Shown here: in pieces, positions 1 through 64,000 of the stretch
Layout of the letters: every line of letters begins with the position of its first letter
How positions within the stretch are numbered: position 1 is the first letter of the stretch
Origin: an uncultured Marinobacter sp.
Lineage (GTDB): Bacteria > Pseudomonadota > Gammaproteobacteria > Pseudomonadales > Oleiphilaceae
Assembly: GCF_946886895.1 (NCBI RefSeq)
Contig: NZ_CAMPJO010000003.1
Coordinates: forward strand, 1 to 64,000
Reading direction: 5' to 3'
Length of the DNA: 64,000 bases
Notes under the pieces: model-generated
The model's input: only the letters and a program-made list of their open reading frames with translations
Told to the model about the DNA's origin: nothing
Databases searched by the model: none
Position numbers and translations under genes: made by a program

Positions 1-20
1 GGGGCCAGTTGGGCCAAGTT

Positions 21-48
21 GGGGTCTGACCCCAAGGGGTCAGACCCC
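21..48. repeat. Type I GGGGTCTGACCCC palindromic repeat
   Basis: GGGGTCTGACCCC, AA, then GGGGTCAGACCCC, giving a 28-base inverted repeat. It is followed on the plus strand by a run of six T, so it could also act as a rho-independent terminator for a plus-strand gene left of the window. A conserved right flank (ACAGACCCC) reaches position 63, five bases from the stop codon of the minus-strand capD-like gene. The same architecture recurs at 10669, 39592 and 44091. Confidence 0.9.
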
Positions 49-67
49 TTTTTTACAGACCCCAATT

Positions 68-2008
68 TCACAAAGGCAACCGCCGAACCTTCTCCGCACT
101 CTTGGCCGGCCTCACATAATCCTCGTTGCCATTACACCAGACCAGGTCCGCCACTCCACCATTCGGTGCGAACCCGGTGGGTGCTCTCTTCAGGATTTCC
201 ACCATCTCATGGCAATCAAAATCATGGCTGGCCTTCATCAGCCGGTTCAGTATCTGCTCCACTTCCTCCCAAGGCAGGAAAACCTCACGGGCCATCATGA
301 TTCGGGGGTGGGCGGTGCCCTGGGGGTCGTCGCCAATCAATAACTCTTCAAACAGCTTCTCACCCGGCCGCAACCCGGAGAATACGATTTCAACATCCCC
401 ATCCGGTCGCTCGTCGGTTTTTTCCAACAGGCCCATCAGGTGCACCATCTTGCGGGCCAGGTCGGCAATTTTCACCGGCTCGCCCATATCGAGCACAAAC
501 ACCTCACCACCCTGCCCCATGCTGCCAGCTTGCAATACCAACTGGCTGGCCTCCGGAATGGTCATGAAATAACGGATAATGTCCGGATGGGTTACCGTCA
601 CCGGCCCACCATCGCGGATCTGATCCCGGAACAATGGAACCACGGAGCCCGAAGACCCCAGCACATTGCCAAAACGCACCATGGAGAAGATGGTATCGGA
701 CTGCCTCTGGGCCAGCCCCTGCAATACCAGCTCCGCCATTCGCTTACTGGCCCCCATCACATTGGTCGGGCGCACCGCCTTGTCTGTAGAAATCAGAACG
801 AAGCGCTTAACACCGCAGGCAATGGCGGCCTCTGCAACATGAAAGGTGCCAAAAATATTGTTCTGCACGCCTTCAATAACGTTATGCTCCACCAGCGGCA
901 CATGCTTGTAAGCGGCTGCGTGGTATACCGTCTCAATTCCAAAGCTGCGCATAACGGCTTCGCAGCGCCGGCGATGGGTCACGCTCCCGAGCAAGGGATG
1001 AACCTCTACCTCCAGCCCTTCAACGCGATTGATGGCCTGAAGCTCCCGCTCAATGGCATACAGGGAAAATTCAGCCTGCTCAAATAGTACCAACCGGGCG
1101 GGCCGGTGCCGGATAATCTGCCGGCACAGCTCGGAACCAATAGAACCACCCGCACCGGTGACCAGGATCGCCTTACCATACAACCCGGCAGCCACCTGGG
1201 CGTTATCCGGCTGAACCGGGTCCCGGCCCAGCAGATCCTCAATGTCCAGATCCCGGATGTCGTTAATCCGCGCCTGCCCGGCCACCAGTTCCGACAGGGT
1301 GGGTACCGTTTGTACCGGAATCGCCAAGGGTTCCAGCTTCTTGAGCAGCCGTTTACGATCAATGCCCGAGTTGGCGTCCAGAGCCAGCAACAGCCGTTTG
1401 ACCCGATGCTCTTTCACCGCTCGTTCAATGTGGCTGATGTCGTAAACCGGAATGCCATTAATCAACGCCCGGTGATTGCCTTTGCGAAGCGTAATAAACG
1501 CGGCGGGATGATATTCAGTGCCGTGGTCCAGCGCATTCGCCAGCTGCATGCCCGTTTCGCCAGACCCGACAATCGCCACGAACTCCTTATTACGGTAACG
1601 AGGGCGGTTTACCAGCATACGCACCGACATCCGCGTACCGCTGACAAAAATAAACGCCAGGGCACCGTAAATGATCGGAACAGACCGGGGCACAAGAACC
1701 TCAAGCCAGTACCCCAACATAATCAGAGTAATCGCCGAGATCACCACGCCGGTGATAACCGTGATAAACGCCCGGTCACTCAGGTATCGAACCACGGCTC
1801 GATAAAGGCCCAGACGCACAAACACAACGATGGTGAACACCACCGTCAGCGCCGAGACAACCAACTGTTCGCGACTCGGCACCCAGAACTGCTGGTCCAA
1901 CCTCAACGAGAAGGCTGCCCAGAGGGCAAAGAAAAGTGCCAGAACATCGGCGGCAACCGACACCACCCGCTTATGAAAACGCGACAGATTCAGGAATTTT
2001 TCGAACAT
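68..2008 (-). CDS. Membrane-bound nucleotide-sugar 4,6-dehydratase (WbpM/CapD/FlaA1 family)
   Basis: 646 residues, the usual size for WbpM-type enzymes, which convert UDP-GlcNAc to a UDP-4-keto-6-deoxy sugar at the inner membrane for O-antigen or capsule synthesis. About four hydrophobic segments lie in residues 15-125. A CoA-binding-like Rossmann region follows (IVGSGETG near 147). The catalytic short-chain dehydrogenase domain starts at GAGGSIGSE (about 285). The active-site region STDKAVRPTNVMGASKR has Met in place of the usual Tyr before the Lys, as in the WbpM subfamily. An AAAGGA ribosome site lies just upstream of the ATG. It is the last gene of the locus. The exact sugar product cannot be read from sequence. 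Confidence 0.93.
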   Translation of the reverse strand: MFEKFLNLSRFHKRVVSVAADVLALFFALWAAFSLRLDQQFWVPSREQLVVSALTVVFTIVVFVRLGLYRAVVRYLSDRAFITVITGVVISAITLIMLGYWLEVLVPRSVPIIYGALAFIFVSGTRMSVRMLVNRPRYRNKEFVAIVGSGETGMQLANALDHGTEYHPAAFITLRKGNHRALINGIPVYDISHIERAVKEHRVKRLLLALDANSGIDRKRLLKKLEPLAIPVQTVPTLSELVAGQARINDIRDLDIEDLLGRDPVQPDNAQVAAGLYGKAILVTGAGGSIGSELCRQIIRHRPARLVLFEQAEFSLYAIERELQAINRVEGLEVEVHPLLGSVTHRRRCEAVMRSFGIETVYHAAAYKHVPLVEHNVIEGVQNNIFGTFHVAEAAIACGVKRFVLISTDKAVRPTNVMGASKRMAELVLQGLAQRQSDTIFSMVRFGNVLGSSGSVVPLFRDQIRDGGPVTVTHPDIIRYFMTIPEASQLVLQAGSMGQGGEVFVLDMGEPVKIADLARKMVHLMGLLEKTDERPDGDVEIVFSGLRPGEKLFEELLIGDDPQGTAHPRIMMAREVFLPWEEVEQILNRLMKASHDFDCHEMVEILKRAPTGFAPNGGVADLVWCNGNEDYVRPAKSAEKVRRLPL

Positions 2009-2153
2009 GGTTGTCCTTTACCGGTTTTGAATACAGGGATAACAGGCTATTCCAGCTTAACTATACCTCGTACACGCAGCCCCGAATTTTGCGTGTGAAC
2101 TCTTCATCCTTGAGCATAGGTCAGTCATTCCCTTTTAAAGATTATTTTTTGGA

Positions 2154-2171
2154 CACGGAATCCACGGAAGG
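2154..2171. repeat. CACGGAA repeat, half copy
   Basis: CACGGAATCCACGGAAGG matches the left arm of the full hairpin at 41284-41371. No right arm is present here. It lies about 20 bases beyond the end of the sugar-transferase relic. Confidence 0.7.
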
Positions 2172-2192
2172 AAAAAACCAAAAGATTTTTAG

Positions 2193-2303
2193 TTACAATG
2201 CACCCGGTCCCCGGTCCCCTTCCCGGCAACCGTCATAAAAATATACTTGAAGTAAGCCCCGACCGTCAGGTTCTCCAACATCTTCTGATCCGTCTCCGCC
2301 AAC
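2193..2303 (-). pseudogene. 3' remnant of an initiating sugar transferase gene
   Basis: Positions 2200-2303 align without gaps to 13469-13572, the 3' end of the intact sugar transferase gene, with about 8 differences in 104 bases. The minus-strand frame is preserved and reads AETDQKMLENLTVGAYFKYI onward to a TAA at 2193-2195. Its last residues (DRVHCN) differ from the intact copy (DRVPGKD). There is no upstream catalytic domain: beyond 2303 the similarity stops. This is a non-functional fragment left beside the capD-like gene, and it marks an old recombination junction. Confidence 0.88.
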
Positions 2304-2371
2304 CGCTGTTCGCGTCGGAAGCCAGTACCATCAAAGGTCTTTTCAAGATAAACCTTAGATCATTGAAGCAG

Positions 2372-3424
2372 TTAAAGTAGTACATCAAGGTGGACAGGCG
2401 TATTTGACTGAATATTTTTCTTAGCCCTAGTTCCAATGACTTTTTTAATATGTTTCGGAGCTAAGCCATAGCCAGGGCGAACACTGCGCACATCGTCGGC
2501 CGTGATCAACTCTCCCTCTTTGATATCTCGCACGAAATATAGCGAGCGCCGAAACTGAGCGTTACCCTGCTCACTGGATTTGCGGCCGTAATCCACGGTG
2601 CCGAGGGACTTCCAGGCCGTCTTGCTGTCCCGGCAAAGATTCGCCAGGTCCGCCGGCTCCAGGGAGAAACTGTCATCCGGCCCACCCCCATTACGATCCA
2701 GAGTGAAATGCTTCTCTATCAGTGACGCCCCCAGAACCACACTGGCAATGGCCGTGGTGTTGTCCAGGGTATGGTCGGAAAGACCGGTCACGAGCCCGAA
2801 CCTTTCCTGCATTTCCACAACGGTCCGAAGATTGTAGTCCTCGGCCGGAGCCGGATAACCACTTACACAATGCAAAATCGCCAGTTGGCTGCACCCTGCG
2901 CTCTGTGCCGCATCAATGGCTTCCCGGATTTCGTCGGCATCCGCCATACCGGTGGAAATAATCATCGGTTTGCCGGTACGGGCCACGTACTGAATAAGCG
3001 GCAAATCCACGGCTTCAAACGAGGCAATTTTATAGGCCGGAGCACCAAGCTCCTCCAGTAAATCCACCGCCGTGGTATCAAAGGGTGAACTGAAAATGGT
3101 GATGCCCAGTTTCCGGGCATGCTCGAACAGGGGCTTGTGCCACTCCCAGGGCATATGAGCTTCTTCGTAAAGCTCATACAGGGTGCGACCGTCCCACAGA
3201 CCGCCTTTGATCCTGAACTCATCCGCATCGGAATCAAGGGTGATGGTGTCTGGCCGGTACGTTTGCAGCTTGACCGCATCCGCCCCCGCCTTCACAGCCT
3301 CCTCGATTATCCGCATGGCCGTTTCCAGATGTCCGTTATGGTTGGCGGACAACTCCGCAATAATGTACGGAGGCTGCGAGCCCGAAATTTCACGCCCGTT
3401 GATCTCAATCTTTGGATGACTCAT
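2372..3424 (-). CDS. pseI: Pseudaminic acid synthase
   Basis: 350 residues, NeuB/PseI family. It condenses 2,4-diacetamido-2,4,6-trideoxy-L-altrose with phosphoenolpyruvate to form pseudaminic acid in the cytoplasm. The N-terminal TIM barrel shows IIAELSANHNG (about residue 21) and EKHFTLDR. The C-terminal SAF/antifreeze-like domain shows RRSLYFVRDI and ends near GTRAKKNIQ. Assignment to PseI rather than NeuB rests on the LSANHNG form and on the adjacent complete pseBCFGH set. It starts 15 bases after pseH and is the last pse gene. Confidence 0.95.
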   Translation of the reverse strand: MSHPKIEINGREISGSQPPYIIAELSANHNGHLETAMRIIEEAVKAGADAVKLQTYRPDTITLDSDADEFRIKGGLWDGRTLYELYEEAHMPWEWHKPLFEHARKLGITIFSSPFDTTAVDLLEELGAPAYKIASFEAVDLPLIQYVARTGKPMIISTGMADADEIREAIDAAQSAGCSQLAILHCVSGYPAPAEDYNLRTVVEMQERFGLVTGLSDHTLDNTTAIASVVLGASLIEKHFTLDRNGGGPDDSFSLEPADLANLCRDSKTAWKSLGTVDYGRKSSEQGNAQFRRSLYFVRDIKEGELITADDVRSVRPGYGLAPKHIKKVIGTRAKKNIQSNTPVHLDVLL

Positions 3425-3439
3425 ACCAAAACCTTTGTA

Positions 3440-3949
3440 TTACCCATTCCCGTTTCTCCATTCCGTGGCCAGAATCCCGAAACAGATCACATCCTGATAA
3501 ACACGGCCGTCGTAATGCTGCTCACGAAGCACCCCTTCCCGCCGGAAGCCCAGTTTCTCATGGAAGCGGATGGAGCGCTCATTAAAGCCCAGGGCCTGGC
3601 CGCAGACCTTATGAAAATTCAGCTGCGTAAATGCATAGTCCAGCGCCGCCTCGCCAAGCGCCATGCCCGTGCCCCGGGGGGCCTCCGGGGCCAGGTAAAA
3701 ACCCCAGTCGGCCACCCGGGGGCACTGGGTCATATGGATGTTCATAAACCCCTGGGGCGTTCCTGCGGCCTCGTAAATCAGCAGGTTTACGCCAGGCTGG
3801 CTGTTTACCCGCTCAAACCAGCGCCGGTGCTCCTCCGGGGTAATCTCGTGGCTGGTGTACATGAACCGGCGAACTTCGGGGTCGTTCCGCCAGGCAAGAA
3901 CCCGCTCCAGGTCGGCCTCCATCATGGGCCTAAGCGCGCTATCAGTCAC
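3440..3949 (-). CDS. pseH: UDP-4-amino-4,6-dideoxy-N-acetyl-L-altrosamine N-acetyltransferase
   Basis: 169 residues, GNAT fold, the usual size for PseH. It acetylates the 4-amino group of the PseC product using acetyl-CoA. A GNAT-type acetyl-CoA loop is visible (APRGTGMALGEAAL), followed by NFHKVCGQALGFNERSIRFH and EKLGFRREGVLRE, typical of the RimJ/PseH group. The GTG start at 3949 overlaps the pseG stop as GTGA, indicating translational coupling. Confidence 0.93.
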   Translation of the reverse strand: MTDSALRPMMEADLERVLAWRNDPEVRRFMYTSHEITPEEHRRWFERVNSQPGVNLLIYEAAGTPQGFMNIHMTQCPRVADWGFYLAPEAPRGTGMALGEAALDYAFTQLNFHKVCGQALGFNERSIRFHEKLGFRREGVLREQHYDGRVYQDVICFGILATEWRNGNG

Positions 3950-5052
3950 TGATCACCTCCACGCATCGCCGCCACCACACGTGCAGCACCCAGCCCGTCA
4001 CAAATGGCCGCCGCGCGCCGGGCCATGATGCAAAGCGTTGCAGCATTGGAAACCTGCTTCACCGCCGCTTCCAAACGTTTCCGAACACCCGAAGGTTCCC
4101 CCAGGTTCACGGCCGCACCCGCCTTATGCAATGCGTCGGCACCGGCTCTCTGGTTATCGGCCATTACCACCATCAGCGTCGGCAAACCCAGGCAGCACCG
4201 CTCCCAGGCGGTCCCTCCCGCTGCGCCAATCGCCAGGTCCGAACGCGCCATTAACTCTGCCATCTCATCCGTGTTCACATACAACTCTGCTGGCAAACTG
4301 AGGCGCTCAAGACGCTCAGCCACAGTACTTCTGTGGGGGGAAGCCGCGCCCAGCACAACCAACAGGCGGCAGCCATCCAGGCCATCCATGTCGCCAAGCG
4401 TTTCGACGACGTCCAGGGTTACATTGTCCTTGTCCACCCCGCCCAGGCTGACCAGAATCGTTTCAAGCCGGCCATGAGCCCGGCGGGCGAGGCTCTGTTC
4501 GCGCGCACGGGCGAATTCTCCGCGCAACAGAGCGTAACCGGGGCCTGTCAGCCGCTTCGCTCCAATGGGCACCAGCCCATCGTAATCGGCATCAGCCCGC
4601 CCCAAGTTCTGATCAAGCAGCAGATCACAGGCATGCTCTCTATCCGCCAGATCATCAATGACCATCACCCTGCCCGCATGCCCGGAAAGACGGGCCTCCC
4701 ACTGTGCCTCCAGTGCGTAGTGATCCACCACAAGCCAGTCAGGCGAAAGATCAGCCAGTGCTGCTATTGAGTCGGAGGCATCGGCCTGCCAATCCGTTCC
4801 CAGCCAGCCGGTGTGAGCCGGCCCAGGCAAAACCACTGACGATGATAACGGCGCGTTGGCAGGCAGCATCGAAACCCCATGCCCTCGTTCCAACACCAGC
4901 GATTCGAGGCTGCCCGACTGCTCACGCATGATGAAATGGCACCGGGCTCCAGACGCCACCAGCGCATCCGCCAAGGTCAGACAGCGCATAACATGCCCGG
5001 ACCCGATCACCCGGGAGGCATCCACACGAAACGCGACAGTGAGCCTAGCCAC
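3946..5052 (-). CDS. pseG: UDP-2,4-diacetamido-2,4,6-trideoxy-L-altropyranose hydrolase
   Basis: 368 residues, PseG family (GT-B fold related to MurG). It removes UDP from the PseH product before condensation by PseI. The N-terminal motif GSGHVMRCLTLADAL (about residue 17) contains the conserved His. LVSLGGVDKDN and AIGAAGGTAWERCCLGLPT in the C-terminal half form the nucleotide-binding region. The GTG start at 5052 overlaps the end of pseF by 8 bases. Confidence 0.94.
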   Translation of the reverse strand: MARLTVAFRVDASRVIGSGHVMRCLTLADALVASGARCHFIMREQSGSLESLVLERGHGVSMLPANAPLSSSVVLPGPAHTGWLGTDWQADASDSIAALADLSPDWLVVDHYALEAQWEARLSGHAGRVMVIDDLADREHACDLLLDQNLGRADADYDGLVPIGAKRLTGPGYALLRGEFARAREQSLARRAHGRLETILVSLGGVDKDNVTLDVVETLGDMDGLDGCRLLVVLGAASPHRSTVAERLERLSLPAELYVNTDEMAELMARSDLAIGAAGGTAWERCCLGLPTLMVVMADNQRAGADALHKAGAAVNLGEPSGVRKRLEAAVKQVSNAATLCIMARRAAAICDGLGAARVVAAMRGGDQ

Positions 5053-5749
5053 CCTGTTCCGCCCGGGCCCTTATTGCCTCAAACAAATACTCAGCGGACT
5101 CCCAGTCTTCTGGCGTATCAATATCCTGCACGCGATGCCTTGGGATTGGCACCCCAACGGAGTCGGGGCCGAAAATCACCGGCCCCGACCGCCAGGCTTC
5201 GGCCGTCCCCCAGTAAAACTGCCCGGCATCGTGCCATGCCTCTTCCAGGTCCTGGGACCGGGTGGCAAACTGATCGGGATCAAACATTTCCACCCGGCTA
5301 CCGGGCAGGAGCCGGAGCGCCCTCTGGATCGGAAAGGCAAAACTGGTGACCGAAAACGCAAACGCGCTGTTTTCGCGGTGCAGGGTTGCCAGCCCAACCC
5401 TCAGATCCGCCGCCTGCACGAACGGCGCCGTTGCGTATAGGCAGCAGGCCGAATCCACCTGATGCCCGGCGTTAAGGAACCACTCAACGGCATGCCGGAT
5501 CACCGGAATAGTTCCGGTATAGTCGTCAGACAGGTTCTCCGGTCTCAGGAACGGCACCGAGGCGCCATAGGCCCTGGCCACCTCCGCAATGTCTTCATCG
5601 TCTGTGGATACCACCACCTCCTGGAAACAACCGCTCTCGAGCGCCGCTTCGACAGACCAGGCAATCATCGGCTTGCCACAAAACTCGCGGATGTTCTTGC
5701 GCGGAATCCGTTTACTGCCGCCCCGGGCCGGAATAATGGCAAGATTCAT
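5045..5749 (-). CDS. pseF: Pseudaminic acid cytidylyltransferase
   Basis: 234 residues, CMP-sugar synthetase family. It activates pseudaminic acid with CTP to CMP-Pse, the donor for glycosyltransferases. The CTP-binding signature IIPARGGSKRIPRKNI is at residues 5-20, followed by GKPMIAWS. The ATG at 5749 overlaps the pseC stop as ATGA. The order pseC-pseF-pseG is common in pseudaminate clusters. Confidence 0.95.
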   Translation of the reverse strand: MNLAIIPARGGSKRIPRKNIREFCGKPMIAWSVEAALESGCFQEVVVSTDDEDIAEVARAYGASVPFLRPENLSDDYTGTIPVIRHAVEWFLNAGHQVDSACCLYATAPFVQAADLRVGLATLHRENSAFAFSVTSFAFPIQRALRLLPGSRVEMFDPDQFATRSQDLEEAWHDAGQFYWGTAEAWRSGPVIFGPDSVGVPIPRHRVQDIDTPEDWESAEYLFEAIRARAEQGG

Positions 5750-6906
5750 AATCCGAGCGCATCCTTCACCGCAGCCACCACCGTATCCTGTTGGTCATCC
5801 GTGAGCCCTTGAAACATCGGCAGGCTGATGGCCTCCCCGTAATACCGCATGGCCTCCGGAAAATCGCCCGGCTCAAACCCGACCTGCGCATACCAGGGTT
5901 GGATGTGTACCGGAATATAATGCAGATTCACGCCAATGCCCTGGGCCCTCAAAGCTTCAAACACCGCTTTGTGGGTGCGCGTGATCTCACCGGTTTTCAA
6001 CCGGATCACGTACAAGTGCAGGCCAGAATAACCGTCAGGATGCTGCCAGGGCGTTACCAGCGGCAAGCCCGCCAACAACTCATCGTAGCGCCTGGCCAGC
6101 TCATGGCGCCGGCTCACGAAATCGTCCAGACGATCCATCTGACTAACGCCCAGCGCGGCTTGCAGCTCCGTCATCCGGTAGTTAAACCCGAGATCCACCT
6201 GCTGGTAATACCAGGGGCCGTCCGGCTCGTGCGTCATCCGCTCAGGGTCCCGGGTTATACCGTGGCTGCGGAGCCTATCCATCCGCGCCGCCAACTCCGG
6301 GTTATTGGTCACCGCCATGCCGCCTTCCGCCGTGGTCACAATCTTCACCGGATGAAAACTGAACACGGTGATATCGCTGAAGCGGTCGTTCCCGATGAAT
6401 TCACCCTGGTACTTGCCGCCGATGGCGTGGGAGGCGTCCTCGATCACCCGAAAGCCATAGCGCTCAGACAGCGCCCCTATCCGCGCCATATCGCAGGGCT
6501 GCCCACACAGGTGCACGGCCACCACCACTTTCGGTAACCGCCCTTCCGCTTCCGCTCGCCGCAGCTTCTCTTCCAGCGCGTTCGGGCAGAGGTTGTAGGT
6601 GCGCGGATCAATATCAACAAAATCCACCCGGGCCCCGCAGTAGAGCCCGCAGTTGGCCGATGCCACAAAGGTAACCGGCGATGTCCACAGCCAGTCGCCC
6701 TTTCCGAGACCAAGGGCGAGGCAGGCAATGTGCAAAGCCGACGTCGCGCTGTTCACCGCCACACCAAAACCGGCGCCCACATGGCCAGCCACTTTTTGCT
6801 CGAACGCGGGCACCGCCGGCCCCTGGGTCAGAAAATCGGACTTCAGAACCTCAACAACCGCGTCGATATCCTGCTGGGAAATGTTTTGCCGACCATAGGG
6901 AATCAT
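5746..6906 (-). CDS. pseC: UDP-4-amino-4,6-dideoxy-N-acetyl-L-altrosamine transaminase
   Basis: 386 residues, DegT/DnrJ/EryC1/StrS family, PLP-dependent. It aminates the PseB product at C4 using glutamate. It begins MIPYGRQNISQQDIDAV, characteristic of PseC. The PLP lysine sits in SFHPVKIVTTAEGG and the cofactor Asp in VIEDASHAIGGKY. It lies 3 bases after pseB. Confidence 0.95.
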   Translation of the reverse strand: MIPYGRQNISQQDIDAVVEVLKSDFLTQGPAVPAFEQKVAGHVGAGFGVAVNSATSALHIACLALGLGKGDWLWTSPVTFVASANCGLYCGARVDFVDIDPRTYNLCPNALEEKLRRAEAEGRLPKVVVAVHLCGQPCDMARIGALSERYGFRVIEDASHAIGGKYQGEFIGNDRFSDITVFSFHPVKIVTTAEGGMAVTNNPELAARMDRLRSHGITRDPERMTHEPDGPWYYQQVDLGFNYRMTELQAALGVSQMDRLDDFVSRRHELARRYDELLAGLPLVTPWQHPDGYSGLHLYVIRLKTGEITRTHKAVFEALRAQGIGVNLHYIPVHIQPWYAQVGFEPGDFPEAMRYYGEAISLPMFQGLTDDQQDTVVAAVKDALGL

Positions 6907-6909
6907 GCT

Positions 6910-7908
6910 TCAGATACTCCCGATGTGATCGTGGTTGGCCTCAATCCAGGCCTGGAGCTCCTCATCGGTCATCCATTCCGTGTTGTTGTCACTGGAATAG
7001 ATAAACCCTTCCTCAACCTTTTTACCGTCCTTGATGCGGTTGGCATCCGAGCTCCAGTCATGAATCGCCGGCAGGATCTTGAAGTGCTCCGGGTACTCAT
7101 AGGTGTAGTAGGAATCTTCCGCACCGATCATCTGCTCATGCAGTTTCTCTCCGGGGCGGATACCCACCACCTCCTGGCGGGCTTCCGGCGCCACCACCCG
7201 GGCCAGATCCGTCACTTTCATGGAAGGGATCTTCTTCACGTAGATTTCGCCGCCTTCCATGTCCTCAAAGGCATGCCACACCAGCTCCACACCCTGCTCC
7301 AGAGAAATCATGAAACGGGTCATCCGGTCATCGGTGATCGGCAGAACGCCCTTGTCCCGAATCGACATAAAAAACGGAATAACGGAGCCACGGGAGCCCA
7401 TTACGTTGCCGTAGCGCACCACCGCAAAGCGGGTATCGTGGCTACCAGCGTACGAATTGCCGGAAACAAACACCTTGTCGGAGGCCAGCTTGGTGGCTCC
7501 GTAGAGGTTGATCGGGCTGCTGGCCTTATCGGTGGAAAGCGCCACCACCCGCTTCACGCCCTTATCAATACAGGCATCGATCAGATTCATCGCGCCGATA
7601 ATATTGGTTTTAATACACTCGAACGGATTGTATTCCGCCGTCGGGACAATCTTGGTCGCCGCAGCATGGACCACGTAGTCCACGCCATCCAGCGCCCGAT
7701 ACAAACGCTCCTTGTCCCGCACATCGCCAATGAAGAAACGTATCCGGGGATCGGCGTCAAACTTCTTCGCCATTTCCCACTGCTTCATTTCGTCCCGGGA
7801 AAAGATAATCACGCGGCGCGGGCTATATTTCCCAAGCAACATCGGCACGAACGTGTGGCCGAACGAGCCAGTGCCACCGGTAATCAGAATAGACTTGTCG
7901 TTAAACAT
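6910..7908 (-). CDS. pseB: UDP-N-acetylglucosamine 4,6-dehydratase (5-inverting)
   Basis: About 332 residues, soluble short-chain dehydrogenase. It catalyses the first step of CMP-pseudaminic acid synthesis: dehydration of UDP-GlcNAc with C5 inversion. The NADP-binding motif is GGTGSFGHTF (near residue 11), STDKASSPINLYGATK holds the catalytic YxxxK pair, and the C-terminal RPGEKLHEQMI is typical. The frame can extend to a TTG at 7917, but the ATG at 7908 (MFNDKS) fits the family and has AAGGA about 12 bases upstream. It is the first gene of the pse block. Confidence 0.95.
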   Translation of the reverse strand: MFNDKSILITGGTGSFGHTFVPMLLGKYSPRRVIIFSRDEMKQWEMAKKFDADPRIRFFIGDVRDKERLYRALDGVDYVVHAAATKIVPTAEYNPFECIKTNIIGAMNLIDACIDKGVKRVVALSTDKASSPINLYGATKLASDKVFVSGNSYAGSHDTRFAVVRYGNVMGSRGSVIPFFMSIRDKGVLPITDDRMTRFMISLEQGVELVWHAFEDMEGGEIYVKKIPSMKVTDLARVVAPEARQEVVGIRPGEKLHEQMIGAEDSYYTYEYPEHFKILPAIHDWSSDANRIKDGKKVEEGFIYSSDNNTEWMTDEELQAWIEANHDHIGSI

Positions 7909-8243
7909 TGACTTCAAACATCCTTAAGTCGATTCGAATAAACTGGCCCAATCGACTGACGCATAAGACAGCCGCACCGGCTGCTTCGAAAGGCCCCTGG
8001 CGCCCGCCAGCCCCACTAATAGCCACCGGAACGGCACAGTATGGTGCGAAAATGCCAGAACCGCGCCAATTGCAACAAACACCAGAAGGCCAAGCATATT
8101 AGACAGGATAATCGTCTTGTCCAAAGGCATCGAATACAAACTATAATGCGACACCATACCGGCCCAAACAATCCCATCGCCAACAGGCTGGCCAGTCGAT
8201 GGTCACGGTGCTTTCACCTGGCTAAATATAGTGAATCACACCC
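7909..8243. other. Gap with one short hydrophobic open frame
   Basis: 335 bases between the SLC13 permease and pseB. The minus strand has a 77-codon open frame (7924-8157) with one membrane-like stretch, NMLGLLVFVAIGAVLAF. It weakly recalls the C-terminal part of VanZ-family membrane proteins. There is no clear ribosome site and no family match I can defend, so it may be a gene relic. No other feature was seen. Confidence 0.35.
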
Positions 8244-10010
8244 TTAGAACGTCCAAATCAACGGAATCAACGCAATCGAGGTAACCCCCACCAAAATACT
8301 CAACGGCAGACCAATCTTTACATAATCCGTGAACTGATACCGCCCGGGGCCGTACACCATAAGGTTGGTCTGGTACCCCAGAGGCGTAATAAAAGAAGCC
8401 GAAGCCGCAAACATCACCGCAACCGCAAAGGGAATGAAGTGAACCCCCAGTTGCTCCGAAAGCGCCAGCGCAATGGGAAACATCAGCACCGCAGCGGCGT
8501 TGTTGGTGATCACCTCGGTAAACACAGCCGTGAGCAGGTAAATCAACGCCAGTGCGGCCCAGGGGGTAAGCTCGCCCAAACCCAGCAGACCACCGGCCAC
8601 CCATTCAGCCGCACCGGTGCTGGTCATGGCATTGCCAAGTGCAAAGGAGGCGGCAATCACCACCAGCACCGGCAAATCGACGCTGCGCCGTGCCCGGCTG
8701 GCGGTAATACACCCAGACACGATCATCGCCCCGGCGGCCAGAAACGCCGCTTCCATGATCTGCAACAGCCCGGAGGCGCTGGCCAGCACCATCAGCGCCA
8801 GAATACCCATGGCCCGGGGCGCCCGGCGAAAATCGGGGGGCGTGGAATCGTTCAGCGCGCTGACCAGCAAAAAGTCCCGGCGGAACCGATACTGCTCCAC
8901 AAACTGATGACTGGCCTCCAGCAGCAGCGTATCGCCCATCCGGAAGGTAATATCCCCCAGCTTGCCAGGCACCCGCCTGCCCTCCCGGGACAGAGACAGA
9001 ATCACCGCGCTGAAGCGTGTGCGGAAACGGCTGTCACGAATGGTTTTGCCCAGCGCCGGGAATTCCGGCCCCAGCACCACTTCCACCAGGCAACGCTGGT
9101 GATTGGCTACCTCCAGCTTATGCACACTGCCGTTCGCGGGCTTGAGGCCCTGAATCCGGCGAAGTTCACTGGCACACTCGGGGGCGCCGACAAAATACAG
9201 TTTATCGCCCGGCTGAAGCATCCGGTCTGGTTCCACCGCTGTGATCAGCCGGCCACCCCGGTCGATTTCCGTCAGATACCCGTAACTCAGCGCCCGCAAC
9301 CCGGCCTCGGCAATGGTCTTGCCCACGAGTGGCCCGGGGCTCACAACCTCAACCTCCACGCCATATTCCCGGACCTGGTCCAACTCCTCCGTAACACCAC
9401 CGCGATCTGGCAATATCCGGGACGCAAACAGCACCAGAAACGTCCCGCCCACCAGCAGCAGCGGCACACCCACCCAGGCCACCTCGAACAAGCCGAGGTG
9501 GATCCCCAGCCGGCTCTGCAGCATGCCGTCCACCACCAGGTTGGTGCTGGTGCCTATTAGCGTGCAAGTGCCCCCCAGAATCGCGGCATAGCTCAGCGGC
9601 AGCAGCAACTTGGAGGCGGGCACCCCCAATCGCTGGGCCCAGTCCTGTATGGCGGGGATAAACATGGCAACCACCGCCGTGTTATTCATGAAGCCACTGA
9701 GAATGCCCGTCGGCACCACCATACGAAACTGGGCCCCCTTCTCGGTTTTCGGGTGCCCCAGCAGCAAGCGGGCAATCCACTGCACCGCCCCGGTTTCCTT
9801 CAGCCCGGCCGCCACCACATACAGTGTGGCAATGGTGATCACCCCGGGGTTACCAAAGCCCGCCAGCGCCTCGGCCGGGCCAAGAATCCCGGTAATCAGC
9901 AGAAATGCCAGCGCCGCCATAAGAATCAGATCCGCGGCAACCCGGGAAAGCACAAGCGCCGATAGCACCGAAAACAGCGTGACCAGCGTCAGAACACCTT
10001 GCCACTCCAT
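8244..10010 (-). CDS. SLC13-family anion permease with two RCK_C domains, probably sulfate
   Basis: 588 residues. Two blocks of membrane segments (about residues 1-200 and 395-588) flank a cytoplasmic region with two TrkA-C/RCK_C-like domains (roughly 215-300 and 305-385). The family takes up divalent anions such as sulfate with sodium. Repeated helical-hairpin motifs are visible: SGFMNNTAVVAMFIPA and GTSTNLVVDG in the first half, and ITNNAAAVLMFPIA and TPLGYQTNLMVYGPG in the second. Sulfate is the likely substrate because cysC lies 4 bases upstream and cysN-cysD follow in the same block. It probably feeds PAPS synthesis. Confidence 0.85.
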   Translation of the reverse strand: MEWQGVLTLVTLFSVLSALVLSRVAADLILMAALAFLLITGILGPAEALAGFGNPGVITIATLYVVAAGLKETGAVQWIARLLLGHPKTEKGAQFRMVVPTGILSGFMNNTAVVAMFIPAIQDWAQRLGVPASKLLLPLSYAAILGGTCTLIGTSTNLVVDGMLQSRLGIHLGLFEVAWVGVPLLLVGGTFLVLFASRILPDRGGVTEELDQVREYGVEVEVVSPGPLVGKTIAEAGLRALSYGYLTEIDRGGRLITAVEPDRMLQPGDKLYFVGAPECASELRRIQGLKPANGSVHKLEVANHQRCLVEVVLGPEFPALGKTIRDSRFRTRFSAVILSLSREGRRVPGKLGDITFRMGDTLLLEASHQFVEQYRFRRDFLLVSALNDSTPPDFRRAPRAMGILALMVLASASGLLQIMEAAFLAAGAMIVSGCITASRARRSVDLPVLVVIAASFALGNAMTSTGAAEWVAGGLLGLGELTPWAALALIYLLTAVFTEVITNNAAAVLMFPIALALSEQLGVHFIPFAVAVMFAASASFITPLGYQTNLMVYGPGRYQFTDYVKIGLPLSILVGVTSIALIPLIWTF

Positions 10011-10014
10011 GGAG

Positions 10015-10617
10015 TCAGTCCTTGCGGGCGATCAGCTGGCGCTCGAGTAAATAATCAATCAGTGACTCAACACATTCCTCCACGGAATGCCGGGAGGTAT
10101 CGAGCCGGATTTCCGGGTGCGCCGGCACCTCGTATGGCGAATCAATACCGGTAAAGTGCGTGATCTGGCCGGCGCGGGCCTTCTGGTACAACCCCTTGGG
10201 ATCCCGCGACTCGCAGGTTTCCAGCGGCGTATCCATGAACACCTCAATAAATTCACCCGCCGGAAACAGCTTGCGCACCATGCGCCGGTCGCTGGTAAAC
10301 GGTGAAATGAAGGCGCTCATCACAATCAGGCCGGCGTCTGCAAACAGCTTGCACACTTCCCCCACCCGGCGAATGTTCTCCTCCCGGTCCTGGTCGGAAA
10401 AGCCCAGATCATTACACAGCCCGTGGCGAACGTTATCGCCGTCCAGCAAAAAGGTATGGTAGCCCCGCCGGTGCAGGGCGACATCCAGCGCATTGGCGAT
10501 AGTGGATTTACCAGAGCCGCTGAGGCCGGTGAACCACAGCAGACAGGGCTTCTGGTTTTTGTTGGCGGAGCGCTCGGCGCGGGTGATTTTGTGGTCGTGC
10601 CAGATGATGTTGTTCAA
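10015..10617 (-). CDS. cysC: Adenylyl-sulfate kinase
   Basis: About 200 residues. It phosphorylates APS to PAPS, the donor for sulfotransferases and the substrate for PAPS reduction. The P-loop is [25 protein letters not shown] is the APS-binding region, and FTGIDSPYE is conserved near the end. The open frame reaches position 10683 from a TTG lying inside a type I repeat, which would add about 22 unrelated residues. The better start is the TTG at 10617 ([10 protein letters not shown]), with AAAGGA 8 bases upstream and good agreement with the family N-terminus. Confidence 0.93.
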
Positions 10618-10668
10618 CTTTCTGGTTCCTTTGATTCTGGTGTTTACCGCTGGCAGAAGGTGGAAGAT

Positions 10669-10696
10669 GGGGTCTGACCCCAAGGGGTCAGACCCC
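10669..10696. repeat. Type I GGGGTCTGACCCC palindromic repeat
   Basis: GGGGTCTGACCCC-AA-GGGGTCAGACCCC, followed by TTATTACAGGCCCC. It sits 25 bases from the cysN stop and 51 bases upstream of the cysC start, so it separates two genes that would otherwise be close in one operon. It has the same orientation as the copies at 21, 39592 and 44091. Confidence 0.9.
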
Positions 10697-10721
10697 TTAT
10701 TACAGGCCCCTTACTAGCCGG

Positions 10722-12134
10722 CTACACTGGTTTGCAGCCCCACTCCGGGTAATTCTCCCGGATAAACCGGTTCAGGTTCCGCTCCGCTTCCGTGTATTCA
10801 CGCTCGGGCATGGCACCGGAACTGTCCAGCGCCTTATCAACCATACCGGCGGCCACCGTCACATTGGTCAGCTTGTCAATCAGGATAAAACTGCCCGTTC
10901 CCGGATGGCGCTGGTAATCCTCAACCACCACCGGCTCGGAAAGCTCCACATCACACAGGCCGATGGCATTCAGCTCAAGGCCGCCTTTTGCCTCCGGGTA
11001 GCGCTTCAGCGTGTTTACATCAATCTCTTCAAGCACTTCATTAACATAGCAGTTGGTCACCCGGGTGCCGATTTTAATGCCGTATTCGCGGCCAGGTTTC
11101 AGCGCATTTTCATTCATCCAGACAATATGGGCGGCAAACCGGTTACCCAGGGCCGGCCGGCTATTAGCGTGTACCAGCAAATCACCCCGGGAAATATCCA
11201 CTTCGTCTTCCAGCGTCAGCGTAATGGCATCTCCTGGCCAGGATCTGTCAATCTCGCCTTCATAATTGTAAATGCCCTTCACCCGGGAGGTTTTACCAGA
11301 CGGCAACACCGCCACTTCATCGCCCTTATGAACCACACCACTGGCGATCGTGCCGCAATAACCCCGGAAATCGAGATTCGGGCGGTTTACATACTGCACC
11401 GGAAAGCGCAGATCGGTTACGTTCTGGTCTTCCAGAACCTCCACCTGCTCCAGAAGGTTCATCAGGGTCTCGCCGTGGTACCAAGGCGTCTGCTCGCTCC
11501 GATTCACCACGTTATCGCCGTTCAGGGCGGAGATTGGCACGTAATGCACGTCTTCCAGCCCGAGCTGGGCCGCCAGCTTCTGGTATTCCTCGCGGATGTT
11601 GTTGAACACCTCCTCCGAGAAATCCACCAGGTCCATCTTGTTGATGGCCACCACCACATGCTTGAGACCCAGCAGGCTGACAATAAAGCTGTGCCGCCGG
11701 GATTGAGTAAGTACTCCCTTACGAGCATCAATCATCACCACCGCCAGATCACAGGTGGAGGCGCCGGTCGCCATATTACGGGTGTACTGCTCATGGCCCG
11801 GGCAGTCGGCAATAATGAACTTGCGCTTATCGGTGGAGAAATACCGGTACGCCACATCAATGGTAATGCCCTGCTCCCGTTCGGAGGCCAGGCCATCCAC
11901 CAGCAGCGCCAGGTCCAGCGCCTCACCGGCATTGCCCTGGCGCGCGCTGTCCTTGTGGAGCGTTGCCAAGTGGTCTTCAAAGATCAGTTTGGAATCGAAC
12001 AGCAGACGGCCAATCAGGGTGGACTTGCCGTCATCAACGCTGCCACAAGTCAAAAAGCGCAGCAGGTCCTTGTTTTCGTGCTGGTCCAGGTACGCGAGGA
12101 TATCGGACTCAATTAGTTCAGAGGCGTGAGACAT
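10722..12134 (-). CDS. cysN: Sulfate adenylyltransferase subunit 1 (GTPase)
   Basis: 470 residues, normal length for stand-alone CysN without a fused CysC. It hydrolyses GTP to drive APS formation by CysD. EF-Tu-like GTPase motifs are present: the P-loop CGSVDDGKST (about 30-39), DCPGHEQYTRN and NKMDLVDF. C-terminal beta-barrel domains follow. The ATG at 12134 overlaps the last base of cysD, indicating coupling. Confidence 0.96.
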   Translation of the reverse strand: MSHASELIESDILAYLDQHENKDLLRFLTCGSVDDGKSTLIGRLLFDSKLIFEDHLATLHKDSARQGNAGEALDLALLVDGLASEREQGITIDVAYRYFSTDKRKFIIADCPGHEQYTRNMATGASTCDLAVVMIDARKGVLTQSRRHSFIVSLLGLKHVVVAINKMDLVDFSEEVFNNIREEYQKLAAQLGLEDVHYVPISALNGDNVVNRSEQTPWYHGETLMNLLEQVEVLEDQNVTDLRFPVQYVNRPNLDFRGYCGTIASGVVHKGDEVAVLPSGKTSRVKGIYNYEGEIDRSWPGDAITLTLEDEVDISRGDLLVHANSRPALGNRFAAHIVWMNENALKPGREYGIKIGTRVTNCYVNEVLEEIDVNTLKRYPEAKGGLELNAIGLCDVELSEPVVVEDYQRHPGTGSFILIDKLTNVTVAAGMVDKALDSSGAMPEREYTEAERNLNRFIRENYPEWGCKPV

Positions 12135-13048
12135 TAAAAATACCCTTCCCGTTTCTTCTGTTCCATGGACGCAGCCGAGTCATGGTCGATCACACGGCCC
12201 TGGCGCTCCGATGTCTTGGTCAACAGCATTTCCTGGATAATCTCCGGCAGCGTCGCCGCAGTAGACTCAACGGCCCCGGTCAACGGATAACACCCCAGCG
12301 TACGGAACCGCACCATCTTCATCTCGGGCTTCTCCCCGGGCTCCAGTGGCATGCGATCGTCGTCCACCATAATCAGCGTGCCGTCCCGCTCCACCACCGG
12401 GCGCTCAGCAGCGTAATACAGGGGCACAATGTCGATGTTTTCCAGGTAGATGTACTGCCAGATATCCAGCTCCGTCCAGTTGGAGAGCGGGAACACGCGA
12501 ATGCTCTCGCCCTTGTTCACCTTGCCGTTATACAGGTTCCACAGCTCCGGGCGCTGGTTTTTGGGGTCCCAGCGGTGAAATTTGTCCCGGAACGAATACA
12601 CCCGTTCCTTGGCCCGGGACTTCTCCTCATCCCGGCGGGCACCGCCGAACGCGGCATCGAAGCCGTACTTGTCCAGCGCTTGCTTCAGGGCCTGGGTTTT
12701 CATCACATCGGTGTGCTTGGCACTACCATGGGTAAACGGCCCGATGCCCTGAGCCACACCTTCCTGATTGGTGTGCACAATCAGTTTCAGGCCCAGCCGC
12801 TGGGCCAGCTCGTCCCGGAATTTGATCATCTCCCGGAACTTCCAGGTGGTGTCTACGTGCATCAGCGGGAATGGCGGCTTGCCCGGCGCAAACGCCTTCA
12901 TCGCCAGATGCAGCATGACGGCGGAATCCTTGCCAATGGAATACAGCATCACGGGGTTATCAAACTCAGCCGCCACCTCGCGGATGATATGGATGGATTC
13001 GGCCTCAAGCTGTTTGAGGTGGGTTTTCTTGGGGGGAGTTAACGCCAT
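12134..13048 (-). CDS. cysD: Sulfate adenylyltransferase subunit 2
   Basis: About 304 residues, PP-loop ATP pyrophosphatase. With CysN it makes APS from ATP and sulfate. The PP-loop is [14 protein letters not shown], followed by [11 protein letters not shown] and [16 protein letters not shown], all characteristic. The frame extends to a TTG at 13072, but the ATG at 13048 (MALTPPKK) is the conventional start. It opens the sulfate block (cysD, cysN, cysC, permease), placed inside a polysaccharide locus rather than beside reductive sulfur genes. Confidence 0.95.
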
Positions 13049-13134
13049 TTCAGTATCCGTACGGTAGATCAAAATTCGAAGGCTACAAAGGGGCAGCCCT
13101 TACCCTTCCTGAGATTCAGGGAAGCTCGATTTTT

Positions 13135-13221
13135 GCCACGGAACTACACGGAATGACACGGAATGACACGGACAAAAGACTAATAGTTTTTATTTTTCCC
13201 GTCCCCGTGTCATTCCGTGGC
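13135..13221. repeat. CACGGAA hairpin repeat
   Basis: The left arm starts GCCACGGAACTACACGG and continues with direct GAATGACACG units. The right arm, GTGTCATTCCGTGGC, ends at 13221. The arms are complementary, so this is a dispersed hairpin element of the same family as 41284-41371, with internal tandem expansion of the arm unit. Confidence 0.8.
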
Positions 13222-13233
13222 GAACAAAATCAA

Positions 13234-13364
13234 TCAGCACAGAATTTCGCCATAGTATCCAGAAACGGCTGCAACTGCTCCGCCGGCAATTCATCAGCTC
13301 AAGAGGATCGTCAAACTCCACAGATGCCGTCGGCATCGCCATTGAATACATCGTAGATTGCCAT
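13234..13364 (-). pseudogene. Decayed gene fragments, including a DHH-family N-terminus
   Basis: On the minus strand an ATG at 13364 opens MAIYDVFNGDADGIC and hits a stop at 13311-13313. The YDVFNGDADGI string is the N-terminal signature of a DHH-superfamily phosphoesterase group. After this stop a second fragment, ELPAEQLQPFLDTMAKFCAD, ends in a TGA at 13234-13236 and looks like the tail of another small protein with a frameshift. I do not recognise the second one. The two pieces look like debris joined at a recombination point. Confidence 0.55.
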
Positions 13365-13454
13365 TGAATCCGCTTGTTTGGTGCGTGTTTTGGGTGAAAG
13401 AGTCAGGGGCTCGGGTAGAGTCGAAGGGTGGGGGCGGGCCACGAAAAAACACCC

Positions 13455-14012
13455 TTAGTCCTTACCAGGCACCCGATCCCCAGCCCCCTTCCCGGCAACC
13501 GTCATAAAAATGTACTTAAAATAAGCGCCGACCGTCAGATTCTCCAACATCTTCTGATCCGTCTCCGCCAACAGCTTCGGCGTCGACATATCAATATCGT
13601 TAACCTGCGCCAATCCCGTAATCCCAGGCCGGGCAGCCAGAACGCCACGCTGCTCCCGCTCAGAGATCAACTCTTCCTGATTAAACAAGCACGGGCGAGG
13701 CCCGACAAGGCTCATCTCTCCTTTTAACACGTTCCAGAGCTGAGGAAGCTCATCCAGCTTGGTGCGGCGGAGTAAATGGCCGAATTTTGTAATAGAGGTA
13801 GTGCTGGCCAGGTGGCTGGCGACCGAGGCCGTTTCCACCTTCATAGTGCGGAACTTCACCAGCGTAAACGGTTTTTTATTGCGACCAACCCGCTCCTGAC
13901 GAAATAAAGGAGAGCCCGTATCAAACAGGCCCAACACATACAGCACGGCCAGTACGGGAAAACCTATAACGAAGCCAGCTAAAGAAAAAACAATGTCCAA
14001 TAAACGAATCAA
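13455..14012 (-). CDS. Undecaprenyl-phosphate sugar phosphotransferase (initiating)
   Basis: 185 residues, bacterial sugar transferase family of the short PglC type, with one N-terminal membrane helix (residues 4-27). It transfers a sugar-1-phosphate from a UDP-sugar to undecaprenyl phosphate, starting the repeat unit. Conserved motifs are RQERVGRNKKPFTLVKFRTM, RRTKLDELPQLWNVLKGEMS and LVGPRP. Its last 104 bases are duplicated at 2200-2303. The stop lies 20 bases beyond the junction with unrelated DNA. Confidence 0.92.
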   Translation of the reverse strand: MIRLLDIVFSLAGFVIGFPVLAVLYVLGLFDTGSPLFRQERVGRNKKPFTLVKFRTMKVETASVASHLASTTSITKFGHLLRRTKLDELPQLWNVLKGEMSLVGPRPCLFNQEELISEREQRGVLAARPGITGLAQVNDIDMSTPKLLAETDQKMLENLTVGAYFKYIFMTVAGKGAGDRVPGKD

Positions 14013-14013
14013 A

Positions 14014-14967
14014 TTACTTATCCTGATTATTTATAAAGCAGCGCTTTAGCCCCTCATCCACAGACAGTGGGGGGGCCCATCCCAGCACCTTGCGGGCTTT
14101 GGAAATATCTACCTGTAAAGAACCCAGCAAACGCTGTGCAACAGATTTCTTGCCCATGGAAGTAGCCACGAGCATAAGCATCCTTGTGGGGACCGGAATC
14201 AACTTGGAGGACCTACCGATTGCCTTGGCAATACCCTGCAACAACTCCGTAGTCGAGACATCTCTCCCATCCGCTACCAGAAATGTCTCATTGGCAGCTG
14301 CGGGGTGGTCAATACAGACAGTAATCAGATCAACCAGATTATCCAGCGCCACCAGAGAACGTTTGTTATGGACGGCGCCAAGGGGTAAAGGTATTCCTTT
14401 ATCGACCAGTTTGATCATACTGGCAAAATTGCCCTTTACCCCTGGACCATACACCAGGGGCGGACGGATAATTACGACTTCCAGGCCAGTTTCTTCAGCC
14501 AAGCGTTTCAGCCCCAGTTCGGCTTCCATCTTGGAAACGCCATAGGGGTCTTCCGGCGAGGACACATCGTCCTCGGAGAACGGTGCCCCCAGCGAGGTTT
14601 GTTCACCGTTTACTTTGATCGAACTGATATAAACGAAGCGCCTTACACCGGCCTCCGCTGCCCGGCGGGCAAGATTGAGTGTTCCCTCCACATTAACTTT
14701 GCGGTATTCCGCAAGTGGGTCAGGCACTTCATCTTTCATGATATGGGCGCGAGCGGCGGCATGCACAACGACATCTACCTGCCCCAGAGCCGCTTTCCAA
14801 TGGGTATCTCCATCAATATCACCCACCAAGGGCAAATCAGCGGGCAACGGTACTGAGCCTGCGTTTGACCGCACTGGAGCGACCACATGAAAAACCTCTT
14901 CGGCAAGCCGCCGAACAAGACGCGAGCCAACGAATCCTGTGCCTCCGGTAACCAGCACTTTTTTCAC
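14014..14967 (-). CDS. NAD-dependent sugar epimerase/4-ketoreductase (GalE/WbpV-like)
   Basis: About 317 residues, extended short-chain dehydrogenase. The NAD motif is GGTGFVGSR, the catalytic pair is in YGVSKMEAE, and IRPPLVYGPGVKGNF is typical of the nucleotide-sugar epimerases paired with an initiating transferase in O-antigen loci. The GTG at 14967 overlaps the upstream stop as GTGA, and is preferred over the TTG at 14982. The likely substrate is a UDP-N-acetylhexosamine, used by the adjacent sugar transferase; this is inference. Confidence 0.85.
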   Translation of the reverse strand: MKKVLVTGGTGFVGSRLVRRLAEEVFHVVAPVRSNAGSVPLPADLPLVGDIDGDTHWKAALGQVDVVVHAAARAHIMKDEVPDPLAEYRKVNVEGTLNLARRAAEAGVRRFVYISSIKVNGEQTSLGAPFSEDDVSSPEDPYGVSKMEAELGLKRLAEETGLEVVIIRPPLVYGPGVKGNFASMIKLVDKGIPLPLGAVHNKRSLVALDNLVDLITVCIDHPAAANETFLVADGRDVSTTELLQGIAKAIGRSSKLIPVPTRMLMLVATSMGKKSVAQRLLGSLQVDISKARKVLGWAPPLSVDEGLKRCFINNQDK

Positions 14968-16184
14968 GTGCGCAGCTCCCAAAGCGTTACCAAATCCCTG
15001 GCCATCTCATCCATGATCGCCTTACGGGAAAACCGGGCGATAAACTGTTCCCTGGGCTCATCGACAATACGCAGCTTCTCAAAGGCTTCCACGGCGCCCG
15101 CTACGTCACAGGGTGAGAACACCGCTGCATTATAAAGATTCTCCGTTATAAAACTGGCTGAATAACCAGCTACGCCAGCCCATATCGGCTTACCAAGCGC
15201 GCCGTATTCGAACAGCTTGGAGGGCAGCACCTTCCGGAAGGCATCATAATCGTTCAGATGGAGAAACAGGACGTCAGCTTGTTGGTAGGCCTGAATCAAC
15301 TCAGCGCGGGATATTGGTGATTCCAATACCACATTCCTGCAACCGGCTTTCGCTAGTCCTTCTTCCAACTTCTTCAGTCGCCCCCCTCCGCCAATAAGAC
15401 GGAACCTGACACGGCCTTCCAGTTTCTTTGCCAACTCGGGAACAATATTGTGCAACCCCTGACCTTCACCCATGTTGCCGGCGTATAGCACCTCAACAAT
15501 CCCGTCATTCCACGCTTCAGCGCCACTTGCCTCACCTCGCACCACTTCCCCTCCCGGCTCTTGTACAGGCGCCGCGCGCAAAAACTCATCATCAATGCCA
15601 TTGGTGAACACGACCTTGGGAATCTTTGGGTACCTCTGCTCAAAATAAGGCAGAAAACCCGCCGAAACCACATTCAGCCGGTCGGCCCCGGATACGGTCC
15701 AGCGCTCCACGGCACCAAAAAAGGGTTTCATCAACCAAGTCATTTTTCGCGGCAAGACGTCTTTAATCGTATCGACGAAGATATCCCGAATGTCGAGGTA
15801 AAGTGGTGCGTCCAGTCTGCGGGCGACCCAAGCACCCAGGGCGGCCGTCATCAGCCGGGAGGAACTGGCACAAACGACGTCGTAGTCCTTGCCCCTGGTA
15901 AATTTTCTCACCTCTAGGGCATACGACAGAAAAGCCCGTGACTGATCGACCATGCCACTCTCGTGCGCCGGCAACCGTACCCGTTTTACGGTCAAATCCG
16001 GCCTCACTTCTTCTTTCGGGGCTACTGCATTGAACCCGGAATAGCGGTTAGGCAGTGTTGTGACAACATGAATCTCGCCGCCTGCAGGCAAAACCTTCAA
16101 CAGCGATTCAACGAACGCAGTATTGCGAAACGAGCCCGCCGATAGATCAGGCTCGAAATAAAAACTCAGCAGCAAGACTTTCAA
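14964..16184 (-). CDS. Glycosyltransferase, group 1 (GT4-like)
   Basis: About 406 residues, GT-B fold. It begins [20 protein letters not shown], typical of GT4 enzymes such as WbuB-type L-fucosamine transferases. The donor-binding region shows EVLYAGNMGEGQGLHNI and the EX7E-like part is near LPSKLFEYGALGKPIWAG. The TTG at 16184 overlaps the heparinase-family stop as TTGA and gives the normal N-terminus, whereas the longer frame to 16280 would add 32 unrelated residues. Acceptor and donor cannot be stated. Confidence 0.88.
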   Translation of the reverse strand: MKVLLLSFYFEPDLSAGSFRNTAFVESLLKVLPAGGEIHVVTTLPNRYSGFNAVAPKEEVRPDLTVKRVRLPAHESGMVDQSRAFLSYALEVRKFTRGKDYDVVCASSSRLMTAALGAWVARRLDAPLYLDIRDIFVDTIKDVLPRKMTWLMKPFFGAVERWTVSGADRLNVVSAGFLPYFEQRYPKIPKVVFTNGIDDEFLRAAPVQEPGGEVVRGEASGAEAWNDGIVEVLYAGNMGEGQGLHNIVPELAKKLEGRVRFRLIGGGGRLKKLEEGLAKAGCRNVVLESPISRAELIQAYQQADVLFLHLNDYDAFRKVLPSKLFEYGALGKPIWAGVAGYSASFITENLYNAAVFSPCDVAGAVEAFEKLRIVDEPREQFIARFSRKAIMDEMARDLVTLWELRT

Positions 16185-17833
16185 ACGGCGCTCCAATAAA
16201 TACGGGTAGTCAGTTGTGAGCCGGTGAATTCGAGCAACAACTTTTGATTGGCAATCGAAACTCCAAAAGCTGGATGCCAAGAGCTTTTCACCAAGTGTGC
16301 AGTGCCCCCGGAAACCTCTACAGTCACTACATGGCCGTCAGGCAAGTGGGCCTTAAAACGGGAGTCGCCCTCTGCCTCAACAATCATCTCGGGGTGAAAG
16401 TGCCAGTGGCCAACAGCATGGTGAAACCGACCATGCAGCTCGTCCTTGACTTCCAGGCAGCCACCTGTCGCCACCCAGTATCGGCTGTGGACCACCTTGC
16501 CTGGCAGGCGTTTATACCCATCGTGGCTGGCCTGCAGGCGAACCTGGCCCTTGCTTTCCTGCAAATCCACATCAAAAGGATTTGCCCTCCTGGCCACGCG
16601 GAAACCCGCCCAGACCTCTGAGGAGTTCGCACTTTCCACTTCTACCGTATTGTGCGCAGCCGTGGAGCGTTGGCGGTGCCGCTCCGCACCCTCACCATAT
16701 TGGGATATACCGGAGTTAACCAGGACTCTCTGGCCAAACAGACTCAACTCACAACTGAGTGTGTCCGCATGGGCATGGCCGGGCTGATAGTCCGGCCCAA
16801 CACAGGCGACATCTGCAAGCAACCGGTGGCCACCGGGCCAATCGAAAACGGCATAACCACTCGAGCCCAGCCTGCAGCCCGTCAACTGATTGGTCGTAGC
16901 GGGAACGGGGACGGTAATGCCGAGCTTTTCCCCATAGTCAAGCAATTCACTGAGGGAAGGCGCAATTCCTAACGTTGCATCATTAAAAAAGGCAACGCCC
17001 CTATCTGGATGGGTCATAGCCCGCAACCACTCAAGCCCTTTAACAAAACGAGTTTCCCATAAATCGGCTCGCTGCATCAGGGGAGCCAGCTCACTGGCTT
17101 TCTGCAAGGTGAGTAAATCCGCCATATCCCAAAGCAAAATGGCATGGTACATGGGCGAACGCTCAAAATGCGCTCCATCGGCCAGAAACTGCTCTTGGAC
17201 CTGCTTATCCAGCAGTTTCAACCCTCGCTCCAGGCAGCGGTCGCCCTGTTCTCCACCTAAAAACGTGCCCACAAATACCAGGGCTTTGGCATTTGCAAAC
17301 AGATGATTAGCCAGTATATGAAACTCAAGCTGCTGTTCCAGTGCATCTGCCTGGCATGCGAGTGAGTGTAACCACTCAGGTTTTATCTGCCCTGCTTCCA
17401 ACCGACTGAACCACTTTACCCAATTGACCAAGCGTAAAGACAGGCAATAAGGCTCCCAGCCATTGCCTTGCAGGGGTGGGTTCCCAACAATCCAGGCGTC
17501 AACCATCTGCCCACAAAGCTCAGGTTTCAGCTCCGCGCCCCTGGCATTGAGATCGTCCTGATAATGCAGGTTATAGAGCCACAGTTTAGGAAAGGCGGGA
17601 TCGTTCCAGTCCCTGTCGAGACGTGCCGTTTGCCCGAGAAAGGAAAAGGTCTTGCCATCCTCCGTTGCTGATTCCATGAAAGTCAGCCCCGGCCATTTCG
17701 TTAGCGCTCCCCTTAAAGCAGGCTCAGGCTGAGCATTAAGGCGAGGCTTCCGAGCACGGTAATAAACCTGATAGAAAAGCTGCTGGAGCTTCAGATAACG
17801 AACGGTATGTAGAAGCAGGATCCAACGCTTCAT
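16181..17833 (-). CDS. Heparinase II/III-family protein
   Basis: 550 residues, with an N-terminal alpha/alpha toroid and a C-terminal beta-sandwich as in heparinase II/III and alginate lyase family proteins. Visible motifs are [38 protein letters not shown] (a catalytic His region) and [10 protein letters not shown]. No signal peptide is evident. Such genes are common inside polysaccharide loci, next to wecB/wecC and Gfo/Idh oxidoreductases, where they may trim or edit uronic-acid polymers. Substrate unknown. It overlaps wecB as ATGA. Confidence 0.87.
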
Positions 17834-18963
17834 TGCTGTTTCAAAAACTCCACAATACGGTTACAGGCACGGCCATCCCCATAGGGGTTATGGGCCTGGG
17901 ACATCCGCTGATAAACCTGCTCGTTATCCAGCAGTTCCTGCACCGCATCACGGATAACGCTGCTCTCTGTGCCCACCAATCGAACTGTACCGGCATCTGC
18001 AGCCTCCGGGCGTTCCGTTGTGTTGCGCATAACCAGCACAGGTTTACCCAATCCGGGCGCTTCCTCCTGCACACCGCCACTGTCCGTCAATACCAGAAAG
18101 GCCTTCTGCATCAGGTACACGAAAGGCTCATAGCCCAGGGGAGCAATCAAGTGGACATTGGGCAAACCTTCCAGAAGCTGGTTTACCGGTCCTTGCACAT
18201 TGGGGTTGAGGTGAACAGGATATATGAAATGCGTATCGGGATTGCCTTCTGCCAAGGCCCTCAGGGCCTTGCAGATATTCTCAAAGCCGTTGCCAAAGTT
18301 CTCGCGGCGGTGCCCTGTAACCAATACGTAGCGGTTGTCAGTGACACCGATATTCAAGCCAGCACCCGTCAGGGAGTCATTAACCTGCTGAAACAACGCG
18401 GATGAGTCAGCGGTTTTCCGGACCACCCATTGCAAGGCATCAATAACGGTATTGCCCGTAACGAGCAGCCGTTTCTCAGCAACACCCTCTGCTAGCAATG
18501 CCGTTCGATTACGTTCAGTGGGCGCAAAATGCCAGTGCGCCAGCCTTCCGGTCAGCGTGCGATTGGCTTCCTCCGGCCATGGAGAAGACAAATCACCGGT
18601 ACGGAGACCCGCCTCCACATGACCAACTCGTATCTGCTGATAAAAAGCCGCCAGCGTAGCCGCGAAAGTAGTCGCGGTATCTCCGTGAACCAGCACCACA
18701 TCCGGCCTGAAGTCTGTGAGAACATCACGCAAGCCAAGCAGAACCTTGCTGGTTACATCATAAAGATCCTGCCCCGGCCGCATGACATCCAGATCATAGT
18801 CCGGCTGAAGCGAAAACAGCGCCAGGACCTGGTCCAGCATTTCCCGGTGCTGAGCCGTAACAGCCACTCTTGCCTCGAAATAGTTGTCCGCCTGAAGGGC
18901 CTTGACCAACGGCGCCATTTTGATGGCTTCTGGCCGGGTGCCAAAAACGAGCAGGACCTTCAT
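17830..18963 (-). CDS. wecB: UDP-N-acetylglucosamine 2-epimerase (non-hydrolysing)
   Basis: 377 residues. It interconverts UDP-GlcNAc and UDP-ManNAc in the cytoplasm. Family signatures are [13 protein letters not shown] at the N-terminus, [39 protein letters not shown] and [17 protein letters not shown]. It overlaps wecC upstream and the heparinase gene downstream by ATGA junctions, so the three are probably translated together. With WecC it yields UDP-ManNAcA. Confidence 0.96.
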
Positions 18964-20162
18964 GCTTGCGACACCCCGCAGAAGTCCAGTACCTTGCCGG
19001 CAACCTCAAGTTTCTGAAACTCCCGGTGCCCAACCAGATAAATGACGATATCGGCCTCTGCCGCCGCATATGTCCAATCCGTCAAAGTTAAACTCGCGTG
19101 TTTTTTCAGGTTCGGCTCAACAGCCAGGGGCTGAACATCAGCCGCCACCAGTTGCTGAAAAACCCAAAGCGCCGGAGACTCCCGAAGGTCGTCAATATTC
19201 GGCTTGAAGGCAAGCCCCATGCAGGCAACTACGGGATTGCGCCCTTTCTCTCTCCTGAAGGAGGACACCTCCGCCTTGATTTTTTCCACCACCCACTCGG
19301 TTTTACGGGTATTCACTTCCCGCCCTGAACGAATCAAACGGGCATCGTCACCGCCCTCATGTACGATAAACCAGGGGTCCACCGCAATGCAGTGCCCGCC
19401 TACACCCGTGCCCGGTTGCAAAATGTTCACCCGTGGGTGGCGATTCGCCAGCCGGATCAGCTCCCAGACATCAATACCGAATTTGTCACTTAGCAACGAA
19501 AGTTCATTGGCAAAGGCGATATTCACATCGCGGAAGCTGTTTTCCGTCAGCTTCGCCATCTCGGCCGTGCGAGCATCGGTTACCAGGACTTCACCGGTTA
19601 CAAAGGTGCGGTAGAAGGCCGCCACCTTTTCACTGGCCTCAGGTGTAATACCTCCCACAATACGGTCATTTTCGACAAGCTCCCGCATGATATGGCCCGG
19701 TAAAACCCGCTCCGGGCAATGAGCAATATGGATGGCACCGGTATCAACGCCACTGTCACGCAGGGTTTGGGCAACCTTCTCAGTAGTGCCCACCGGGGAG
19801 GTGGACTCCAGGATCACCAAGTCACCGGGCTTGATGACTGGTGCAATCGACTGAGCTGCACTCAGTACATAGTCGATATTAGGGATAAAGCCGTCATGGA
19901 AGGGCGTAGGCACGGCAAGAATGAACACATCCGCCAGCTCGGGCCTCAAGGAAGCTTTAAGATGCCCGGAGTTAACCGCCGAATGAACAAAAGAGTCCAG
20001 ATCCGGTTCGACGATGTGAATATCACCCTGGTTGATGGTATCCACCACCTCTGGTGATATGTCCACGCCCTGAACCTGGTAGCCCCGATTGGCCAGGAGA
20101 GCGGCAGATGGCAAGCCGATGTAGCCCAGGCCAACGATACAAATTTTCAGATCAGACAACAT
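18960..20162 (-). CDS. wecC: UDP-N-acetyl-D-mannosamine dehydrogenase
   Basis: 400 residues, UDP-glucose/GDP-mannose dehydrogenase superfamily. It oxidises UDP-ManNAc to UDP-ManNAcA with NAD. The Rossmann motif is [14 protein letters not shown]. The catalytic Cys is in [17 protein letters not shown], and [17 protein letters not shown] is in the C-terminal domain. An AGGA ribosome site precedes the ATG. Together with wecB it supplies an acidic sugar for the repeat unit. Confidence 0.95.
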
Positions 20163-20176
20163 ACAGAATCCTGAAC

Positions 20177-22336
20177 CTATTGCTGAGAACGTAAAAGCTC
20201 GGCAGCTTCGATGGACACCCGAGCCACCTCAAACACCTCCTCTGGGCTTATCGGGCAAGGAAGGCCCTTCTCGATGCTCTCCAAAAATGCTGCCGCACAG
20301 GCTTTCTGACCTTTGTCTTGGCGCCATAAATTCATTTTGCTAAACCCCGGCCAGCCAAAGCCTTTCAGTTTTCGGAAGTTATCCAGTTGCAACACTCGAC
20401 CAGCCGCGAACACTTCCACTCGCTCCTTGGGGAAGCTGGCAGCACCATTGGCCAGGTAATGGATGGTGCCGAAAGAACCGTCAGCAAACCCAAGCATAAT
20501 GGCAGCTTTGTCTTCGGTGACCTCCTGTGTAGGCGTATCCCCCATTCGCCGAGCCTGAACCGAAATAATCTCATGCCCAACCAAATAGCGCATTAAATCA
20601 ATAAAGTGACAGGCCTCGCCGATAATACGGCCGCCACCCACCTCCGGATCCTGAGTCCAGTGGTCTGCCGGGATCGCGCCGGCATTAACCGTCATCACCA
20701 GACTCTTTGGTTCAGCTACCTTGTCCAGAAGCGACTTCGTCGTCACCACATGAGGCGCAAAGCGGCGATTGAAGCCAACCATCAGCAATTGTTCCGGCCG
20801 CTCGGCTGCTTCTGCCTCAATCTCTGCCAGTTCCTCGAAGGTGAGGCAAAGCGGCTTTTCGCAAAAAATGTGTTTGCCTGCCCTCAGCGCGTCGAGTACC
20901 TGACGGGCATGACTATTATGGCGAGTAACAATAACCACGGTGTTAACAGATGCATCTTCCATTAACGCCTTGCCATCAGTAGAGGCCTGCCGGAAGCCGT
21001 GTTTCTTGCCGTAATGAACGGAACTCACTCCGCCACCGCTAACCACGGTATGCATATCAGCCCCCGCGGCCTTGAATGCAGGAATAAGCACGCGCCCCGA
21101 GTAATTTCCCGCACCCAGGAAACCGACCGTTGCTTTCCTGGCAGCCGACACGCGGTTCACCACCCTATCGTCACCGCCACTTTGCTCACCACCTGTCAGC
21201 GACACCACCCGGGGGCCCACGTCTTGCTGTTGCGGATATTTCAACAGAATTCCCAAAGACGCATCACCGGATGACAAGAGGTCATAGGCCTCTTCTGCCT
21301 GATCCAGGCCAAAGCGATGGCTGACCAGGGAATCTATATCCAGGGCACCTGAGGCCATCAAGTCCAAAACGGCTTCAAAATTGCGCTGCTCGGTCCACCT
21401 TACGAAGCCAACAGGATAATCCTGACCATGTTCCTCATAGGTGGGGTCATAACGGCCCGGCCCATAGGAGCAACTGACCTGAAAAGTGAGCTCCTTTTCA
21501 TAAAAGTCCGCCCTGGAAAGCTCAAGCCCGGTTACGCCAACCAGTACGATACGGCCGCGCTTACGACACATGGTCGCTGCCTGACTTACAGGCTCGCTGC
21601 TCTTGGTGGACGCAGTAATGATCACCGCATCTACGCCACGCCCTCGGGAAAAGCCCGCAGCAGCAGCTAGCGCGTCCTCACCATTACCGGGATTTACGAC
21701 CTCCGCACCAAATTTGCGGGCAAGTTCCAGGCGGGCAGAATCATAATCAATACCAAGCACCCGGCAGCCCTGCGCACGCAGCATCTGCACTGTAAGCAAC
21801 CCGATCAGGCCAAGACCGGTTACCACGACACACTCACCAAGTGTCGGGTTTACCAACCGGATACCCTGGAGCCCTATAGCACCGAGAACCGTGAAACTGG
21901 CTTGCTCGTCAGTAACGCTGTCGGGAATTTTTGCAGTAAGATTTCTAGGCACACATACAACCTGCGCATGCCCACCATTACTGACAATGCGCTCGCCGGC
22001 AGCTATACCATCAACGCCTGTGCCAACCTCAGCCACAGTACCCACATTGCAGTACCCCAACGCCAAAGGCTGATCGAGCTTACTCTGTACAGCGTCTAGA
22101 GTAGTTGCCAGCCCATCGGTACGGACCTTGTCCAGCACCATGCGAACTTTATCTGGCTGCTGGCGAGCCTTGTCGATCCAGTTCGCCTTGCCGAAATCCA
22201 CAAGCATCCGCTCCGTTCCGGCGGAAACGAGGGTATGAGAGGTGTTTACCACAATATGGCCGCGCCGAACCGACGGGGCAGGCACATCGGCGACCGTTGT
22301 TTCGCCGGTTTTCAGGCTCTGTAAAATCTGTTTCAA
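20177..22336 (-). CDS. Fused zinc-type alcohol dehydrogenase / Gfo-Idh-MocA oxidoreductase
   Basis: 719 residues with two enzyme domains. Residues 1 to about 370 are an MDR-type dehydrogenase (GLGLIGLLTVQMLRAQGCRV as cofactor site). Residues about 395-719 are a Gfo/Idh/MocA oxidoreductase (GFLGAGNYSGRVLIPAFKA, and HIFCEKPLCLTFEE). Such fusions are known in bacterial exopolysaccharide loci beside heparinase-family genes, probably acting in sugar oxidation or inversion. The exact reaction is unknown. The TTG start at 22336 has AAGGA 8 bases upstream. Confidence 0.88.
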   Translation of the reverse strand: MKQILQSLKTGETTVADVPAPSVRRGHIVVNTSHTLVSAGTERMLVDFGKANWIDKARQQPDKVRMVLDKVRTDGLATTLDAVQSKLDQPLALGYCNVGTVAEVGTGVDGIAAGERIVSNGGHAQVVCVPRNLTAKIPDSVTDEQASFTVLGAIGLQGIRLVNPTLGECVVVTGLGLIGLLTVQMLRAQGCRVLGIDYDSARLELARKFGAEVVNPGNGEDALAAAAGFSRGRGVDAVIITASTKSSEPVSQAATMCRKRGRIVLVGVTGLELSRADFYEKELTFQVSCSYGPGRYDPTYEEHGQDYPVGFVRWTEQRNFEAVLDLMASGALDIDSLVSHRFGLDQAEEAYDLLSSGDASLGILLKYPQQQDVGPRVVSLTGGEQSGGDDRVVNRVSAARKATVGFLGAGNYSGRVLIPAFKAAGADMHTVVSGGGVSSVHYGKKHGFRQASTDGKALMEDASVNTVVIVTRHNSHARQVLDALRAGKHIFCEKPLCLTFEELAEIEAEAAERPEQLLMVGFNRRFAPHVVTTKSLLDKVAEPKSLVMTVNAGAIPADHWTQDPEVGGGRIIGEACHFIDLMRYLVGHEIISVQARRMGDTPTQEVTEDKAAIMLGFADGSFGTIHYLANGAASFPKERVEVFAAGRVLQLDNFRKLKGFGWPGFSKMNLWRQDKGQKACAAAFLESIEKGLPCPISPEEVFEVARVSIEAAELLRSQQ

Positions 22337-22357
22337 AATTCGAATCCTTGGGTCAGG

Positions 22358-23491
22358 CTAAATCTTCGTCCATCTGTATTTCTCGGCATCAGGAAAAAAA
22401 CGCAGCTCCTGATCACCAGACAGCACCATATCTTTAATCTCCAGCATAAGAGCTGTAGACACTCTGATCTCATCAATATTTCGCCGGTATTCGTCCCGGT
22501 GCAGGTGCTGAAGTATGGCCTTTCCATGGCCGACATCCTTGGGCCTGTATTTTTCATGCAGGTAACGATGCCCCTTCCAGAAACGGGCTTCCCGAAAATC
22601 AGTTATCGTCGCGATCAAGTCATCCTGATTGAAAGAAACCGTTTCATTGATCCCCTCAAATGGTTCGGCCCGGGAAGTGAGAATAAGGTTGATCAGGTCG
22701 CCATTGCTAGACGTGATAGATACTGAGAGATTGTCGTCCGGAGCCTCCCGATCCGCCACGGAAAGCCGGATATCGAGAAACTCCGGAAGTGCCTTGGTGA
22801 ACAGCAAGTGCACACTCAGGTCCAGCCAATGTCCCAAATTGCCACATACACGCGTGCCCTCAGCCGGGTCACGGTACCAGTGGCCACTTTCGATAAAATG
22901 CCCCACAACAAAACAACTAAGCGTGAATGACGAATCCACACCGACATTGAATCGCTTCAGTGTCTCGATCGCCTTGCTGAACGGACGGTTATACCCCACA
23001 AAGATCTCCGCCCTGTGCTCGGATATTGCCGATCCCAGCGCCGTGAACTGATCCCAGTTCACTGATATCGGTTTTTCCACATAGGCGGAGACACCATGAC
23101 GAAGCGCTTGTACGGCGTACTCTGAATGGCTGGCATGATTCGATGCGATGTACACCACATCAAGATCCGAATATTCAAAATTGTCAGCAAGGCTCACAGC
23201 TGCGCCGACCCTGTAGAACTCACAAAAGGACTCAAGCGCCTTTCCATCCGGATCATAGGCCCTGGCAAAGCGATAGCGGCCGGACCTTCCCAGAAAGTAG
23301 CCAACCGTAGCAAAGGCAAACTGGCCACAGCCAATAACCCCCACATTGTACTTCTGCCCCCGAACTTTCCAGACTTTCAGGCCACTTATAAACCGGCCTA
23401 ATCCCCTATACCTGCCAATCAGTTTGTAAAGTGTTCGTGCAAAACCATAAATCCGGTAAAACCTCCAGATCTTGAGCAGTTTTTGATACAA
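22358..23491 (-). CDS. Gfo/Idh/MocA-family oxidoreductase
   Basis: 377 residues with an N-terminal nucleotide-binding fold (NVGVIGCGQFAFATVGYFLG). The conserved Lys of the family is in GVSAYVEKPISVNWDQF. The C-terminal substrate domain follows. The TTG start has AGGAG 7 bases upstream. It lies directly upstream of the fused oxidoreductase and probably works with it on a nucleotide-linked or lipid-linked sugar. No specific substrate can be assigned. Confidence 0.85.
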   Translation of the reverse strand: MYQKLLKIWRFYRIYGFARTLYKLIGRYRGLGRFISGLKVWKVRGQKYNVGVIGCGQFAFATVGYFLGRSGRYRFARAYDPDGKALESFCEFYRVGAAVSLADNFEYSDLDVVYIASNHASHSEYAVQALRHGVSAYVEKPISVNWDQFTALGSAISEHRAEIFVGYNRPFSKAIETLKRFNVGVDSSFTLSCFVVGHFIESGHWYRDPAEGTRVCGNLGHWLDLSVHLLFTKALPEFLDIRLSVADREAPDDNLSVSITSSNGDLINLILTSRAEPFEGINETVSFNQDDLIATITDFREARFWKGHRYLHEKYRPKDVGHGKAILQHLHRDEYRRNIDEIRVSTALMLEIKDMVLSGDQELRFFPDAEKYRWTKI

Positions 23492-23501
23492 GGGTTAGCT
23501 C

Positions 23502-24647
23502 CTAGCTTTTACCAAGCACAGTTCGATAGGCGTTGAGGTGTTTTTCCGCGCAAACTTTAATATCCAGCTTATCGGCCACACTGGCCCTTGCTGCCTTACC
23601 AAGTCGCTCGCGCAGGGTTTCATCGCCCGCAAGCCGGCCCACGAAATCCGCCAATGCCTTGTGATCACCTACCGGGGCGATAAAGCCATTTTCACCCTCT
23701 TTTACATAGAGCGGAACATCGCCCACATCCGTGGATACGATTGGCAATTCCATCGCCATGGCTTCCCAAACTGAAATGGGTGAGGACTCTGCATTGGAAC
23801 TGCAAACGTAAATATCGAACCGCTTCAGCAGAGCTCGGACATCTCCCCGCCCACCCACGAATTCAAGATTTGTAATTCCAAGTTCATCAACCAACTTTCG
23901 GAGCGCATCGTAATACTTCTGCTGATTGGTGAAAACGGGACCAGCAACCACGAACTGAAGGTTCTCAACTGACCGACTGGCTTCCGCCGCCATCCGGATA
24001 AAGGTTTCCAGCCCCTTCACTCTACTAATATTGCCAACCAGGCCGACGACGGTTTTCCCGGGCCAGCGGGCAAGGTCACCTTCAGCGTCGTGGAACTCAG
24101 CACGGGGACTAAAGTCGGATATGTTAACCGGGGCCGGGATTACAAACTGAAGCTTTGAGGGATCGACCAGTTCACCGTAATATTCTTTAGACCTTTCAGA
24201 AGCGAAAATATAACCATCGGCAAGACGGCTTAGTAACCTGAATATTATTCTGATGAAACCCGGCATAGATGTATCATTAATGTGCCACAGGATCTTTTTC
24301 CGTGTAAGCCAGCCCGCTATGACCCCCTTAAACTGCCAGCTTCCGCCGCTGACGTGAACTATCTGTGCCGAATGACTATGGAAATAGCTAACCAAATAAA
24401 TAATTTCAATACTTGAAAAAAATACATAGCGAAGCGCTACTTGCCACTCCTTTGTTATTCGGGAGAGAGGAAGGTTATGATAATCGATCTCGTTTTCGTC
24501 ACATCGTTCGCAAAAACCCTTCGAATTTTCATACGGCATGACCACGGTTGTTTGAACACTTTTACAAATATTCCTTGCGACACTAACTATTCTAATTTGA
24601 GGCCCACCCAGCTTAGCTTCTTCTATGACATTCAAAACTTTAATCAA
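23502..24647 (-). CDS. Glycosyltransferase family 4
   Basis: 381 residues, GT-B fold. The N-terminus IEEAKLGGPQIR is typical of GT4 acceptor domains. VVGLVGNISRVKGLETFI is the start of the donor domain, and the motif SPISVWEAMAMELPIVSTDV matches the family EX7E region with an altered first acidic residue. It probably adds one residue of the repeat unit on the cytoplasmic face of the inner membrane. SqdX-type sulfoquinovose transferases are also GT4, but nothing here proves that donor. Confidence 0.87.
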   Translation of the reverse strand: MIKVLNVIEEAKLGGPQIRIVSVARNICKSVQTTVVMPYENSKGFCERCDENEIDYHNLPLSRITKEWQVALRYVFFSSIEIIYLVSYFHSHSAQIVHVSGGSWQFKGVIAGWLTRKKILWHINDTSMPGFIRIIFRLLSRLADGYIFASERSKEYYGELVDPSKLQFVIPAPVNISDFSPRAEFHDAEGDLARWPGKTVVGLVGNISRVKGLETFIRMAAEASRSVENLQFVVAGPVFTNQQKYYDALRKLVDELGITNLEFVGGRGDVRALLKRFDIYVCSSNAESSPISVWEAMAMELPIVSTDVGDVPLYVKEGENGFIAPVGDHKALADFVGRLAGDETLRERLGKAARASVADKLDIKVCAEKHLNAYRTVLGKS

Positions 24648-24691
24648 TTTCTCGCCGCCTTAATCCGGAATAAAATCTGCATATATTCTAC

Positions 24692-25684
24692 TTAAAAAAT
24701 ATACATAAAATCAAAAGAGTATGGCAGGACTCCTGCCATATTACTTTTCAAATAATAATAGAAAGCAGAAAAAAGGATCAAAAAAACAAATGAAAAATAA
24801 ATACATCTACCATAAAAATTACCAAAAGAACAACCTATCGCCGGAACCAGAAGAATAGAAAAAACACTAAGGTACATTGAAAGCCTAAAAAAAAGAATGT
24901 TATGGTAAGAGAAGGCTGCAATAAGTATTGAAAAAAATACTCCATTAAACAATATAATATTAAACCCATCTATGTTAATGAATTTTTTAAAATAAGGAAG
25001 TATGGGCACAATCAAAGAAAGACATGAAAAAATAAATAAATTAGATGATCCAGAAGAATAATCACTATATGACCTGTAAGCACCGGCCACTGAAAACATA
25101 AAATCCATTAAATAAGGATACAAAACAAACCCTACGAAAAAAAAAGCAACCCAAGCTATATACCCAATAACTCCGTACGTCCGCGATAGAATAATATAAA
25201 AAGGAATCATAAATATTGCTGAAAGATGAAAAAAAGAAGCAGCAACCACAAAAACAAAATACTTAATTGGCTCTCGATTTTTAAGGGCTGGAATGCAAAA
25301 TCCGAAAAAAAATGAGATGGCGATAAACTGCCTTATTAAATTAAATGAAAAAAAGTAAAAATACATCGCAAAAAAAACGACAACACTTATAATGCAACCT
25401 CTTGAATTATAATATATACCTTTAAATATAAAGGTCAATGTTACGAAACTAGAAAAAATAAAAAAGATACGCGGATTACTTGAAAGGTAATTTAGACCTA
25501 ATAGGAGTGACTCAAAACCAGGCTCTAGAACTTTCCAGTACCGGCCACCATCGGCAAAAGACTGATATATAGAAACATAAGAATCATAATCAGTTCCAGA
25601 ACCAACTCTGAAACCAGAAACAAGAAACAAAATAATAAAAAGAAAGCCAAACAAAAAATTATAAGTTATATTTCTTAAATTCAC
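24692..25684 (-). CDS. EpsG-family polysaccharide polymerase (Wzy-type)
   Basis: 330 residues, strongly hydrophobic, with about ten predicted membrane segments. FNLIRQFIAISFFFGFCI and AASFFHLSAIFMIPFYI match the EpsG/Wzy signature region. It would polymerise repeat units in the periplasm. The gene is very AT-rich compared with flanking genes, as is usual for polymerases at the serotype-specific core of such loci. GTG start; no obvious promoter in the 217 bases upstream. Confidence 0.8.
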   Translation of the reverse strand: MNLRNITYNFLFGFLFIILFLVSGFRVGSGTDYDSYVSIYQSFADGGRYWKVLEPGFESLLLGLNYLSSNPRIFFIFSSFVTLTFIFKGIYYNSRGCIISVVVFFAMYFYFFSFNLIRQFIAISFFFGFCIPALKNREPIKYFVFVVAASFFHLSAIFMIPFYIILSRTYGVIGYIAWVAFFFVGFVLYPYLMDFMFSVAGAYRSYSDYSSGSSNLFIFSCLSLIVPILPYFKKFINIDGFNIILFNGVFFSILIAAFSYHNILFFRLSMYLSVFSILLVPAIGCSFGNFYGRCIYFSFVFLILFSAFYYYLKSNMAGVLPYSFDFMYIF

Positions 25685-25901
25685 CGAATAGCCTTATTGG
25701 TGGCGCATTAAGGATATAAAATAAATGAGACCCTAACCGTAAATTACACAAAAACTGAAATTAAAACCCTTACGATGGAGCATGGAAAACTTTAAATCTT
25801 TATAATAGATGCTCTCTCATGAGGGAAATATTTCAAGCCGCAACATTCAAACTTAAAACCTATCAACACCTGATTTCTCAGAGCCATAATTAGCATTTTA
25901 A

Positions 25902-26999
25902 TCAGTCTTTATCCTCTTTATCGCCAGGCCAATAACGCTGGTCTCGGTTATAGGCCGGTTTATCTAGCAGGCTTGCATTACCTAGAAACGCGATAACCTC
26001 CGGCACCGAAAGCGATGGCTCATTCTGAGATAAATAGGCGTTATTGACACTTTTATTCAAGAGGCTTTTATAACCATAAGCAATTTCTTTGTATATACCA
26101 CGGAATGCAGGCAAGACTGAAAAATATTGAGCTAATTCGACAGACCGTCTGGTTTCCTCGTCACTCATCAATTCTTCATAAAGTTTCTCGCCCGGTTTAG
26201 TCCCAATTTCTTGAATTTCAATCCGCCCAGGGTCGTAACCGTAATACGGTCCCAATTCTTTAATCATAGCCTTTGCCAAGTCTTCAATGCGAACTACGGG
26301 CATCTTAGTAATGAATACTTCCCCGCCTTCTGCAAGCTCTGCAGAATCGATAACGAGGCTAACGGCGTCTTGAATGCTCATCACAAACCGCGTCATTTCC
26401 TTGTCAGTCAGAGTTACAGGGCCACCCTTGGCAATCTGATTATGGAAAATGGGGATGACAGAACCACTGGAACCCAATACATTACCAAAACGGGTTGAAG
26501 CGAAGATGGGGCCTTCTCCTCGCTTATGACTATTGGCCGCCGTCATCAGCCGCTCCCCCATCAGTTTGGAAGTGCCCATAACATTGGTCGGGTTCACCGC
26601 CTTGTCGGAGCTGGTAAAGATTACGCGCTCCACCTTGTTTTCTGTCGCCGCCGCAATGACATTCTGCACCCCCAGGATATTGGTCTGGACGGCCTGGTCG
26701 GGAGATCGCTCGCAGAGGATGACATGCTTGTAGGCGGCCGCATGAAACACAACATCGATACCGTTCATGCGACGGCACAGTTCATCCTTGTCACGAATAT
26801 CTGCCACGAAGAAGCGAGCTCTGGGCTCCTCCAGCCAGGTCTGGTCGAGGAAAAACAACTGGCTTTCGTTATTGTCTATGCCAATCACTTCTTCAGCGCT
26901 GTACTGGTCACTCACCAGTAACTGGCGAATCAATTCTGATCCCACTGTTCCACAGGCACCGGTAACCAGAATACGCTTGTTGTTAAGTACTGAAGTCAT
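25902..26999 (-). CDS. Soluble polysaccharide biosynthesis 4,6-dehydratase (CapD-like)
   Basis: 365 residues, extended short-chain dehydrogenase of the FlaA1/CapD catalytic type without a membrane domain. The NAD motif is GACGTVGSE. The active site SDKAVNPTNVMGTSK has Met before the Lys, as in WbpM-like enzymes. GTKPGEKLYEELMSDEE is the conserved C-terminal motif. A C-terminal extension of about 70 residues is less conserved. It is distinct from pseB and from the gene at 68, so the locus encodes three enzymes of this superfamily. ATGA overlap with the upstream epimerase. Confidence 0.88.
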   Translation of the reverse strand: MTSVLNNKRILVTGACGTVGSELIRQLLVSDQYSAEEVIGIDNNESQLFFLDQTWLEEPRARFFVADIRDKDELCRRMNGIDVVFHAAAYKHVILCERSPDQAVQTNILGVQNVIAAATENKVERVIFTSSDKAVNPTNVMGTSKLMGERLMTAANSHKRGEGPIFASTRFGNVLGSSGSVIPIFHNQIAKGGPVTLTDKEMTRFVMSIQDAVSLVIDSAELAEGGEVFITKMPVVRIEDLAKAMIKELGPYYGYDPGRIEIQEIGTKPGEKLYEELMSDEETRRSVELAQYFSVLPAFRGIYKEIAYGYKSLLNKSVNNAYLSQNEPSLSVPEVIAFLGNASLLDKPAYNRDQRYWPGDKEDKD

Positions 27000-27982
27000 G
27001 CAGTTGTCCCTTGTTTCAGGAAGTAGTCCACCGTAGCGGTCAGACCCTCGGTCAGGGTCATTTCAGGCTGCCATTTGAGCCTGGTGCGTGCCTTGGTGGT
27101 GTCTGAATAATTTCGTTTTACGTCCCCAACGCGGGTTTCGCCATTAGTGATGTTGATATTTTCAACACCTTTCTGCCGAAGGATGTCCACCAGTTGGTGG
27201 GTCATTTCGCCGACGGTGGTCTCCCGGTTGCTGGCAATCTGGAAGGTTTCGCCCCCAATACCCTGTTCGATTGCCGCCAGGGTAATGGCTTTTGTCAGAT
27301 CTTCTATGTAAATGAAATCTCTTGTTTGAGTACCGTCCCCGTATATCTCCAGAGTCCGCCCCTCCAGGGCCTCCCGAATAAACTTGGCTACCACACTGCT
27401 TTTGTGGACAGAGCCAGGCCCATACACGTTGCCAAATCGCAGTGCGACGGTGTCTATTCCAAAACTGCGTTTATAGGCAGAACAGTAACCCTCGCCGGCC
27501 AACTTGCTGGCACCGTATGGTGAAACCGGGTGCGGGGGCAGCTCCTCATGGATCGGCGGTTCCACTTCACCGGCCGGGGCGCCACTGGAAGCAAATATAA
27601 AGCGACTGACCTGATTGTGCCTGGCGGCCTCCAACATGTTGAACGTGCCCAGTACATTGGCCATACAATCCTTGCGCGGGTCTTCCACCGAGGGGCCTAC
27701 GCCGGTGTTGGCGGCAAGGTGGACGATGACATCAACATTACTGGCAACGGCCTGGGTCATGGTTTCGTCCAGAATATCGCCCACCACCAACTCCACTTGC
27801 CCCGCCATTTCAGTTAGCCCGGCTGTGCTCTTTTCGGCAAAATCCGCCACCAGAGACAGATCTGCCCGGGTGCCGGTGCTCAGGTTGTCCAGCACGCGAA
27901 TATAATGGCCTCCCTGCGCCTGCAGGATGCGGATCAGGCTGGAGCCAATAAAACCACAACCCCCGGTTATCAACCATTTCAT
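26996..27982 (-). CDS. NAD-dependent nucleotide-sugar epimerase/dehydratase
   Basis: About 328 residues, GalE-like extended short-chain dehydrogenase. The cofactor motif is GGCGFIGSS, the catalytic pair is in YGASKLAGEGY, and LRFGNVYGPGSVHKSSVV is typical of UDP-glucose or UDP-GlcNAc 4-epimerase-like proteins. Of two ATG codons (27988 and 27982) the second overlaps the upstream stop as ATGA and is preferred. It could supply UDP-Gal or UDP-GalNAc; substrate not resolved. Confidence 0.85.
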   Translation of the reverse strand: MKWLITGGCGFIGSSLIRILQAQGGHYIRVLDNLSTGTRADLSLVADFAEKSTAGLTEMAGQVELVVGDILDETMTQAVASNVDVIVHLAANTGVGPSVEDPRKDCMANVLGTFNMLEAARHNQVSRFIFASSGAPAGEVEPPIHEELPPHPVSPYGASKLAGEGYCSAYKRSFGIDTVALRFGNVYGPGSVHKSSVVAKFIREALEGRTLEIYGDGTQTRDFIYIEDLTKAITLAAIEQGIGGETFQIASNRETTVGEMTHQLVDILRQKGVENINITNGETRVGDVKRNYSDTTKARTRLKWQPEMTLTEGLTATVDYFLKQGTTA

Positions 27983-29169
27983 CCCCATTTCACCCCCTTG
28001 AAGATAATGTCTTTGCGGATGTTGTCGCGGTATTTTTCCACCACTTCAAATAACCCGTGCATCACCTCTTCCGTCAGGTAATGTGGCTCTACGCCAATGT
28101 TCTGTAATCCCTGGTAGGTTGGGTTGTAATAATGCTCTTCTGCTTCACGCCGGGGGTTGGGGATGGACTTGACCTCTACCTTGTGATCCCTGGCATTGCC
28201 CACATTCCGGGTCAGCTCTGCCAGTTGATTGACGCTAAAGGTTTCCATAATCTGGTTGAAGATGCGCAGTTCACCCGTTTTCGCTGGCGTCTTCTCCGAA
28301 GCGTGGACGCATTGCAGCGTGTCTTTGATGTTCAGGTAACCCCGGGTTTGCCCGCCTTTGCCATAGACGGTCAGCGGATAACCCACCACGGCCTGGGTAA
28401 CAAATCGGTTGACGATGGTGCCGAAAATCTCATCGTAGTTGAATAGGGTGCTGAGGCGGGAGTCGATAATGGATTCATCAGTTTCAGTACCGTATACCGG
28501 GCCCTGCATCAGATCGGTAACTTTGAGATCCCACATGCGCACGGCAAACCACATCAGATCCGTGTCCATCACCTTGGTGGTGTGGTACAGGCTTCCGGCG
28601 GCGCGGGGAAACAGGAAGGTCCCCTTGCGCCCCTTATGTTCAATCTCAAGCCAGCCCTCTTCAATGTCGATGTTTGGGGTTCCGTATTCGCCCATGGTAC
28701 CCAGCTTGATGATGTGGGTGTCCCTGGAGAAGTCCCTCACCGCCCAAAGCAGATTGTTGGTTACCCGCAGGTTGTTAACCAGGGTAATGTCGGCATGCTT
28801 GTAATCCATCAACGAGTAGGGAGCCGAAGGTTGCTCCGCGTAATGGATAACAGTTTCAGGCAGTCCGGTGTATGTTTTGTCCACAGCCCACTGATAGGTC
28901 ACTTGGCCATTAAATAATTGACGCATGATTTCAGGGTCTGCCAGATCACCGATTACTACCTTTATCTCGTGGCCGGTTTTTTCATGCCAGATCTTGGCAC
29001 GCTCAATCAGGTTGGGCACGGGATAAAGCATGCCTGTATCGAGTTCTGTGCAGGCGTTTCGGCGGAAGTAGTTGTCTACCACCGTTACCTGATAACCACG
29101 ATTGGAAAAATACATGGCAGTTGGCCAGCCCAGATAACCGTCGCCGCCGAGGATAAGAATATGGGACAT
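27979..29169 (-). CDS. UDP-sulfoquinovose synthase (SQD1-like)
   Basis: 396 residues, NAD-dependent short-chain dehydrogenase. SQD1/SqdB adds sulfite to UDP-glucose to form UDP-6-sulfo-6-deoxyglucose. The SQD1 signatures are present: GGDGYLGWPTAMY, VIHYAEQPSAPYS, the active-site strand LGTMGEYGTPNIDIEEG (Thr and Glu of the catalytic set) and YHTTK (Tyr and Lys). YGKGGQTRGYLNIKDT is also as in plant SQD1. No sulfolipid synthase lies nearby. Instead it sits between sugar epimerase and glycosyltransferase genes, pointing to sulfoquinovose in the exported glycan. A GGAG ribosome site precedes the ATG. Confidence 0.88.
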   Translation of the reverse strand: MSHILILGGDGYLGWPTAMYFSNRGYQVTVVDNYFRRNACTELDTGMLYPVPNLIERAKIWHEKTGHEIKVVIGDLADPEIMRQLFNGQVTYQWAVDKTYTGLPETVIHYAEQPSAPYSLMDYKHADITLVNNLRVTNNLLWAVRDFSRDTHIIKLGTMGEYGTPNIDIEEGWLEIEHKGRKGTFLFPRAAGSLYHTTKVMDTDLMWFAVRMWDLKVTDLMQGPVYGTETDESIIDSRLSTLFNYDEIFGTIVNRFVTQAVVGYPLTVYGKGGQTRGYLNIKDTLQCVHASEKTPAKTGELRIFNQIMETFSVNQLAELTRNVGNARDHKVEVKSIPNPRREAEEHYYNPTYQGLQNIGVEPHYLTEEVMHGLFEVVEKYRDNIRKDIIFKGVKWG

Positions 29170-29294
29170 TTTTTACTCCAGTTCAGAACGTTTACTTTAT
29201 TTAACTTTAACAAACCCGGATATAAAACTATATTAAAGCCAAGCAAAATGTTAATCAATAAATCCTAAAACTTATAAAATTCCAAAAATATATT

Positions 29295-30245
29295 CTATGA
29301 AAACTGGCTTTTTTTATCTTTTAATTTATCCAAAAATCTTAAAAAAACAGGGAATCGAATAATAAACATGAACCCAATCTGGCGAAACCCCAAATACTTA
29401 CATTTAAAACTTTTTTCCATCAGTTTATTTGCAGTTGCATAACGTCGGCCTCGAGCATAAATTGTTGCAAACCGCATATACATTGCAGCATAACCAGCCT
29501 TAATCACTGCAGAATCGACGCCAGCATCCAGCGCTGCCCTTAACGCACGATGGTTTGCGTAAAAATTACGCCACTTTGTCTCAATCGGAGCCGAGTCCAC
29601 ACCAGCGCCGTGCTTTCTGTAAGCGCCAAGAACTTGGTCAATGTATATAATAGAACCGAACGACGCATTAACAATATTGCAATAATAGTCAATCGCTCTA
29701 GCGCTGGAGTACTTGGAAAACCCAAGATTGGACAAAGCAGAACGTCGATAAGCCTTACTGCTATGAGTAATATAATTACCGTAAATCACTAAATCTTCTA
29801 TCGAAGATATACGCTTTTTTGTTCTATTTCCGTTAAAACCTAAAGTCTTCCCGAATGAATCAACAATGCACACTTTATGGAATACTAGTGCACACTCGGG
29901 GTGCTTTCGGAAAACGTCTACCTGGCTCTGAAGTTTTCCTGGATAAAAGTAATCATCACCATCACAATAAGCGATATAATCACCTCGGCTAACCTCGATC
30001 ACCTTGGCCATATTTTTCTTTGCACCAACATTCACATCCCAGAAAACAGTTTTTATTAGATCCGGATATTCACGAGCGAAATCTTCAATTATTGCCCTAG
30101 AACCATCTGTTGAATTATCGTCCCCAATGATTATCTCAAAATCAAAATTCGTTTTTTGCTGAACCACACTCAAAAGGCAATTTGATATATAATTTTCGAA
30201 GTTATAACAAAGAACGGTGACGCTTACTAACGGCTTATTTACCAC
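29295..30245 (-). CDS. Glycosyltransferase family 2
   Basis: 316 residues, GT-A fold. VSVTVLCYNFENYISNCLLS opens the domain and EIIIGDDNSTDGSRAII holds the first Asp pair. YIAYCDGDDYF contains the DXD metal site. It probably transfers one sugar in repeat-unit assembly. The gene is AT-rich like the neighbouring flippase gene. GTG start. Confidence 0.9.
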   Translation of the reverse strand: MVNKPLVSVTVLCYNFENYISNCLLSVVQQKTNFDFEIIIGDDNSTDGSRAIIEDFAREYPDLIKTVFWDVNVGAKKNMAKVIEVSRGDYIAYCDGDDYFYPGKLQSQVDVFRKHPECALVFHKVCIVDSFGKTLGFNGNRTKKRISSIEDLVIYGNYITHSSKAYRRSALSNLGFSKYSSARAIDYYCNIVNASFGSIIYIDQVLGAYRKHGAGVDSAPIETKWRNFYANHRALRAALDAGVDSAVIKAGYAAMYMRFATIYARGRRYATANKLMEKSFKCKYLGFRQIGFMFIIRFPVFLRFLDKLKDKKSQFS

Positions 30246-30265
30246 ATCTGGCCTTTAAATTAAAA

Positions 30266-31726
30266 TTAATTACCAACTTTTTGAGTTGACGATCGAGATT
30301 GTTCACGAATAAAACCAATAAAAATAAGAAAATATTTTTTGTTGAATAAATAGCTGAAAGATATAAACAACAAAGACATTATAAAAACTACCAATACTAT
30401 TGAAATTGCAGGATGCAAAATTACCTCGTGAATGAAAAGGTATCCTGCACCTCCACAAACCACAGAGATGATTAGCACTGGAAGAAAATCTTTGATTTGC
30501 TCAAAAACACCATAATCAAGTAACTTTCCTGAAAAGTAGCTATTAGGAATGTAGTTGATTACGGAAGTCGCCACCTGCCCGAAAAGTATCGCATGAATAC
30601 CAAAACGGTAGGTCAAAAAGAGCGTCAAAACATTTATGATTTTTTTTACTACTTCAACATATAGGTGCAAGTCCGATCGACCTTTAACCTTTAAAATATT
30701 CAAATTAATCGAGTGCAGCGGTAGCAAAACCGTTGCGATGCACATAAGCTGGAAATAGGGCACTGAGGGCCACCATTTTTCTGGTAACAATAGTTCAAAA
30801 ACTGGACCGGCGACCACTGCAGTAAACAAAATGCCAGGAAACAGTATCATGCTCGCGACAATTACGATTTTTTTATAGCCCTGTTTTAGCCGTGCATCAT
30901 CGTTTTGAATGCTCGCGAGAGCCGGATAGGTTACCTTCTGGATAGACATAACCAGTTGCTGAACAATCAATTCCTTGATCTTCTGAGCAAAGAAATACAA
31001 TCCTGCGAGCGATGCTGAAAAAACTTTTGCAATAACAATTACGTATATATTCTGAAAAACGGTATCCAGCAAACTTGAAAGAAATAGTTTGTAGCCAAAG
31101 TTATACATTCCTTTAACCGAAGACCAACTGAACTGCAGCGTGGGCCGCCACCCTTCTAAAACCCATAGTAAAGCGCTGTGAAAAACAGCGTTTAATAGTA
31201 TCTGCCCAATCAGTGCCCATACACCAAAACCGAACCAGGCTAGGCAAACCGCTAAAATTCCAGAAATGATGCTCGCTGGTAAGCTTGCTTTTAACTGCGC
31301 CTTGAAATTTAGCTCCCGACTGAGATTAGCGACCTGTACTACTTGGAATGACATGGCGATTATGGTCAAAGACACAACCCTGATCAGGTCTACAAGCCTT
31401 GGTTCATCATAAAATTGGGCGATAAGTGGAGCAGTAGCAAAGAGTAGGCAATAGGAAATCAGCCCCAAGACCAGGTTAGCGTAAAAGGCCGTTGCGTAGT
31501 CTACCTGGGTTATACTTTCAAGCCTGATTAAAGCCTCACGGAAGCCGGAATCCATCAGTGACTGGCCAAGCGCCAAAAATACCGCCATCATTGCCACTAG
31601 TCCGAAATCTTCCGGCACCAGGAACTTTGCGAGTAGCAGGGTTACTAATATGCTTACACCGCGCCTGGCAAACTGTTCAAGCAGATTCCAGAGTATTCCG
31701 GTAGTTGTTCTGGCAGTGAGCGACAT
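30266..31726 (-). CDS. Polysaccharide flippase (MOP superfamily, WzxC-like)
   Basis: 486 residues with roughly 12-14 membrane segments. The N-terminus (TTTGILWNLLEQFARRGVSI), then LLAKFLVPEDFGLVAMM and DSGFREALIR, are typical of the WzxC/polysaccharide transporter branch. It would flip undecaprenyl-diphosphate-linked repeat units to the periplasm for the EpsG-type polymerase. It is 20 bases upstream of the GT2 gene. Confidence 0.9.
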   Translation of the reverse strand: MSLTARTTTGILWNLLEQFARRGVSILVTLLLAKFLVPEDFGLVAMMAVFLALGQSLMDSGFREALIRLESITQVDYATAFYANLVLGLISYCLLFATAPLIAQFYDEPRLVDLIRVVSLTIIAMSFQVVQVANLSRELNFKAQLKASLPASIISGILAVCLAWFGFGVWALIGQILLNAVFHSALLWVLEGWRPTLQFSWSSVKGMYNFGYKLFLSSLLDTVFQNIYVIVIAKVFSASLAGLYFFAQKIKELIVQQLVMSIQKVTYPALASIQNDDARLKQGYKKIVIVASMILFPGILFTAVVAGPVFELLLPEKWWPSVPYFQLMCIATVLLPLHSINLNILKVKGRSDLHLYVEVVKKIINVLTLFLTYRFGIHAILFGQVATSVINYIPNSYFSGKLLDYGVFEQIKDFLPVLIISVVCGGAGYLFIHEVILHPAISIVLVVFIMSLLFISFSYLFNKKYFLIFIGFIREQSRSSTQKVGN

Positions 31727-31792
31727 TACGATTACTGGTTTCCCGGACAGATTAATCTTAAATTTATGACCTTTGACAGAGCACGACCGAAG

Positions 31793-32809
31793 CTACGTTA
31801 TCTTGCACGCTTCATAGGCCCTATTCGCATCAATTTGACTGTATTCTTCTAGCCTCCAAGAGTTCGTGTGGGAAAAAGAATCTTGGCCAGCATAAGCGGC
31901 CGGAACCTCGACTTCACCAGCCCCCTCCTGTTCTCGAAGCCGCCGGACTATGTCATGATAGTAATGCTCCGGTTGTGCGCAAAAGTCTTCGTACTGCACT
32001 ATTAATTTTTTGTACTCAGGAAGCTCTGCTATCCCCTGCTCTACAGACCGATTGATCGCAAAAATCTGGCCAGCCACGGATTCCAGCGGATCAAGATGTT
32101 TCAGCTCGGGATACTCTTTGATTTTGAACGAGTACCAAGTGTTAATATCGCCATACTGGCGCTTTCGGGCTTCCAGCGCTGACTGGATGTTGAAAATCGG
32201 GTCGCGGCGAATCCAGATAAACAGGGCCTTATCGAACTGTTCTGCCAGTTCGGGGATGTTCTGATTCATGATCATGGCTTTCATGGCGAACGGTTTTTCG
32301 AAGATATTCGCCAGAGCATTTAATTCGTCCCGGAGTCCTGAGAGGTTCGCTTTTTCCCGTAGTTCCTGGCCAGGCATGTAATCCAACTCATCAAAGGGCA
32401 GAAAACGTCGCCAGAAGTACCAGAATTCATTTGGCGCCAGTGCGCCTTTTGTTTTTCCGTTATCCGAACTGAAATTGATATCAGAATTAAAATCCAGGAT
32501 TTCATTGCGGAAGTTATAACGGGGATCTGTCAGCAATTGCTGAATTTTTGCGCCCACTAGTGGAGCACCAAAGAAACGGGACAGTAGATTGGTCGGATTG
32601 GCGACCAGACCGGTGTTTGCCAGCCATTGCATAAACAGCGTACTACCAGACCGATGGGGGCCGACAAGAAAAATCTTGGAGTGGCGCTCCGACGCGTCTT
32701 TCAGGTACTGATCATTTGCACTCTTGAGATTTGTGTTTAGATCCCACAGCAACTCTTCCAGAGCAGACACCCGGGTATATTTCTCTGTTCGGTTTTCAGG
32801 GGCAGCCAT
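31793..32809 (-). CDS. PAPS-dependent sulfotransferase
   Basis: 338 residues, P-loop sulfotransferase fold, no signal peptide. The 5'-phosphosulfate-binding loop is LVGPHRSGSTLFMQWL (about residues 49-64). The 3'-phosphate-binding region is FIWIRRDPIFNIQSALEAR, with the expected Arg and Ser. It most likely sulfates a sugar of the repeat unit, using PAPS from cysDNC in the same locus. Related enzymes in other loci act on lipid-linked glycans or proteins, so the acceptor is inferred. An AAAGG ribosome site lies upstream of the ATG. Confidence 0.88.
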   Translation of the reverse strand: MAAPENRTEKYTRVSALEELLWDLNTNLKSANDQYLKDASERHSKIFLVGPHRSGSTLFMQWLANTGLVANPTNLLSRFFGAPLVGAKIQQLLTDPRYNFRNEILDFNSDINFSSDNGKTKGALAPNEFWYFWRRFLPFDELDYMPGQELREKANLSGLRDELNALANIFEKPFAMKAMIMNQNIPELAEQFDKALFIWIRRDPIFNIQSALEARKRQYGDINTWYSFKIKEYPELKHLDPLESVAGQIFAINRSVEQGIAELPEYKKLIVQYEDFCAQPEHYYHDIVRRLREQEGAGEVEVPAAYAGQDSFSHTNSWRLEEYSQIDANRAYEACKIT

Positions 32810-32823
32810 TCAAAAAATACCTT

Positions 32824-33801
32824 TCAGTCAATTCCGAAGAGGCGTATCAGCCTGTCCATATCTTTTTCGGTATAACGTTGATCGCAGGGTAGGAACAAGC
32901 CGTTACTGACCAGCTCCCACTCGAAACTCGATGCATCAACACGTCCAAGAACTTCAGGCCAGTAGCGTGGAAGAAACACTCTTTGCGTGACGAGATCGGA
33001 CCGATTTGCCATTTTTCTTTTCGGAAGCAGTGGGTAGCAGAGTGGCGCGGTTTTCGTCGTGATGCTGAGGTCCAGCTTGTTGTACTCTTTAAGCCGGCCA
33101 TGAAGGTAGCTGGCGTTCTGGCTTCTCGCCTGTTTTGCAACCTGAAAGTCTACTGATTCAAGCAACCGTTCGGTCAATCGGGACATCCCCAGCACCGGCA
33201 TTTCTGCTATGGATTGCTCAGCCTCCAGATACTTTCCGTAAGCCTGCTCCGGGCGGTTTGTGATACGGCTTATCAGGTGAGCCATTCGATTCTCAGAGCC
33301 CTCATCCCTTACATCGGGCTGGTGGATATCAAGCACTGTCGAGTGCAGCAGCCCGCCGTCAGGGACACCAAAAAACTTCCGCGGAGACCAAATCGTTCCC
33401 AATGCTCTCGTTTCTGGTGCAAAGAAGGCTTGGGAGCAGTCGACTATCGTGTTTTTGTTTCCGAATCGTTCAAGACCTCGAGCTACGGCCCGATCGCTTA
33501 ATCCGTAATAATCCACGATTAGAATGTAATCATTGTCACCAAGCCTGAGCTGGGCATCTACATCAAAGGTTGGCTCAATTTTGTAAAAGTCGTATTCGAT
33601 GCCAAGATCTTGAACGGCTTTTACAACAGCATCGCAGGTATAGGCGGGTAGCCAGATTTTTTTGATATCCGCCGCTTCCAGAATGATTTTCAACGCTGAT
33701 CGGGCAGAATTTGTTCTTATGTCATCTTGATTCAAATTCCCTGGATAGCGCGGCAGTTCCAATCCCTGATATCCACCGATGGCCTGATCCGGAGTTGTCA
33801 T
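32824..33801 (-). CDS. DegT/DnrJ/EryC1-like aminotransferase-fold protein
   Basis: About 325 residues. The fold resembles the sugar aminotransferase family: WLPAYTCDAV, VDCSQAFFA (cofactor Asp and Gln) and SPRKFFGVPDGGLL, where the Lys matches the PLP-binding position. It is shorter and more diverged than the transaminase at 34530, so activity on a nucleotide sugar is uncertain. The ATG at 33801 (MTTPDQ) has GGGAAG upstream and is preferred over GTG at 33816. It lies 43 bases after the WbqC-family gene. Confidence 0.72.
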   Translation of the reverse strand: MTTPDQAIGGYQGLELPRYPGNLNQDDIRTNSARSALKIILEAADIKKIWLPAYTCDAVVKAVQDLGIEYDFYKIEPTFDVDAQLRLGDNDYILIVDYYGLSDRAVARGLERFGNKNTIVDCSQAFFAPETRALGTIWSPRKFFGVPDGGLLHSTVLDIHQPDVRDEGSENRMAHLISRITNRPEQAYGKYLEAEQSIAEMPVLGMSRLTERLLESVDFQVAKQARSQNASYLHGRLKEYNKLDLSITTKTAPLCYPLLPKRKMANRSDLVTQRVFLPRYWPEVLGRVDASSFEWELVSNGLFLPCDQRYTEKDMDRLIRLFGID

Positions 33802-33843
33802 TTTCTTTCTTCCCACGCCAAGAACGTAGGGATAAGCAAAAGG

Positions 33844-34533
33844 TCAGTCAAGATCATACTGTTCCAGTAGCGACACCACTTTCTCGGGTGAACAGTTCAT
33901 CAATACGTCGATGATCGAGAGGTTCGGAACGAAACCATCTGCGCCCTGCCTGTATTCCACAGGTAGAGAGCGGATAAACCTGAGCTCAATTCCATTCTCT
34001 GAAAAGTCGGATTTTGAATAGAGTGCCCGGCCTCCCGGAGCATTGATGTAGCAGTCGGCATCAAACTGATGGCACAAAGCAATGAGCCGATCTCTCGCGC
34101 TGGCACTCCGGTCATATTCAAGATCGCTCGTTTTCATGAAACGCCTGGTCAGACCAAGGTATGTAAAAATGGCCTCGTAACTTTGAATGCAAACGGAGGT
34201 AATCGAGCGATCCTCAATGGTCATGATCTGCTCAATCATCGGGAATACTTCTCTGAAAAATGGTGCCTTGGAGTAGCTCTGGGTAATGGTTCTGAGAACC
34301 TTGGTTACGTCTTCTGAGAACTCAAGCTCCGAGATCAGTTTATTCGATGAAGCTCCGGGTACGGGTACGGTGAACCGTGTTACGCCGTTGGGCGACAAGA
34401 CGCTGTTTCGATTAATGAACCCCTGTTTTATGTATGAAACATCGTCGTACAGGAGGAACAAATCAGATGCATAGATAAGCTGAAAGTAGCCGATGTATGG
34501 GAATAGGTACGGCTGCATGACTGCCAAATTCAT
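33844..34533 (-). CDS. WbqC-family protein
   Basis: 229 residues. The start [19 protein letters not shown] followed by LYDDVSYIKQGFINRN is the hallmark of the WbqC family, found in O-antigen loci that make amino-deoxy sugars. The biochemical role is not firmly known; modification of a 4-amino group has been suggested by association. It overlaps the VioA-like transaminase as ATGA, which supports a shared pathway. Confidence 0.88.
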   Translation of the reverse strand: MNLAVMQPYLFPYIGYFQLIYASDLFLLYDDVSYIKQGFINRNSVLSPNGVTRFTVPVPGASSNKLISELEFSEDVTKVLRTITQSYSKAPFFREVFPMIEQIMTIEDRSITSVCIQSYEAIFTYLGLTRRFMKTSDLEYDRSASARDRLIALCHQFDADCYINAPGGRALYSKSDFSENGIELRFIRSLPVEYRQGADGFVPNLSIIDVLMNCSPEKVVSLLEQYDLD

Positions 34534-35630
34534 GCGCGGAGCTCCGCCTTAATCACGTTAATAACGACGTCCTGATCACTTTCGCTGAGTTCGCTGAAAA
34601 TTGGCAGACACAGTATCCGTTTAGCAATGTCGCTAGACACTTCCTGGTGAACAAGTTCCCCCAAACACACAACAGAATCCAGAGAGGGGTAAAAATACCT
34701 CCTGGCCAGTACGCCTTGCTCCTTCAGAGAGACCGCTACGCGAGTCGTTTGCTCTTCGCTTTGGAACACCACCGGCGCGTAAGCACAATTGTATTTAAGG
34801 TCTGCTGGCTTCTTTTGAAGCTGTACGGAATGTTTGAGCGCGTCTTCATAGCGCTGCCAGATTCCGGCACGTGCCTTCAGATTTCCCTCAATCTCATCCA
34901 ATACGCATAACCCCATCGCCGCCTGGAGCTCATTCATCTTGGCATTGATACCCAGTTCGTCGATGGTCTCCGGCCCAGCAATGCCGAAGTTAATCATTTT
35001 CTTGGCGCGCTCCAGATCTTCCTTTCGCCTGAACACTATCGCCCCACCCTCTCCCGTGTGGAAGAGTTTGGTAGCGTGGAAGCTCAGGGTTGCGGCGTCT
35101 CCCCAGTTGAGCAGGCTTTCGCCTTGATATTTAACACCGAAGGCGTGAGAGGCATCGTAGATGACTTTCAGCTTGTGCCTGTTTGCGATGTCGTCGATGG
35201 CCTCCACGTCGCAGGCATTGCCGAATACGTGCACGGGCACAATGGCACGGGTATTGGGCGTAATCGCCGCTTCGATGTTTTGGGGGCCCAGGCACCAGGT
35301 ATCCGGATCAATATCCGCAAATACCGGTTGTACACCGTCCCACTTGAGGGAGCTTGCCGTTGCAATGAAGGTGAACGGCGTGGTGATCGCTTCAGGCTTC
35401 TGATCTCGGTTGGCATCGCTGACACCAAGCGCGCGGTAGGCGATTTGCAATGCCAGAGTCCCGTTGGCAACGAGTAACAGGTTTTCTACCCCCAGGTAGT
35501 CTTCAAGGCGGTGGGTAAGTTCCTGTGCCAACTGGCCATTGTTGGTAAGCCACTGGCGCTCGTAGATGCCGTCGATGTACTTGTTCAGTTTCTCCCGATT
35601 TGGGAGGTAGGGCTTGGTTACCGGGATCAT
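34530..35630 (-). CDS. dTDP-4-amino-4,6-dideoxyhexose transaminase (VioA-like)
   Basis: 366 residues, PLP-dependent DegT/DnrJ/EryC1/StrS family. It starts [20 protein letters not shown], closely resembling VioA, which makes dTDP-viosamine from dTDP-4-keto-6-deoxyglucose. The PLP Lys is in [14 protein letters not shown] and the Asp in [13 protein letters not shown]. rmlA overlaps its start (ATGA) and rmlB is nearby, supplying the substrate; no rmlC or rmlD is present in the window. Confidence 0.87.
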
Positions 35631-36499
35631 TTAGCGTCTTCCAGGAGGTCATTCAGGTATTCGCCATAACCATTTTTTTTGAGTTGGTCAGCCTGCATCC
35701 GCATCTGTTCCGCGCTCAGCCACCCTTGATTGAACGCAATTTCTTCAAGGCACGCGATTTTGTAACCCTGCCGCTTTTCAATGGTTTCCACAAACTGCGC
35801 TGCTTCCAGCAGGCTCTCGTGGGTACCGGTATCCAGCCAGGCAAAGCCACGGCCAAGCAGTTCTACGTTGAGCTTGCCCTGTTCGAGGTAGGCGCGGTTT
35901 ATGTCCGAGATTTCCAGTTCCCCACGGTGGCTGGGCGTTACCTGTTTGGCAATGTCTACCACGCTGTTGTCGTAGAAGTAGAGGCCGGTAACCGCGAAGT
36001 GAGATTTGGGTTTTTCGGGCTTTTCCTCGATGGAGATGGCCCGTTTGTTGTCATCAAACTCCACCACGCCGAAGCGCTCCGGGTCTTTTACCTGGTAGCC
36101 GAATACGGTGGCGCCCTCAGAGCGTTGTGCGGCCTGTTTGAGCTTTGGGGTAAAGCCCTGGCCGTAGAAGATGTTGTCGCCCAGCACCAGGCAGACGTTG
36201 CTGTCGCCGATGAATTCTTCACCGATGATGAAGGCCTGGGCCAGGCCGTCCGGGCTTGGCTGTATTTCGTAGCTCAGTTTAATGCCGAATTGCTCGCCTG
36301 TACCCAGGGCCCGTTTGAAGCCTGCCTGATCTTCCGGGGTGGTGATGATGAGGATGTCCCGGATGCCCGCCAGCATGAGTACGGAGAGCGGGTAGTAGAT
36401 CATCGGCTTGTCGTACACCGGTAATAGCTGTTTGGAGGTGCCCAGGGTTATGGGGTACAGGCGGGTGCCGGAGCCGCCGGCGAGGACGATGCCTTTCAC
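35627..36499 (-). CDS. rmlA: Glucose-1-phosphate thymidylyltransferase
   Basis: 290 residues. It makes dTDP-glucose from glucose-1-phosphate and dTTP. The nucleotide-binding loop is [13 protein letters not shown] (about residues 6-18), followed by [15 protein letters not shown] and [10 protein letters not shown]. The GTG start at 36499 is preceded by AAGGA. It is separated from rmlB by the ATPase/PIN gene pair, whereas these two genes are normally adjacent. Confidence 0.96.
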
Positions 36500-36551
36500 A
36501 TTTGTTCCTTAGAGATTAAAGACTTTTTTACTAGAGACACTTGCGGATGCC

Positions 36552-37064
36552 CTACCCCCGCTGCCGGCGGCGGGGCACCTTGGCGGGAGCCGAAGGCTGA
36601 TAGGCTTTCAGGCCTTTGTCACCAGTGAGTATTTCAACCTTATAGCCACTTTCCGCGTAGTACTCAGCAACATCTTTGATGGTGGCATCGCCCAACGACA
36701 TTTTTTGTCTTGCCAGTGCAGGCCACTCTCGTGCCAGTAATCTAAGCTTCTCCGGCGACCACAATTCCGCCTGGTGTGCGAATGCGGCCCAGGGGGTTTC
36801 TTCCTGAGCACTTTTTTGCATTAAGTCAGCCAACGCCTTTGCCCTTTCTTCTTGGCTGTGCCTGGCCTGCGCAATGTGATTACCGGTTTCAATAATGGTC
36901 GCCAGTGGCAACACAAACGTGGCGCCGGCCGTGCGCTCGTCATTAATTTTTGCTTCAACGCGTACTTTGTCCCACTTGTCGTTGTCAGGCCCGCAGTTAT
37001 TCATTCCCGGTACATCAAGCCAAACACATAGAATCGAGGTGTCGATTACCAATACAGATTTCAT
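36552..37064 (-). CDS. PIN-domain nuclease-like protein paired with an ATPase
   Basis: 170 residues, larger than typical VapC toxins. A PIN-like acidic set can be read: Asp8 in LVIDTSILCV, Glu59 in TIIETGNH, Asp126 in SLGDATIKD and Asp149 in ILTGDKGL. PIN domains are usually RNases. The C-terminal tail is basic and proline-rich (VPRRRQRG). It lies 3 bases after the ATPase gene, so the two are co-transcribed. There is no VapB-like antitoxin. I do not recognise it as a named system. Confidence 0.75.
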   Translation of the reverse strand: MKSVLVIDTSILCVWLDVPGMNNCGPDNDKWDKVRVEAKINDERTAGATFVLPLATIIETGNHIAQARHSQEERAKALADLMQKSAQEETPWAAFAHQAELWSPEKLRLLAREWPALARQKMSLGDATIKDVAEYYAESGYKVEILTGDKGLKAYQPSAPAKVPRRRQRG

Positions 37065-37067
37065 TGA

Positions 37068-38324
37068 TTATCCACCCTGCTTGACATGCCTGAGCGCATT
37101 CTCAATTCGGCCTTCGGTGGACAGGCGCCCAAGGCTTCCGGCTGCCATCAGCTTGGGCAGCTGGCTGATATCCTCAAGCTGCGTCAGCTCGCTGAAGCCG
37201 GTACTTACATGACGACTTGCCACGGTGATAAAAGGCACCATCATTGGGCCGGCAGCATCCAGCAATGCCGGGTTGCGAGTGGTCACCAGCACATCGATAT
37301 TGCGTTCCTCACCCAATGTTTGCAGCATTTCAACCAGCATTTGAGCCCGGGAGGGGTGAAGACCGTTGTCCACCTCTTCGATAACCAGCAAGCTGCCGGG
37401 CTCCCGCGTTAACAGTGCAGTAACAATCGCCAGATAACGCAACGTGCCATCCGACATGCCCCGGGCGTCTACCACGTGCGATGGCTGGCTATCCCAGCCT
37501 TCTTCACAGTACAGCATGGCATCCGTGCCGAACTTGCCCACTGTTTCTGTCCAGATTCGTTTGATATCCCTTTCCGGCAACTGCTTCAGGTATTTCGTAA
37601 TCGTTTGCTCTACCTGAACTTTTCGCTCACCTTCCAGGCCTGCCAACACACCCGCCAGGTTTGCGCCATCTTCCATCAGGCTGTCAGAGAGTGCTGTGTA
37701 ATCCCTCATGTGGCTTGGGATGGGATCGAAAACAAATATCCGCACCAGTTTTGCCAAAACGTATCTCGCTGCCTCCTGCACTTCTTTGCGTACGGATAAC
37801 GTCTCGGTTTGGGCAAGAATGGTGTGGCTACGGCTTAAATCCAGGCGCTTTCCGCGGCCTTGCGTGCCCGTTGAGAAGTAGACAGGGATTGCCGGTGAGT
37901 CGGCCTCTTCCTGTTTACTTTGAAACAGGGCTTTTTCCTGCGGCTTGTTCGATCTGGGCCGGTAATTCAATGCAACCAGCTCTTCGGCGTGCACTTCCGC
38001 TTTGGTGCCGTTCACCTGCACCGTGAGGCTATAGCGATAATCCTGTTTGCTGTTTGTTCCACTCGTTACGATCGTCAGAGTGAACTGCTTTTCGGGCTTT
38101 CGGCAGACCCATTCAATGCCACCTCTCAAGGGAGGCAGATTCACATCTCCGGCAATCGCTGGGAAAAGGCCCACGCCATGGCTAACGCGGTTGAGAAAGA
38201 GCAGCGCATCGAGGGCATTGGATTTGCCGCTGGCGTTGCTGCCAATTAACACCGTGAGGGGGTCTATATAAAGCGTGGCCTCTGTAAAACTTTTCCAGTT
38301 TTTGAGAGACAATTCTTTAATCAT
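37068..38324 (-). CDS. AAA/OLD-like SMC-type ATPase
   Basis: 418 residues, ABC/SMC-type ATPase of the AAA_15/AAA_21 kind. Walker A is GSNASGKSN (residues 28-36) after the typical opening [20 protein letters not shown] signature-like DARGMSDGTLRYLAIVTAL and Walker B SLLVIEEVDNGLHPSR follow. There is no TOPRIM domain after Walker B as in OLD nucleases; the nuclease role appears to be supplied by the adjacent PIN protein. Relatives are common in phage-defence pairs. The ATG overlaps the stop of a short upstream frame as ATGA. Confidence 0.85.
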   Translation of the reverse strand: MIKELSLKNWKSFTEATLYIDPLTVLIGSNASGKSNALDALLFLNRVSHGVGLFPAIAGDVNLPPLRGGIEWVCRKPEKQFTLTIVTSGTNSKQDYRYSLTVQVNGTKAEVHAEELVALNYRPRSNKPQEKALFQSKQEEADSPAIPVYFSTGTQGRGKRLDLSRSHTILAQTETLSVRKEVQEAARYVLAKLVRIFVFDPIPSHMRDYTALSDSLMEDGANLAGVLAGLEGERKVQVEQTITKYLKQLPERDIKRIWTETVGKFGTDAMLYCEEGWDSQPSHVVDARGMSDGTLRYLAIVTALLTREPGSLLVIEEVDNGLHPSRAQMLVEMLQTLGEERNIDVLVTTRNPALLDAAGPMMVPFITVASRHVSTGFSELTQLEDISQLPKLMAAGSLGRLSTEGRIENALRHVKQGG

Positions 38325-38464
38325 GGCCGGCTTATCCGCATTGTTGAGATGCCGAAAGCATCCTGAAACATTTGTTGGTTCAATTCATTCAATGTTAACT
38401 CAAGTTGGCTTTGCCAGTCTGGTGACTGAAGCTTCAAAGCGTCTTCGAGTTTGGTCAGTGCCAT
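38321..38464 (-). CDS. Possible 47-residue small protein upstream of the ATPase
   Basis: A minus-strand frame ([13 protein letters not shown] onward, ending TMRISRP) begins inside the 3' end of rmlB in another frame. Its TGA overlaps the ATPase ATG, so it may be a coupled small gene or only a leader frame. It has AGG close to the ATG, but not at ideal spacing. Part of it lies in the 75 bases between rmlB and the ATPase gene. Evidence is weak. Confidence 0.3.
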
Positions 38465-39533
38465 CCTGCACCCGCTGGCACCATTCCAGGTTATCAAGGT
38501 ACCACTGTACCGTTTTACGAATGCCGGTTTCGAAGGTTTCTTCCGGCACCCAGCCCAGTTCTTTCTCGATTTTTCTGGCATCAATGGCGTAGCGCCTATC
38601 GTGACCGGGGCGGTCTTTTACGGTGGTGATCAGGTCCCGGTAATGCGCTGTCTGCGGGCGGAGTTCCTGAAGGATGTCGCAAAGAGCGTGGACTACCTCA
38701 AGGTTCTGTTTCTCGTTGTGGCCGCCGATGTTGTAGGTTTCGCCGGGTTTGCCTTCGGTGACTACTTTGTAGAGAGCTCGGGCGTGGTCTTCTACGTACA
38801 GCCAGTCGCGGATCTGGTCGCCTTTTCCGTACACGGGCAGCGGCTTGCCTTCCAGGGCGTTGAGGATCACCAGCGGGATGAGCTTTTCCGGGAAGTGGTA
38901 GGGGCCGTAGTTGTTGCTACAGTTGGTGACCAGAATGGGCAGGCCGTAGGTTCGGTGCCAGGCTCTAACCAAATGGTCTGAGCTGGCTTTGCTGGCTGAA
39001 TACGGGCTGCTTGGGGCGTAGGGCGTTTGTTCGGTGAATAGGGGTAAGCCTGGTTGTCGGATTTCGCTTTGCTCTATCCGACCTACGGGGGCGGTGCCGG
39101 CTGCTGACTCTGCCAAGTCGCCGTAGACTTCGTCTGTGCTTATGTGGTGGAAGCGGAATGCCTCTTTGTGTGGAGCTTCCAGAGTATTCCAATAGGCTCT
39201 GGCGGCTTCCAGCAGGGTGTAGGCACCTACGATGTTGGTTTCTATGAAGTCTGCCGGGCCGTCTATGGAGCGGTCTACGTGGCTTTCGGCGGCCAGGTGC
39301 ATGATGGCGTCTGGCTGGTGTTGGGCCAGTACGCGGTCCATTTCGGCGCGGTTGCAGATGTCGACGTGTTCGAAGGCGTAACGCTGGCTGTCGCTCACTT
39401 CCGCCAGGCTTTCGAGGTTGCCGGCGTATGTGAGTTTGTCGAGGTTGACCACTTCATCTTGAGTATTCTGGATGATGTGGCGGATGACGGCAGAGCCTAT
39501 GAAGCCGGCTCCGCCGGTTATCAGGAGTTTCAT
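38400..39533 (-). CDS. rmlB: dTDP-glucose 4,6-dehydratase (with in-frame repeat insertion)
   Basis: 377 residues, slightly longer than usual. It converts dTDP-glucose to dTDP-4-keto-6-deoxyglucose. The NAD motif is [14 protein letters not shown], the active site STDEVYGDL, and the catalytic pair [10 protein letters not shown]. Two oddities are visible. Between STDEVYGDL and [10 protein letters not shown] there are about 11 extra residues ([12 protein letters not shown] region), encoded by a palindromic repeat. The C-terminus after CQRVQDG is [19 protein letters not shown] instead of the usual short SYQ-type ending. Catalytic residues are intact. Confidence 0.95.
39056..39082. repeat. REP-like palindrome inserted inside rmlB
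   Basis: Arms GTCGGAT (39056-39062) and ATCCGAC (39076-39082) enclose TTCGCTTTGCTCT, with flanks giving the GTAGGTCGGAT...ATCCGACA pattern seen widely as a mobile palindrome in proteobacteria. It is read in frame on the minus strand as part of RmlB ([10 protein letters not shown]). It differs from the GGGGTCAGACCCC family elsewhere in the window. Confidence 0.85.
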
Positions 39534-39591
39534 TTTTCGATTGCTCTGGGTTTGAGGTTGCTTGCTGGCTTTTGAGTGGGCGGTCTAAGGT

Positions 39592-39620
39592 GGGGTCTGA
39601 CCCGGGGGGGGGCAGACCCC
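39592..39620. repeat. Type I palindromic repeat, degenerate
   Basis: GGGGTCTGACCC, then a run of G, then CAGACCCC and TTATTCAAACCCC. The second GGGGTCAGACCCC arm has decayed. The flank overlaps the stop codon of the wzz-like gene (39625-39627), so the element also supplies the last codons of that gene. Confidence 0.75.
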
Positions 39621-39624
39621 TTAT

Positions 39625-40593
39625 TCAAACCCCTTTTTCAGGATTCAGGCTGTTTGCTTCCGGCTCTTTTCCGCTGCGGATGAAGGCTCGGATGAATACG
39701 ATGAATACGCCGAGCATGCCGCCTAGCAAGGTTGCCACGATGGCTATGAGCGCACGTTTGGGCTCGCTCTTTTCCTGGGGCACCACCGCCGGGTCTACGG
39801 TCTCGAACACATACTCCTGTTGAGCGTTGGCCAGCATCACCGTACGGGTCTCACTTTCGATAAGCTGATAGAACACTTGCTGCATGCCCGCCACGTTGGT
39901 GTCGTTCAGTTTGTCTTCGAGGTAATCGATTCGGGCGCTGGCTTCGGCCACGTCTTCCCGGCGCATGTGCTCGTTGATATCCGCCACCAGCCATTCGGCC
40001 CATTGCTGTGCCGCCGGGGGGGAGAGGCTTTCTACGCTGACGGTGATCATGCCGTTGTCTTTGTTCTCACTTACGTTCAGGTGGTTTTCCCTGAACGCTT
40101 TCACCAGGTCCCAGTCGATTGGCTTGTAGCTTTCACCCTCTTCGTCGGTGAGCCATTCGTTGGTGTCGGGGTTGTACACGTCGCGGTCATAAACCCAGGT
40201 TTGGTTTTTAACATTCCACCCTTCGGTGGCCATGAGTGGCACTTCCAGGTTATGGCGCCGGATGAAATCCGCCAGGAAGGCGCGGGATTGCAGCACTTCC
40301 CGGGCGATGACCGTCTGGTTGGAGCCGCCACCGCCGAGGCTGATGCCCGCAAGGCTGGCCAGGCCACCAAGTTGGCCAGCGAGGCCGCTTACGCCGCCCT
40401 CTTCGTTGGCGGGCGCGAGCAGTACGCTGGCCTGGTAGATATTGGGCTTGTAGAGGGCGTAGGCGACGCCGGCGACGGCGAAGACGAAGGTAATGGCGAT
40501 GATCAGCCATTTGCCGGCCCAGAGGGTGGCGAAGAGTTCGCGAAGGTCGATTTCGTCGTCTGGGTAGTGCTGGGGGTCTGGTGTTTGGGTCAT
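39625..40593 (-). CDS. Polysaccharide chain-length determinant (Wzz-like)
   Basis: 322 residues, Wzz domain protein with two membrane helices (about 32-52 and 285-305) flanking a periplasmic coiled region. EIDLRELFATLWAGKWLII opens the first helix. Glycine-rich GQLGGLASLAGISLGGG and the Pro-rich entry to the second helix (VPQEKSEPKRALI) are typical. No C-terminal tyrosine-kinase domain is present. It controls polymer length with the EpsG-type polymerase. Confidence 0.9.
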   Translation of the reverse strand: MTQTPDPQHYPDDEIDLRELFATLWAGKWLIIAITFVFAVAGVAYALYKPNIYQASVLLAPANEEGGVSGLAGQLGGLASLAGISLGGGGSNQTVIAREVLQSRAFLADFIRRHNLEVPLMATEGWNVKNQTWVYDRDVYNPDTNEWLTDEEGESYKPIDWDLVKAFRENHLNVSENKDNGMITVSVESLSPPAAQQWAEWLVADINEHMRREDVAEASARIDYLEDKLNDTNVAGMQQVFYQLIESETRTVMLANAQQEYVFETVDPAVVPQEKSEPKRALIAIVATLLGGMLGVFIVFIRAFIRSGKEPEANSLNPEKGV

Positions 40594-40605
40594 AGAGATT
40601 TTTTA

Positions 40606-40627
40606 GCCACGGAAGGGCACGGAAAAA
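40606..40627. repeat. CACGGAA repeat, half copy
   Basis: GCCACGGAAGGGCACGGAAA matches one arm of the full hairpin at 41284-41371. It lies between the wzz-like start and the yafQ-like stop. With the full copy on the other side, it brackets the toxin-antitoxin pair. Confidence 0.72.
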
Positions 40628-40637
40628 TTAATAAAAA

Positions 40638-40922
40638 CTAGAAAAGCTCACTGTGACTGCCGATTCTGGCGAGCTGTAAGGCACCATCATGCAATCTGTA
40701 GATTAGCACCAGATCCGGCATCACATGGCAGTCCCTGAAGCCTTGCCAGTTGCCTATAAGAGGGTGATCAACGTGCTTTTCGCCCAGTGGCTCGTCGCGC
40801 TGTAACATCGAGATGACACGGCACACTTCAACAATGTCTGGAATGGACCGTTTCGTTATTTTTCGGAAGTCTTTTTTAAACTGCGTCGAATACTCAAGGT
40901 TGTGCATGTGTGACTTTGCCAT
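40638..40922 (-). CDS. YafQ-family mRNA interferase toxin
   Basis: 94 residues, RelE/ParE superfamily, YafQ type. The family cleaves mRNA on the ribosome. SHMHNLEYSTQFKKDFRKI, then LGEKHVDHPLIGNWQGFRDC and the C-terminal His in RIGSHSELF correspond to YafQ catalytic positions. It overlaps the antitoxin by about 29 bases, in the usual antitoxin-first order. A second in-frame ATG (40907, MHNLEYS) is a possible shorter start. Confidence 0.88.
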   Translation of the reverse strand: MAKSHMHNLEYSTQFKKDFRKITKRSIPDIVEVCRVISMLQRDEPLGEKHVDHPLIGNWQGFRDCHVMPDLVLIYRLHDGALQLARIGSHSELF

Positions 40923-41178
40923 CCGTGACGTCTGTTACAAGGCTATCCAGTGACTCCGCACTGTGCCCTTTGCCTTCCAGCAGTTCCTGCATGGCGGCAA
41001 CGCTTGTTTCGTTCGGTTGGGGCGCTTTCAGTTCAAACGGGATTCCCCCGTAATTGATCACGGCCCGGGCAAACAGCTTGATTGCCTGTGAAGGGCTAAG
41101 CCCCACCTCGTCGCAAATAGTTGAGAACGCGACTTTGGTGTCGTGGTCGATGCGGGTGCTAAGCATGTCGGTCTTCAT
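40894..41178 (-). CDS. RelB/DinJ-family antitoxin
   Basis: About 94 residues. The N-terminal ribbon-helix-helix (MLSTRIDHDTKVAFSTICDE, then VGLSPSQAIKLFARAVINYG) is typical of DinJ. The ATG at 41178 has GGAGAG about 7 bases upstream; an ATG at 41202 would give a nearly leaderless transcript from the predicted promoter. It pairs with the YafQ-like toxin and probably represses the operon at the palindrome at 41211-41218. Confidence 0.88.
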   Translation of the reverse strand: MKTDMLSTRIDHDTKVAFSTICDEVGLSPSQAIKLFARAVINYGGIPFELKAPQPNETSVAAMQELLEGKGHSAESLDSLVTDVTDGKVTHAQP

Positions 41179-41209
41179 TGGGCTCTCCGTTTGTGCTGCC
41201 ATGTCTTAC

Positions 41210-41218
41210 ATTGTACAA
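41210..41218 (-). promoter_or_regulatory. Candidate dinJ promoter/operator palindrome
   Basis: TTGTACAA (41211-41218) is a perfect 8-base palindrome upstream of the antitoxin. On the minus strand it overlaps TACAAT, a good -10 box. No -35 at standard spacing is obvious. This placement suits autorepression by the DinJ/YafQ complex. Confidence 0.45.
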
Positions 41219-41283
41219 CATTTGTCGTGCAAACGCAGTCTTAAGACCGGTCACAATGTCAGATTGACCTGAGTGCGGTTTTT

Positions 41284-41371
41284 GCCACGGAATCCACGGA
41301 AGGGCACGGAAAAATAAAGAGACAAATTGGTTCTAATCTTTTCTTCCGTGCTCTTCCGCGGATTCCGTGGC
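41284..41371. repeat. CACGGAA hairpin repeat, full copy
   Basis: The left arm spans 41284-41311 (starts GCCACGGAATCCACGG) and the right arm 41344-41371 (ends GGATTCCGTGGC). The 28-base arms differ at two positions. They enclose a 32-base AT-rich loop. The right edge is 10 bases from the stop of the wza-like gene, so it could also terminate transcription or protect the 3' end of the mRNA. Confidence 0.88.
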
Positions 41372-41381
41372 AAATCAGCCC

Positions 41382-44018
41382 TTAAAGGTTGCCTACGGCG
41401 GCAGCACCCAGGGCCATCTGATAGACGATCTGGCTGACGTTGGTCCAGAGTTCGAGCTGGTTCAGGCGGTCTACGTCGATGGGGACGATGATGGTGTCGC
41501 CAGGCTGCAGTTGCTGGCTGCGGCCGCCGAACCAGGCGCTTTGTTCCGGCAGCATCACGGAGCCGTCGGCTTTCACGACGTAGATCCGGTCTTCGTCGGC
41601 CTGGCGGGTGGGGCCGCCACTGCGTTCGAGGTAGTCATCCACGGTGAGGCCGGCGGTGTGCAGGTGGCTGGTGGGGAACTGCACTTCGCCGAATACGCTC
41701 ACGGCCTGCGGGATGGCCGGTACGGTGAGTTCGTCGCCGTCCTGCAGGCGAATGGGCTGGTAGCCGCTGTCGGCCAGTACGGCGGGCAGGTTGATCACCA
41801 TGCGGCCGACGGGGCGGCTGCTTTGAACATCTTCGAGCAGGCCACGCACCTGGTCCACTTGCTGGGCTTTCTTGCCACCGAAGCCATCGCCTTCCAGCTG
41901 TACGCCCAGCAGGTCGCCTTTCAGCCGTTCCTCGGCCTCCCTCAGTCTCTGGGCTTCCAGTTGGCGGAGTTTTTCCCGGGTGAAGACGGCGCCCCGTGGG
42001 AAGGCGTTGTTGGTGAGGCCGCCGGCACGTTCAATAACGTGCTCAAGGGTTTCGCCTTCCCGGAAGGTATATTCGCCGGGGTAAAGTACTTCGCCGCTCA
42101 GGGTGACGGTTCGCGTTGTTCCGAACGAGGGTACGGATTTGATCAGCAGCCGGTCGCGGCTTTGCAGTCGGATATCGCTGGTGTTGAGCATTGCCTTGGT
42201 AAGGTCTACCTCTATGATGCGGGTTTGCTCCACGCCGTTGTCGTCGGTGTAGCGCCGGGCCAGTTCGGCGGAATACAGGGAGGCGGAATCGGTGAGCCCG
42301 CCGGCCACGAAGATGGCGTCTTTCACGGTGCCGGAGACCGGCAACGGGTATTCGCCGGGGTACCGGACCGGGCCTGAAATGCCCATGATTTGTTGCGGGC
42401 TGTTGGGGCCTGCTTGGGATTTCAGGCGTTTGATGACTGGCGCGAACAGTGTCTCTCTCGAATAGTTCCGGGCTTTCCTTTTTAGCTCTTTCTGATCGCG
42501 AGCCTCCTCTTCCGATATATCTGTCTGCTGATTCCCTTCCGGTGGAATGCCTTCCGCTGACTCTGACTCCCTCTCTCTCTGCCTGTCTCCCCGCTCTGTG
42601 ATATCAAGCTCAAACGACACTTTTCCGGCGTTGGTGAAGAACAGTAACTGGTCTTTTTCCTGCAGGATCAGGTCTTCCGGGCTGCCCGGCTGGGTGACGG
42701 CGGCTTTCAGCTCCAGGTTGAGCACGGAAATACGGTGGGTCTCCGGGTCGGTTCTCACGATGGCGGCGTAGTTGGTGTCTGCGAAGGAGAGCAGGCCTGC
42801 ATCCAGGTTGCGGATAACGGAGCTCACGCGCATGCCGGGCACCCAGGCGTATTTACCGGTACGGGTGGCGGCGCCTTTGATTTCAATGTACTGGCCAGTC
42901 ACGTCGGCGATGGAGGCAACGGTAACCCGGTCTCCGGACTGCACCCGGGCGTTTTTCCCGGTGGCCTGGGTGAGGTCTGCTTCGGCAATGATGCGCAGGT
43001 AATCCTCGTTGGTGCGTTCAATTTTGGTGATCTGCGGGTAGGCCTGGGGGGTGAGGCCGCCGGCCAGGCGCACCAGTTCCTGGAGGCTGGTTTGCGTGCC
43101 GATTTCGTACAGGGCCGGGCGATACACTTCACCGCCGATGCCCGCCCGGGGGCCGACGGGGGGAATAAAGATTACGTCGCCGGCCTGCAGGCGGGCATCG
43201 TCTGAGGTGTCGCCTTTCAGCAGCAGGTCGTAAAGATCCAGGGTGCCGATCAGTTTGCCATCGCGCTTGTGCTGCACGTTACGGAGGGAGCCGGTGTTTT
43301 TAATGCCACCAGAGACGTACAGCGCGTTGGTGATGGTGGAAAGCGAGCTTACGCTGTAGGAGCCGGGCGTTCTGGCTTCGCCCAGGATAAACACGCGCAT
43401 GCTGCGTAACTCCCCCAGGGACACCGCCGCTTTTACGCCAATGTACTGCTCTGATACGAGCTGGGTAAGCTGGTCCCGGACCTGCTGAAAGTTTTGCCCC
43501 GCCACAGACACCGGGCCGCGTTCCGGGAAATCGATGGTGCCATCGCGAGACACCGGCAGCTCAAGCTGCTTGTTCTGGTTGCCCCAGAGTTGAACCCGGA
43601 GCACATCGCCCGGGCCGAGGGTGTATTCGGAGGGTACCGGGATTTCGGTAACCGGCGCAAAGGTGGTTGGTTCGCCGGCAAAGAGGTTGTAACCGAAAGG
43701 CTTGAGGCCTCCCGGCTCTTCACCACCTTTTTCGCTGATTTGCCGGTTCTGTTCTTCGTCGCCGGTGCCGTTCTGGCCTGTTTCCCCTTGCTGGTTGCCG
43801 TTGGCCGGCCGAACCACATCTATCTCCTGAGGGCGCTGGTTCTGGAGGTTGCCCGCTTGCAGGCTGTCCAGGTCCACGCCGTATTGCCGTGCCAGGGCTT
43901 CCTGCTGTGCCTGCGGGAGGCTTTTGAATTGTTCGATCTGGGCGGGGGTGATGGACTGGGCGCTGGCTGCCATGGGGAGCAGGAAGGCCGCGGTTGCGAG
44001 TAGGCTTTTCAGGTTCAC
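41382..44018 (-). CDS. Outer-membrane polysaccharide export protein with SLBB repeats (Wza-like)
   Basis: 878 residues, large for the family. A signal peptide is at residues 1-20 (LLATAAFLLPMAASA). A Poly_export domain starts near YTLGPGDVLRVQLWG (about 133-147), followed by several SLBB domains (GEARTPGSYSVSSLS, SGPVRYPGEYPLPVSG, SGEVLYPGEYTFREGE, FGEVQFPTSHLHTAGL). No lipobox Cys follows the signal. This resembles long SLBB exporters of capsule and slime. GTG start. Confidence 0.92.
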   Translation of the reverse strand: MNLKSLLATAAFLLPMAASAQSITPAQIEQFKSLPQAQQEALARQYGVDLDSLQAGNLQNQRPQEIDVVRPANGNQQGETGQNGTGDEEQNRQISEKGGEEPGGLKPFGYNLFAGEPTTFAPVTEIPVPSEYTLGPGDVLRVQLWGNQNKQLELPVSRDGTIDFPERGPVSVAGQNFQQVRDQLTQLVSEQYIGVKAAVSLGELRSMRVFILGEARTPGSYSVSSLSTITNALYVSGGIKNTGSLRNVQHKRDGKLIGTLDLYDLLLKGDTSDDARLQAGDVIFIPPVGPRAGIGGEVYRPALYEIGTQTSLQELVRLAGGLTPQAYPQITKIERTNEDYLRIIAEADLTQATGKNARVQSGDRVTVASIADVTGQYIEIKGAATRTGKYAWVPGMRVSSVIRNLDAGLLSFADTNYAAIVRTDPETHRISVLNLELKAAVTQPGSPEDLILQEKDQLLFFTNAGKVSFELDITERGDRQRERESESAEGIPPEGNQQTDISEEEARDQKELKRKARNYSRETLFAPVIKRLKSQAGPNSPQQIMGISGPVRYPGEYPLPVSGTVKDAIFVAGGLTDSASLYSAELARRYTDDNGVEQTRIIEVDLTKAMLNTSDIRLQSRDRLLIKSVPSFGTTRTVTLSGEVLYPGEYTFREGETLEHVIERAGGLTNNAFPRGAVFTREKLRQLEAQRLREAEERLKGDLLGVQLEGDGFGGKKAQQVDQVRGLLEDVQSSRPVGRMVINLPAVLADSGYQPIRLQDGDELTVPAIPQAVSVFGEVQFPTSHLHTAGLTVDDYLERSGGPTRQADEDRIYVVKADGSVMLPEQSAWFGGRSQQLQPGDTIIVPIDVDRLNQLELWTNVSQIVYQMALGAAAVGNL

Positions 44019-44055
44019 GGGTTATTTAGATCCGGGAGTTGGGAGTTTGGACGGT

Positions 44056-44068
44056 GGGGTCTGACCCC
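44056..44068. repeat. Single GGGGTCTGACCCC palindrome
   Basis: One isolated 13-base palindrome, 23 bases from the full type I copy at 44091, between the wza-like and wzi-like genes. Confidence 0.75.
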
Positions 44069-44090
44069 TTGTTCTGGGCTGGGCAAAGTT

Positions 44091-44118
44091 GGGGTCTGAC
44101 CCCAAGGGGTCAGACCCC
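44091..44118. repeat. Type I GGGGTCTGACCCC palindromic repeat
   Basis: GGGGTCTGACCCC-AA-GGGGTCAGACCCC, with left flank GGGCAAAGTT (as at position 11) and right flank TAATTCAGCCCC. It ends 18 bases from the stop of the wzi-like gene. Confidence 0.9.
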
Positions 44119-44135
44119 TAATTCAGCCCCTGATT

Positions 44136-45617
44136 CTAAAATCGGTAGCGCCAGGTGGCCTCTGCGGACCACTGGCTTTGCACACCGTTGATGAGCTGCA
44201 ATTTTTTATCAGTAAAACTCGTTGTCAGGTCGAGCCAGCCATTCAGCAATGGCAGGCCGTAGCCTATGGTCGCGATAACAGCTTGCTGATTGCCTTCCGC
44301 CACGGCGTATTGAATGTCGGGGGTGGTCACGACCGTTTGGTTGGCACCGTCTTTGTTGAAGTCCACGTAGCTGAGCCTGGCGGAGGCGTTTCGTCCGTCG
44401 GGAAAGAAGTTGAACAGCCCCAGAGTGATGGCCTCTGAATCGCCGTCGACGCTGGCACCGAGGGTTCTGCCATTATAACGATAGCCACTTCTGTAGCGAG
44501 AGTGATCGTAGGTGATATTGGGCATGGCATCGCCGGGAAAGTCGTCTGCCAGGGTATTGGTGTACTCGGCAAACCATTGCTGATCATGGCCGAAGAGTTG
44601 ACCGGTCATGTCCACGCCCAGGAGCCAGGATTTGCGGGCCGGGAAGGCACCGGCTTCGTCTTCGCCCATCATTTGCCCGTACACGCCCATGGACTGTTGG
44701 CCGAGGGCAAAGCCGTAGCGAACGTCGATACTGCCGAGCTGGTTGCCGGGGTCGTTTTCCTCGAGTTGGCCATTGTCACGACCGATCAGGGCGTTCCAGA
44801 TGGTGGACGCGCCTTCCGGGCGGCCCTGGCCACCAAACATGATGGCCCGGGAAAAGCCAATATCGAGCCCTTGGATCGGTCGTACTGTGAGTCGCATTCC
44901 AATCAGCTTTGCGTCTGGAATGGCGCGTTCTTCCTCAAACTGGCCGGCAAATACCGTGAACTGCCAGGGGCCTATCCATTCCAGCCAGTCTGTTTGTGGC
45001 GCGTTGGCGTCCTTACGATTGAGCCACACCGCCGGCAGTGGCCGGGCGTTGTCGGAAAGAATAAGGCTGGACTGCCAGCCCGGCCCCCACCAGCGATCAA
45101 TGGCGCCGGCGCCGAACACCCAATTGCCCGCCGTGGCGGCGAGGTAACTGTTGTCCAACCGCAACGATTCGTCGTCTTCCGGATTGTGGGCGTATGTTGG
45201 GTTCAGGCCGGCGGCCCAGTGTTCGCCTTGCCACTGGAGATTCACGGAGGCCAGGCCCTCGGCGGTCACTGCCTGTTCGAAGCCCTGAACTACCGGTACG
45301 TCGTTGGTGGCGGCAAGTGTTATTTCCGCCCGAAAGCCCGGCGAGGCCTGCTGTTCTTTCTCGAATCGCAGATAAGCCGCCGCGCTGCCAACGGACTGAT
45401 GGTCACCGGCGATTCCAGACCCAAGCCCGTTATGAACGGTTGCCCACATAAGCGGCCAGGTAGTGACACCACGATCCAGGTGACCCCTATCCGCCAGTTT
45501 CTGCGCCGCAAACCGGGCTCTAGGGTCTCCGGGCTCCAGCCAGGGTGCCGCGGCTATCGAAAAACTGAACAGGCACGCTACCGCCCCACCAACCAGGGCC
45601 CAGTGTTTTGAGGTCAT
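44136..45617 (-). CDS. Capsule assembly Wzi-family outer-membrane protein
   Basis: 493 residues with a signal peptide (residues 1-23, ending SIAAA). The rest has the alternating pattern of an outer-membrane beta-barrel and ends in an aromatic residue (WRYRF). ATAGNWVFGAGAIDRWWGPG and SRAIMFGGQGRPEG are typical of Wzi-type proteins, which anchor capsule at the cell surface. It is the first gene of the 45-kb minus-strand run, with a 9-base tandem repeat in its leader. Confidence 0.88.
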   Translation of the reverse strand: MTSKHWALVGGAVACLFSFSIAAAPWLEPGDPRARFAAQKLADRGHLDRGVTTWPLMWATVHNGLGSGIAGDHQSVGSAAAYLRFEKEQQASPGFRAEITLAATNDVPVVQGFEQAVTAEGLASVNLQWQGEHWAAGLNPTYAHNPEDDESLRLDNSYLAATAGNWVFGAGAIDRWWGPGWQSSLILSDNARPLPAVWLNRKDANAPQTDWLEWIGPWQFTVFAGQFEEERAIPDAKLIGMRLTVRPIQGLDIGFSRAIMFGGQGRPEGASTIWNALIGRDNGQLEENDPGNQLGSIDVRYGFALGQQSMGVYGQMMGEDEAGAFPARKSWLLGVDMTGQLFGHDQQWFAEYTNTLADDFPGDAMPNITYDHSRYRSGYRYNGRTLGASVDGDSEAITLGLFNFFPDGRNASARLSYVDFNKDGANQTVVTTPDIQYAVAEGNQQAVIATIGYGLPLLNGWLDLTTSFTDKKLQLINGVQSQWSAEATWRYRF

Positions 45618-45650
45618 GACGTTAGATTATCCGCAAAGCGACAGGGAGAC

Positions 45651-45677
45651 GACAATAACGACAATAACGACAATAAG
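45651..45677. repeat. 9-base tandem repeat in the wzi leader
   Basis: GACAATAAC, GACAATAAC, GACAATAAG: three head-to-tail copies, 34 bases upstream of the wzi-like ATG, in the presumed 5' untranslated region. Confidence 0.85.
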
Positions 45678-45745
45678 GAAGGGAACAACTGAATCCCAAC
45701 TAAGTCCCTGTCGGTAAGTGAATGTTCTGTTTCAGAAGCGTGACG

Positions 45746-45773
45746 ATTCTACGGCATCCCATGTGACACGCAA
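45746..45773 (-). promoter_or_regulatory. Candidate promoter of the polysaccharide operon
   Basis: On the minus strand TTGCGT (45773-45768) and TAGAAT (45751-45746) are separated by 16 bases, giving a moderate sigma-70 match about 130 bases upstream of the wzi-like start. The long leader would give room for RfaH recruitment, but no convincing ops sequence was found. Confidence 0.4.
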
Positions 45774-45790
45774 GTGACAATATCCAATCT

Positions 45791-45843
45791 GGGGTCAGAC
45801 CCCAATGCATTTCGCCCGGTGAAATACCTTGGGGTCTGACCCC
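45791..45843. repeat. Type II 53-base palindromic repeat
   Basis: GGGGTCAGACCCC, a 27-base centre with ATTTCGCCCGGTGAAAT as an inner palindrome, then GGGGTCTGACCCC. It begins three bases after the rfaH stop codon. Confidence 0.92.
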
Positions 45844-45846
45844 AGC

Positions 45847-46332
45847 TTAGCGTTCAGGTTTTAGCGCAGACACCGGCACTTTTACCCGTTGCTGCTTTTG
45901 CATGAAGCTGATCAGCACGATGGCGCGTTCTTCGCCATCGTAGGCCTGGAAGATGGCGCTGACGCCTTCAAAGGGGCCTTCGCTGAGATGGACCGCCTGG
46001 CCGGGTTTGATGCCGCCCTGCTCTGCTACGGAGTCGAGGCTGTTTTTGATGTGCAGGATGACATCGTCGCTGATGGCGGCGGGTTTGTTGGAAAAGCTGA
46101 CAATTCGCAATACGCCCCGGGTGGAACGCAGCTTGGACCACATGGGGTCGGTCTGATCAAGGTTGACGAACAGGTAGCCGGGGAACAGGGGCTCCAGCTT
46201 TTTGCTGCGCTTTCCGGCCTTGATCTTCTCTACAGTGATTTTCGGGTAGAAGCAGGCGATGTCCTGGTTCTGGAGGTGCGTAAGGGCGCGGTCGCCCTGG
46301 GCGGGTTTGTGTTGGAGTGCGTACCAGGTCAT
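45847..46332 (-). CDS. rfaH: RfaH-type transcription antiterminator
   Basis: About 161 residues, NusG paralogue. It keeps RNA polymerase going through long surface-polysaccharide operons after recruitment at ops sites. MTWYALQHKPAQGDRALTHL, FYPKITVEKI and EPLFPGYLFVNLD form the NGN domain. GQAVHLSEGPFEGVSAIFQ starts the KOW-type C-terminal domain. The longer frame to 46362 adds an unlikely N-terminus. It lies 4 bases after cysQ and just upstream of the 45-kb operon it probably controls. Confidence 0.93.
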   Translation of the reverse strand: MTWYALQHKPAQGDRALTHLQNQDIACFYPKITVEKIKAGKRSKKLEPLFPGYLFVNLDQTDPMWSKLRSTRGVLRIVSFSNKPAAISDDVILHIKNSLDSVAEQGGIKPGQAVHLSEGPFEGVSAIFQAYDGEERAIVLISFMQKQQRVKVPVSALKPER

Positions 46333-46336
46333 GCGA

Positions 46337-47104
46337 TTAACGATACCAGCTTCCTGACGCAATAAAATACGGATTTAACACATCTTGTTTACCGTATTTG
46401 AGCGGCTCACCGCCCAGGGTTTGCACCTTGCCACCGGCCGCCATCAGTACAGCCTGGGCCGCTCCGGTATCCCATTCACAGGTGGGGCTCAGGCGCGGGT
46501 AGATGTCGGCATGGCCCTCGGCGATGCGGCAGAATTTCAGGGAGCTGCCGGCCTGCACCAGTTCGTGCTCGCCCAGGCTGTCGATGAAGGTTCGGGTTTC
46601 GTCATTCAGGTGGTTTTTGCTGGCAACAACGCGCCGGGCGGCTTTGGGTTCCGCCACCTGGATGCGACGAACTTTGCCGTTACGGTCCCGCTTGTGGGCA
46701 CCCTCTCCTTTCACGCCCCAGTAGGCTTCGTGCTGGGCCGGCGCGGTGACCACGCCCAATATGGGCTCGCCGTTCTCGATCAGCGCGATGTTAACGGTGA
46801 ATTCGCCGGTGCGCTGGGTAAAATCCCGGGTGCCGTCGATGGGATCAATCAGCCAGAACCGCCGCCAGTGCTTGCGCTCCTCCCAGGGAATCTCCTTGCC
46901 CTCTTCCGAGAGAATGGGAATGTCATGACTGATGCCGCGCAGGCCACGCACGATGATGTCATGGCTGGCCAGATCCGCCGCCGTGATGGGCGACTGATCT
47001 TCCTTGTAATTCACCTTGAAGTCAGACTGATAGATATGCAGAACCCGCTCACTGGCTTCGTCTGCCACTTTAATTACATCCGGAAGAATGGCGCTGTAAT
47101 GCAT
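46337..47104 (-). CDS. cysQ: 3'(2'),5'-bisphosphate nucleotidase
   Basis: 255 residues, inositol-monophosphatase fold. It dephosphorylates PAP, the product of PAPS-using enzymes, to AMP. Metal-binding motifs are PILSEEGKEIP, WLIDPIDGTRDFTQR (about residues 85-99) and CEWDTGAAQAVL. The frame extends to 47212 only because it reads through a type II repeat; the ATG at 47104 (MHYSAILPD) is the real start. It is co-transcribed with rfaH and functionally linked to the sulfotransferase in the locus. Confidence 0.94.
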   Translation of the reverse strand: MHYSAILPDVIKVADEASERVLHIYQSDFKVNYKEDQSPITAADLASHDIIVRGLRGISHDIPILSEEGKEIPWEERKHWRRFWLIDPIDGTRDFTQRTGEFTVNIALIENGEPILGVVTAPAQHEAYWGVKGEGAHKRDRNGKVRRIQVAEPKAARRVVASKNHLNDETRTFIDSLGEHELVQAGSSLKFCRIAEGHADIYPRLSPTCEWDTGAAQAVLMAAGGKVQTLGGEPLKYGKQDVLNPYFIASGSWYR

Positions 47105-47122
47105 GGTCACATCCTGAATGTT

Positions 47123-47175
47123 GGGGTCAGACCCCAGTGCATTTTGCCGGGCGAAATGTCTTGGGGTCTGACCCC
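47123..47175. repeat. Type II 53-base palindromic repeat
   Basis: GGGGTCAGACCCC, a 27-base centre with CATTTTGCCGGGCGAAATG, then GGGGTCTGACCCC. It lies between the divergent cysQ and the RAYT gene, 68 bases upstream of the transposase start. Confidence 0.92.
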
Positions 47176-47242
47176 AACTTGAAATTGGCGGTTGGGTGAG
47201 GCAAATTATCACGCTTACAATTCAGTTCACAAGGAATGTGAA

Positions 47243-47890
47243 ATGCCTCGCCGACCAAGGATTTGCCCGGCCGGGATGCCCCAGCATGTGATTCAGCGGG
47301 GGAATAACCGGCAGATGTGTTTTCAGGATTTTGCAGACAAAGCCACCTACGCGACGTTTCTCTCCCGCTACCGTGAAGAGCACGAGGTGGATATTCATGC
47401 CTGGGTTCTGATGGACAATCACACCCACCTTCTGGTTACGCCACATACCGATCAGTCGCTTTCCCTGTTCATGAAGGCCGTCGGCCAGCGCTATGCCCAG
47501 TACTTCAATCACAAATATGAGCGCTCCGGCACTCTCTGGGAAGGCCGATTCAAATCCTGCCTGGTGGATACCGAGTGCTATTTTCTGCAGTGCCAGCGGT
47601 ATATCGAACTGAACCCGGTGAAGGCAGGCATGGTGGAGTATGCAGGGGACTGCCAGTGGTCCAGCTACCGGTGCCATGGCTACGGACTGCGATCAAAACT
47701 GCACACCCCCCACCCCTGTTACCTGAACTACCACCCAGACCCGGCCAAGCGCCTCGATAGCTACCGGGCCTTTGTGGCCAGCCCGACACCAAAAGGCATG
47801 GACGATGCCATTCGATACGCCGCCATTGCCGGCACGGCCCTCGGCACCCGGGAATTTCAGGAAGACATGAAGGCCCGATTCGGAATCTGA
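47243..47890 (+). CDS. REP-associated tyrosine transposase (RAYT, IS200-like)
   Basis: 215 residues, Y1/HUH transposase fold (Transposase_17). It opens PRRPRICPAGMPQHVIQRGN. The HUH motif is in LMDNHTHLLVTPH and the candidate nucleophilic Tyr is in CYFLQCQRYIELNPVKAGM. RAYTs are single-copy, domesticated transposases that act on REP palindromes. Type II repeats lie upstream at 47123 and a GGGGTCCGACCCC palindrome 8 bases after its stop, so it is the likely cognate enzyme. The AAGGA site before the ATG at 47243 settles the start. Confidence 0.92.
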   Translation: MPRRPRICPAGMPQHVIQRGNNRQMCFQDFADKATYATFLSRYREEHEVDIHAWVLMDNHTHLLVTPHTDQSLSLFMKAVGQRYAQYFNHKYERSGTLWEGRFKSCLVDTECYFLQCQRYIELNPVKAGMVEYAGDCQWSSYRCHGYGLRSKLHTPHPCYLNYHPDPAKRLDSYRAFVASPTPKGMDDAIRYAAIAGTALGTREFQEDMKARFGI

Positions 47891-47897
47891 ATTTTTT

Positions 47898-47910
47898 GGG
47901 GTCCGACCCC
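47898..47910. repeat. Single GGGGTCCGACCCC palindrome
   Basis: A variant of the 13-base unit with C in the centre, placed between the stop codons of the RAYT gene and the convergent vapC-like gene. Confidence 0.75.
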
Positions 47911-47912
47911 GG

Positions 47913-48299
47913 TCATACTTTTCGAACGGGCCCCGGATATTGCGCAACCTGATCGTCACTGGTAATTAGCAGGAAACCCTCGAATTCTGCCTGAGCCACC
48001 AGAATTCGGTCGAACGGGTCTTTGTGAATCGGCGGTAAATGTGACACACCCAACGCATGTTGCGCAGTGATGGCGAGCTCCCGGTAGTCATTTTCGAGGA
48101 GTCCCCTGCGCAGCAGGTGTGGATCAACCTGGAAATCGTCCCTACCCAAACCGTTCTTGATCACAATTTCCCAGATACTCGCCGAGCTGAAATAAAGCGT
48201 TTGCTGCGGATCAGCCAAAAGTGACAAGGCCTCAGGCGCCAATTGCTCCGGCGCGCCAGCGGCCCATAAAAGGATGTGGGTGTCCAGAAGGATATTCAA
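47913..48299 (-). CDS. PIN-domain toxin (VapC type)
   Basis: 128 residues. The family cleaves RNA. Acidic residues are in NILLDTHILLWAA (Asp6), SIWEIVIK, KDPFDRILVAQA and LITSDDQVAQY. It has a TTG start 4 bases after the antitoxin gene. The subfamily with LDTHILLW is commonly paired with Phd/YefM antitoxins, as here. Confidence 0.9.
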   Translation of the reverse strand: MNILLDTHILLWAAGAPEQLAPEALSLLADPQQTLYFSSASIWEIVIKNGLGRDDFQVDPHLLRRGLLENDYRELAITAQHALGVSHLPPIHKDPFDRILVAQAEFEGFLLITSDDQVAQYPGPVRKV

Positions 48300-48302
48300 C
48301 GG

Positions 48303-48542
48303 TTACCCCCCGAACATGTCTGCAATTTCCTGCTCCGCCATACGATCAAAGTCGTCCGGCACTCTGATCTGACCTTTCATAAAACCCAGACGACGCTCGG
48401 AACCAGGCTCAGGACTTTTAATCGCAGTAACACGCGCTACCGGCTTACCCGCTTTGGCAATGATAAAAGACTCCCCCTTCATTGCTTTATCAACCAGAGA
48501 GGAAAGCCTGGTTTTGGCTTCATGCATATTGACGGTTTCCAT
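48303..48542 (-). CDS. Phd/YefM-family antitoxin
   Basis: 79 residues. METVNMHEAKTRLSSLVDKA is the typical Phd/YefM N-terminal DNA-binding fold, followed by GESFIIAKAGKPVARV. The C-terminus (DDFDRMAEQEIADMFGG) is the toxin-binding tail. It is co-transcribed with the VapC-like toxin and probably autoregulatory. Confidence 0.9.
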   Translation of the reverse strand: METVNMHEAKTRLSSLVDKAMKGESFIIAKAGKPVARVTAIKSPEPGSERRLGFMKGQIRVPDDFDRMAEQEIADMFGG

Positions 48543-48644
48543 GGCTCACCCAAAACGTAAACTTAGTTTGATTAGCTTAGTTTACTAAAGTGCATTCCTC
48601 AATCCTATTCCAATGCTATGAATAAAAATGAGGGCCAGAATTCT

Positions 48645-48697
48645 GGGGTCAGACCCCAGGGCATTTCGCCAGGGCAAATGTCTTGGGGTCTGACCCA
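48645..48697. repeat. Type II 53-base palindromic repeat
   Basis: GGGGTCAGACCCC, a 27-base centre (GCATTTCGCCAGGGCAAATG), then GGGGTCTGACCC with the last base changed. It lies 11 bases from the stop of the glyoxalase gene. Confidence 0.9.
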
Positions 48698-48708
48698 AGC
48701 ACAAGCAC

Positions 48709-49149
48709 TTACCAGGTACCGGTATTGCCCATGCTGGCCCAGGGCTCTTTCGGAGAAAGCGCTTCGCCTTTTTGCAACAGTTCAATGGAAATGCCGTCGG
48801 GCGAGCGTACAAACGCCATGTGGCCATCCCTCGGGGGGCGGTTGATGGTGACGCCATTCGCCTGCAAGTGCTCGCATAACGCGTATAGGTCATCCACCCG
48901 GTAAGCCAGGTGACCAAAGTTGCGCCCGCCGGAGTAGGTTTCCGGATCCCAGTTATACGTCAGCTCGATCATCGGCGCCTTGTCTTCCCGGGCACGCACC
49001 TCATCCTCCGGCGCCGCAAGAAACACCAGGGTGAAGCGGCCTTTCTCGCTATCCTTCCGGCTGATTTCTGTCAGGCCAAGCAAGTCGCAGAAAAAGTGCA
49101 GGGAATCATCCAGGTTGCTGACACGAATCATGGTGTGAAGGTATTGCAT
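48709..49149 (-). CDS. gloA: Lactoylglutathione lyase (glyoxalase I)
   Basis: 146 residues, VOC fold with two beta-alpha-beta-beta-beta modules. It isomerises the hemithioacetal of methylglyoxal and glutathione. The four metal ligands are His5 (YLHTMIRV), Glu62 ([10 protein letters not shown]), His80 (NFGHLAYRV) and Glu123 (SIELLQKG), matching bacterial Ni-type GloA. It is a housekeeping gene isolated between accessory elements. Confidence 0.93.
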
Positions 49150-49205
49150 AGCGGCTCCTGCTTGTCGTTTGCTCGGAACCGCTAGTGTACCGGACAGCCA
49201 TGCCC

Positions 49206-49258
49206 GGGGTCAGACCCCCGTGCATTTTACCGGGCCAAATGTCTTGGGGTCTGACCCC
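49206..49258. repeat. Type II 53-base palindromic repeat
   Basis: GGGGTCAGACCCC, a 27-base centre (GCATTTTACCGGGCCAAATG), then GGGGTCTGACCCC. The right end continues into a stretch identical to the region after 50466. Confidence 0.92.
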
Positions 49259-49331
49259 ATTTTGCTGGGCACCGTTATGCGGTCATTGAGGGTTGCCCGG
49301 AAAACTCTTCATCAATCTGAGCAAAGATCTC
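49239..49331. repeat. Direct duplication shared with 50459-50551
   Basis: These 93 bases read identically at an offset of 1220. They cover the right part of the type II repeat, the spacer and the 3' end of the DUF6708-like gene. Similarity continues with scattered changes to about 49440. It marks a tandem duplication or recent gene conversion. Confidence 0.88.
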
Positions 49332-50411
49332 TGTCACAGGCCTTCGCGGATCCGCTTTTTGCAGTTCCAGCACCTGCTTACTCTGGCGCTTCAGTTCCTC
49401 GCTGGGCCTGGCCCACTCGGCTTCCGGGAGCGGCTCGGACCAGCGCTCCATCACCGGGGGTAGGGATCGGTTCAGCAACCTCTGGAGCTTACGGTTCTCC
49501 CATTCCACCATCCGGTTGGGCAGGGTCCAGAAGGTCATCACATGATACAGGTACCAGAAGAAGGTGTAGATCCAGCCTACCTCGCCGGCTTTGCGACGGC
49601 GGCGGACGTTACGCCGGGCGGCGTGGAAGAAGGCCACGCCTTCCTCCTTGGGGGCGTCGTCCCCGGTCATCAGCTCGCCATGGGGCTGGATCTCTTCCAA
49701 TGTATGGACCTCATACTCCATGTAGGCCCGCAGCGCCTCCCAGGTGCTGATCGACAGCGGCAGGCCGTGGGTCTGGAATTCGAGATTGAAGCGCTCCCCG
49801 GTCTTCGGGTGCCGGAAGCCGATGCCGAAGCCGTATTGGCGGTGTACCCCGTATTCGGTGGCCCCCTGAGATTCGATCACCCAGGCTTCCAGGTCCTCCC
49901 AGGGGATCAAGATGGGTTCGCTGTGCCCCTCCGGCACAAAGCAGACCTCGCGGCGTTGGCGGTTGAAGCGGGTGGGGGCGATTTTTTCGGCTCGGTTGTA
50001 CATTTGCCAGCGAGGTAACATCGCCAGGAACAAGCCGCCCAGCAATCCCCCTAAACCAATCCAGAAACCGAGACTAAAAGCACCTTTAAATCCCCAGACA
50101 GCATCCTCCCAACCATTACCAAAGTGGTACCCGCCCCAAAATGTAACTAAGGGAAAAATAAGTGCAAACAGTAGAAACAGTCCGAAGGGCCCTCCGAGTA
50201 CCATCTGCCAGGCAAACGCAAAGGAGTTACCTACTCCGAAGTCCAGGTAATGATCGGTGACCGTTCCCACCGCATGGCCGTGGTCCACCGGGGGCAAGCC
50301 CGTGGGCAGGGGGTTTGGGGCCAGGTAGGTGAGCCGGCCCGAGGGGAAGGGTTCCACCTCGCCGGCATGGTGGCGTGTGTGGGTGGGCTGTGGATTCGCC
50401 GTTTGAGTCAT
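49275..50411 (-). CDS. T6SS-associated membrane protein (DUF6708-like), copy 1
   Basis: 378 residues. Two membrane hairpin segments are near residues 65-95 and 110-135, and a third hydrophobic stretch near 285-305. The region RFNRQRREVCFVPEG followed by IPWEDLEAWV resembles DUF6708 proteins, a family found near VasX-like T6SS effectors. Function unproven; immunity to, or chaperoning of, the upstream effector is the contextual guess. The last 45 residues (GEIFAQIDEEFSGQ-type tail) are nearly identical to copy 2. Confidence 0.7.
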   Translation of the reverse strand: MTQTANPQPTHTRHHAGEVEPFPSGRLTYLAPNPLPTGLPPVDHGHAVGTVTDHYLDFGVGNSFAFAWQMVLGGPFGLFLLFALIFPLVTFWGGYHFGNGWEDAVWGFKGAFSLGFWIGLGGLLGGLFLAMLPRWQMYNRAEKIAPTRFNRQRREVCFVPEGHSEPILIPWEDLEAWVIESQGATEYGVHRQYGFGIGFRHPKTGERFNLEFQTHGLPLSISTWEALRAYMEYEVHTLEEIQPHGELMTGDDAPKEEGVAFFHAARRNVRRRRKAGEVGWIYTFFWYLYHVMTFWTLPNRMVEWENRKLQRLLNRSLPPVMERWSEPLPEAEWARPSEELKRQSKQVLELQKADPRRPVTEIFAQIDEEFSGQPSMTA

Positions 50412-50425
50412 ACGTACAGAACTCT

Positions 50426-50478
50426 GGGGTCAGACCCGCGTGCATTTCACCGGGGCAAATGTCTTGGGGTCTGACCCC
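50426..50478. repeat. Type II 53-base palindromic repeat
   Basis: GGGGTCAGACCCG, a 27-base centre (GCATTTCACCGGGGCAAATG), then GGGGTCTGACCCC, with one change at the end of the first arm. It lies between the two DUF6708-like copies. Confidence 0.9.
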
Positions 50479-50494
50479 ATTTTGCTGGGCACCG

Positions 50495-51622
50495 TTATGC
50501 GGTCATTGAGGGTTGCCCGGAAAACTCTTCATCAATCTGAGCAAAGATCTCCATGACAGGCCTTCGCGGATCCGCTTTTTGCAGTTCCAGCACCCGCTTG
50601 CTTTGGCGCTTCAGTTCCTCGCTGGGCCTGGCCCACTGGGCTTCCGGGAGTGGCTCGGACCACTGGGCCATGGCCTTGGGCAGTGTCTTTTTGCTCATGC
50701 GCTTGATCTTTTTAACCTCCCACTCCACTAGCCGGTTCGGGATGGTCCAGAAAGTGACCAGGTGATACAGGTACCAGCCGATCAGGTAGAGCATGCCCCG
50801 TTTGCCGTCTCTATACTCGTCATGAAGACGTTTACGGGCGTTGCGAAAAACGTGGACGCCTTCCCACGGTGGGTCGTCCGGGCCCTCGAAGTCCAGTGGG
50901 TCCTGGATTTCCTTCAGGGTATGGACGTCGTATTCCATGTAGGCCCGAATAGCCTCCCAGTTACTAATGGCTTGGGGCTGACCATAGGTCTCGAACTCCA
51001 GGGTGTACTTCTCGCCGGTTTCCGGGTGGTAGAAACCAATGCCAAAGCCGTACTGGCGCTGCACGCCGTATTCGGTAACGCCCTGCGCTTCGGTGACCCA
51101 GGCAACCAGCTCTTCCCAGGGGACAAAGATGGGGGCCTTCTGGCCCTCTGGGACGAAGCACACTTCGCGGCGTTGGCGGTTGAAGCGGGCGGGAATGATG
51201 GATTCAAGCTTCAGGTGCCCTCGGTACCAGATACCGACACCCAACAATAAGAAGAAACTACAGCCCCAAACCGCAATCCAGAACCCATAATCAAACATCT
51301 CCTGAAATACTTCGACTGCAGTCTCCAGCTCTCTACCGTGGGCGATTGCAAGCCCCGAGAAGATAAGCGGAAAACCAAAAGCACCAAGCAAAAAGCAAAA
51401 AAAGGGTATGCCCAGCGTGGCCTGCCAACCAAACACCGGCGTCACCCCGGTTCCAAAATCCAGATAACCTTCATTCACTTCTCCGACTGCATGGTCGTGA
51501 TCCACCGGCGGCAGGCCGGTTGGCAGGGGCCCGGGTGCCAGAAAGGTTAACCGTCCGCTCGGAAAAGGCTCGGAACGCCCCGCGCGGGGCGGCTGTTCGG
51601 GCTGGCTACTTTTTGGTTTCAT
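50495..51622 (-). CDS. T6SS-associated membrane protein (DUF6708-like), copy 2
   Basis: About 375 residues, paralogous along its length to the protein at 49275. Shared blocks are EPFPSGRLTFLAPGPLPTGL, RFNRQRREVCFVPEG, QYGFGIGF and the C-terminal tail. The membrane segments (about residues 60-90 and 115-140) differ more than the rest. The ATG at 51622 overlaps the effector stop (TGATG), which suggests translation coupled to the effector, as expected for an immunity protein. Confidence 0.7.
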   Translation of the reverse strand: MKPKSSQPEQPPRAGRSEPFPSGRLTFLAPGPLPTGLPPVDHDHAVGEVNEGYLDFGTGVTPVFGWQATLGIPFFCFLLGAFGFPLIFSGLAIAHGRELETAVEVFQEMFDYGFWIAVWGCSFFLLLGVGIWYRGHLKLESIIPARFNRQRREVCFVPEGQKAPIFVPWEELVAWVTEAQGVTEYGVQRQYGFGIGFYHPETGEKYTLEFETYGQPQAISNWEAIRAYMEYDVHTLKEIQDPLDFEGPDDPPWEGVHVFRNARKRLHDEYRDGKRGMLYLIGWYLYHLVTFWTIPNRLVEWEVKKIKRMSKKTLPKAMAQWSEPLPEAQWARPSEELKRQSKRVLELQKADPRRPVMEIFAQIDEEFSGQPSMTA

Positions 51623-54600
51623 CAAAAACCTTCCATCGCTATGAATGGCTGGCGGAGCTTCCACCAGGTAACTTGCGCTTCCGGGGGCTCCTGTATGGGT
51701 GTCAGGGGGTACCGGCTGTCCGGGGTCACTTTCAGCATATACACGGAGGCGGTGTAATCTCCATCCTCCTGCAGCGTTTCCAGTTTGACCATCAGGCTCA
51801 GATCCTGGGTGCAGATGCCGTACCGGGTTTTCTCGTGGGCCGGGGGCGTGAAGGTCAACTGCAGGTGGCCAGCATCGACCGGTTGCTCCAGGCTAACCAG
51901 GATTGAGCCGGTACAGGGTACCCAGGTTTCCGGTTTGAGGGAGAACATCCCCCTTTGCCCGGGCTGGATTCGCCATGCCGCGATGGACACCCGATGGGGC
52001 GCGTCGCCCTCCAAGGGTTCGATCAGGCTGCTCGCCGGCAAGCCGTGGCAATTCAACTCCAGCCTGGCTGGCACATCCTTCTCCGCCAGCACTTCATCGA
52101 GGGTGATACTGTTGCCAATCCGGGTAAAAGCCTCTGCGTAGTCGTCCAGCGTGCCATTGTGGATCTGTGCAGGCTCCCGTGACCAGGGCGTGGTTTGTAG
52201 CCATTTATCCCGCTCGCTCAGGTTGTAACGGTTATACAACCAAGTACCACCTAACTCAAAAGTTGTGAACACCAATCCCACCGCGTTCAAACGGAAAAAC
52301 AGACCGGACAAGGTCCGTCCTGCTGTCGCCCAGGCTTTTGCTCGAGAGATTCCCTTGGTGGCTCGAAGCACCGCCTGCCCCGTACTCAAGGTACGCCCGA
52401 ATCCATACATATTGGTAACCGCCAGACCACCACTACCAGCCATACCCAGCACGGCACCGGCCTGGGCTTCCGAATTGCCGGTTCTGACAGCTTCCAACCA
52501 GTTCTCCCGGTGCTTGTAGGCGCTGATGCTGGCGCTGATCGCGCCAGACAGATAGGCAGCACCACCAAGCCAAACATGCAATTTGCCCATCCGGATATGT
52601 ACATCAGTCAAAGCGGTGCTCTGCCAGGCACTGGCCAGGGTTTGTGCCCTGGCGCCATACGCCGTGTCCATCATGCCCTGAGCAGCCAGAAAACCCGCCG
52701 CTGCGGTCGCCCATGCGCTTTCATAAAGGCGCTGGTTATCCCCAGGAGACTCTGAATTCGAACCAATCTCGCTAGAAACATTCCATAAATTAACCAACTG
52801 CACCACGAACACCAAAACCCCAAGCCCATCCCCCACCAGGTTCATTCGGGGCGCCGAAGCCAGGCCCTGCCGGAAATGCCCGACCACGCGCCCGATTTCC
52901 TGCTGAACCAATGCCGGCGGCACCAACGTCAGGGCTGCACGGCCGGTGTCGGCGGGTTCCAACTTCAAGCTGGTGTCAGTTTCCTCAACCGGGCTGAGGG
53001 CAGCGGCCACGAGCCTGCCAATTTCACGATGCTCTTCGCGGGTGGCCTTGAATTCAGTCACCAATCCCTGGGCTGTTTCGGAAAGATGACCATGGGTGGA
53101 TTTGGCAACATCGTGTTGGCTCTGAAGCTGCTTCATCCGTTGATCAAGCTGCAGCATTTTTGTGACGTTGTCCCGGAACGTTGCCAGCTCGCTTGCCGAA
53201 GCAAAGCGGAATTCCGCCTTACCCTGGTCGATGGCATCCAGCATGCGCCGCTTGAAAAAGTACGGCAGGTCGCGGAAGAGGTCATCCAGGTCGGGCAAAC
53301 TCTGGCTACCGATTGCCTTGTACAGCTCTCCAACCGCTCGCCCCTTGGCTTTGGCAATGGCTGGAGAAATCGTGTCTCCCAGCAACGCTGCCTTATCCTG
53401 AATTTGCTGCGTGTAGTGGGAAAAATTCGGGAGTTTACCTTCTTCTGCCGCTTTTATCCGCTGCACCCAGCCCGCCGCTCGGGTGACTACCGCGTAGCCG
53501 GCGGAACCGACCGCGACATAGGTCTTGGCCAGTTCACCGTCTTCAGACCGGTCGCACTTTGGCAGGGTCTGAAATAGGGGGCGACTGTATTGGGGGTTCT
53601 GTTCCAGCCATTCCAGCACGCCTTCGCTCGCGTCGTCAGAACGGCAGATGTCTTTCAGGCAGGCATATTCCATATCCAGGGCCGCCTCAATCTGTATCTC
53701 GTCTGCCGGGTCAAAATACCACGCAGCCTGGTGATAGTGATTGTTCGTGAGCAGTTGGAGGCGGTCACTGGTTATGTCCGTTAACAGTGTCTGCCATCGA
53801 GCCAGTTTGGCGCGCTGGCCGGCCATAAACTGGTCCATGACGTCACGGTCGATCAGGTCATTGACTCCACGATGGCCGAAACCGCGCCCTTCCAGGATCG
53901 CCTTCAGGTTTTTGCGGTAATCCTTCTCCAAAGCGACAATGCCATCAATGTGGGAATCCACAAAATCCGGCTTGGCCCCTTCCATGGCCTGTCGCACATA
54001 CCACTCGTCCACCGCTCGCTGCATTTTGGGAAGGACGCCGTAAGCATTGGTTCGGTTGGCCATGGCTCGGATCTCTTCCACCCTTGATTTAGCCCCGGCG
54101 GGCAATGAGGCGTCGTTAGGGCCCGGCCTTCTTTCGTCCTCAAGTTGTCTCAATGCTTCCAGCAATGCCGACTGGGTATCTGAGCGATCGCTTTCCGACA
54201 TGGCCTCCAGATCCTGCCGCATGGAGACAATGGCAGGATGATCGGAGCGGGTCACCAATGTGTCCAGCCCCTGTTCATCCATCAGAGTCATGGACTCTAT
54301 CAAGGTGCCAAGAAAATAGTCCCGCTCGTCGTCGCCCTCTTCTGTCCAGCTCTCAAGCCACCCCACCACATCGTCCTGATGCTGGGCCAGATCCAGCATT
54401 ACACCCACGTCGTCCCTCACGACAAGGCAGAGGCAATTGGAAACATCGTCGATAGACTGCTGTTTGATCAGATTGCCGAACCGGCTTTTGTGGTAATAGG
54501 GCTGATTCTCCCAATGGTAGGGCTCACCTTCCTGAGGGTGGGCTCCTTCGGGGGCTTCCGGTGTGTAGTCCTCGGCAAATTCGGCCACCCATTCCCTGGC

Positions 54601-55092
54601 CTGGTCCGGGGTCAGCAGGCATTGACCGCCGCTCAGTGGCGAGGCACTGGCCAGGTCGATTCTCTGCAGCAGCGCATCACGCTCTTGTGGATCGTCCAGT
54701 ACCTGTGCTTTCTTGCGGGCAGTCCATGCCAGTTCCGAGAAGGCAACGTAGAGTGTATGGGATACCGGGTACTCCAGCTTACCGTCATTGTGGCCCGTCA
54801 GTTCACCGTCTTCATGCAAGTACTCATGGAGCTCCCCGGTATCCGCGTCCAGTACATAAAGGTAGCCATGCCTCAGAAGACGGTAGCCAAGGGGACGAGA
54901 GGTCAACGAGTAAGGGTACCCGGGGTCTGTATCGGCGGGCGCAACTTCGACCCGGCCATACCGAATGGGCAACAGGTGCACGGTTTTCAGCAGTGGGCAT
55001 GAAGCGGGCTCATCAACGGGGGTGCCTGGTTGTTCCCAGCACAAGAGATCGTTGCTTGCCCGGTCGTCAGTGGGGCGTTGTATCCGTGTCAT
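51622..55092 (-). CDS. VasX/BTH_I2691-type T6SS effector, predicted pore-forming toxin
   Basis: 1156 residues. The N-terminal 160 residues match the VasX N-terminal region (CPLLKTVHLLPIRYGRVEV, SRPLGYRLLRHGYLYVLD, YPVSHTLYVAFSELAW). A long helical middle follows. Hydrophobic segments cluster in the C-terminal third (near WATAAAGFLAAQG, LGGAAYLSGAISASISAY, GAVLGMAGSGGLAVTNMYG, LFFRLNAVGLVFTTFELG), as in colicin-like membrane toxins. It is loaded through the VgrG and DUF4123 adaptor encoded directly upstream. No nuclease or lipase motif was seen. Confidence 0.85.
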   Translation of the reverse strand: MTRIQRPTDDRASNDLLCWEQPGTPVDEPASCPLLKTVHLLPIRYGRVEVAPADTDPGYPYSLTSRPLGYRLLRHGYLYVLDADTGELHEYLHEDGELTGHNDGKLEYPVSHTLYVAFSELAWTARKKAQVLDDPQERDALLQRIDLASASPLSGGQCLLTPDQAREWVAEFAEDYTPEAPEGAHPQEGEPYHWENQPYYHKSRFGNLIKQQSIDDVSNCLCLVVRDDVGVMLDLAQHQDDVVGWLESWTEEGDDERDYFLGTLIESMTLMDEQGLDTLVTRSDHPAIVSMRQDLEAMSESDRSDTQSALLEALRQLEDERRPGPNDASLPAGAKSRVEEIRAMANRTNAYGVLPKMQRAVDEWYVRQAMEGAKPDFVDSHIDGIVALEKDYRKNLKAILEGRGFGHRGVNDLIDRDVMDQFMAGQRAKLARWQTLLTDITSDRLQLLTNNHYHQAAWYFDPADEIQIEAALDMEYACLKDICRSDDASEGVLEWLEQNPQYSRPLFQTLPKCDRSEDGELAKTYVAVGSAGYAVVTRAAGWVQRIKAAEEGKLPNFSHYTQQIQDKAALLGDTISPAIAKAKGRAVGELYKAIGSQSLPDLDDLFRDLPYFFKRRMLDAIDQGKAEFRFASASELATFRDNVTKMLQLDQRMKQLQSQHDVAKSTHGHLSETAQGLVTEFKATREEHREIGRLVAAALSPVEETDTSLKLEPADTGRAALTLVPPALVQQEIGRVVGHFRQGLASAPRMNLVGDGLGVLVFVVQLVNLWNVSSEIGSNSESPGDNQRLYESAWATAAAGFLAAQGMMDTAYGARAQTLASAWQSTALTDVHIRMGKLHVWLGGAAYLSGAISASISAYKHRENWLEAVRTGNSEAQAGAVLGMAGSGGLAVTNMYGFGRTLSTGQAVLRATKGISRAKAWATAGRTLSGLFFRLNAVGLVFTTFELGGTWLYNRYNLSERDKWLQTTPWSREPAQIHNGTLDDYAEAFTRIGNSITLDEVLAEKDVPARLELNCHGLPASSLIEPLEGDAPHRVSIAAWRIQPGQRGMFSLKPETWVPCTGSILVSLEQPVDAGHLQLTFTPPAHEKTRYGICTQDLSLMVKLETLQEDGDYTASVYMLKVTPDSRYPLTPIQEPPEAQVTWWKLRQPFIAMEGF

Positions 55093-55095
55093 TGT

Positions 55096-55920
55096 TCATC
55101 CTTGACCCAATGGGGGTGCCGTTTTAGTCGTGGCGTTGCTACCGGCTTGTCGTGGCAAGGTTGCGAACAGGAAGTGCATTACCTCCCGCAAGCTGTTGCA
55201 CCCGTTGCCAAGTGCCTCATCCAGTATTTTCCGGAGCGCCGGGTAGGCATTCCTCAACTGAGGGCCACCCAACTGGTTGCGCACCGGCTCCTCCAGGCTG
55301 TTCCATAGTTGCAGTGCATCTTTGCGTCGATTGAAGGCTTCAAAAGCGTCCCTCAACTCCGGCGACGCGATGATTTTGTCGGCTTGATCACCAGCACTGC
55401 CTGGCTTGACCGCCGATGGCTCGAGCACCTGCCACCGTTCGCTGATGCGATCCGGAACAATCAGTTGATCCACGACTCCAGAGGGATATCGGATCAGGTT
55501 GCCCCCAATCACCGTTCGAGCCAGCGCCGGATGGGCAATGCGCATCAGCTCTTCATAACCCGGCGCCGTTTCTATCTGCAAGCAAGACCGCATCCAGCGG
55601 GCGCAAGTCGAGCGGTCAGCGCCTGAAACCAGGAAAAAACCCTGCTCCTGAATGGGCCCTTGCTTCAAAAACCCTTCCAGCACGGGATCTTCCGGCCCGC
55701 TTAACCATACCAGCCACGGGGACATATCCGACATCACTTCCCAGCGGGTTGTTACGTATAAACATTCAGCACTGAAGGGCTGATCGCCAGCCCACTGATA
55801 TATCTGTTCGCCCAGACCCGGGATGGCAACACCATCCAGGACAAGCCCCACCGAATGATTCTCAGGCCAGGCAAGATGAGCAAACGGCGACTCCGAGATT
55901 GGCCAGCCATCCTGTTTCAT
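55096..55920 (-). CDS. DUF4123-domain T6SS adaptor (Tap/TEC)
   Basis: 274 residues. DUF4123 proteins load a specific effector onto VgrG and are encoded between the two genes, exactly as here. Recognisable parts are NHSVGLVLDGVAIPGLGEQI, then PWLVWLSGPEDPVLEGFL and ARWMRSCLQIETAPG in the N-terminal half. The C-terminal 80 residues are charged and variable. The ATG overlaps the vgrG stop (ATGA), and the effector gene starts 3 bases on. Confidence 0.88.
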   Translation of the reverse strand: MKQDGWPISESPFAHLAWPENHSVGLVLDGVAIPGLGEQIYQWAGDQPFSAECLYVTTRWEVMSDMSPWLVWLSGPEDPVLEGFLKQGPIQEQGFFLVSGADRSTCARWMRSCLQIETAPGYEELMRIAHPALARTVIGGNLIRYPSGVVDQLIVPDRISERWQVLEPSAVKPGSAGDQADKIIASPELRDAFEAFNRRKDALQLWNSLEEPVRNQLGGPQLRNAYPALRKILDEALGNGCNSLREVMHFLFATLPRQAGSNATTKTAPPLGQG

Positions 55921-57986
55921 GAGCGCTCCTCACAAACCGGGCAGGTTGCATTCCCCTTCCTGAGTGCCGCAACCTGGGACTCCACATTGATTGCCCGGGC
56001 GTTTTCCCGCTGTTCAACCTCCGCCAGTGTCTCCTGCTCGGGTGCCTGGGGCTGGTCGCCCTCGATCATCTGCGGCAGTTCCGCCATTACCACCCCCTGC
56101 CCCGAACCACTCCCCGGCGACCCACCTGAATTGATTTTGATCCCCGGCCCCACAAGCGTCACACCACTCGGGTCCAGCTTCAGCAGGCTACCGCCGGCGG
56201 CGATGGTCAGTTCGGCGCCGGCGTCCAGCACCACTTTGCTGCCGGCTTTGTGATGCACTTCGGTACCGGCCTCACTGAGGATGCCGTTAGCAGAGCTCTG
56301 GTAGAAGGTGCCGCCGATGGCCAGGCTGCAGTTGCCGCCGACGGACTCCCGTCTTTCGCCGTCAATGCTGCAGTGCTCGTTGCCTTTAACGTGGCTGAAG
56401 GCGTGGTTCTCCACCGTTCGGTGGCTGTCGTTTTTAATCACCTCGGTGCGGTTGTGCTCGGTGAGCAGGTCCAGGTCCTTCTGGGCGTGAACGTAGATCT
56501 GTTCCTGATCCGCTTCGTCCTCAAACCGCAGTTCGTTGCTGCCCTCCCCTTTGTGGGTCTTGGTTTTCAGGGTGGTGCGGGTTTTGTGCTCCGGCAGCGC
56601 GTACGGTGGCGTGTTGGTGGCATGGTAGGTTCTTCCGGTGATGATCGGCTGGTCCGGGTCGCCGTCCAGAAAGGAGACGATGACTTCGTGGCCAATCCTG
56701 GGCAAGGCCGTAAAGCCATACTGGCCACCGGCCCAGCCCTGGCTGACCCGGAGCCAGGCGCTTGAGTGTTCGTCGTTCTTTGAGTATCGGTCCCAGGGAA
56801 ACCGCACCTTTACCCGGCCGTACTGGTCGCAGTGGATCTCTTCGCCTTCCGGGCCGGTGACGATGGCCATCTGGGGGCCGTCCATGATGGGGCGGTGGTT
56901 GCAGATCGGGCGCCAGGTCTTGTCCGCCGGAATGGCGTTGAAGTGGTTGCGATAGGTGGTCGGCTCACTGCCGCCCTCTTCTTCCAACGCCTGGGGCTGA
57001 GTGCCGGTGTGGGTGATGGCGGTGAGCAGCCAGTCCCGGTTGAGGGGGTCGCTGTCGTGGTCGGTCAGGGCAACCTTGGCACCGGGGGTGAAGTCCGGGC
57101 GGTTGCTCTCGCCGTTGGCGGTGCTGGCGTCGTTGCGCAGGGCGTCCAGCCGGGTTTCGGTGAAGGGTTGGCCACTGGCGTCCTGTTTGAAGCGGCCCGG
57201 GTAGTCGTAGTGCTGGTAATCCTCCCGGTGCGACAGCCCGGCCCCGGCCTGTTGGTGCATCAGGGCGTAGGCGGGGTTTTTGAAGGTGTAGTCCTTGAGG
57301 GCCACCGAGGCCACGCTGACCCGTTCCTGGTAGCGGAAGCGGTAGACACAGGGCTGTCGGGTGCTGCCGCCGGCTTTGGTGTTGCAGGTGGCCGGGGCCA
57401 GGGTCGGGGCATCGCCGTGGTGGTCGGCAAACACCAGGGCCGGGGGTTCGCTGCCCTCCACCGCTCCGTGCTGGTAGCGGTAGTGCCAGCCTTCCTCGGC
57501 GGCCAGGCGCTCCACAAAGGCCAGGTCGCTTTCCCGGTGCTGCACGCAGTATTCCCGCTCTTGCGGGGGGCGTTTCAGGTCGAACACCGTATCGATAACG
57601 CCCCGCTCTTCGAGCAGGGTGCGCACGATGGCGTCGGTGCGTTGCGTCTGGAAGATGCGGCTGTTGTGCATCAGGCCCAGGCGCCAGAGCGGGGGCTGGA
57701 TGAGCACCTCATAGCGGGTGCGGCGGTGGCCGGTGTCGCCGCGGGCGAATTCGCGGACCACGCCGGTAAAACGGCGAAGCGGGGTGCCGTCCTGCCAGAC
57801 CACGAGGTCCACCGGCTGTTCCAGAATGTCCGGCGCCGCCACCGACGGGTCGGTACTGGCCAGCTCAAGGCGGCCGTGGAACAGCTCGGACAGCCGTTCA
57901 GTCAGCGCAAAGCCGACAACGGAGAAGTGATCAGAGGGGAATTCGCCAATGGTGGCGGTGAACTGCAGTCCGCTTGCCTGGGGCAT
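55917..57986 (-). CDS. vgrG: Type VI secretion tip protein VgrG
   Basis: 689 residues. It forms the gp27/gp5-like spike of the T6SS. The N-terminal part (residues 1-390) contains HRRTRYEVLIQPPLWRLGLM and FVERLAAEEGWHYRYQH. The gp5 OB-fold is marked by GRVKVRFPWDRYSKNDEHSS and WLRVSQGWAGGQYGFTALPR. A DUF2345-like beta-helix follows (ELTIAAGGSLLKLDPSGVTL). The last 60 residues form an extension ending in CPVCEERS, with no enzymatic domain. It heads an orphan vgrG operon; no T6SS core genes are in the window. Confidence 0.95.
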   Translation of the reverse strand: MPQASGLQFTATIGEFPSDHFSVVGFALTERLSELFHGRLELASTDPSVAAPDILEQPVDLVVWQDGTPLRRFTGVVREFARGDTGHRRTRYEVLIQPPLWRLGLMHNSRIFQTQRTDAIVRTLLEERGVIDTVFDLKRPPQEREYCVQHRESDLAFVERLAAEEGWHYRYQHGAVEGSEPPALVFADHHGDAPTLAPATCNTKAGGSTRQPCVYRFRYQERVSVASVALKDYTFKNPAYALMHQQAGAGLSHREDYQHYDYPGRFKQDASGQPFTETRLDALRNDASTANGESNRPDFTPGAKVALTDHDSDPLNRDWLLTAITHTGTQPQALEEEGGSEPTTYRNHFNAIPADKTWRPICNHRPIMDGPQMAIVTGPEGEEIHCDQYGRVKVRFPWDRYSKNDEHSSAWLRVSQGWAGGQYGFTALPRIGHEVIVSFLDGDPDQPIITGRTYHATNTPPYALPEHKTRTTLKTKTHKGEGSNELRFEDEADQEQIYVHAQKDLDLLTEHNRTEVIKNDSHRTVENHAFSHVKGNEHCSIDGERRESVGGNCSLAIGGTFYQSSANGILSEAGTEVHHKAGSKVVLDAGAELTIAAGGSLLKLDPSGVTLVGPGIKINSGGSPGSGSGQGVVMAELPQMIEGDQPQAPEQETLAEVEQRENARAINVESQVAALRKGNATCPVCEERS

Positions 57987-58080
57987 GTCTTCGGTCCCTG
58001 AAGATGAATGTAACGTTCAGCTCGTCCTGAGCCACAGGCAATTATAAACATCCCCTCCGGGAATGGAACCCCAGTCGTTT

Positions 58081-58133
58081 GGGGTCAGACCCCGATGCAT
58101 TTCACCGGGCAAAATGACTTGGGGTCTGACCCC
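58081..58133. repeat. Type II 53-base palindromic repeat at the M23 5' end
   Basis: GGGGTCAGACCCC, a 27-base centre (GCATTTCACCGGGCAAAATG), then GGGGTCTGACCCC. The reading frame of the peptidase gene at 58163 is open back to a TGA inside this repeat (58127-58129). Confidence 0.92.
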
Positions 58134-58162
58134 GATGCCGATCCAATGCCGTTGCTCTTCCA

Positions 58163-59401
58163 GTGAAAAACGTTGCCCCCGAAACCGTGAAAGCTGAACC
58201 GGCAACAGGGTCCTTGCAAGCGCCCGCAGGGTCGTCCGAGCCAAAGGCTCCGGTTGACGACACGCCACCACTGCCCGTGAGTTATCAAATTCAGCCGGGA
58301 GACACGCTCAGCGCTATTTTTGAAGCCCAGGAAGTACCGGCCAGCACATTGCACGAATTGCTGCAGGCGGATGCCGAGTTTCTGGCGCTGGAAACGCTTC
58401 AGCCCGGCACAACGCTGGGTTTCCGGTTCGATAAACAAGGCCGCTTGCAACGCCTGTCACTGCAAATCGATCCGGCCCGCACCGTAACTTATGAGCGCCC
58501 GGAAGACGGGCCATTTGAATACGCCCAGCACACCCTGCCCACCCATTGGGAATCAAAGGTTTTCCGGGACGATATACACGGCAGTTTCTATACTTCCGGG
58601 ATCTCGGCGGGGCTGAGCAAAGGCCAGGTCCTACAGATCGGCCAATTGCTCAAAAGCAAGCTGAATTTTCGTCGTGACTTACGCGCCGGCGACACCTTTT
58701 CCGCGCTGGTTGGCCAGGAAATGACCGGCGACCAGCCAACGGGAAATACCCGGGTTGAGGCCATATCCCTCCACCGGGGATCCCATGACTACAACGCGTT
58801 TCTTTACAGCGACCACCATTATTACGACGAACGTGGTAACAGTGTGACACCGGCGTTTCTGAGGTATCCGACCAAAAGCCACTACCGGGTGACATCCCCC
58901 TTCAATCTCAAGCGGCTTCACCCCGTTACCGGCAGGCGCGCGCCGCACAATGGTGTTGATCTGGGAACCCCACCCGGTACACCGGTTTTGAGCACCGGCG
59001 ATGGCATCGTCAAGCGCATTGGCAATCATCCGTACGCCGGGAAATATGTGGTCATTGATCACAGTGGCGCTTTCACCACTCGGTATCTGCACCTGAGCCG
59101 AATTCTGGTAAAGCGGGGCGAGCGAGTAAAACGAGGTGAACGGATCGCCGTGTCCGGTAATACTGGCCGTACTACGGGCCCCCACCTCCATTTCGAATTG
59201 CAGGTGAATCATCAGCCGGTCGATCCGCTTACGGCGGATATCCCGACGTCGGCCCGGGTGCCCGCAGACACACTTGCCAAATTCAAGGCGCAGGTTCAGG
59301 AAAAGCTGGCCAGAATGCAGGCGCCCTCATTCCTCAACCAACACTTTGCCAAAGCGCCGCCAGAATCGACCTCTGACGACACCGCCTCACCCGGAACCTG
59401 A
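58163..59401 (+). CDS. M23-family peptidoglycan metallopeptidase (MepM-like), probably 5'-truncated
   Basis: 412 residues from a GTG. The C-terminal LytM domain is complete: GRRAPHNGVDLG (zinc His and Asp), YLHLSRIL and GPHLHFELQ. Before it are an OapA/LysM-like part (YQIQPGDTLSAIFEAQEVPA) and the MepM-type middle domain. MepM and its relatives begin with a membrane anchor or signal sequence; here none is found, and the frame stops within a repeat only 36 bases upstream. The GTG has no good ribosome site. It may be inactive, or may have lost export. Confidence 0.85.
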   Translation: MKNVAPETVKAEPATGSLQAPAGSSEPKAPVDDTPPLPVSYQIQPGDTLSAIFEAQEVPASTLHELLQADAEFLALETLQPGTTLGFRFDKQGRLQRLSLQIDPARTVTYERPEDGPFEYAQHTLPTHWESKVFRDDIHGSFYTSGISAGLSKGQVLQIGQLLKSKLNFRRDLRAGDTFSALVGQEMTGDQPTGNTRVEAISLHRGSHDYNAFLYSDHHYYDERGNSVTPAFLRYPTKSHYRVTSPFNLKRLHPVTGRRAPHNGVDLGTPPGTPVLSTGDGIVKRIGNHPYAGKYVVIDHSGAFTTRYLHLSRILVKRGERVKRGERIAVSGNTGRTTGPHLHFELQVNHQPVDPLTADIPTSARVPADTLAKFKAQVQEKLARMQAPSFLNQHFAKAPPESTSDDTASPGT

Positions 59402-59409
59402 GTGCTTTT

Positions 59410-59439
59410 GGGGTCAGAGTGCTTTTGGGGTCAGACCCC
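59410..59439. repeat. Partial GGGGTCAGACCCC repeats after the M23 gene
   Basis: A broken unit (GGGGTCAGAG) followed by a full GGGGTCAGACCCC (59427-59439). The phrase AGTGCTTTTGGGGTCAGA is tandemly repeated. It sits between the M23 stop and the convergent pilin stop. Confidence 0.75.
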
Positions 59440-59453
59440 AAACTCCCGGCCAG

Positions 59454-59897
59454 CTACTGAACCGTACACCCCTGCGGCCGATAGGCACTATGCCACTGGC
59501 TTGCCGCGCTTTTATCTATCTCACAGCTCCAGACTCCGGTCGGGCTTCGCTCAAACCTCAAAATTACCCCGGCCAGCCCCGGATGGGCCTCGCCCCCCAT
59601 GGTCACCTGAAGGTGACCGGAACCGTCAGAATTCGCCACTGCGATGTCGGTCGCGAGGTTACCATTGGTCAGGCTCGAGGGGACGTAGCCAAGATCCGAG
59701 TTGGTGACCGTGCCCGAGTTCGCAATTTGGGTCTCGAATCGGGATTTATAGGCGCCCAACTCACCAATCGCCCGGTTTACCTGTGATTTCAGGATATTAC
59801 CCTGATAAAGCGGAATGGCGACAACTGCCAGAATGCCAATAATGGTAACCACAATCATCAATTCTATCAGGGTAAAACCAGCGGATTGCTTCTGCAT
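59454..59897 (-). CDS. Type IV pilin-like protein (PilA family)
   Basis: 147 residues with a short leader (MQKQSAG) and the class IVa cleavage/methylation region [18 protein letters not shown], including Glu at +5. The C-terminal half has a Cys pair (WSCEIDK and QGCTVQ) forming the expected disulfide loop. It is probably a second major or minor pilin, 148 bases after the ligase-like gene. Confidence 0.92.
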   Translation of the reverse strand: MQKQSAGFTLIELMIVVTIIGILAVVAIPLYQGNILKSQVNRAIGELGAYKSRFETQIANSGTVTNSDLGYVPSSLTNGNLATDIAVANSDGSGHLQVTMGGEAHPGLAGVILRFERSPTGVWSCEIDKSAASQWHSAYRPQGCTVQ

Positions 59898-60045
59898 AAT
59901 CGGAACGACACCGTGATCAACTTTGTTGGTTGTCTCGATCTATGCAAAACGTTGGCCAGATTTAGCACTGGTAGCGAGGCAAGTATCTAAAAAACAAGAT
60001 AGCTCAGATCGACCTTTATATATCAATGGCCACCCACCCAAATTT

Positions 60046-61968
60046 TTAGAACCTCAGACGACGGGACCATTCCGGAGTCTGGAGCGACTCTTGCTGGCTC
60101 TTAAATTGATTGAGATAAGCCTCAAGGGCCAGAGCATTTTTGGGCTCACCAGCAAAATGGTAGGCCTCAATCAGAGCCTCAATCAACATAACCGACTCCT
60201 TTCCCGAAACCTCACGAAAAACCAAGCGATCAATGCCTTCATTAAGTACAGAAATTGCCTGGGCGTATAGCCTCTTTGAAATCAGTGCTTCAGAAAGGGT
60301 CATCCGCGCCTGCACACAGTTCGGCAACTCATCTACCAATAGTCGAAGAACTTTAATTGCATTAGATTTATTTTCGGGCCAGATTAGCCGGGCTTTACTA
60401 ACCTGCTGCGAGCAATTTAAGCTTTGCAACCAACTGCTTTTATCAATTCGGCTCAAAATACTGTCTATGAAGTTTTTCCCAAAAGGTGTGCCCACTAAGC
60501 CTAGCGCCGTATTCACCTCTGCTACAACAATATAGTTTCTGATTTCCACATTTAACGGAGAAAAATACTTTAAAGCCAGAAGGCTATAGTAATGTTCTGA
60601 GCGCACATCAAATTCGCTTCCAATTTCATCGCGCAATTCACTGATTGTTTTTCGACTCACAAGATCAGCAGTACTTGAAATAGTTATTATCAAAAAAAGA
60701 GTAAATAGGAGAGTTCGAATCCCCAAAATCGCTCGCCGACCATTATCTGGAATTCCCAGAGTAAGTGGCTTCTTAAATGATGCAATAATTGACCCAGAAA
60801 CAACGCAGCCAAGGAATACGTTAATCAGCGGATGGTACATGATAAAATTAACAAAGCTGTGAGCTCCAACTAAACTGAAGACAGCTATTGATAAGCAGTG
60901 AATAGCCGCAGTATCAGAATTTTCCGAGCGAACGTAGCTCCGTACGCAAAGAACAAATAGTAAAACTGGCGTTATGAACCAGCTTACCAAGCCCACCAAA
61001 CCCAACTCCACAAGCAACTGAAGATAATCGTTATGGGCAAAAAAACCCGCCGATGAAGTTTCTGAAAATACGCGAAACTCTGGATAACGCAGGGCGAATG
61101 TTCCCAGTCCCGAGCCCCAAATTGGTTGCTCCAAGAACATGTACCAGGAACTCTGCCACATATCAAATCGATCTGACATCGACTCTGGTCGATCAGTTAA
61201 CGCCAAGCTACTAACTTCACCACCTGCAAGCTGCTGAATAACCGTCCCTACAAAAAATGAAAAGCCGAGGACAAAAATGGAAACAGCAAAAAGTCTTAAC
61301 CACTCAATTTTTTTGTAAGAGCATAACGAAAGGTAAACTATTAGTGCGCCGACCAATGAAATAAGCGCACCCCGAGAAAGACTCAGAAACAAAGCTAAAC
61401 CCAGAAAAAATTGAATAAGATAAAGAACTTTTTTTGAAAATTTTTGGATCAAAAAAAGAGTCGAAAGAACGCCGAGAGAAGCAAAATTCGCTGCAAGGTT
61501 TGGGTCATTCAGAAACCCTGCAGGACGTTCAACCCCCTGACATGCTAAAAAAATCATTGACAGTGAGTTGAGCGTAACAGTTGCAGTAAATCCGGAAATA
61601 AAATCTATAGATCGAAGTTTACCAAATGACACAACCGCCAAGACAGTAAGAGGCAGAAGAATAAAGTTGGCACTCATCCAAAGAGAAAGCCATGGCCAAT
61701 AACTATAAGTCAAAGCTGACACAAAAAGAAATAGCGGTCCAATTGCGATTAGGCAGGAAATCTTCGGATATCTAAAAACAGTCGAAAGCCAATATTTAGG
61801 GGCAATCACCAAACCTAAAGTAAATATCGCTAGCGGAAAAGCGACATATGGCTGGTCACTAGGAAGCGTATTGAATTGCAAAAAGCAAAAGAAGACAAAG
61901 AAGGAAGCAACAGAAAGGAGAGGGAGGGACTCACCCTCTCTCTCCTTCAGCCTTGGTTTAAGATCCAA
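60046..61968 (-). CDS. O-antigen ligase-like membrane protein, candidate pilin O-oligosaccharyltransferase
   Basis: 640 residues with 11-12 membrane segments, then a C-terminal soluble region of about 190 residues that looks TPR-like (ALISKRLYAQAISVLNEGI). The Wzy_C/WaaL domain is recognised by FLEQPIWGSGLGTFALRYPE and the periplasmic loop FFAHNDYLQLLVELGLVGL, whose HNDYLQ is typical of PglL and WaaL. Its position, 12 bases after one pilin gene and before another, favours pilin glycosylation. The gene is AT-rich relative to neighbours. TTG start, not certain. Confidence 0.82.
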   Translation of the reverse strand: MDLKPRLKEREGESLPLLSVASFFVFFCFLQFNTLPSDQPYVAFPLAIFTLGLVIAPKYWLSTVFRYPKISCLIAIGPLFLFVSALTYSYWPWLSLWMSANFILLPLTVLAVVSFGKLRSIDFISGFTATVTLNSLSMIFLACQGVERPAGFLNDPNLAANFASLGVLSTLFLIQKFSKKVLYLIQFFLGLALFLSLSRGALISLVGALIVYLSLCSYKKIEWLRLFAVSIFVLGFSFFVGTVIQQLAGGEVSSLALTDRPESMSDRFDMWQSSWYMFLEQPIWGSGLGTFALRYPEFRVFSETSSAGFFAHNDYLQLLVELGLVGLVSWFITPVLLFVLCVRSYVRSENSDTAAIHCLSIAVFSLVGAHSFVNFIMYHPLINVFLGCVVSGSIIASFKKPLTLGIPDNGRRAILGIRTLLFTLFLIITISSTADLVSRKTISELRDEIGSEFDVRSEHYYSLLALKYFSPLNVEIRNYIVVAEVNTALGLVGTPFGKNFIDSILSRIDKSSWLQSLNCSQQVSKARLIWPENKSNAIKVLRLLVDELPNCVQARMTLSEALISKRLYAQAISVLNEGIDRLVFREVSGKESVMLIEALIEAYHFAGEPKNALALEAYLNQFKSQQESLQTPEWSRRLRF

Positions 61969-61980
61969 GCCTAGACTCGC

Positions 61981-62439
61981 TTAGTTAACGGTTCCGTTTT
62001 CACAACTGGCTGGAATATAGCCATTTGCAACGGTCAGATCTGTGGTGCAAACCCAGTTACCTTGAGAATCCCGGGTAATCTGGATTTTCTTGGTGGTAAT
62101 GATTGCACTTGCATCCTGACCGAAGGTCGCAACGATATAACCAGCACCGGAACCACTAGAGCTGAACGCAACTGTCGGAACATCACCGTTCATCAAATTG
62201 GATGATGTAAGGCCAATCGCAGCTGCAGTGTTGGGGAACGAACCGCGCGACAGCGATTCTTCAACTGCAGTCTTGCCCGCTGAGATTTCGCCCAAAACGC
62301 GAGTGACTTGGGACCGTGCAACATAATCCTGATACTGCGGAATAGCGATAGCCGCCAAAATACCGATGATCGCCACAACGATCATCAATTCAATCAGGGT
62401 GAAACCCTTCTGAGCATGATTCATCTGAATGTTCTTCAT
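61981..62439 (-). CDS. pilA: Major type IV pilin
   Basis: 152 residues. The leader [12 protein letters not shown] precedes [20 protein letters not shown], the class IVa signature with Glu5. Two Cys (WVCTTDL and PASCENG) would make the C-terminal disulfide loop. The frame continues upstream to 62667, but the ATG at 62439 has AGAGG at a good distance and is the standard start. It is divergent from pilB, as in Pseudomonas-type pil loci. Confidence 0.94.
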
Positions 62440-62723
62440 TATTCGACCTCTGTGTTTGTCGTTGATCAACTCTTTCTGGCCCGGGCCCGGTGGAGTCGCG
62501 CTCCGTGGCCGGTGTTTTGAGCCTGACAGAAGCAAAGCACTGTCCATGCCAACCCTGAAAAGCCAGAAAATCCGGTCAGTAACCTGTGAATAATCAGACC
62601 ACTGGAGCGCTTTGCGAACCGTGTCACAGAGCAGTAAACCAGCGTTTTTTCTGCCGGTGGGCGTCACTGGGTGACAATTTTTGTCACTGACTTTTCGCAG
62701 ACCGCTGTGGTGATGCTGAAGAT

Positions 62724-62753
62724 GGGGTCAGAAGAAGGCTTTCTTCTGACCCC
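62724..62753. repeat. GGGGTCAGAAGAA hairpin
   Basis: GGGGTCAGAAGAA and TTCTTCTGACCCC enclose a 4-base loop (GGCT). The outer GGGGTCAGA matches the repeat family, but the inner half is different, suggesting a chimeric or evolved copy. It could terminate transcription in both directions between pilA and pilB. Confidence 0.75.
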
Positions 62754-62825
62754 GGAGTTCGACCGCCGAATGTATTGCCAAGGCATCCTTTCCAAACCTC
62801 CCCCATCCATCTAAACTCTCTTCAA

Positions 62826-62857
62826 TTGACAAAACTCCGGTTTCAGCAACTTAGGCT
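62826..62857 (+). promoter_or_regulatory. Candidate pilB promoter
   Basis: A perfect -35 box TTGACA (62826-62831) lies 45 bases before the pilB ATG. The -10 region (TTAGGC or TAGGCT at 62851-62857) is weak and its spacing is slightly long. Confidence 0.35.
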
Positions 62858-62875
62858 GCATTTTTTACTTAATTT

Positions 62876-64000
62876 ATGTCTACCAATAAAAGCAATATCA
62901 CGCTCACCGGCCTGGCAAGGCGCTTTGTGGATGACGGGCTTCTGGATGAGGCGACGGCGAAAGACGCCTTCCTTCAGGCTTCGCAGAACCGCATTCCGCT
63001 GATCACTTATCTCACCCAGAACAACCTGGCGAACAGCTCCAAGCTGGCGTTCGCGGCGGCCATGGAGTTTGGCGTATCGGTACTGGATTTGTCCGCCTTT
63101 CTGCCGGAGATGATGCCGGAGAAGAGCGTCGACGAGAAACTGATTCGCAAACACAACGCGCTGCCGCTGTATAAGCGGGGCAACCGCCTGTTTGTTGCCA
63201 TCTCCGACCCGACCAACCTGCAAGCCCTGGACGAGATCAAGTTCAATACCGGGCTGAGCACCGATGGTATTCTGGTGGACGACGCCAAGCTGCGGGAAGC
63301 CATCGACAAGTATCTGGAATCCCAGGACACCTCCATGGGGGACCTGGACGATTCAGACCTGGAGGGTGTTGAAACCGAGGGTGGCGAGCAGGAAGAGGAG
63401 GGTGCGGTTAACGTCAGCGAAGTGGATGATGCACCCATTGTTAAGTACGTCAACAAGATGCTGCTGGATGCGATACGTGGTGGCGCTTCGGATGTTCATT
63501 TCGAGCCCTATGAGAAGGTTTATCGGGTCCGGTACCGGACCGACGGTATTCTCAAGGAGGTCTCCCGCCCCAACATCAAGCTGGCGCCGAAAATCTCCGC
63601 CCGGGTGAAAATCATGGCGCAACTGGATATTTCCGAGCGACGGGTGCCCCAGGACGGGCGGATCAAGATGAAGCTGTCCAAAACCAAGGCCATCGATTTC
63701 CGGGTGAATACCCTGCCCACCCTGTGGGGTGAAAAAATCGTGCTCCGGATTCTGGACCCGAGCCAGGCCAAACTGGGCATTGATGTATTGGGTTACGAAG
63801 AAGATCAGAAAAAACTGTTTATGGATGCCCTGGCCCAGCCGCAAGGTATGATTCTAGTCACTGGCCCGACTGGTTCTGGCAAGACGGTCTCTCTGTACAC
63901 CGGCCTGAACATTCTGAACACACCGGGCATTAACATCTCCACGGCGGAGGACCCTGCGGAAATCAACCTGGAAGGCATCAACCAGGTGAATGTGAATACC
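62876..64000 (+). CDS. pilB: Type IV pilus assembly ATPase PilB (partial)
   Basis: 375 codons to the window edge, open at the 3' end. PilB powers pilus extension. The N-terminal MshEN-like domain (ITYLTQNNLANSSKLAFAAA) is followed by the linker LPLYKRGNRLFVAISDPTNL. The ATPase domain shows ASDVHFEPYEKVYRVRYRTD, SERRVPQDGRIK and Walker A GPTGSGKTVSLY. It ends just after the Asp box (STAEDPAEINLEGINQ). The ATG at 62876 lacks a strong ribosome site. Confidence 0.96.
   Translation, partial: MSTNKSNITLTGLARRFVDDGLLDEATAKDAFLQASQNRIPLITYLTQNNLANSSKLAFAAAMEFGVSVLDLSAFLPEMMPEKSVDEKLIRKHNALPLYKRGNRLFVAISDPTNLQALDEIKFNTGLSTDGILVDDAKLREAIDKYLESQDTSMGDLDDSDLEGVETEGGEQEEEGAVNVSEVDDAPIVKYVNKMLLDAIRGGASDVHFEPYEKVYRVRYRTDGILKEVSRPNIKLAPKISARVKIMAQLDISERRVPQDGRIKMKLSKTKAIDFRVNTLPTLWGEKIVLRILDPSQAKLGIDVLGYEEDQKKLFMDALAQPQGMILVTGPTGSGKTVSLYTGLNILNTPGINISTAEDPAEINLEGINQVNVNT

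What the first reader, a model, noticed from the sequence alone, without database searches (positions are those of the whole stretch)
8244..47104. A sulfur-dedicated polysaccharide locus: SQD1-like enzyme, sulfotransferase, PAPS synthesis and PAP removal together
The locus encodes an SLC13 permease, CysC, CysN and CysD (8244-13048), an SQD1-like UDP-sulfoquinovose synthase (27979-29169) and a P-loop sulfotransferase (31793-32809). CysQ (46337-47104) sits beside rfaH just upstream. From known family roles these would import sulfate, make PAPS, sulfate a sugar, clear PAP, and build a sulfonated sugar nucleotide. Finding both a sulfate-ester and a C-sulfonate route in one exported-glycan cluster is unusual; SQD1 is best known from sulfolipid and archaeal N-glycans. 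The sulfite source for SQD1 is not visible in the window.
Basis: partly seen in the sequence, partly recalled or inferred. Interest (0 to 1): 0.72.

Follow-up and report, generated by a model that had tools for sequence, protein, structure and literature searches.

The report
Capsule locus with sulfite-using sugar module
A large bacterial capsule gene cluster carries ordinary genes for adding sulfate to sugars, plus an unrecognised sister family of the plant sulfolipid enzyme that comes as a conserved gene module, sometimes with its own sulfite-making gene, and so probably builds a sugar with a direct carbon-sulfur bond.

Summary
In detail: all named genes are there, on the minus strand, in a Wzx/Wzy-type capsule locus. 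The sulfate-ester half (SLC13 permease, CysDNC, PF13469 sulfotransferase, CysQ) has published precedents in Vibrio and Cobetia.

The SQD1-like protein (27979-29169) is not an ordinary SQD1. Where Arabidopsis SQD1 and cyanobacterial copies have Arg101, a residue essential in Agl3, it has Pro. Of 104 distinct relatives 81 have Pro, 23 Arg, none a third residue; one branch (SH-aLRT 98) separates the two sets.

It overlaps the first of two further SDR genes (26996-27988; capD2 25902-26999). CapD2 lies within 10 kb in 87 of 107 Pro-type loci and 0 of 35 Arg-type loci.

The sulfite source missing here shows up in relatives. CysH, which releases sulfite, lies within 10 kb in 8 of 107 Pro-type loci (6 in one tight gene run) and 0 of 35 Arg-type loci; in 4 of those 8 genomes it is an extra copy.

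Best reading: a module making a C6-sulfonated sugar nucleotide from sulfite, probably not plain UDP-sulfoquinovose, possibly a 6-sulfo-HexNAc, inside a sulfated-capsule locus. Product and substrate are untested.

The parts
27979..29169 (-). SQD1-like SDR of the Pro-type sister family (396 aa); T158, M159, E161, Y162, Y195, H196, K199 kept; Pro114 replaces SQD1 Arg101
26996..27988 (-). SDR (330 aa), GalE/WbgU/RmlB-like; overlaps the SQD1-like gene by 10 bases; candidate C4-epimerase or 4-keto reductase of the product
   Evidence: homologue within 10 kb in 46 of 80 top loci and 9 of 27 class-sample Pro-type loci
25902..26999 (-). CapD2, PF02719 SDR (365 aa); best solved relative is Pen 6bwc (260 bits) but motif SSDKAVNPTNVMGTSK with Met as in WbpM/PglF/CapE; overlaps the 26996 gene by 4 bases
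31793..32809 (-). sulfotransferase, PF13469
8244..10010 (-). SLC13/DASS-type permease with TrkA_C domains (sulfate import, inferred)
10015..10683 (-). CysC, APS kinase
10722..12134 (-). CysN, ATP sulfurylase large subunit
12134..13072 (-). CysD, ATP sulfurylase small subunit; overlaps cysN by 1 base
46337..47212 (-). CysQ, PAP phosphatase (likely start near 47104); overlaps rfaH
45847..46362 (-). RfaH-like antiterminator (NusG domain)
45575..45585 (-). exact ops-like element GGCGGTAGCGT just inside the called start of wzi (motif recalled; 2 exact matches in the window)
44136..45617 (-). Wzi capsule assembly protein
41382..44018 (-). Wza-like SLBB/Poly_export outer-membrane export protein
39625..40593 (-). 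Wzz-like chain-length protein
30266..31726 (-). Wzx-like flippase
24692..25684 (-). EpsG-family polymerase (Wzy role inferred)
17830..20162 (-). WecB and WecC, UDP-ManNAcA supply
13455..14012 (-). initiating sugar-phosphate transferase (PF02397)

Best explanation
This is a Wzx/Wzy-type capsule locus whose polymer is sulfated (O- or N-sulfate from PAPS: permease, CysDNC, sulfotransferase, CysQ). It also carries a three-gene nucleotide-sugar module (SQD1-like, SDR, CapD2) that adds sulfite to C6 of a UDP-sugar.

Proposed mechanism. CapD2 oxidises and dehydrates a UDP-HexNAc, as its characterised relatives do. The SQD1-like enzyme adds sulfite to the 4-keto-5,6-ene and re-reduces it. The SDR sets the C4 configuration. 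The sugar is then polymerised and exported.

Sulfite comes from (P)APS through a CysH encoded outside the window here, but beside the module in some relatives.

Shown: gene content and overlaps, the Arg-to-Pro family split, the CapD2 linkage and the CysH linkage in relatives. Inferred: sulfite as co-substrate, the C-S bond, the HexNAc substrate, the division of labour with CapD2, and sulfation of this polymer.
For: Family split: among 104 distinct relatives 81 Pro and 23 Arg at SQD1 R101, no third state. One branch, SH-aLRT 98, 1 change on 166 rows (quick tree). Agl3 R101A is inactive (PMC4388408 section 6).

Module: overlapping genes in the window. CapD2 within 10 kb in 72 of 80 nearest relatives and 15 of 27 Pro-type genes of a class sample, versus 0 of 35 Arg-type loci.

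Sulfite: CysH within 10 kb in 4 of 80 and 4 of 27 Pro-type loci versus 0 of 35 Arg-type. Class-sample chance expectation 0.11, P(>=4) 5.5e-6. 6 of 8 are above the CysH cut-off; all 8 keep ECG[LI]H. At least 7 changes (gains or losses) on the tree. Extra copies in 4 of 8 genomes. In 6 of 8 loci cysH is in an unbroken same-strand run with the module. L130 (77% identical): cysH-SDR-SDR-capD2-SQD1L with gaps of 2, 46 and 8 bases and a 4-base overlap.

Sulfation; precedents.

Distinct product: Pro- and Arg-type genes lie in one locus in L073 and L133.
Against: No product or substrate is known.

CysH is near only 8 of 107 Pro-type genes. Against the Arg-type alone the contrast is not significant (Fisher p 0.20); against Arg-type plus 27 control loci p is 0.027. 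Two of the 8 CysH (L136, L137) are below the family cut-off. If only the two strong ones of the class sample count, P(>=2) at expectation 0.11 is about 0.006 (hand arithmetic). CysH seeds came from four Pro-type loci. In L132 cysH is about 9 kb away, and in L015 it lies on the opposite strand.

The Agl3 essential Arg is missing, so the enzyme may not handle sulfite at all.

CapD2 is absent from 12 of 27 class-sample Pro-type loci, 10 of them deeper branches (400 bits or less to the window protein).

CapD2 has the Met-type motif, not Pen's Tyr motif, so a released 5,6-ene is not predicted by the motif.

Some carriers show neither APS kinase nor a PF01507 protein, e.g. the small SAR11 genome G092, though it may be incomplete.
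Confidence: 0.55

Rival explanations
1. The SQD1-like enzyme simply makes UDP-sulfoquinovose from UDP-Glc and sulfite. CapD2 works on another sugar of the same polymer and the SDR may turn UDP-SQ into UDP-sulfofucose.
For: Full-length similarity to SQD1; catalytic Thr, Met, Tyr, His, Lys invariant and Glu mostly kept; CysH linkage. No sulfofucose pathway was known to PMC12421959 (passage), and the SDR's best solved relative is a UDP-glucose 4-epimerase.
Against: Arg101 replaced by Pro throughout the sister family. CapD2 linkage is stronger than a shared-polymer coincidence would need (72 of 80). Arg-type copies lie near Pro-type copies in L073 and L133, which would be redundant.
Confidence: 0.2
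2. The Pro-type enzyme does not use sulfite. Without Arg101 it acts as an ordinary SDR (dehydratase, epimerase or reductase) in a three-step deoxy- or aminosugar pathway with CapD2 and the SDR. Sulfur genes are near only because such sugars occur in sulfated marine polysaccharides.
For: Agl3 R101A is inactive. CysH is present in only 8 of 107 loci. In the class sample, sulfotransferases are about as common near Arg-type (4 of 26) as near Pro-type (6 of 27) genes (counted by hand from the truncated list; Fisher 0.73).
Against: CysH makes sulfite, not PAPS, so sulfation does not explain it. It is in one same-strand run with the module in L065, L072, L078, L130, L136 and L137, the linkage needs at least 7 changes on the tree, and it is an extra copy in 4 genomes.
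Confidence: 0.22
3. Only the sulfate-ester branch matters. CysDNC/SLC13 at 8244-13072 is the housekeeping sulfate-assimilation operon that merely adjoins the capsule genes.
For: No whole genome is held. In 9 of 13 genomes with an APS kinase within 40 kb of the SQD1-like gene, no APS kinase was found farther away, so a capsule-linked copy can be the only one.
Against: APS kinase is near SQD1-like loci more often than near control polysaccharide loci of the same set of genomes (9 of 56 versus 1 of 91 within 20 kb), and the window also has a sulfotransferase and CysQ in the same strand block.
Confidence: 0.25

Closest known systems
UDP-sulfoquinovose synthases SQD1 / SqdB / Agl3
   Same: SDR fold, full-length alignment, GGDGYLGW, T-M-G-E-Y and YHxxK motifs, His of VIHYAEQ.
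   Different: Pro instead of Arg101, Trp173 for Tyr160, Tyr34 for Leu34, Glu247 for Gly234. Separate branch. Coupled to CapD2; in 35 Arg-type loci CapD2 is never within 10 kb.
Sulfated capsule loci of Vibrio sp. KMM 8419 and Cobetia marina KMM 1449 (PMC11641403, PMC11766843; passages seen)
   Same: cysC/cysN/cysD inside the capsule cluster (second copies in the Vibrio), sulfotransferase; Cobetia also cysQ and a sulfate permease.
   Different: Those use ABC (Kps) export, and a search of their main texts for sulfoquinovose found 0 occurrences. This one is Wzx/Wzy-type with the SQD1-like module.
Pen of Bacillus thuringiensis (UDP-GlcNAc 5,6-dehydratase) and WbpM/PglF/CapE
   Same: CapD2's best solved relative is Pen (260 bits); the relatives tabulated in PMC8987622 (Pen, PseB/FlaA1, WbpM/PglF) use UDP-GlcNAc (passages).
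   Different: CapD2 has the Met of WbpM/PglF/CapE, not the Tyr of Pen or PseB (67 of 67).
CysH (P)APS reductases
   Same: NF002537 above cut-off in 6 of 8, ECG[LI]H catalytic Cys in 8 of 8, Fe-S cysteine pairs in 5 of 8 (motif roles recalled).
   Different: Located beside a nucleotide-sugar module rather than with cysteine-pathway genes; not found in this window.

Membership tests
UDP-sulfoquinovose synthase (SQD1/SqdB/Agl3) | SDR catalytic Thr, Tyr, Lys | tested here: met
   T158, Y195, K199; these columns are invariant in 104 rows
UDP-sulfoquinovose synthase (SQD1/SqdB/Agl3) | Glu-Tyr pair of the dehydratase step (Agl3 E147, Y148) | tested here: met
   E161, Y162 in the window; Glu in 99 of 106 rows, Val in 7
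UDP-sulfoquinovose synthase (SQD1/SqdB/Agl3) | Arg101 (R101A inactive in Agl3) | tested here: not met
   Pro114 in the window; 104 distinct relatives: 81 Pro, 23 Arg, Arabidopsis SQD1 and the 19 copies fetched from the cyanobacterial-phylum search among the Arg set (PMC4388408 section 6)
UDP-sulfoquinovose synthase (SQD1/SqdB/Agl3) | placement inside the SQD1/SqdB clade | tested here: not met
   109 Pro-type and 57 Arg-type rows lie on two sides of one branch, SH-aLRT 98, quick tree without bootstrap
UDP-sulfoquinovose synthase (SQD1/SqdB/Agl3) | NCBIfam NF041015 cut-off | tested here: inconclusive
   421 of 575 bits, but cyanobacterial copies also fail it
[quoted passage not shown]
   needs enzyme assay
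Sulfated capsule locus with own PAPS supply | cysDNC in the capsule cluster | tested here: met
Sulfated capsule locus with own PAPS supply | carbohydrate sulfotransferase in the cluster | tested here: met
   PF13469 44.7 bits, cut-off 27; that its acceptor is a carbohydrate is inferred from the locus
Sulfated capsule locus with own PAPS supply | PAP phosphatase and sulfate permease | tested here: met
   CysQ above cut-off; SLC13-type permease by Pfam, below the TIGR00785 cut-off
Sulfated capsule locus with own PAPS supply | cysDNC is a second copy | not testable with these tools
   no genome held
Wzx/Wzy-type capsule | Wzx, Wzy, Wzz, Wza, Wzi | tested here: met
   (Wzy role given to an EpsG-family protein)
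Pen-type UDP-GlcNAc 5,6-dehydratase (CapD2) | [ST]DK...Y catalytic motif | tested here: not met
   Met in place of Tyr in the window and in 67 of 67 neighbours
WbpM/PglF-type UDP-GlcNAc 4,6-dehydratase (CapD2) | [ST]DK...M...K motif | tested here: met
   SSDKAVNPTNVMGTSK; motif table in PMC8987622

The most novel reading that the evidence does not exclude
The SQD1-like/SDR/CapD2 module is a new, widespread pathway for a C6-sulfonated amino sugar nucleotide (UDP-6-deoxy-6-sulfo-HexNAc). CapD2 supplies the dehydration step that the Arg-less SQD1 relative has lost, and CysH supplies sulfite. The resulting sulfonated aminosugar would be an unrecognised building block of bacterial surface polysaccharides from Gammaproteobacteria to Desulfobacterota.
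Probability: 0.3. Interest if true: 0.82.

Novelty: new variant of a known kind. Interest (0 to 1): 0.66.

Why it matters
Members of this family carry the source name 'UDP-sulfoquinovose synthase' in metagenome annotation, so organosulfur budgets may count them as sulfoquinovose makers. If they make a different sulfonated sugar in exported polymers, there is a hidden source of sulfonates in marine and sulfidic habitats and a new sugar to look for. The module gives concrete genes for testing how sulfite is added to C6 and whether the dehydration and sulfonation steps can be split between two enzymes. It also gives candidate genes for the biosynthesis of rare sulfosugars such as sulfofucose, for which PMC12421959 says no biosynthetic pathway had been identified (passage).

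Tried and rejected
NCBIfam cut-off as a membership test: rejected, since cyanobacterial copies fail it too.

CapD2 as a straightforward Pen: rejected on the catalytic Met.

Sulfotransferase linkage as evidence specific to the Pro-type family: it holds against control loci of the same selected genomes, but not against Arg-type genes in the class sample (6 of 27 Pro-type versus 4 of the 26 Arg-type loci examined, out of 34; counted by hand from a truncated list for 50 genomes), and with the seed search at 10 kb it was 0 of 27 Pro-type and 1 of 34 Arg-type. I therefore claim it only for the window's nearer relatives.

Rickettsiales locus L071: cysD and cysNC lie next to the SQD1-like gene and no PF13469 hit was found in that genome; a CysH-sized PF01507 protein lies on another contig. 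Its other neighbours told nothing about sulfite.

Plasmid search with the SQD1-like protein: 23 records, all under 60% identity, no help for function.

Literature: the listings (each capped) showed no title on this module or on a sulfonated bacterial capsule sugar. Only open-licence papers are held, so this is not proof of absence. The SQD1 crystal paper is not held. Where Arg101 lies in the SQD1 structure was not tested and is not used as evidence.

Not run: structure prediction, the AU test and bootstraps on the tree, and a family survey in Desulfobacterota beyond the loci found.

Full report
What is in the window. Every gene named in the finding is present, on the minus strand. Pfam and NCBIfam scans confirm SLC13, CysC, CysN, CysD, CysQ, RfaH and a PF13469 sulfotransferase. 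Around them is a Wzx/Wzy-type capsule locus: Wzi, Wza, Wzz, Wzx, an EpsG-type polymerase, an initiating transferase, glycosyltransferases, UDP-ManNAcA genes and dTDP-sugar genes. An exact ops-like element sits just inside the called start of wzi, behind rfaH. The host is unknown: no genome is held. The closest SQD1-like relative among the named genome loci is 89% identical, in a MAG labelled SAR86.

The sulfate-ester branch. Permease, ATP sulfurylase, APS kinase, sulfotransferase and PAP phosphatase make a complete set for sulfating a glycan. This is a known kind of locus. Vibrio sp. KMM 8419 has second copies of cysC, cysN and cysD in its capsule cluster, and Cobetia marina KMM 1449 has cysN/cysC, cysD, cysQ and a sulfate permease; both papers report sulfated capsule structures (PMC11641403 and PMC11766843, passages).

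The SQD1-like protein. It aligns over its full length with Arabidopsis SQD1 (380 bits) and keeps Thr, Met, Glu, Tyr, His and Lys of the active site. But SQD1 Arg101 is Pro114 here. In Agl3 of Sulfolobus, Ala replacement of this Arg inactivates the enzyme; the primer codons (GAGCAG GCT TCTGCTCCG) place it in the EQ-R-SAP motif (PMC4388408 section 6). Among 104 distinct relatives, 81 have Pro and 23 have Arg, with no third state; further columns split the same way. The Arg set of that call is Arabidopsis SQD1, the 19 copies fetched from the cyanobacterial-phylum search, one Okeania copy, one from a Mesorhizobium genome and one from the deltaproteobacterial locus L073. On a quick maximum-likelihood tree of 166 rows the two sets lie on either side of one branch (SH-aLRT 98, 1 change). 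Falling below the NCBIfam cut-off says nothing, because cyanobacterial copies also do. Five genomes are seen to carry both types (G008, G020; G019; L073; L133). In L073 and L133 the two lie in the same locus, which argues against one product.

A conserved module. In the window the SQD1-like gene overlaps the next SDR by 10 bases, and that SDR overlaps capD2 by 4. In these 80, capD2 is by far the most common neighbour (65 loci by clustering at 38% identity; 72 of 80 by profile within 10 kb), followed by the 26996-type SDR (46 of 80). Beyond these and the SQD1-like gene itself, no cluster reached more than 6 loci. In an even draw of 369 gammaproteobacterial and 385 alphaproteobacterial genomes there were 65 hits. 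I fetched 60 stretches holding 61 of them; of the four left out, three were already in the top 80 and one (G019:C10) was not fetched. There, 15 of 27 Pro-type genes have capD2 within 10 kb; 10 of the 12 others are deeper branches. None of 35 Arg-type loci (34 class sample, 1 from the top 80) has it. Contig ends cut some flanks. CapD2 is closest to Pen among solved structures, but carries SSDKAVNPTNVMGTSK with Met, as in WbpM/PglF/CapE; all 67 neighbours examined have Met. The relatives tabulated in PMC8987622 act on UDP-GlcNAc (passages).

The sulfite source. A search found no CysH in the window. Relatives do have it. CysH lies within 10 kb in 8 of 107 Pro-type loci and 0 of 35 Arg-type loci. 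The loci are L015, L065, L072, L078, L130, L132, L136 and L137. Six exceed the family cut-off; L136 and L137 do not. All keep ECG[LI]H and five have the CC and CxxC cysteine pairs of Fe-S APS reductases. In six (L065, L072, L078, L130, L136, L137) cysH is in one unbroken same-strand run with the module; in L015 it is divergent and in L132 about 9 kb away. L130 (77% identical to the window protein) has cysH-SDR-SDR-capD2-SQD1L with gaps of 2, 46 and 8 bases and a 4-base overlap; L072 has cysH-SDR-capD2-SQD1L-SDR; L078 has cysH directly after SQD1L. The linkage needs at least 7 changes on the tree. In 4 of the 8 genomes the module copy is additional to another CysH above cut-off; in the other 4 it is the only one found. 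In the class sample 4 were seen where 0.11 are expected by chance (P 5.5e-6); with only the two strong ones P is about 0.006 by hand. Against the Arg-type loci alone the contrast is not significant (p 0.20); with 27 control loci added p is 0.027.

Link to sulfation genes. In 50 genomes chosen because they carry the SQD1-like gene, I compared 56 SQD1-like loci (defined by score; not every one checked for Pro or for capD2) with 91 other loci marked by PF02397 in 36 of the same genomes. APS kinase within 20 kb: 9 versus 1 (p 8e-4). PF13469 within 20 kb: 18 versus 3 (p 2e-6). The genomes are not independent, and they were selected. In the class sample the sulfotransferase link does not separate Pro-type from Arg-type genes. 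So the pairing seen in the window recurs among its nearer relatives, but is not shown to be a rule for the family.

Mechanism. SQD1 and Agl3 oxidise C4, eliminate water to a 5,6-ene and add sulfite (PMC4388408 and PMC8987622, passages). A relative without the Arg needed for that reaction, tied to a dehydratase of a UDP-GlcNAc-using group and repeatedly to a sulfite-making enzyme, is best explained as a sulfite-adding enzyme acting on a dehydrated UDP-HexNAc. That is inference; substrate and product are untested. Plain UDP-SQ, and a pathway without sulfite, remain possible and are scored as rivals.

Verdict. Observation confirmed. The sulfate-ester half is a new member of a known kind. The SQD1-like half is a distinct, widespread family, probably a new variant of the sulfosugar pathway, whose main open question (which sulfonated sugar, if any) can be tested directly.

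Noticed in passing
window 36552-38324 (-): Two-gene AAA ATPase plus small partner matching PADLOC candidate defence pair PDC-M07A/B (552 and 170 bits), inserted between rmlA and rmlB inside the capsule operon.
   Followed up: no
window 2372-7917 (-): Pseudaminic acid genes: PseI, PseC and PseB above NCBIfam cut-offs, with acetyltransferase, PseG-like and cytidylyltransferase genes between them, next to a WbpM-type dehydratase at 68-2008.
   Followed up: partly
window 51622-57986 (-): Type VI secretion spike (VgrG-like) with DUF4123 and VasX_N proteins just upstream of the capsule locus.
   Followed up: no
window 60046-62667 (-): Pilin gene followed by an O-antigen-ligase-family protein (Wzy_C), an arrangement that suggests pilin glycosylation.
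   Followed up: no
window 16181-17833 (-): Heparinase II/III-like lyase inside the capsule operon.
   Followed up: no
window 20177-22336 (-): Fusion of a zinc alcohol-dehydrogenase-like part with a GFO_IDH_MocA oxidoreductase, 719 aa.
   Followed up: no
window 32824-33816 (-): 330-aa protein between the sulfotransferase and wbqC with no family above cut-off; only a weak DegT/DnrJ match (13.6 bits).
   Followed up: partly
L073 6850-8067 and 10510-11661; L133: Arg-type and Pro-type SQD1 relatives in the same locus, suggesting two different sulfosugars or steps.
   Followed up: partly
L001-L080: By my count of record titles, 35 of the 80 nearest loci come from sulfate-reducer-type (Desulfobacterota and allied Deltaproteobacteria) genomes, which make sulfite internally (recalled); not normalised for sampling.
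   Followed up: no
L071 7222-11158 (+): Rickettsiales MAG with cysD and a cysN-cysC fusion next to the SQD1-like gene, no PF13469 sulfotransferase found in the genome, and a CysH-sized PF01507 protein on another contig; what uses the PAPS is unclear.
   Followed up: partly
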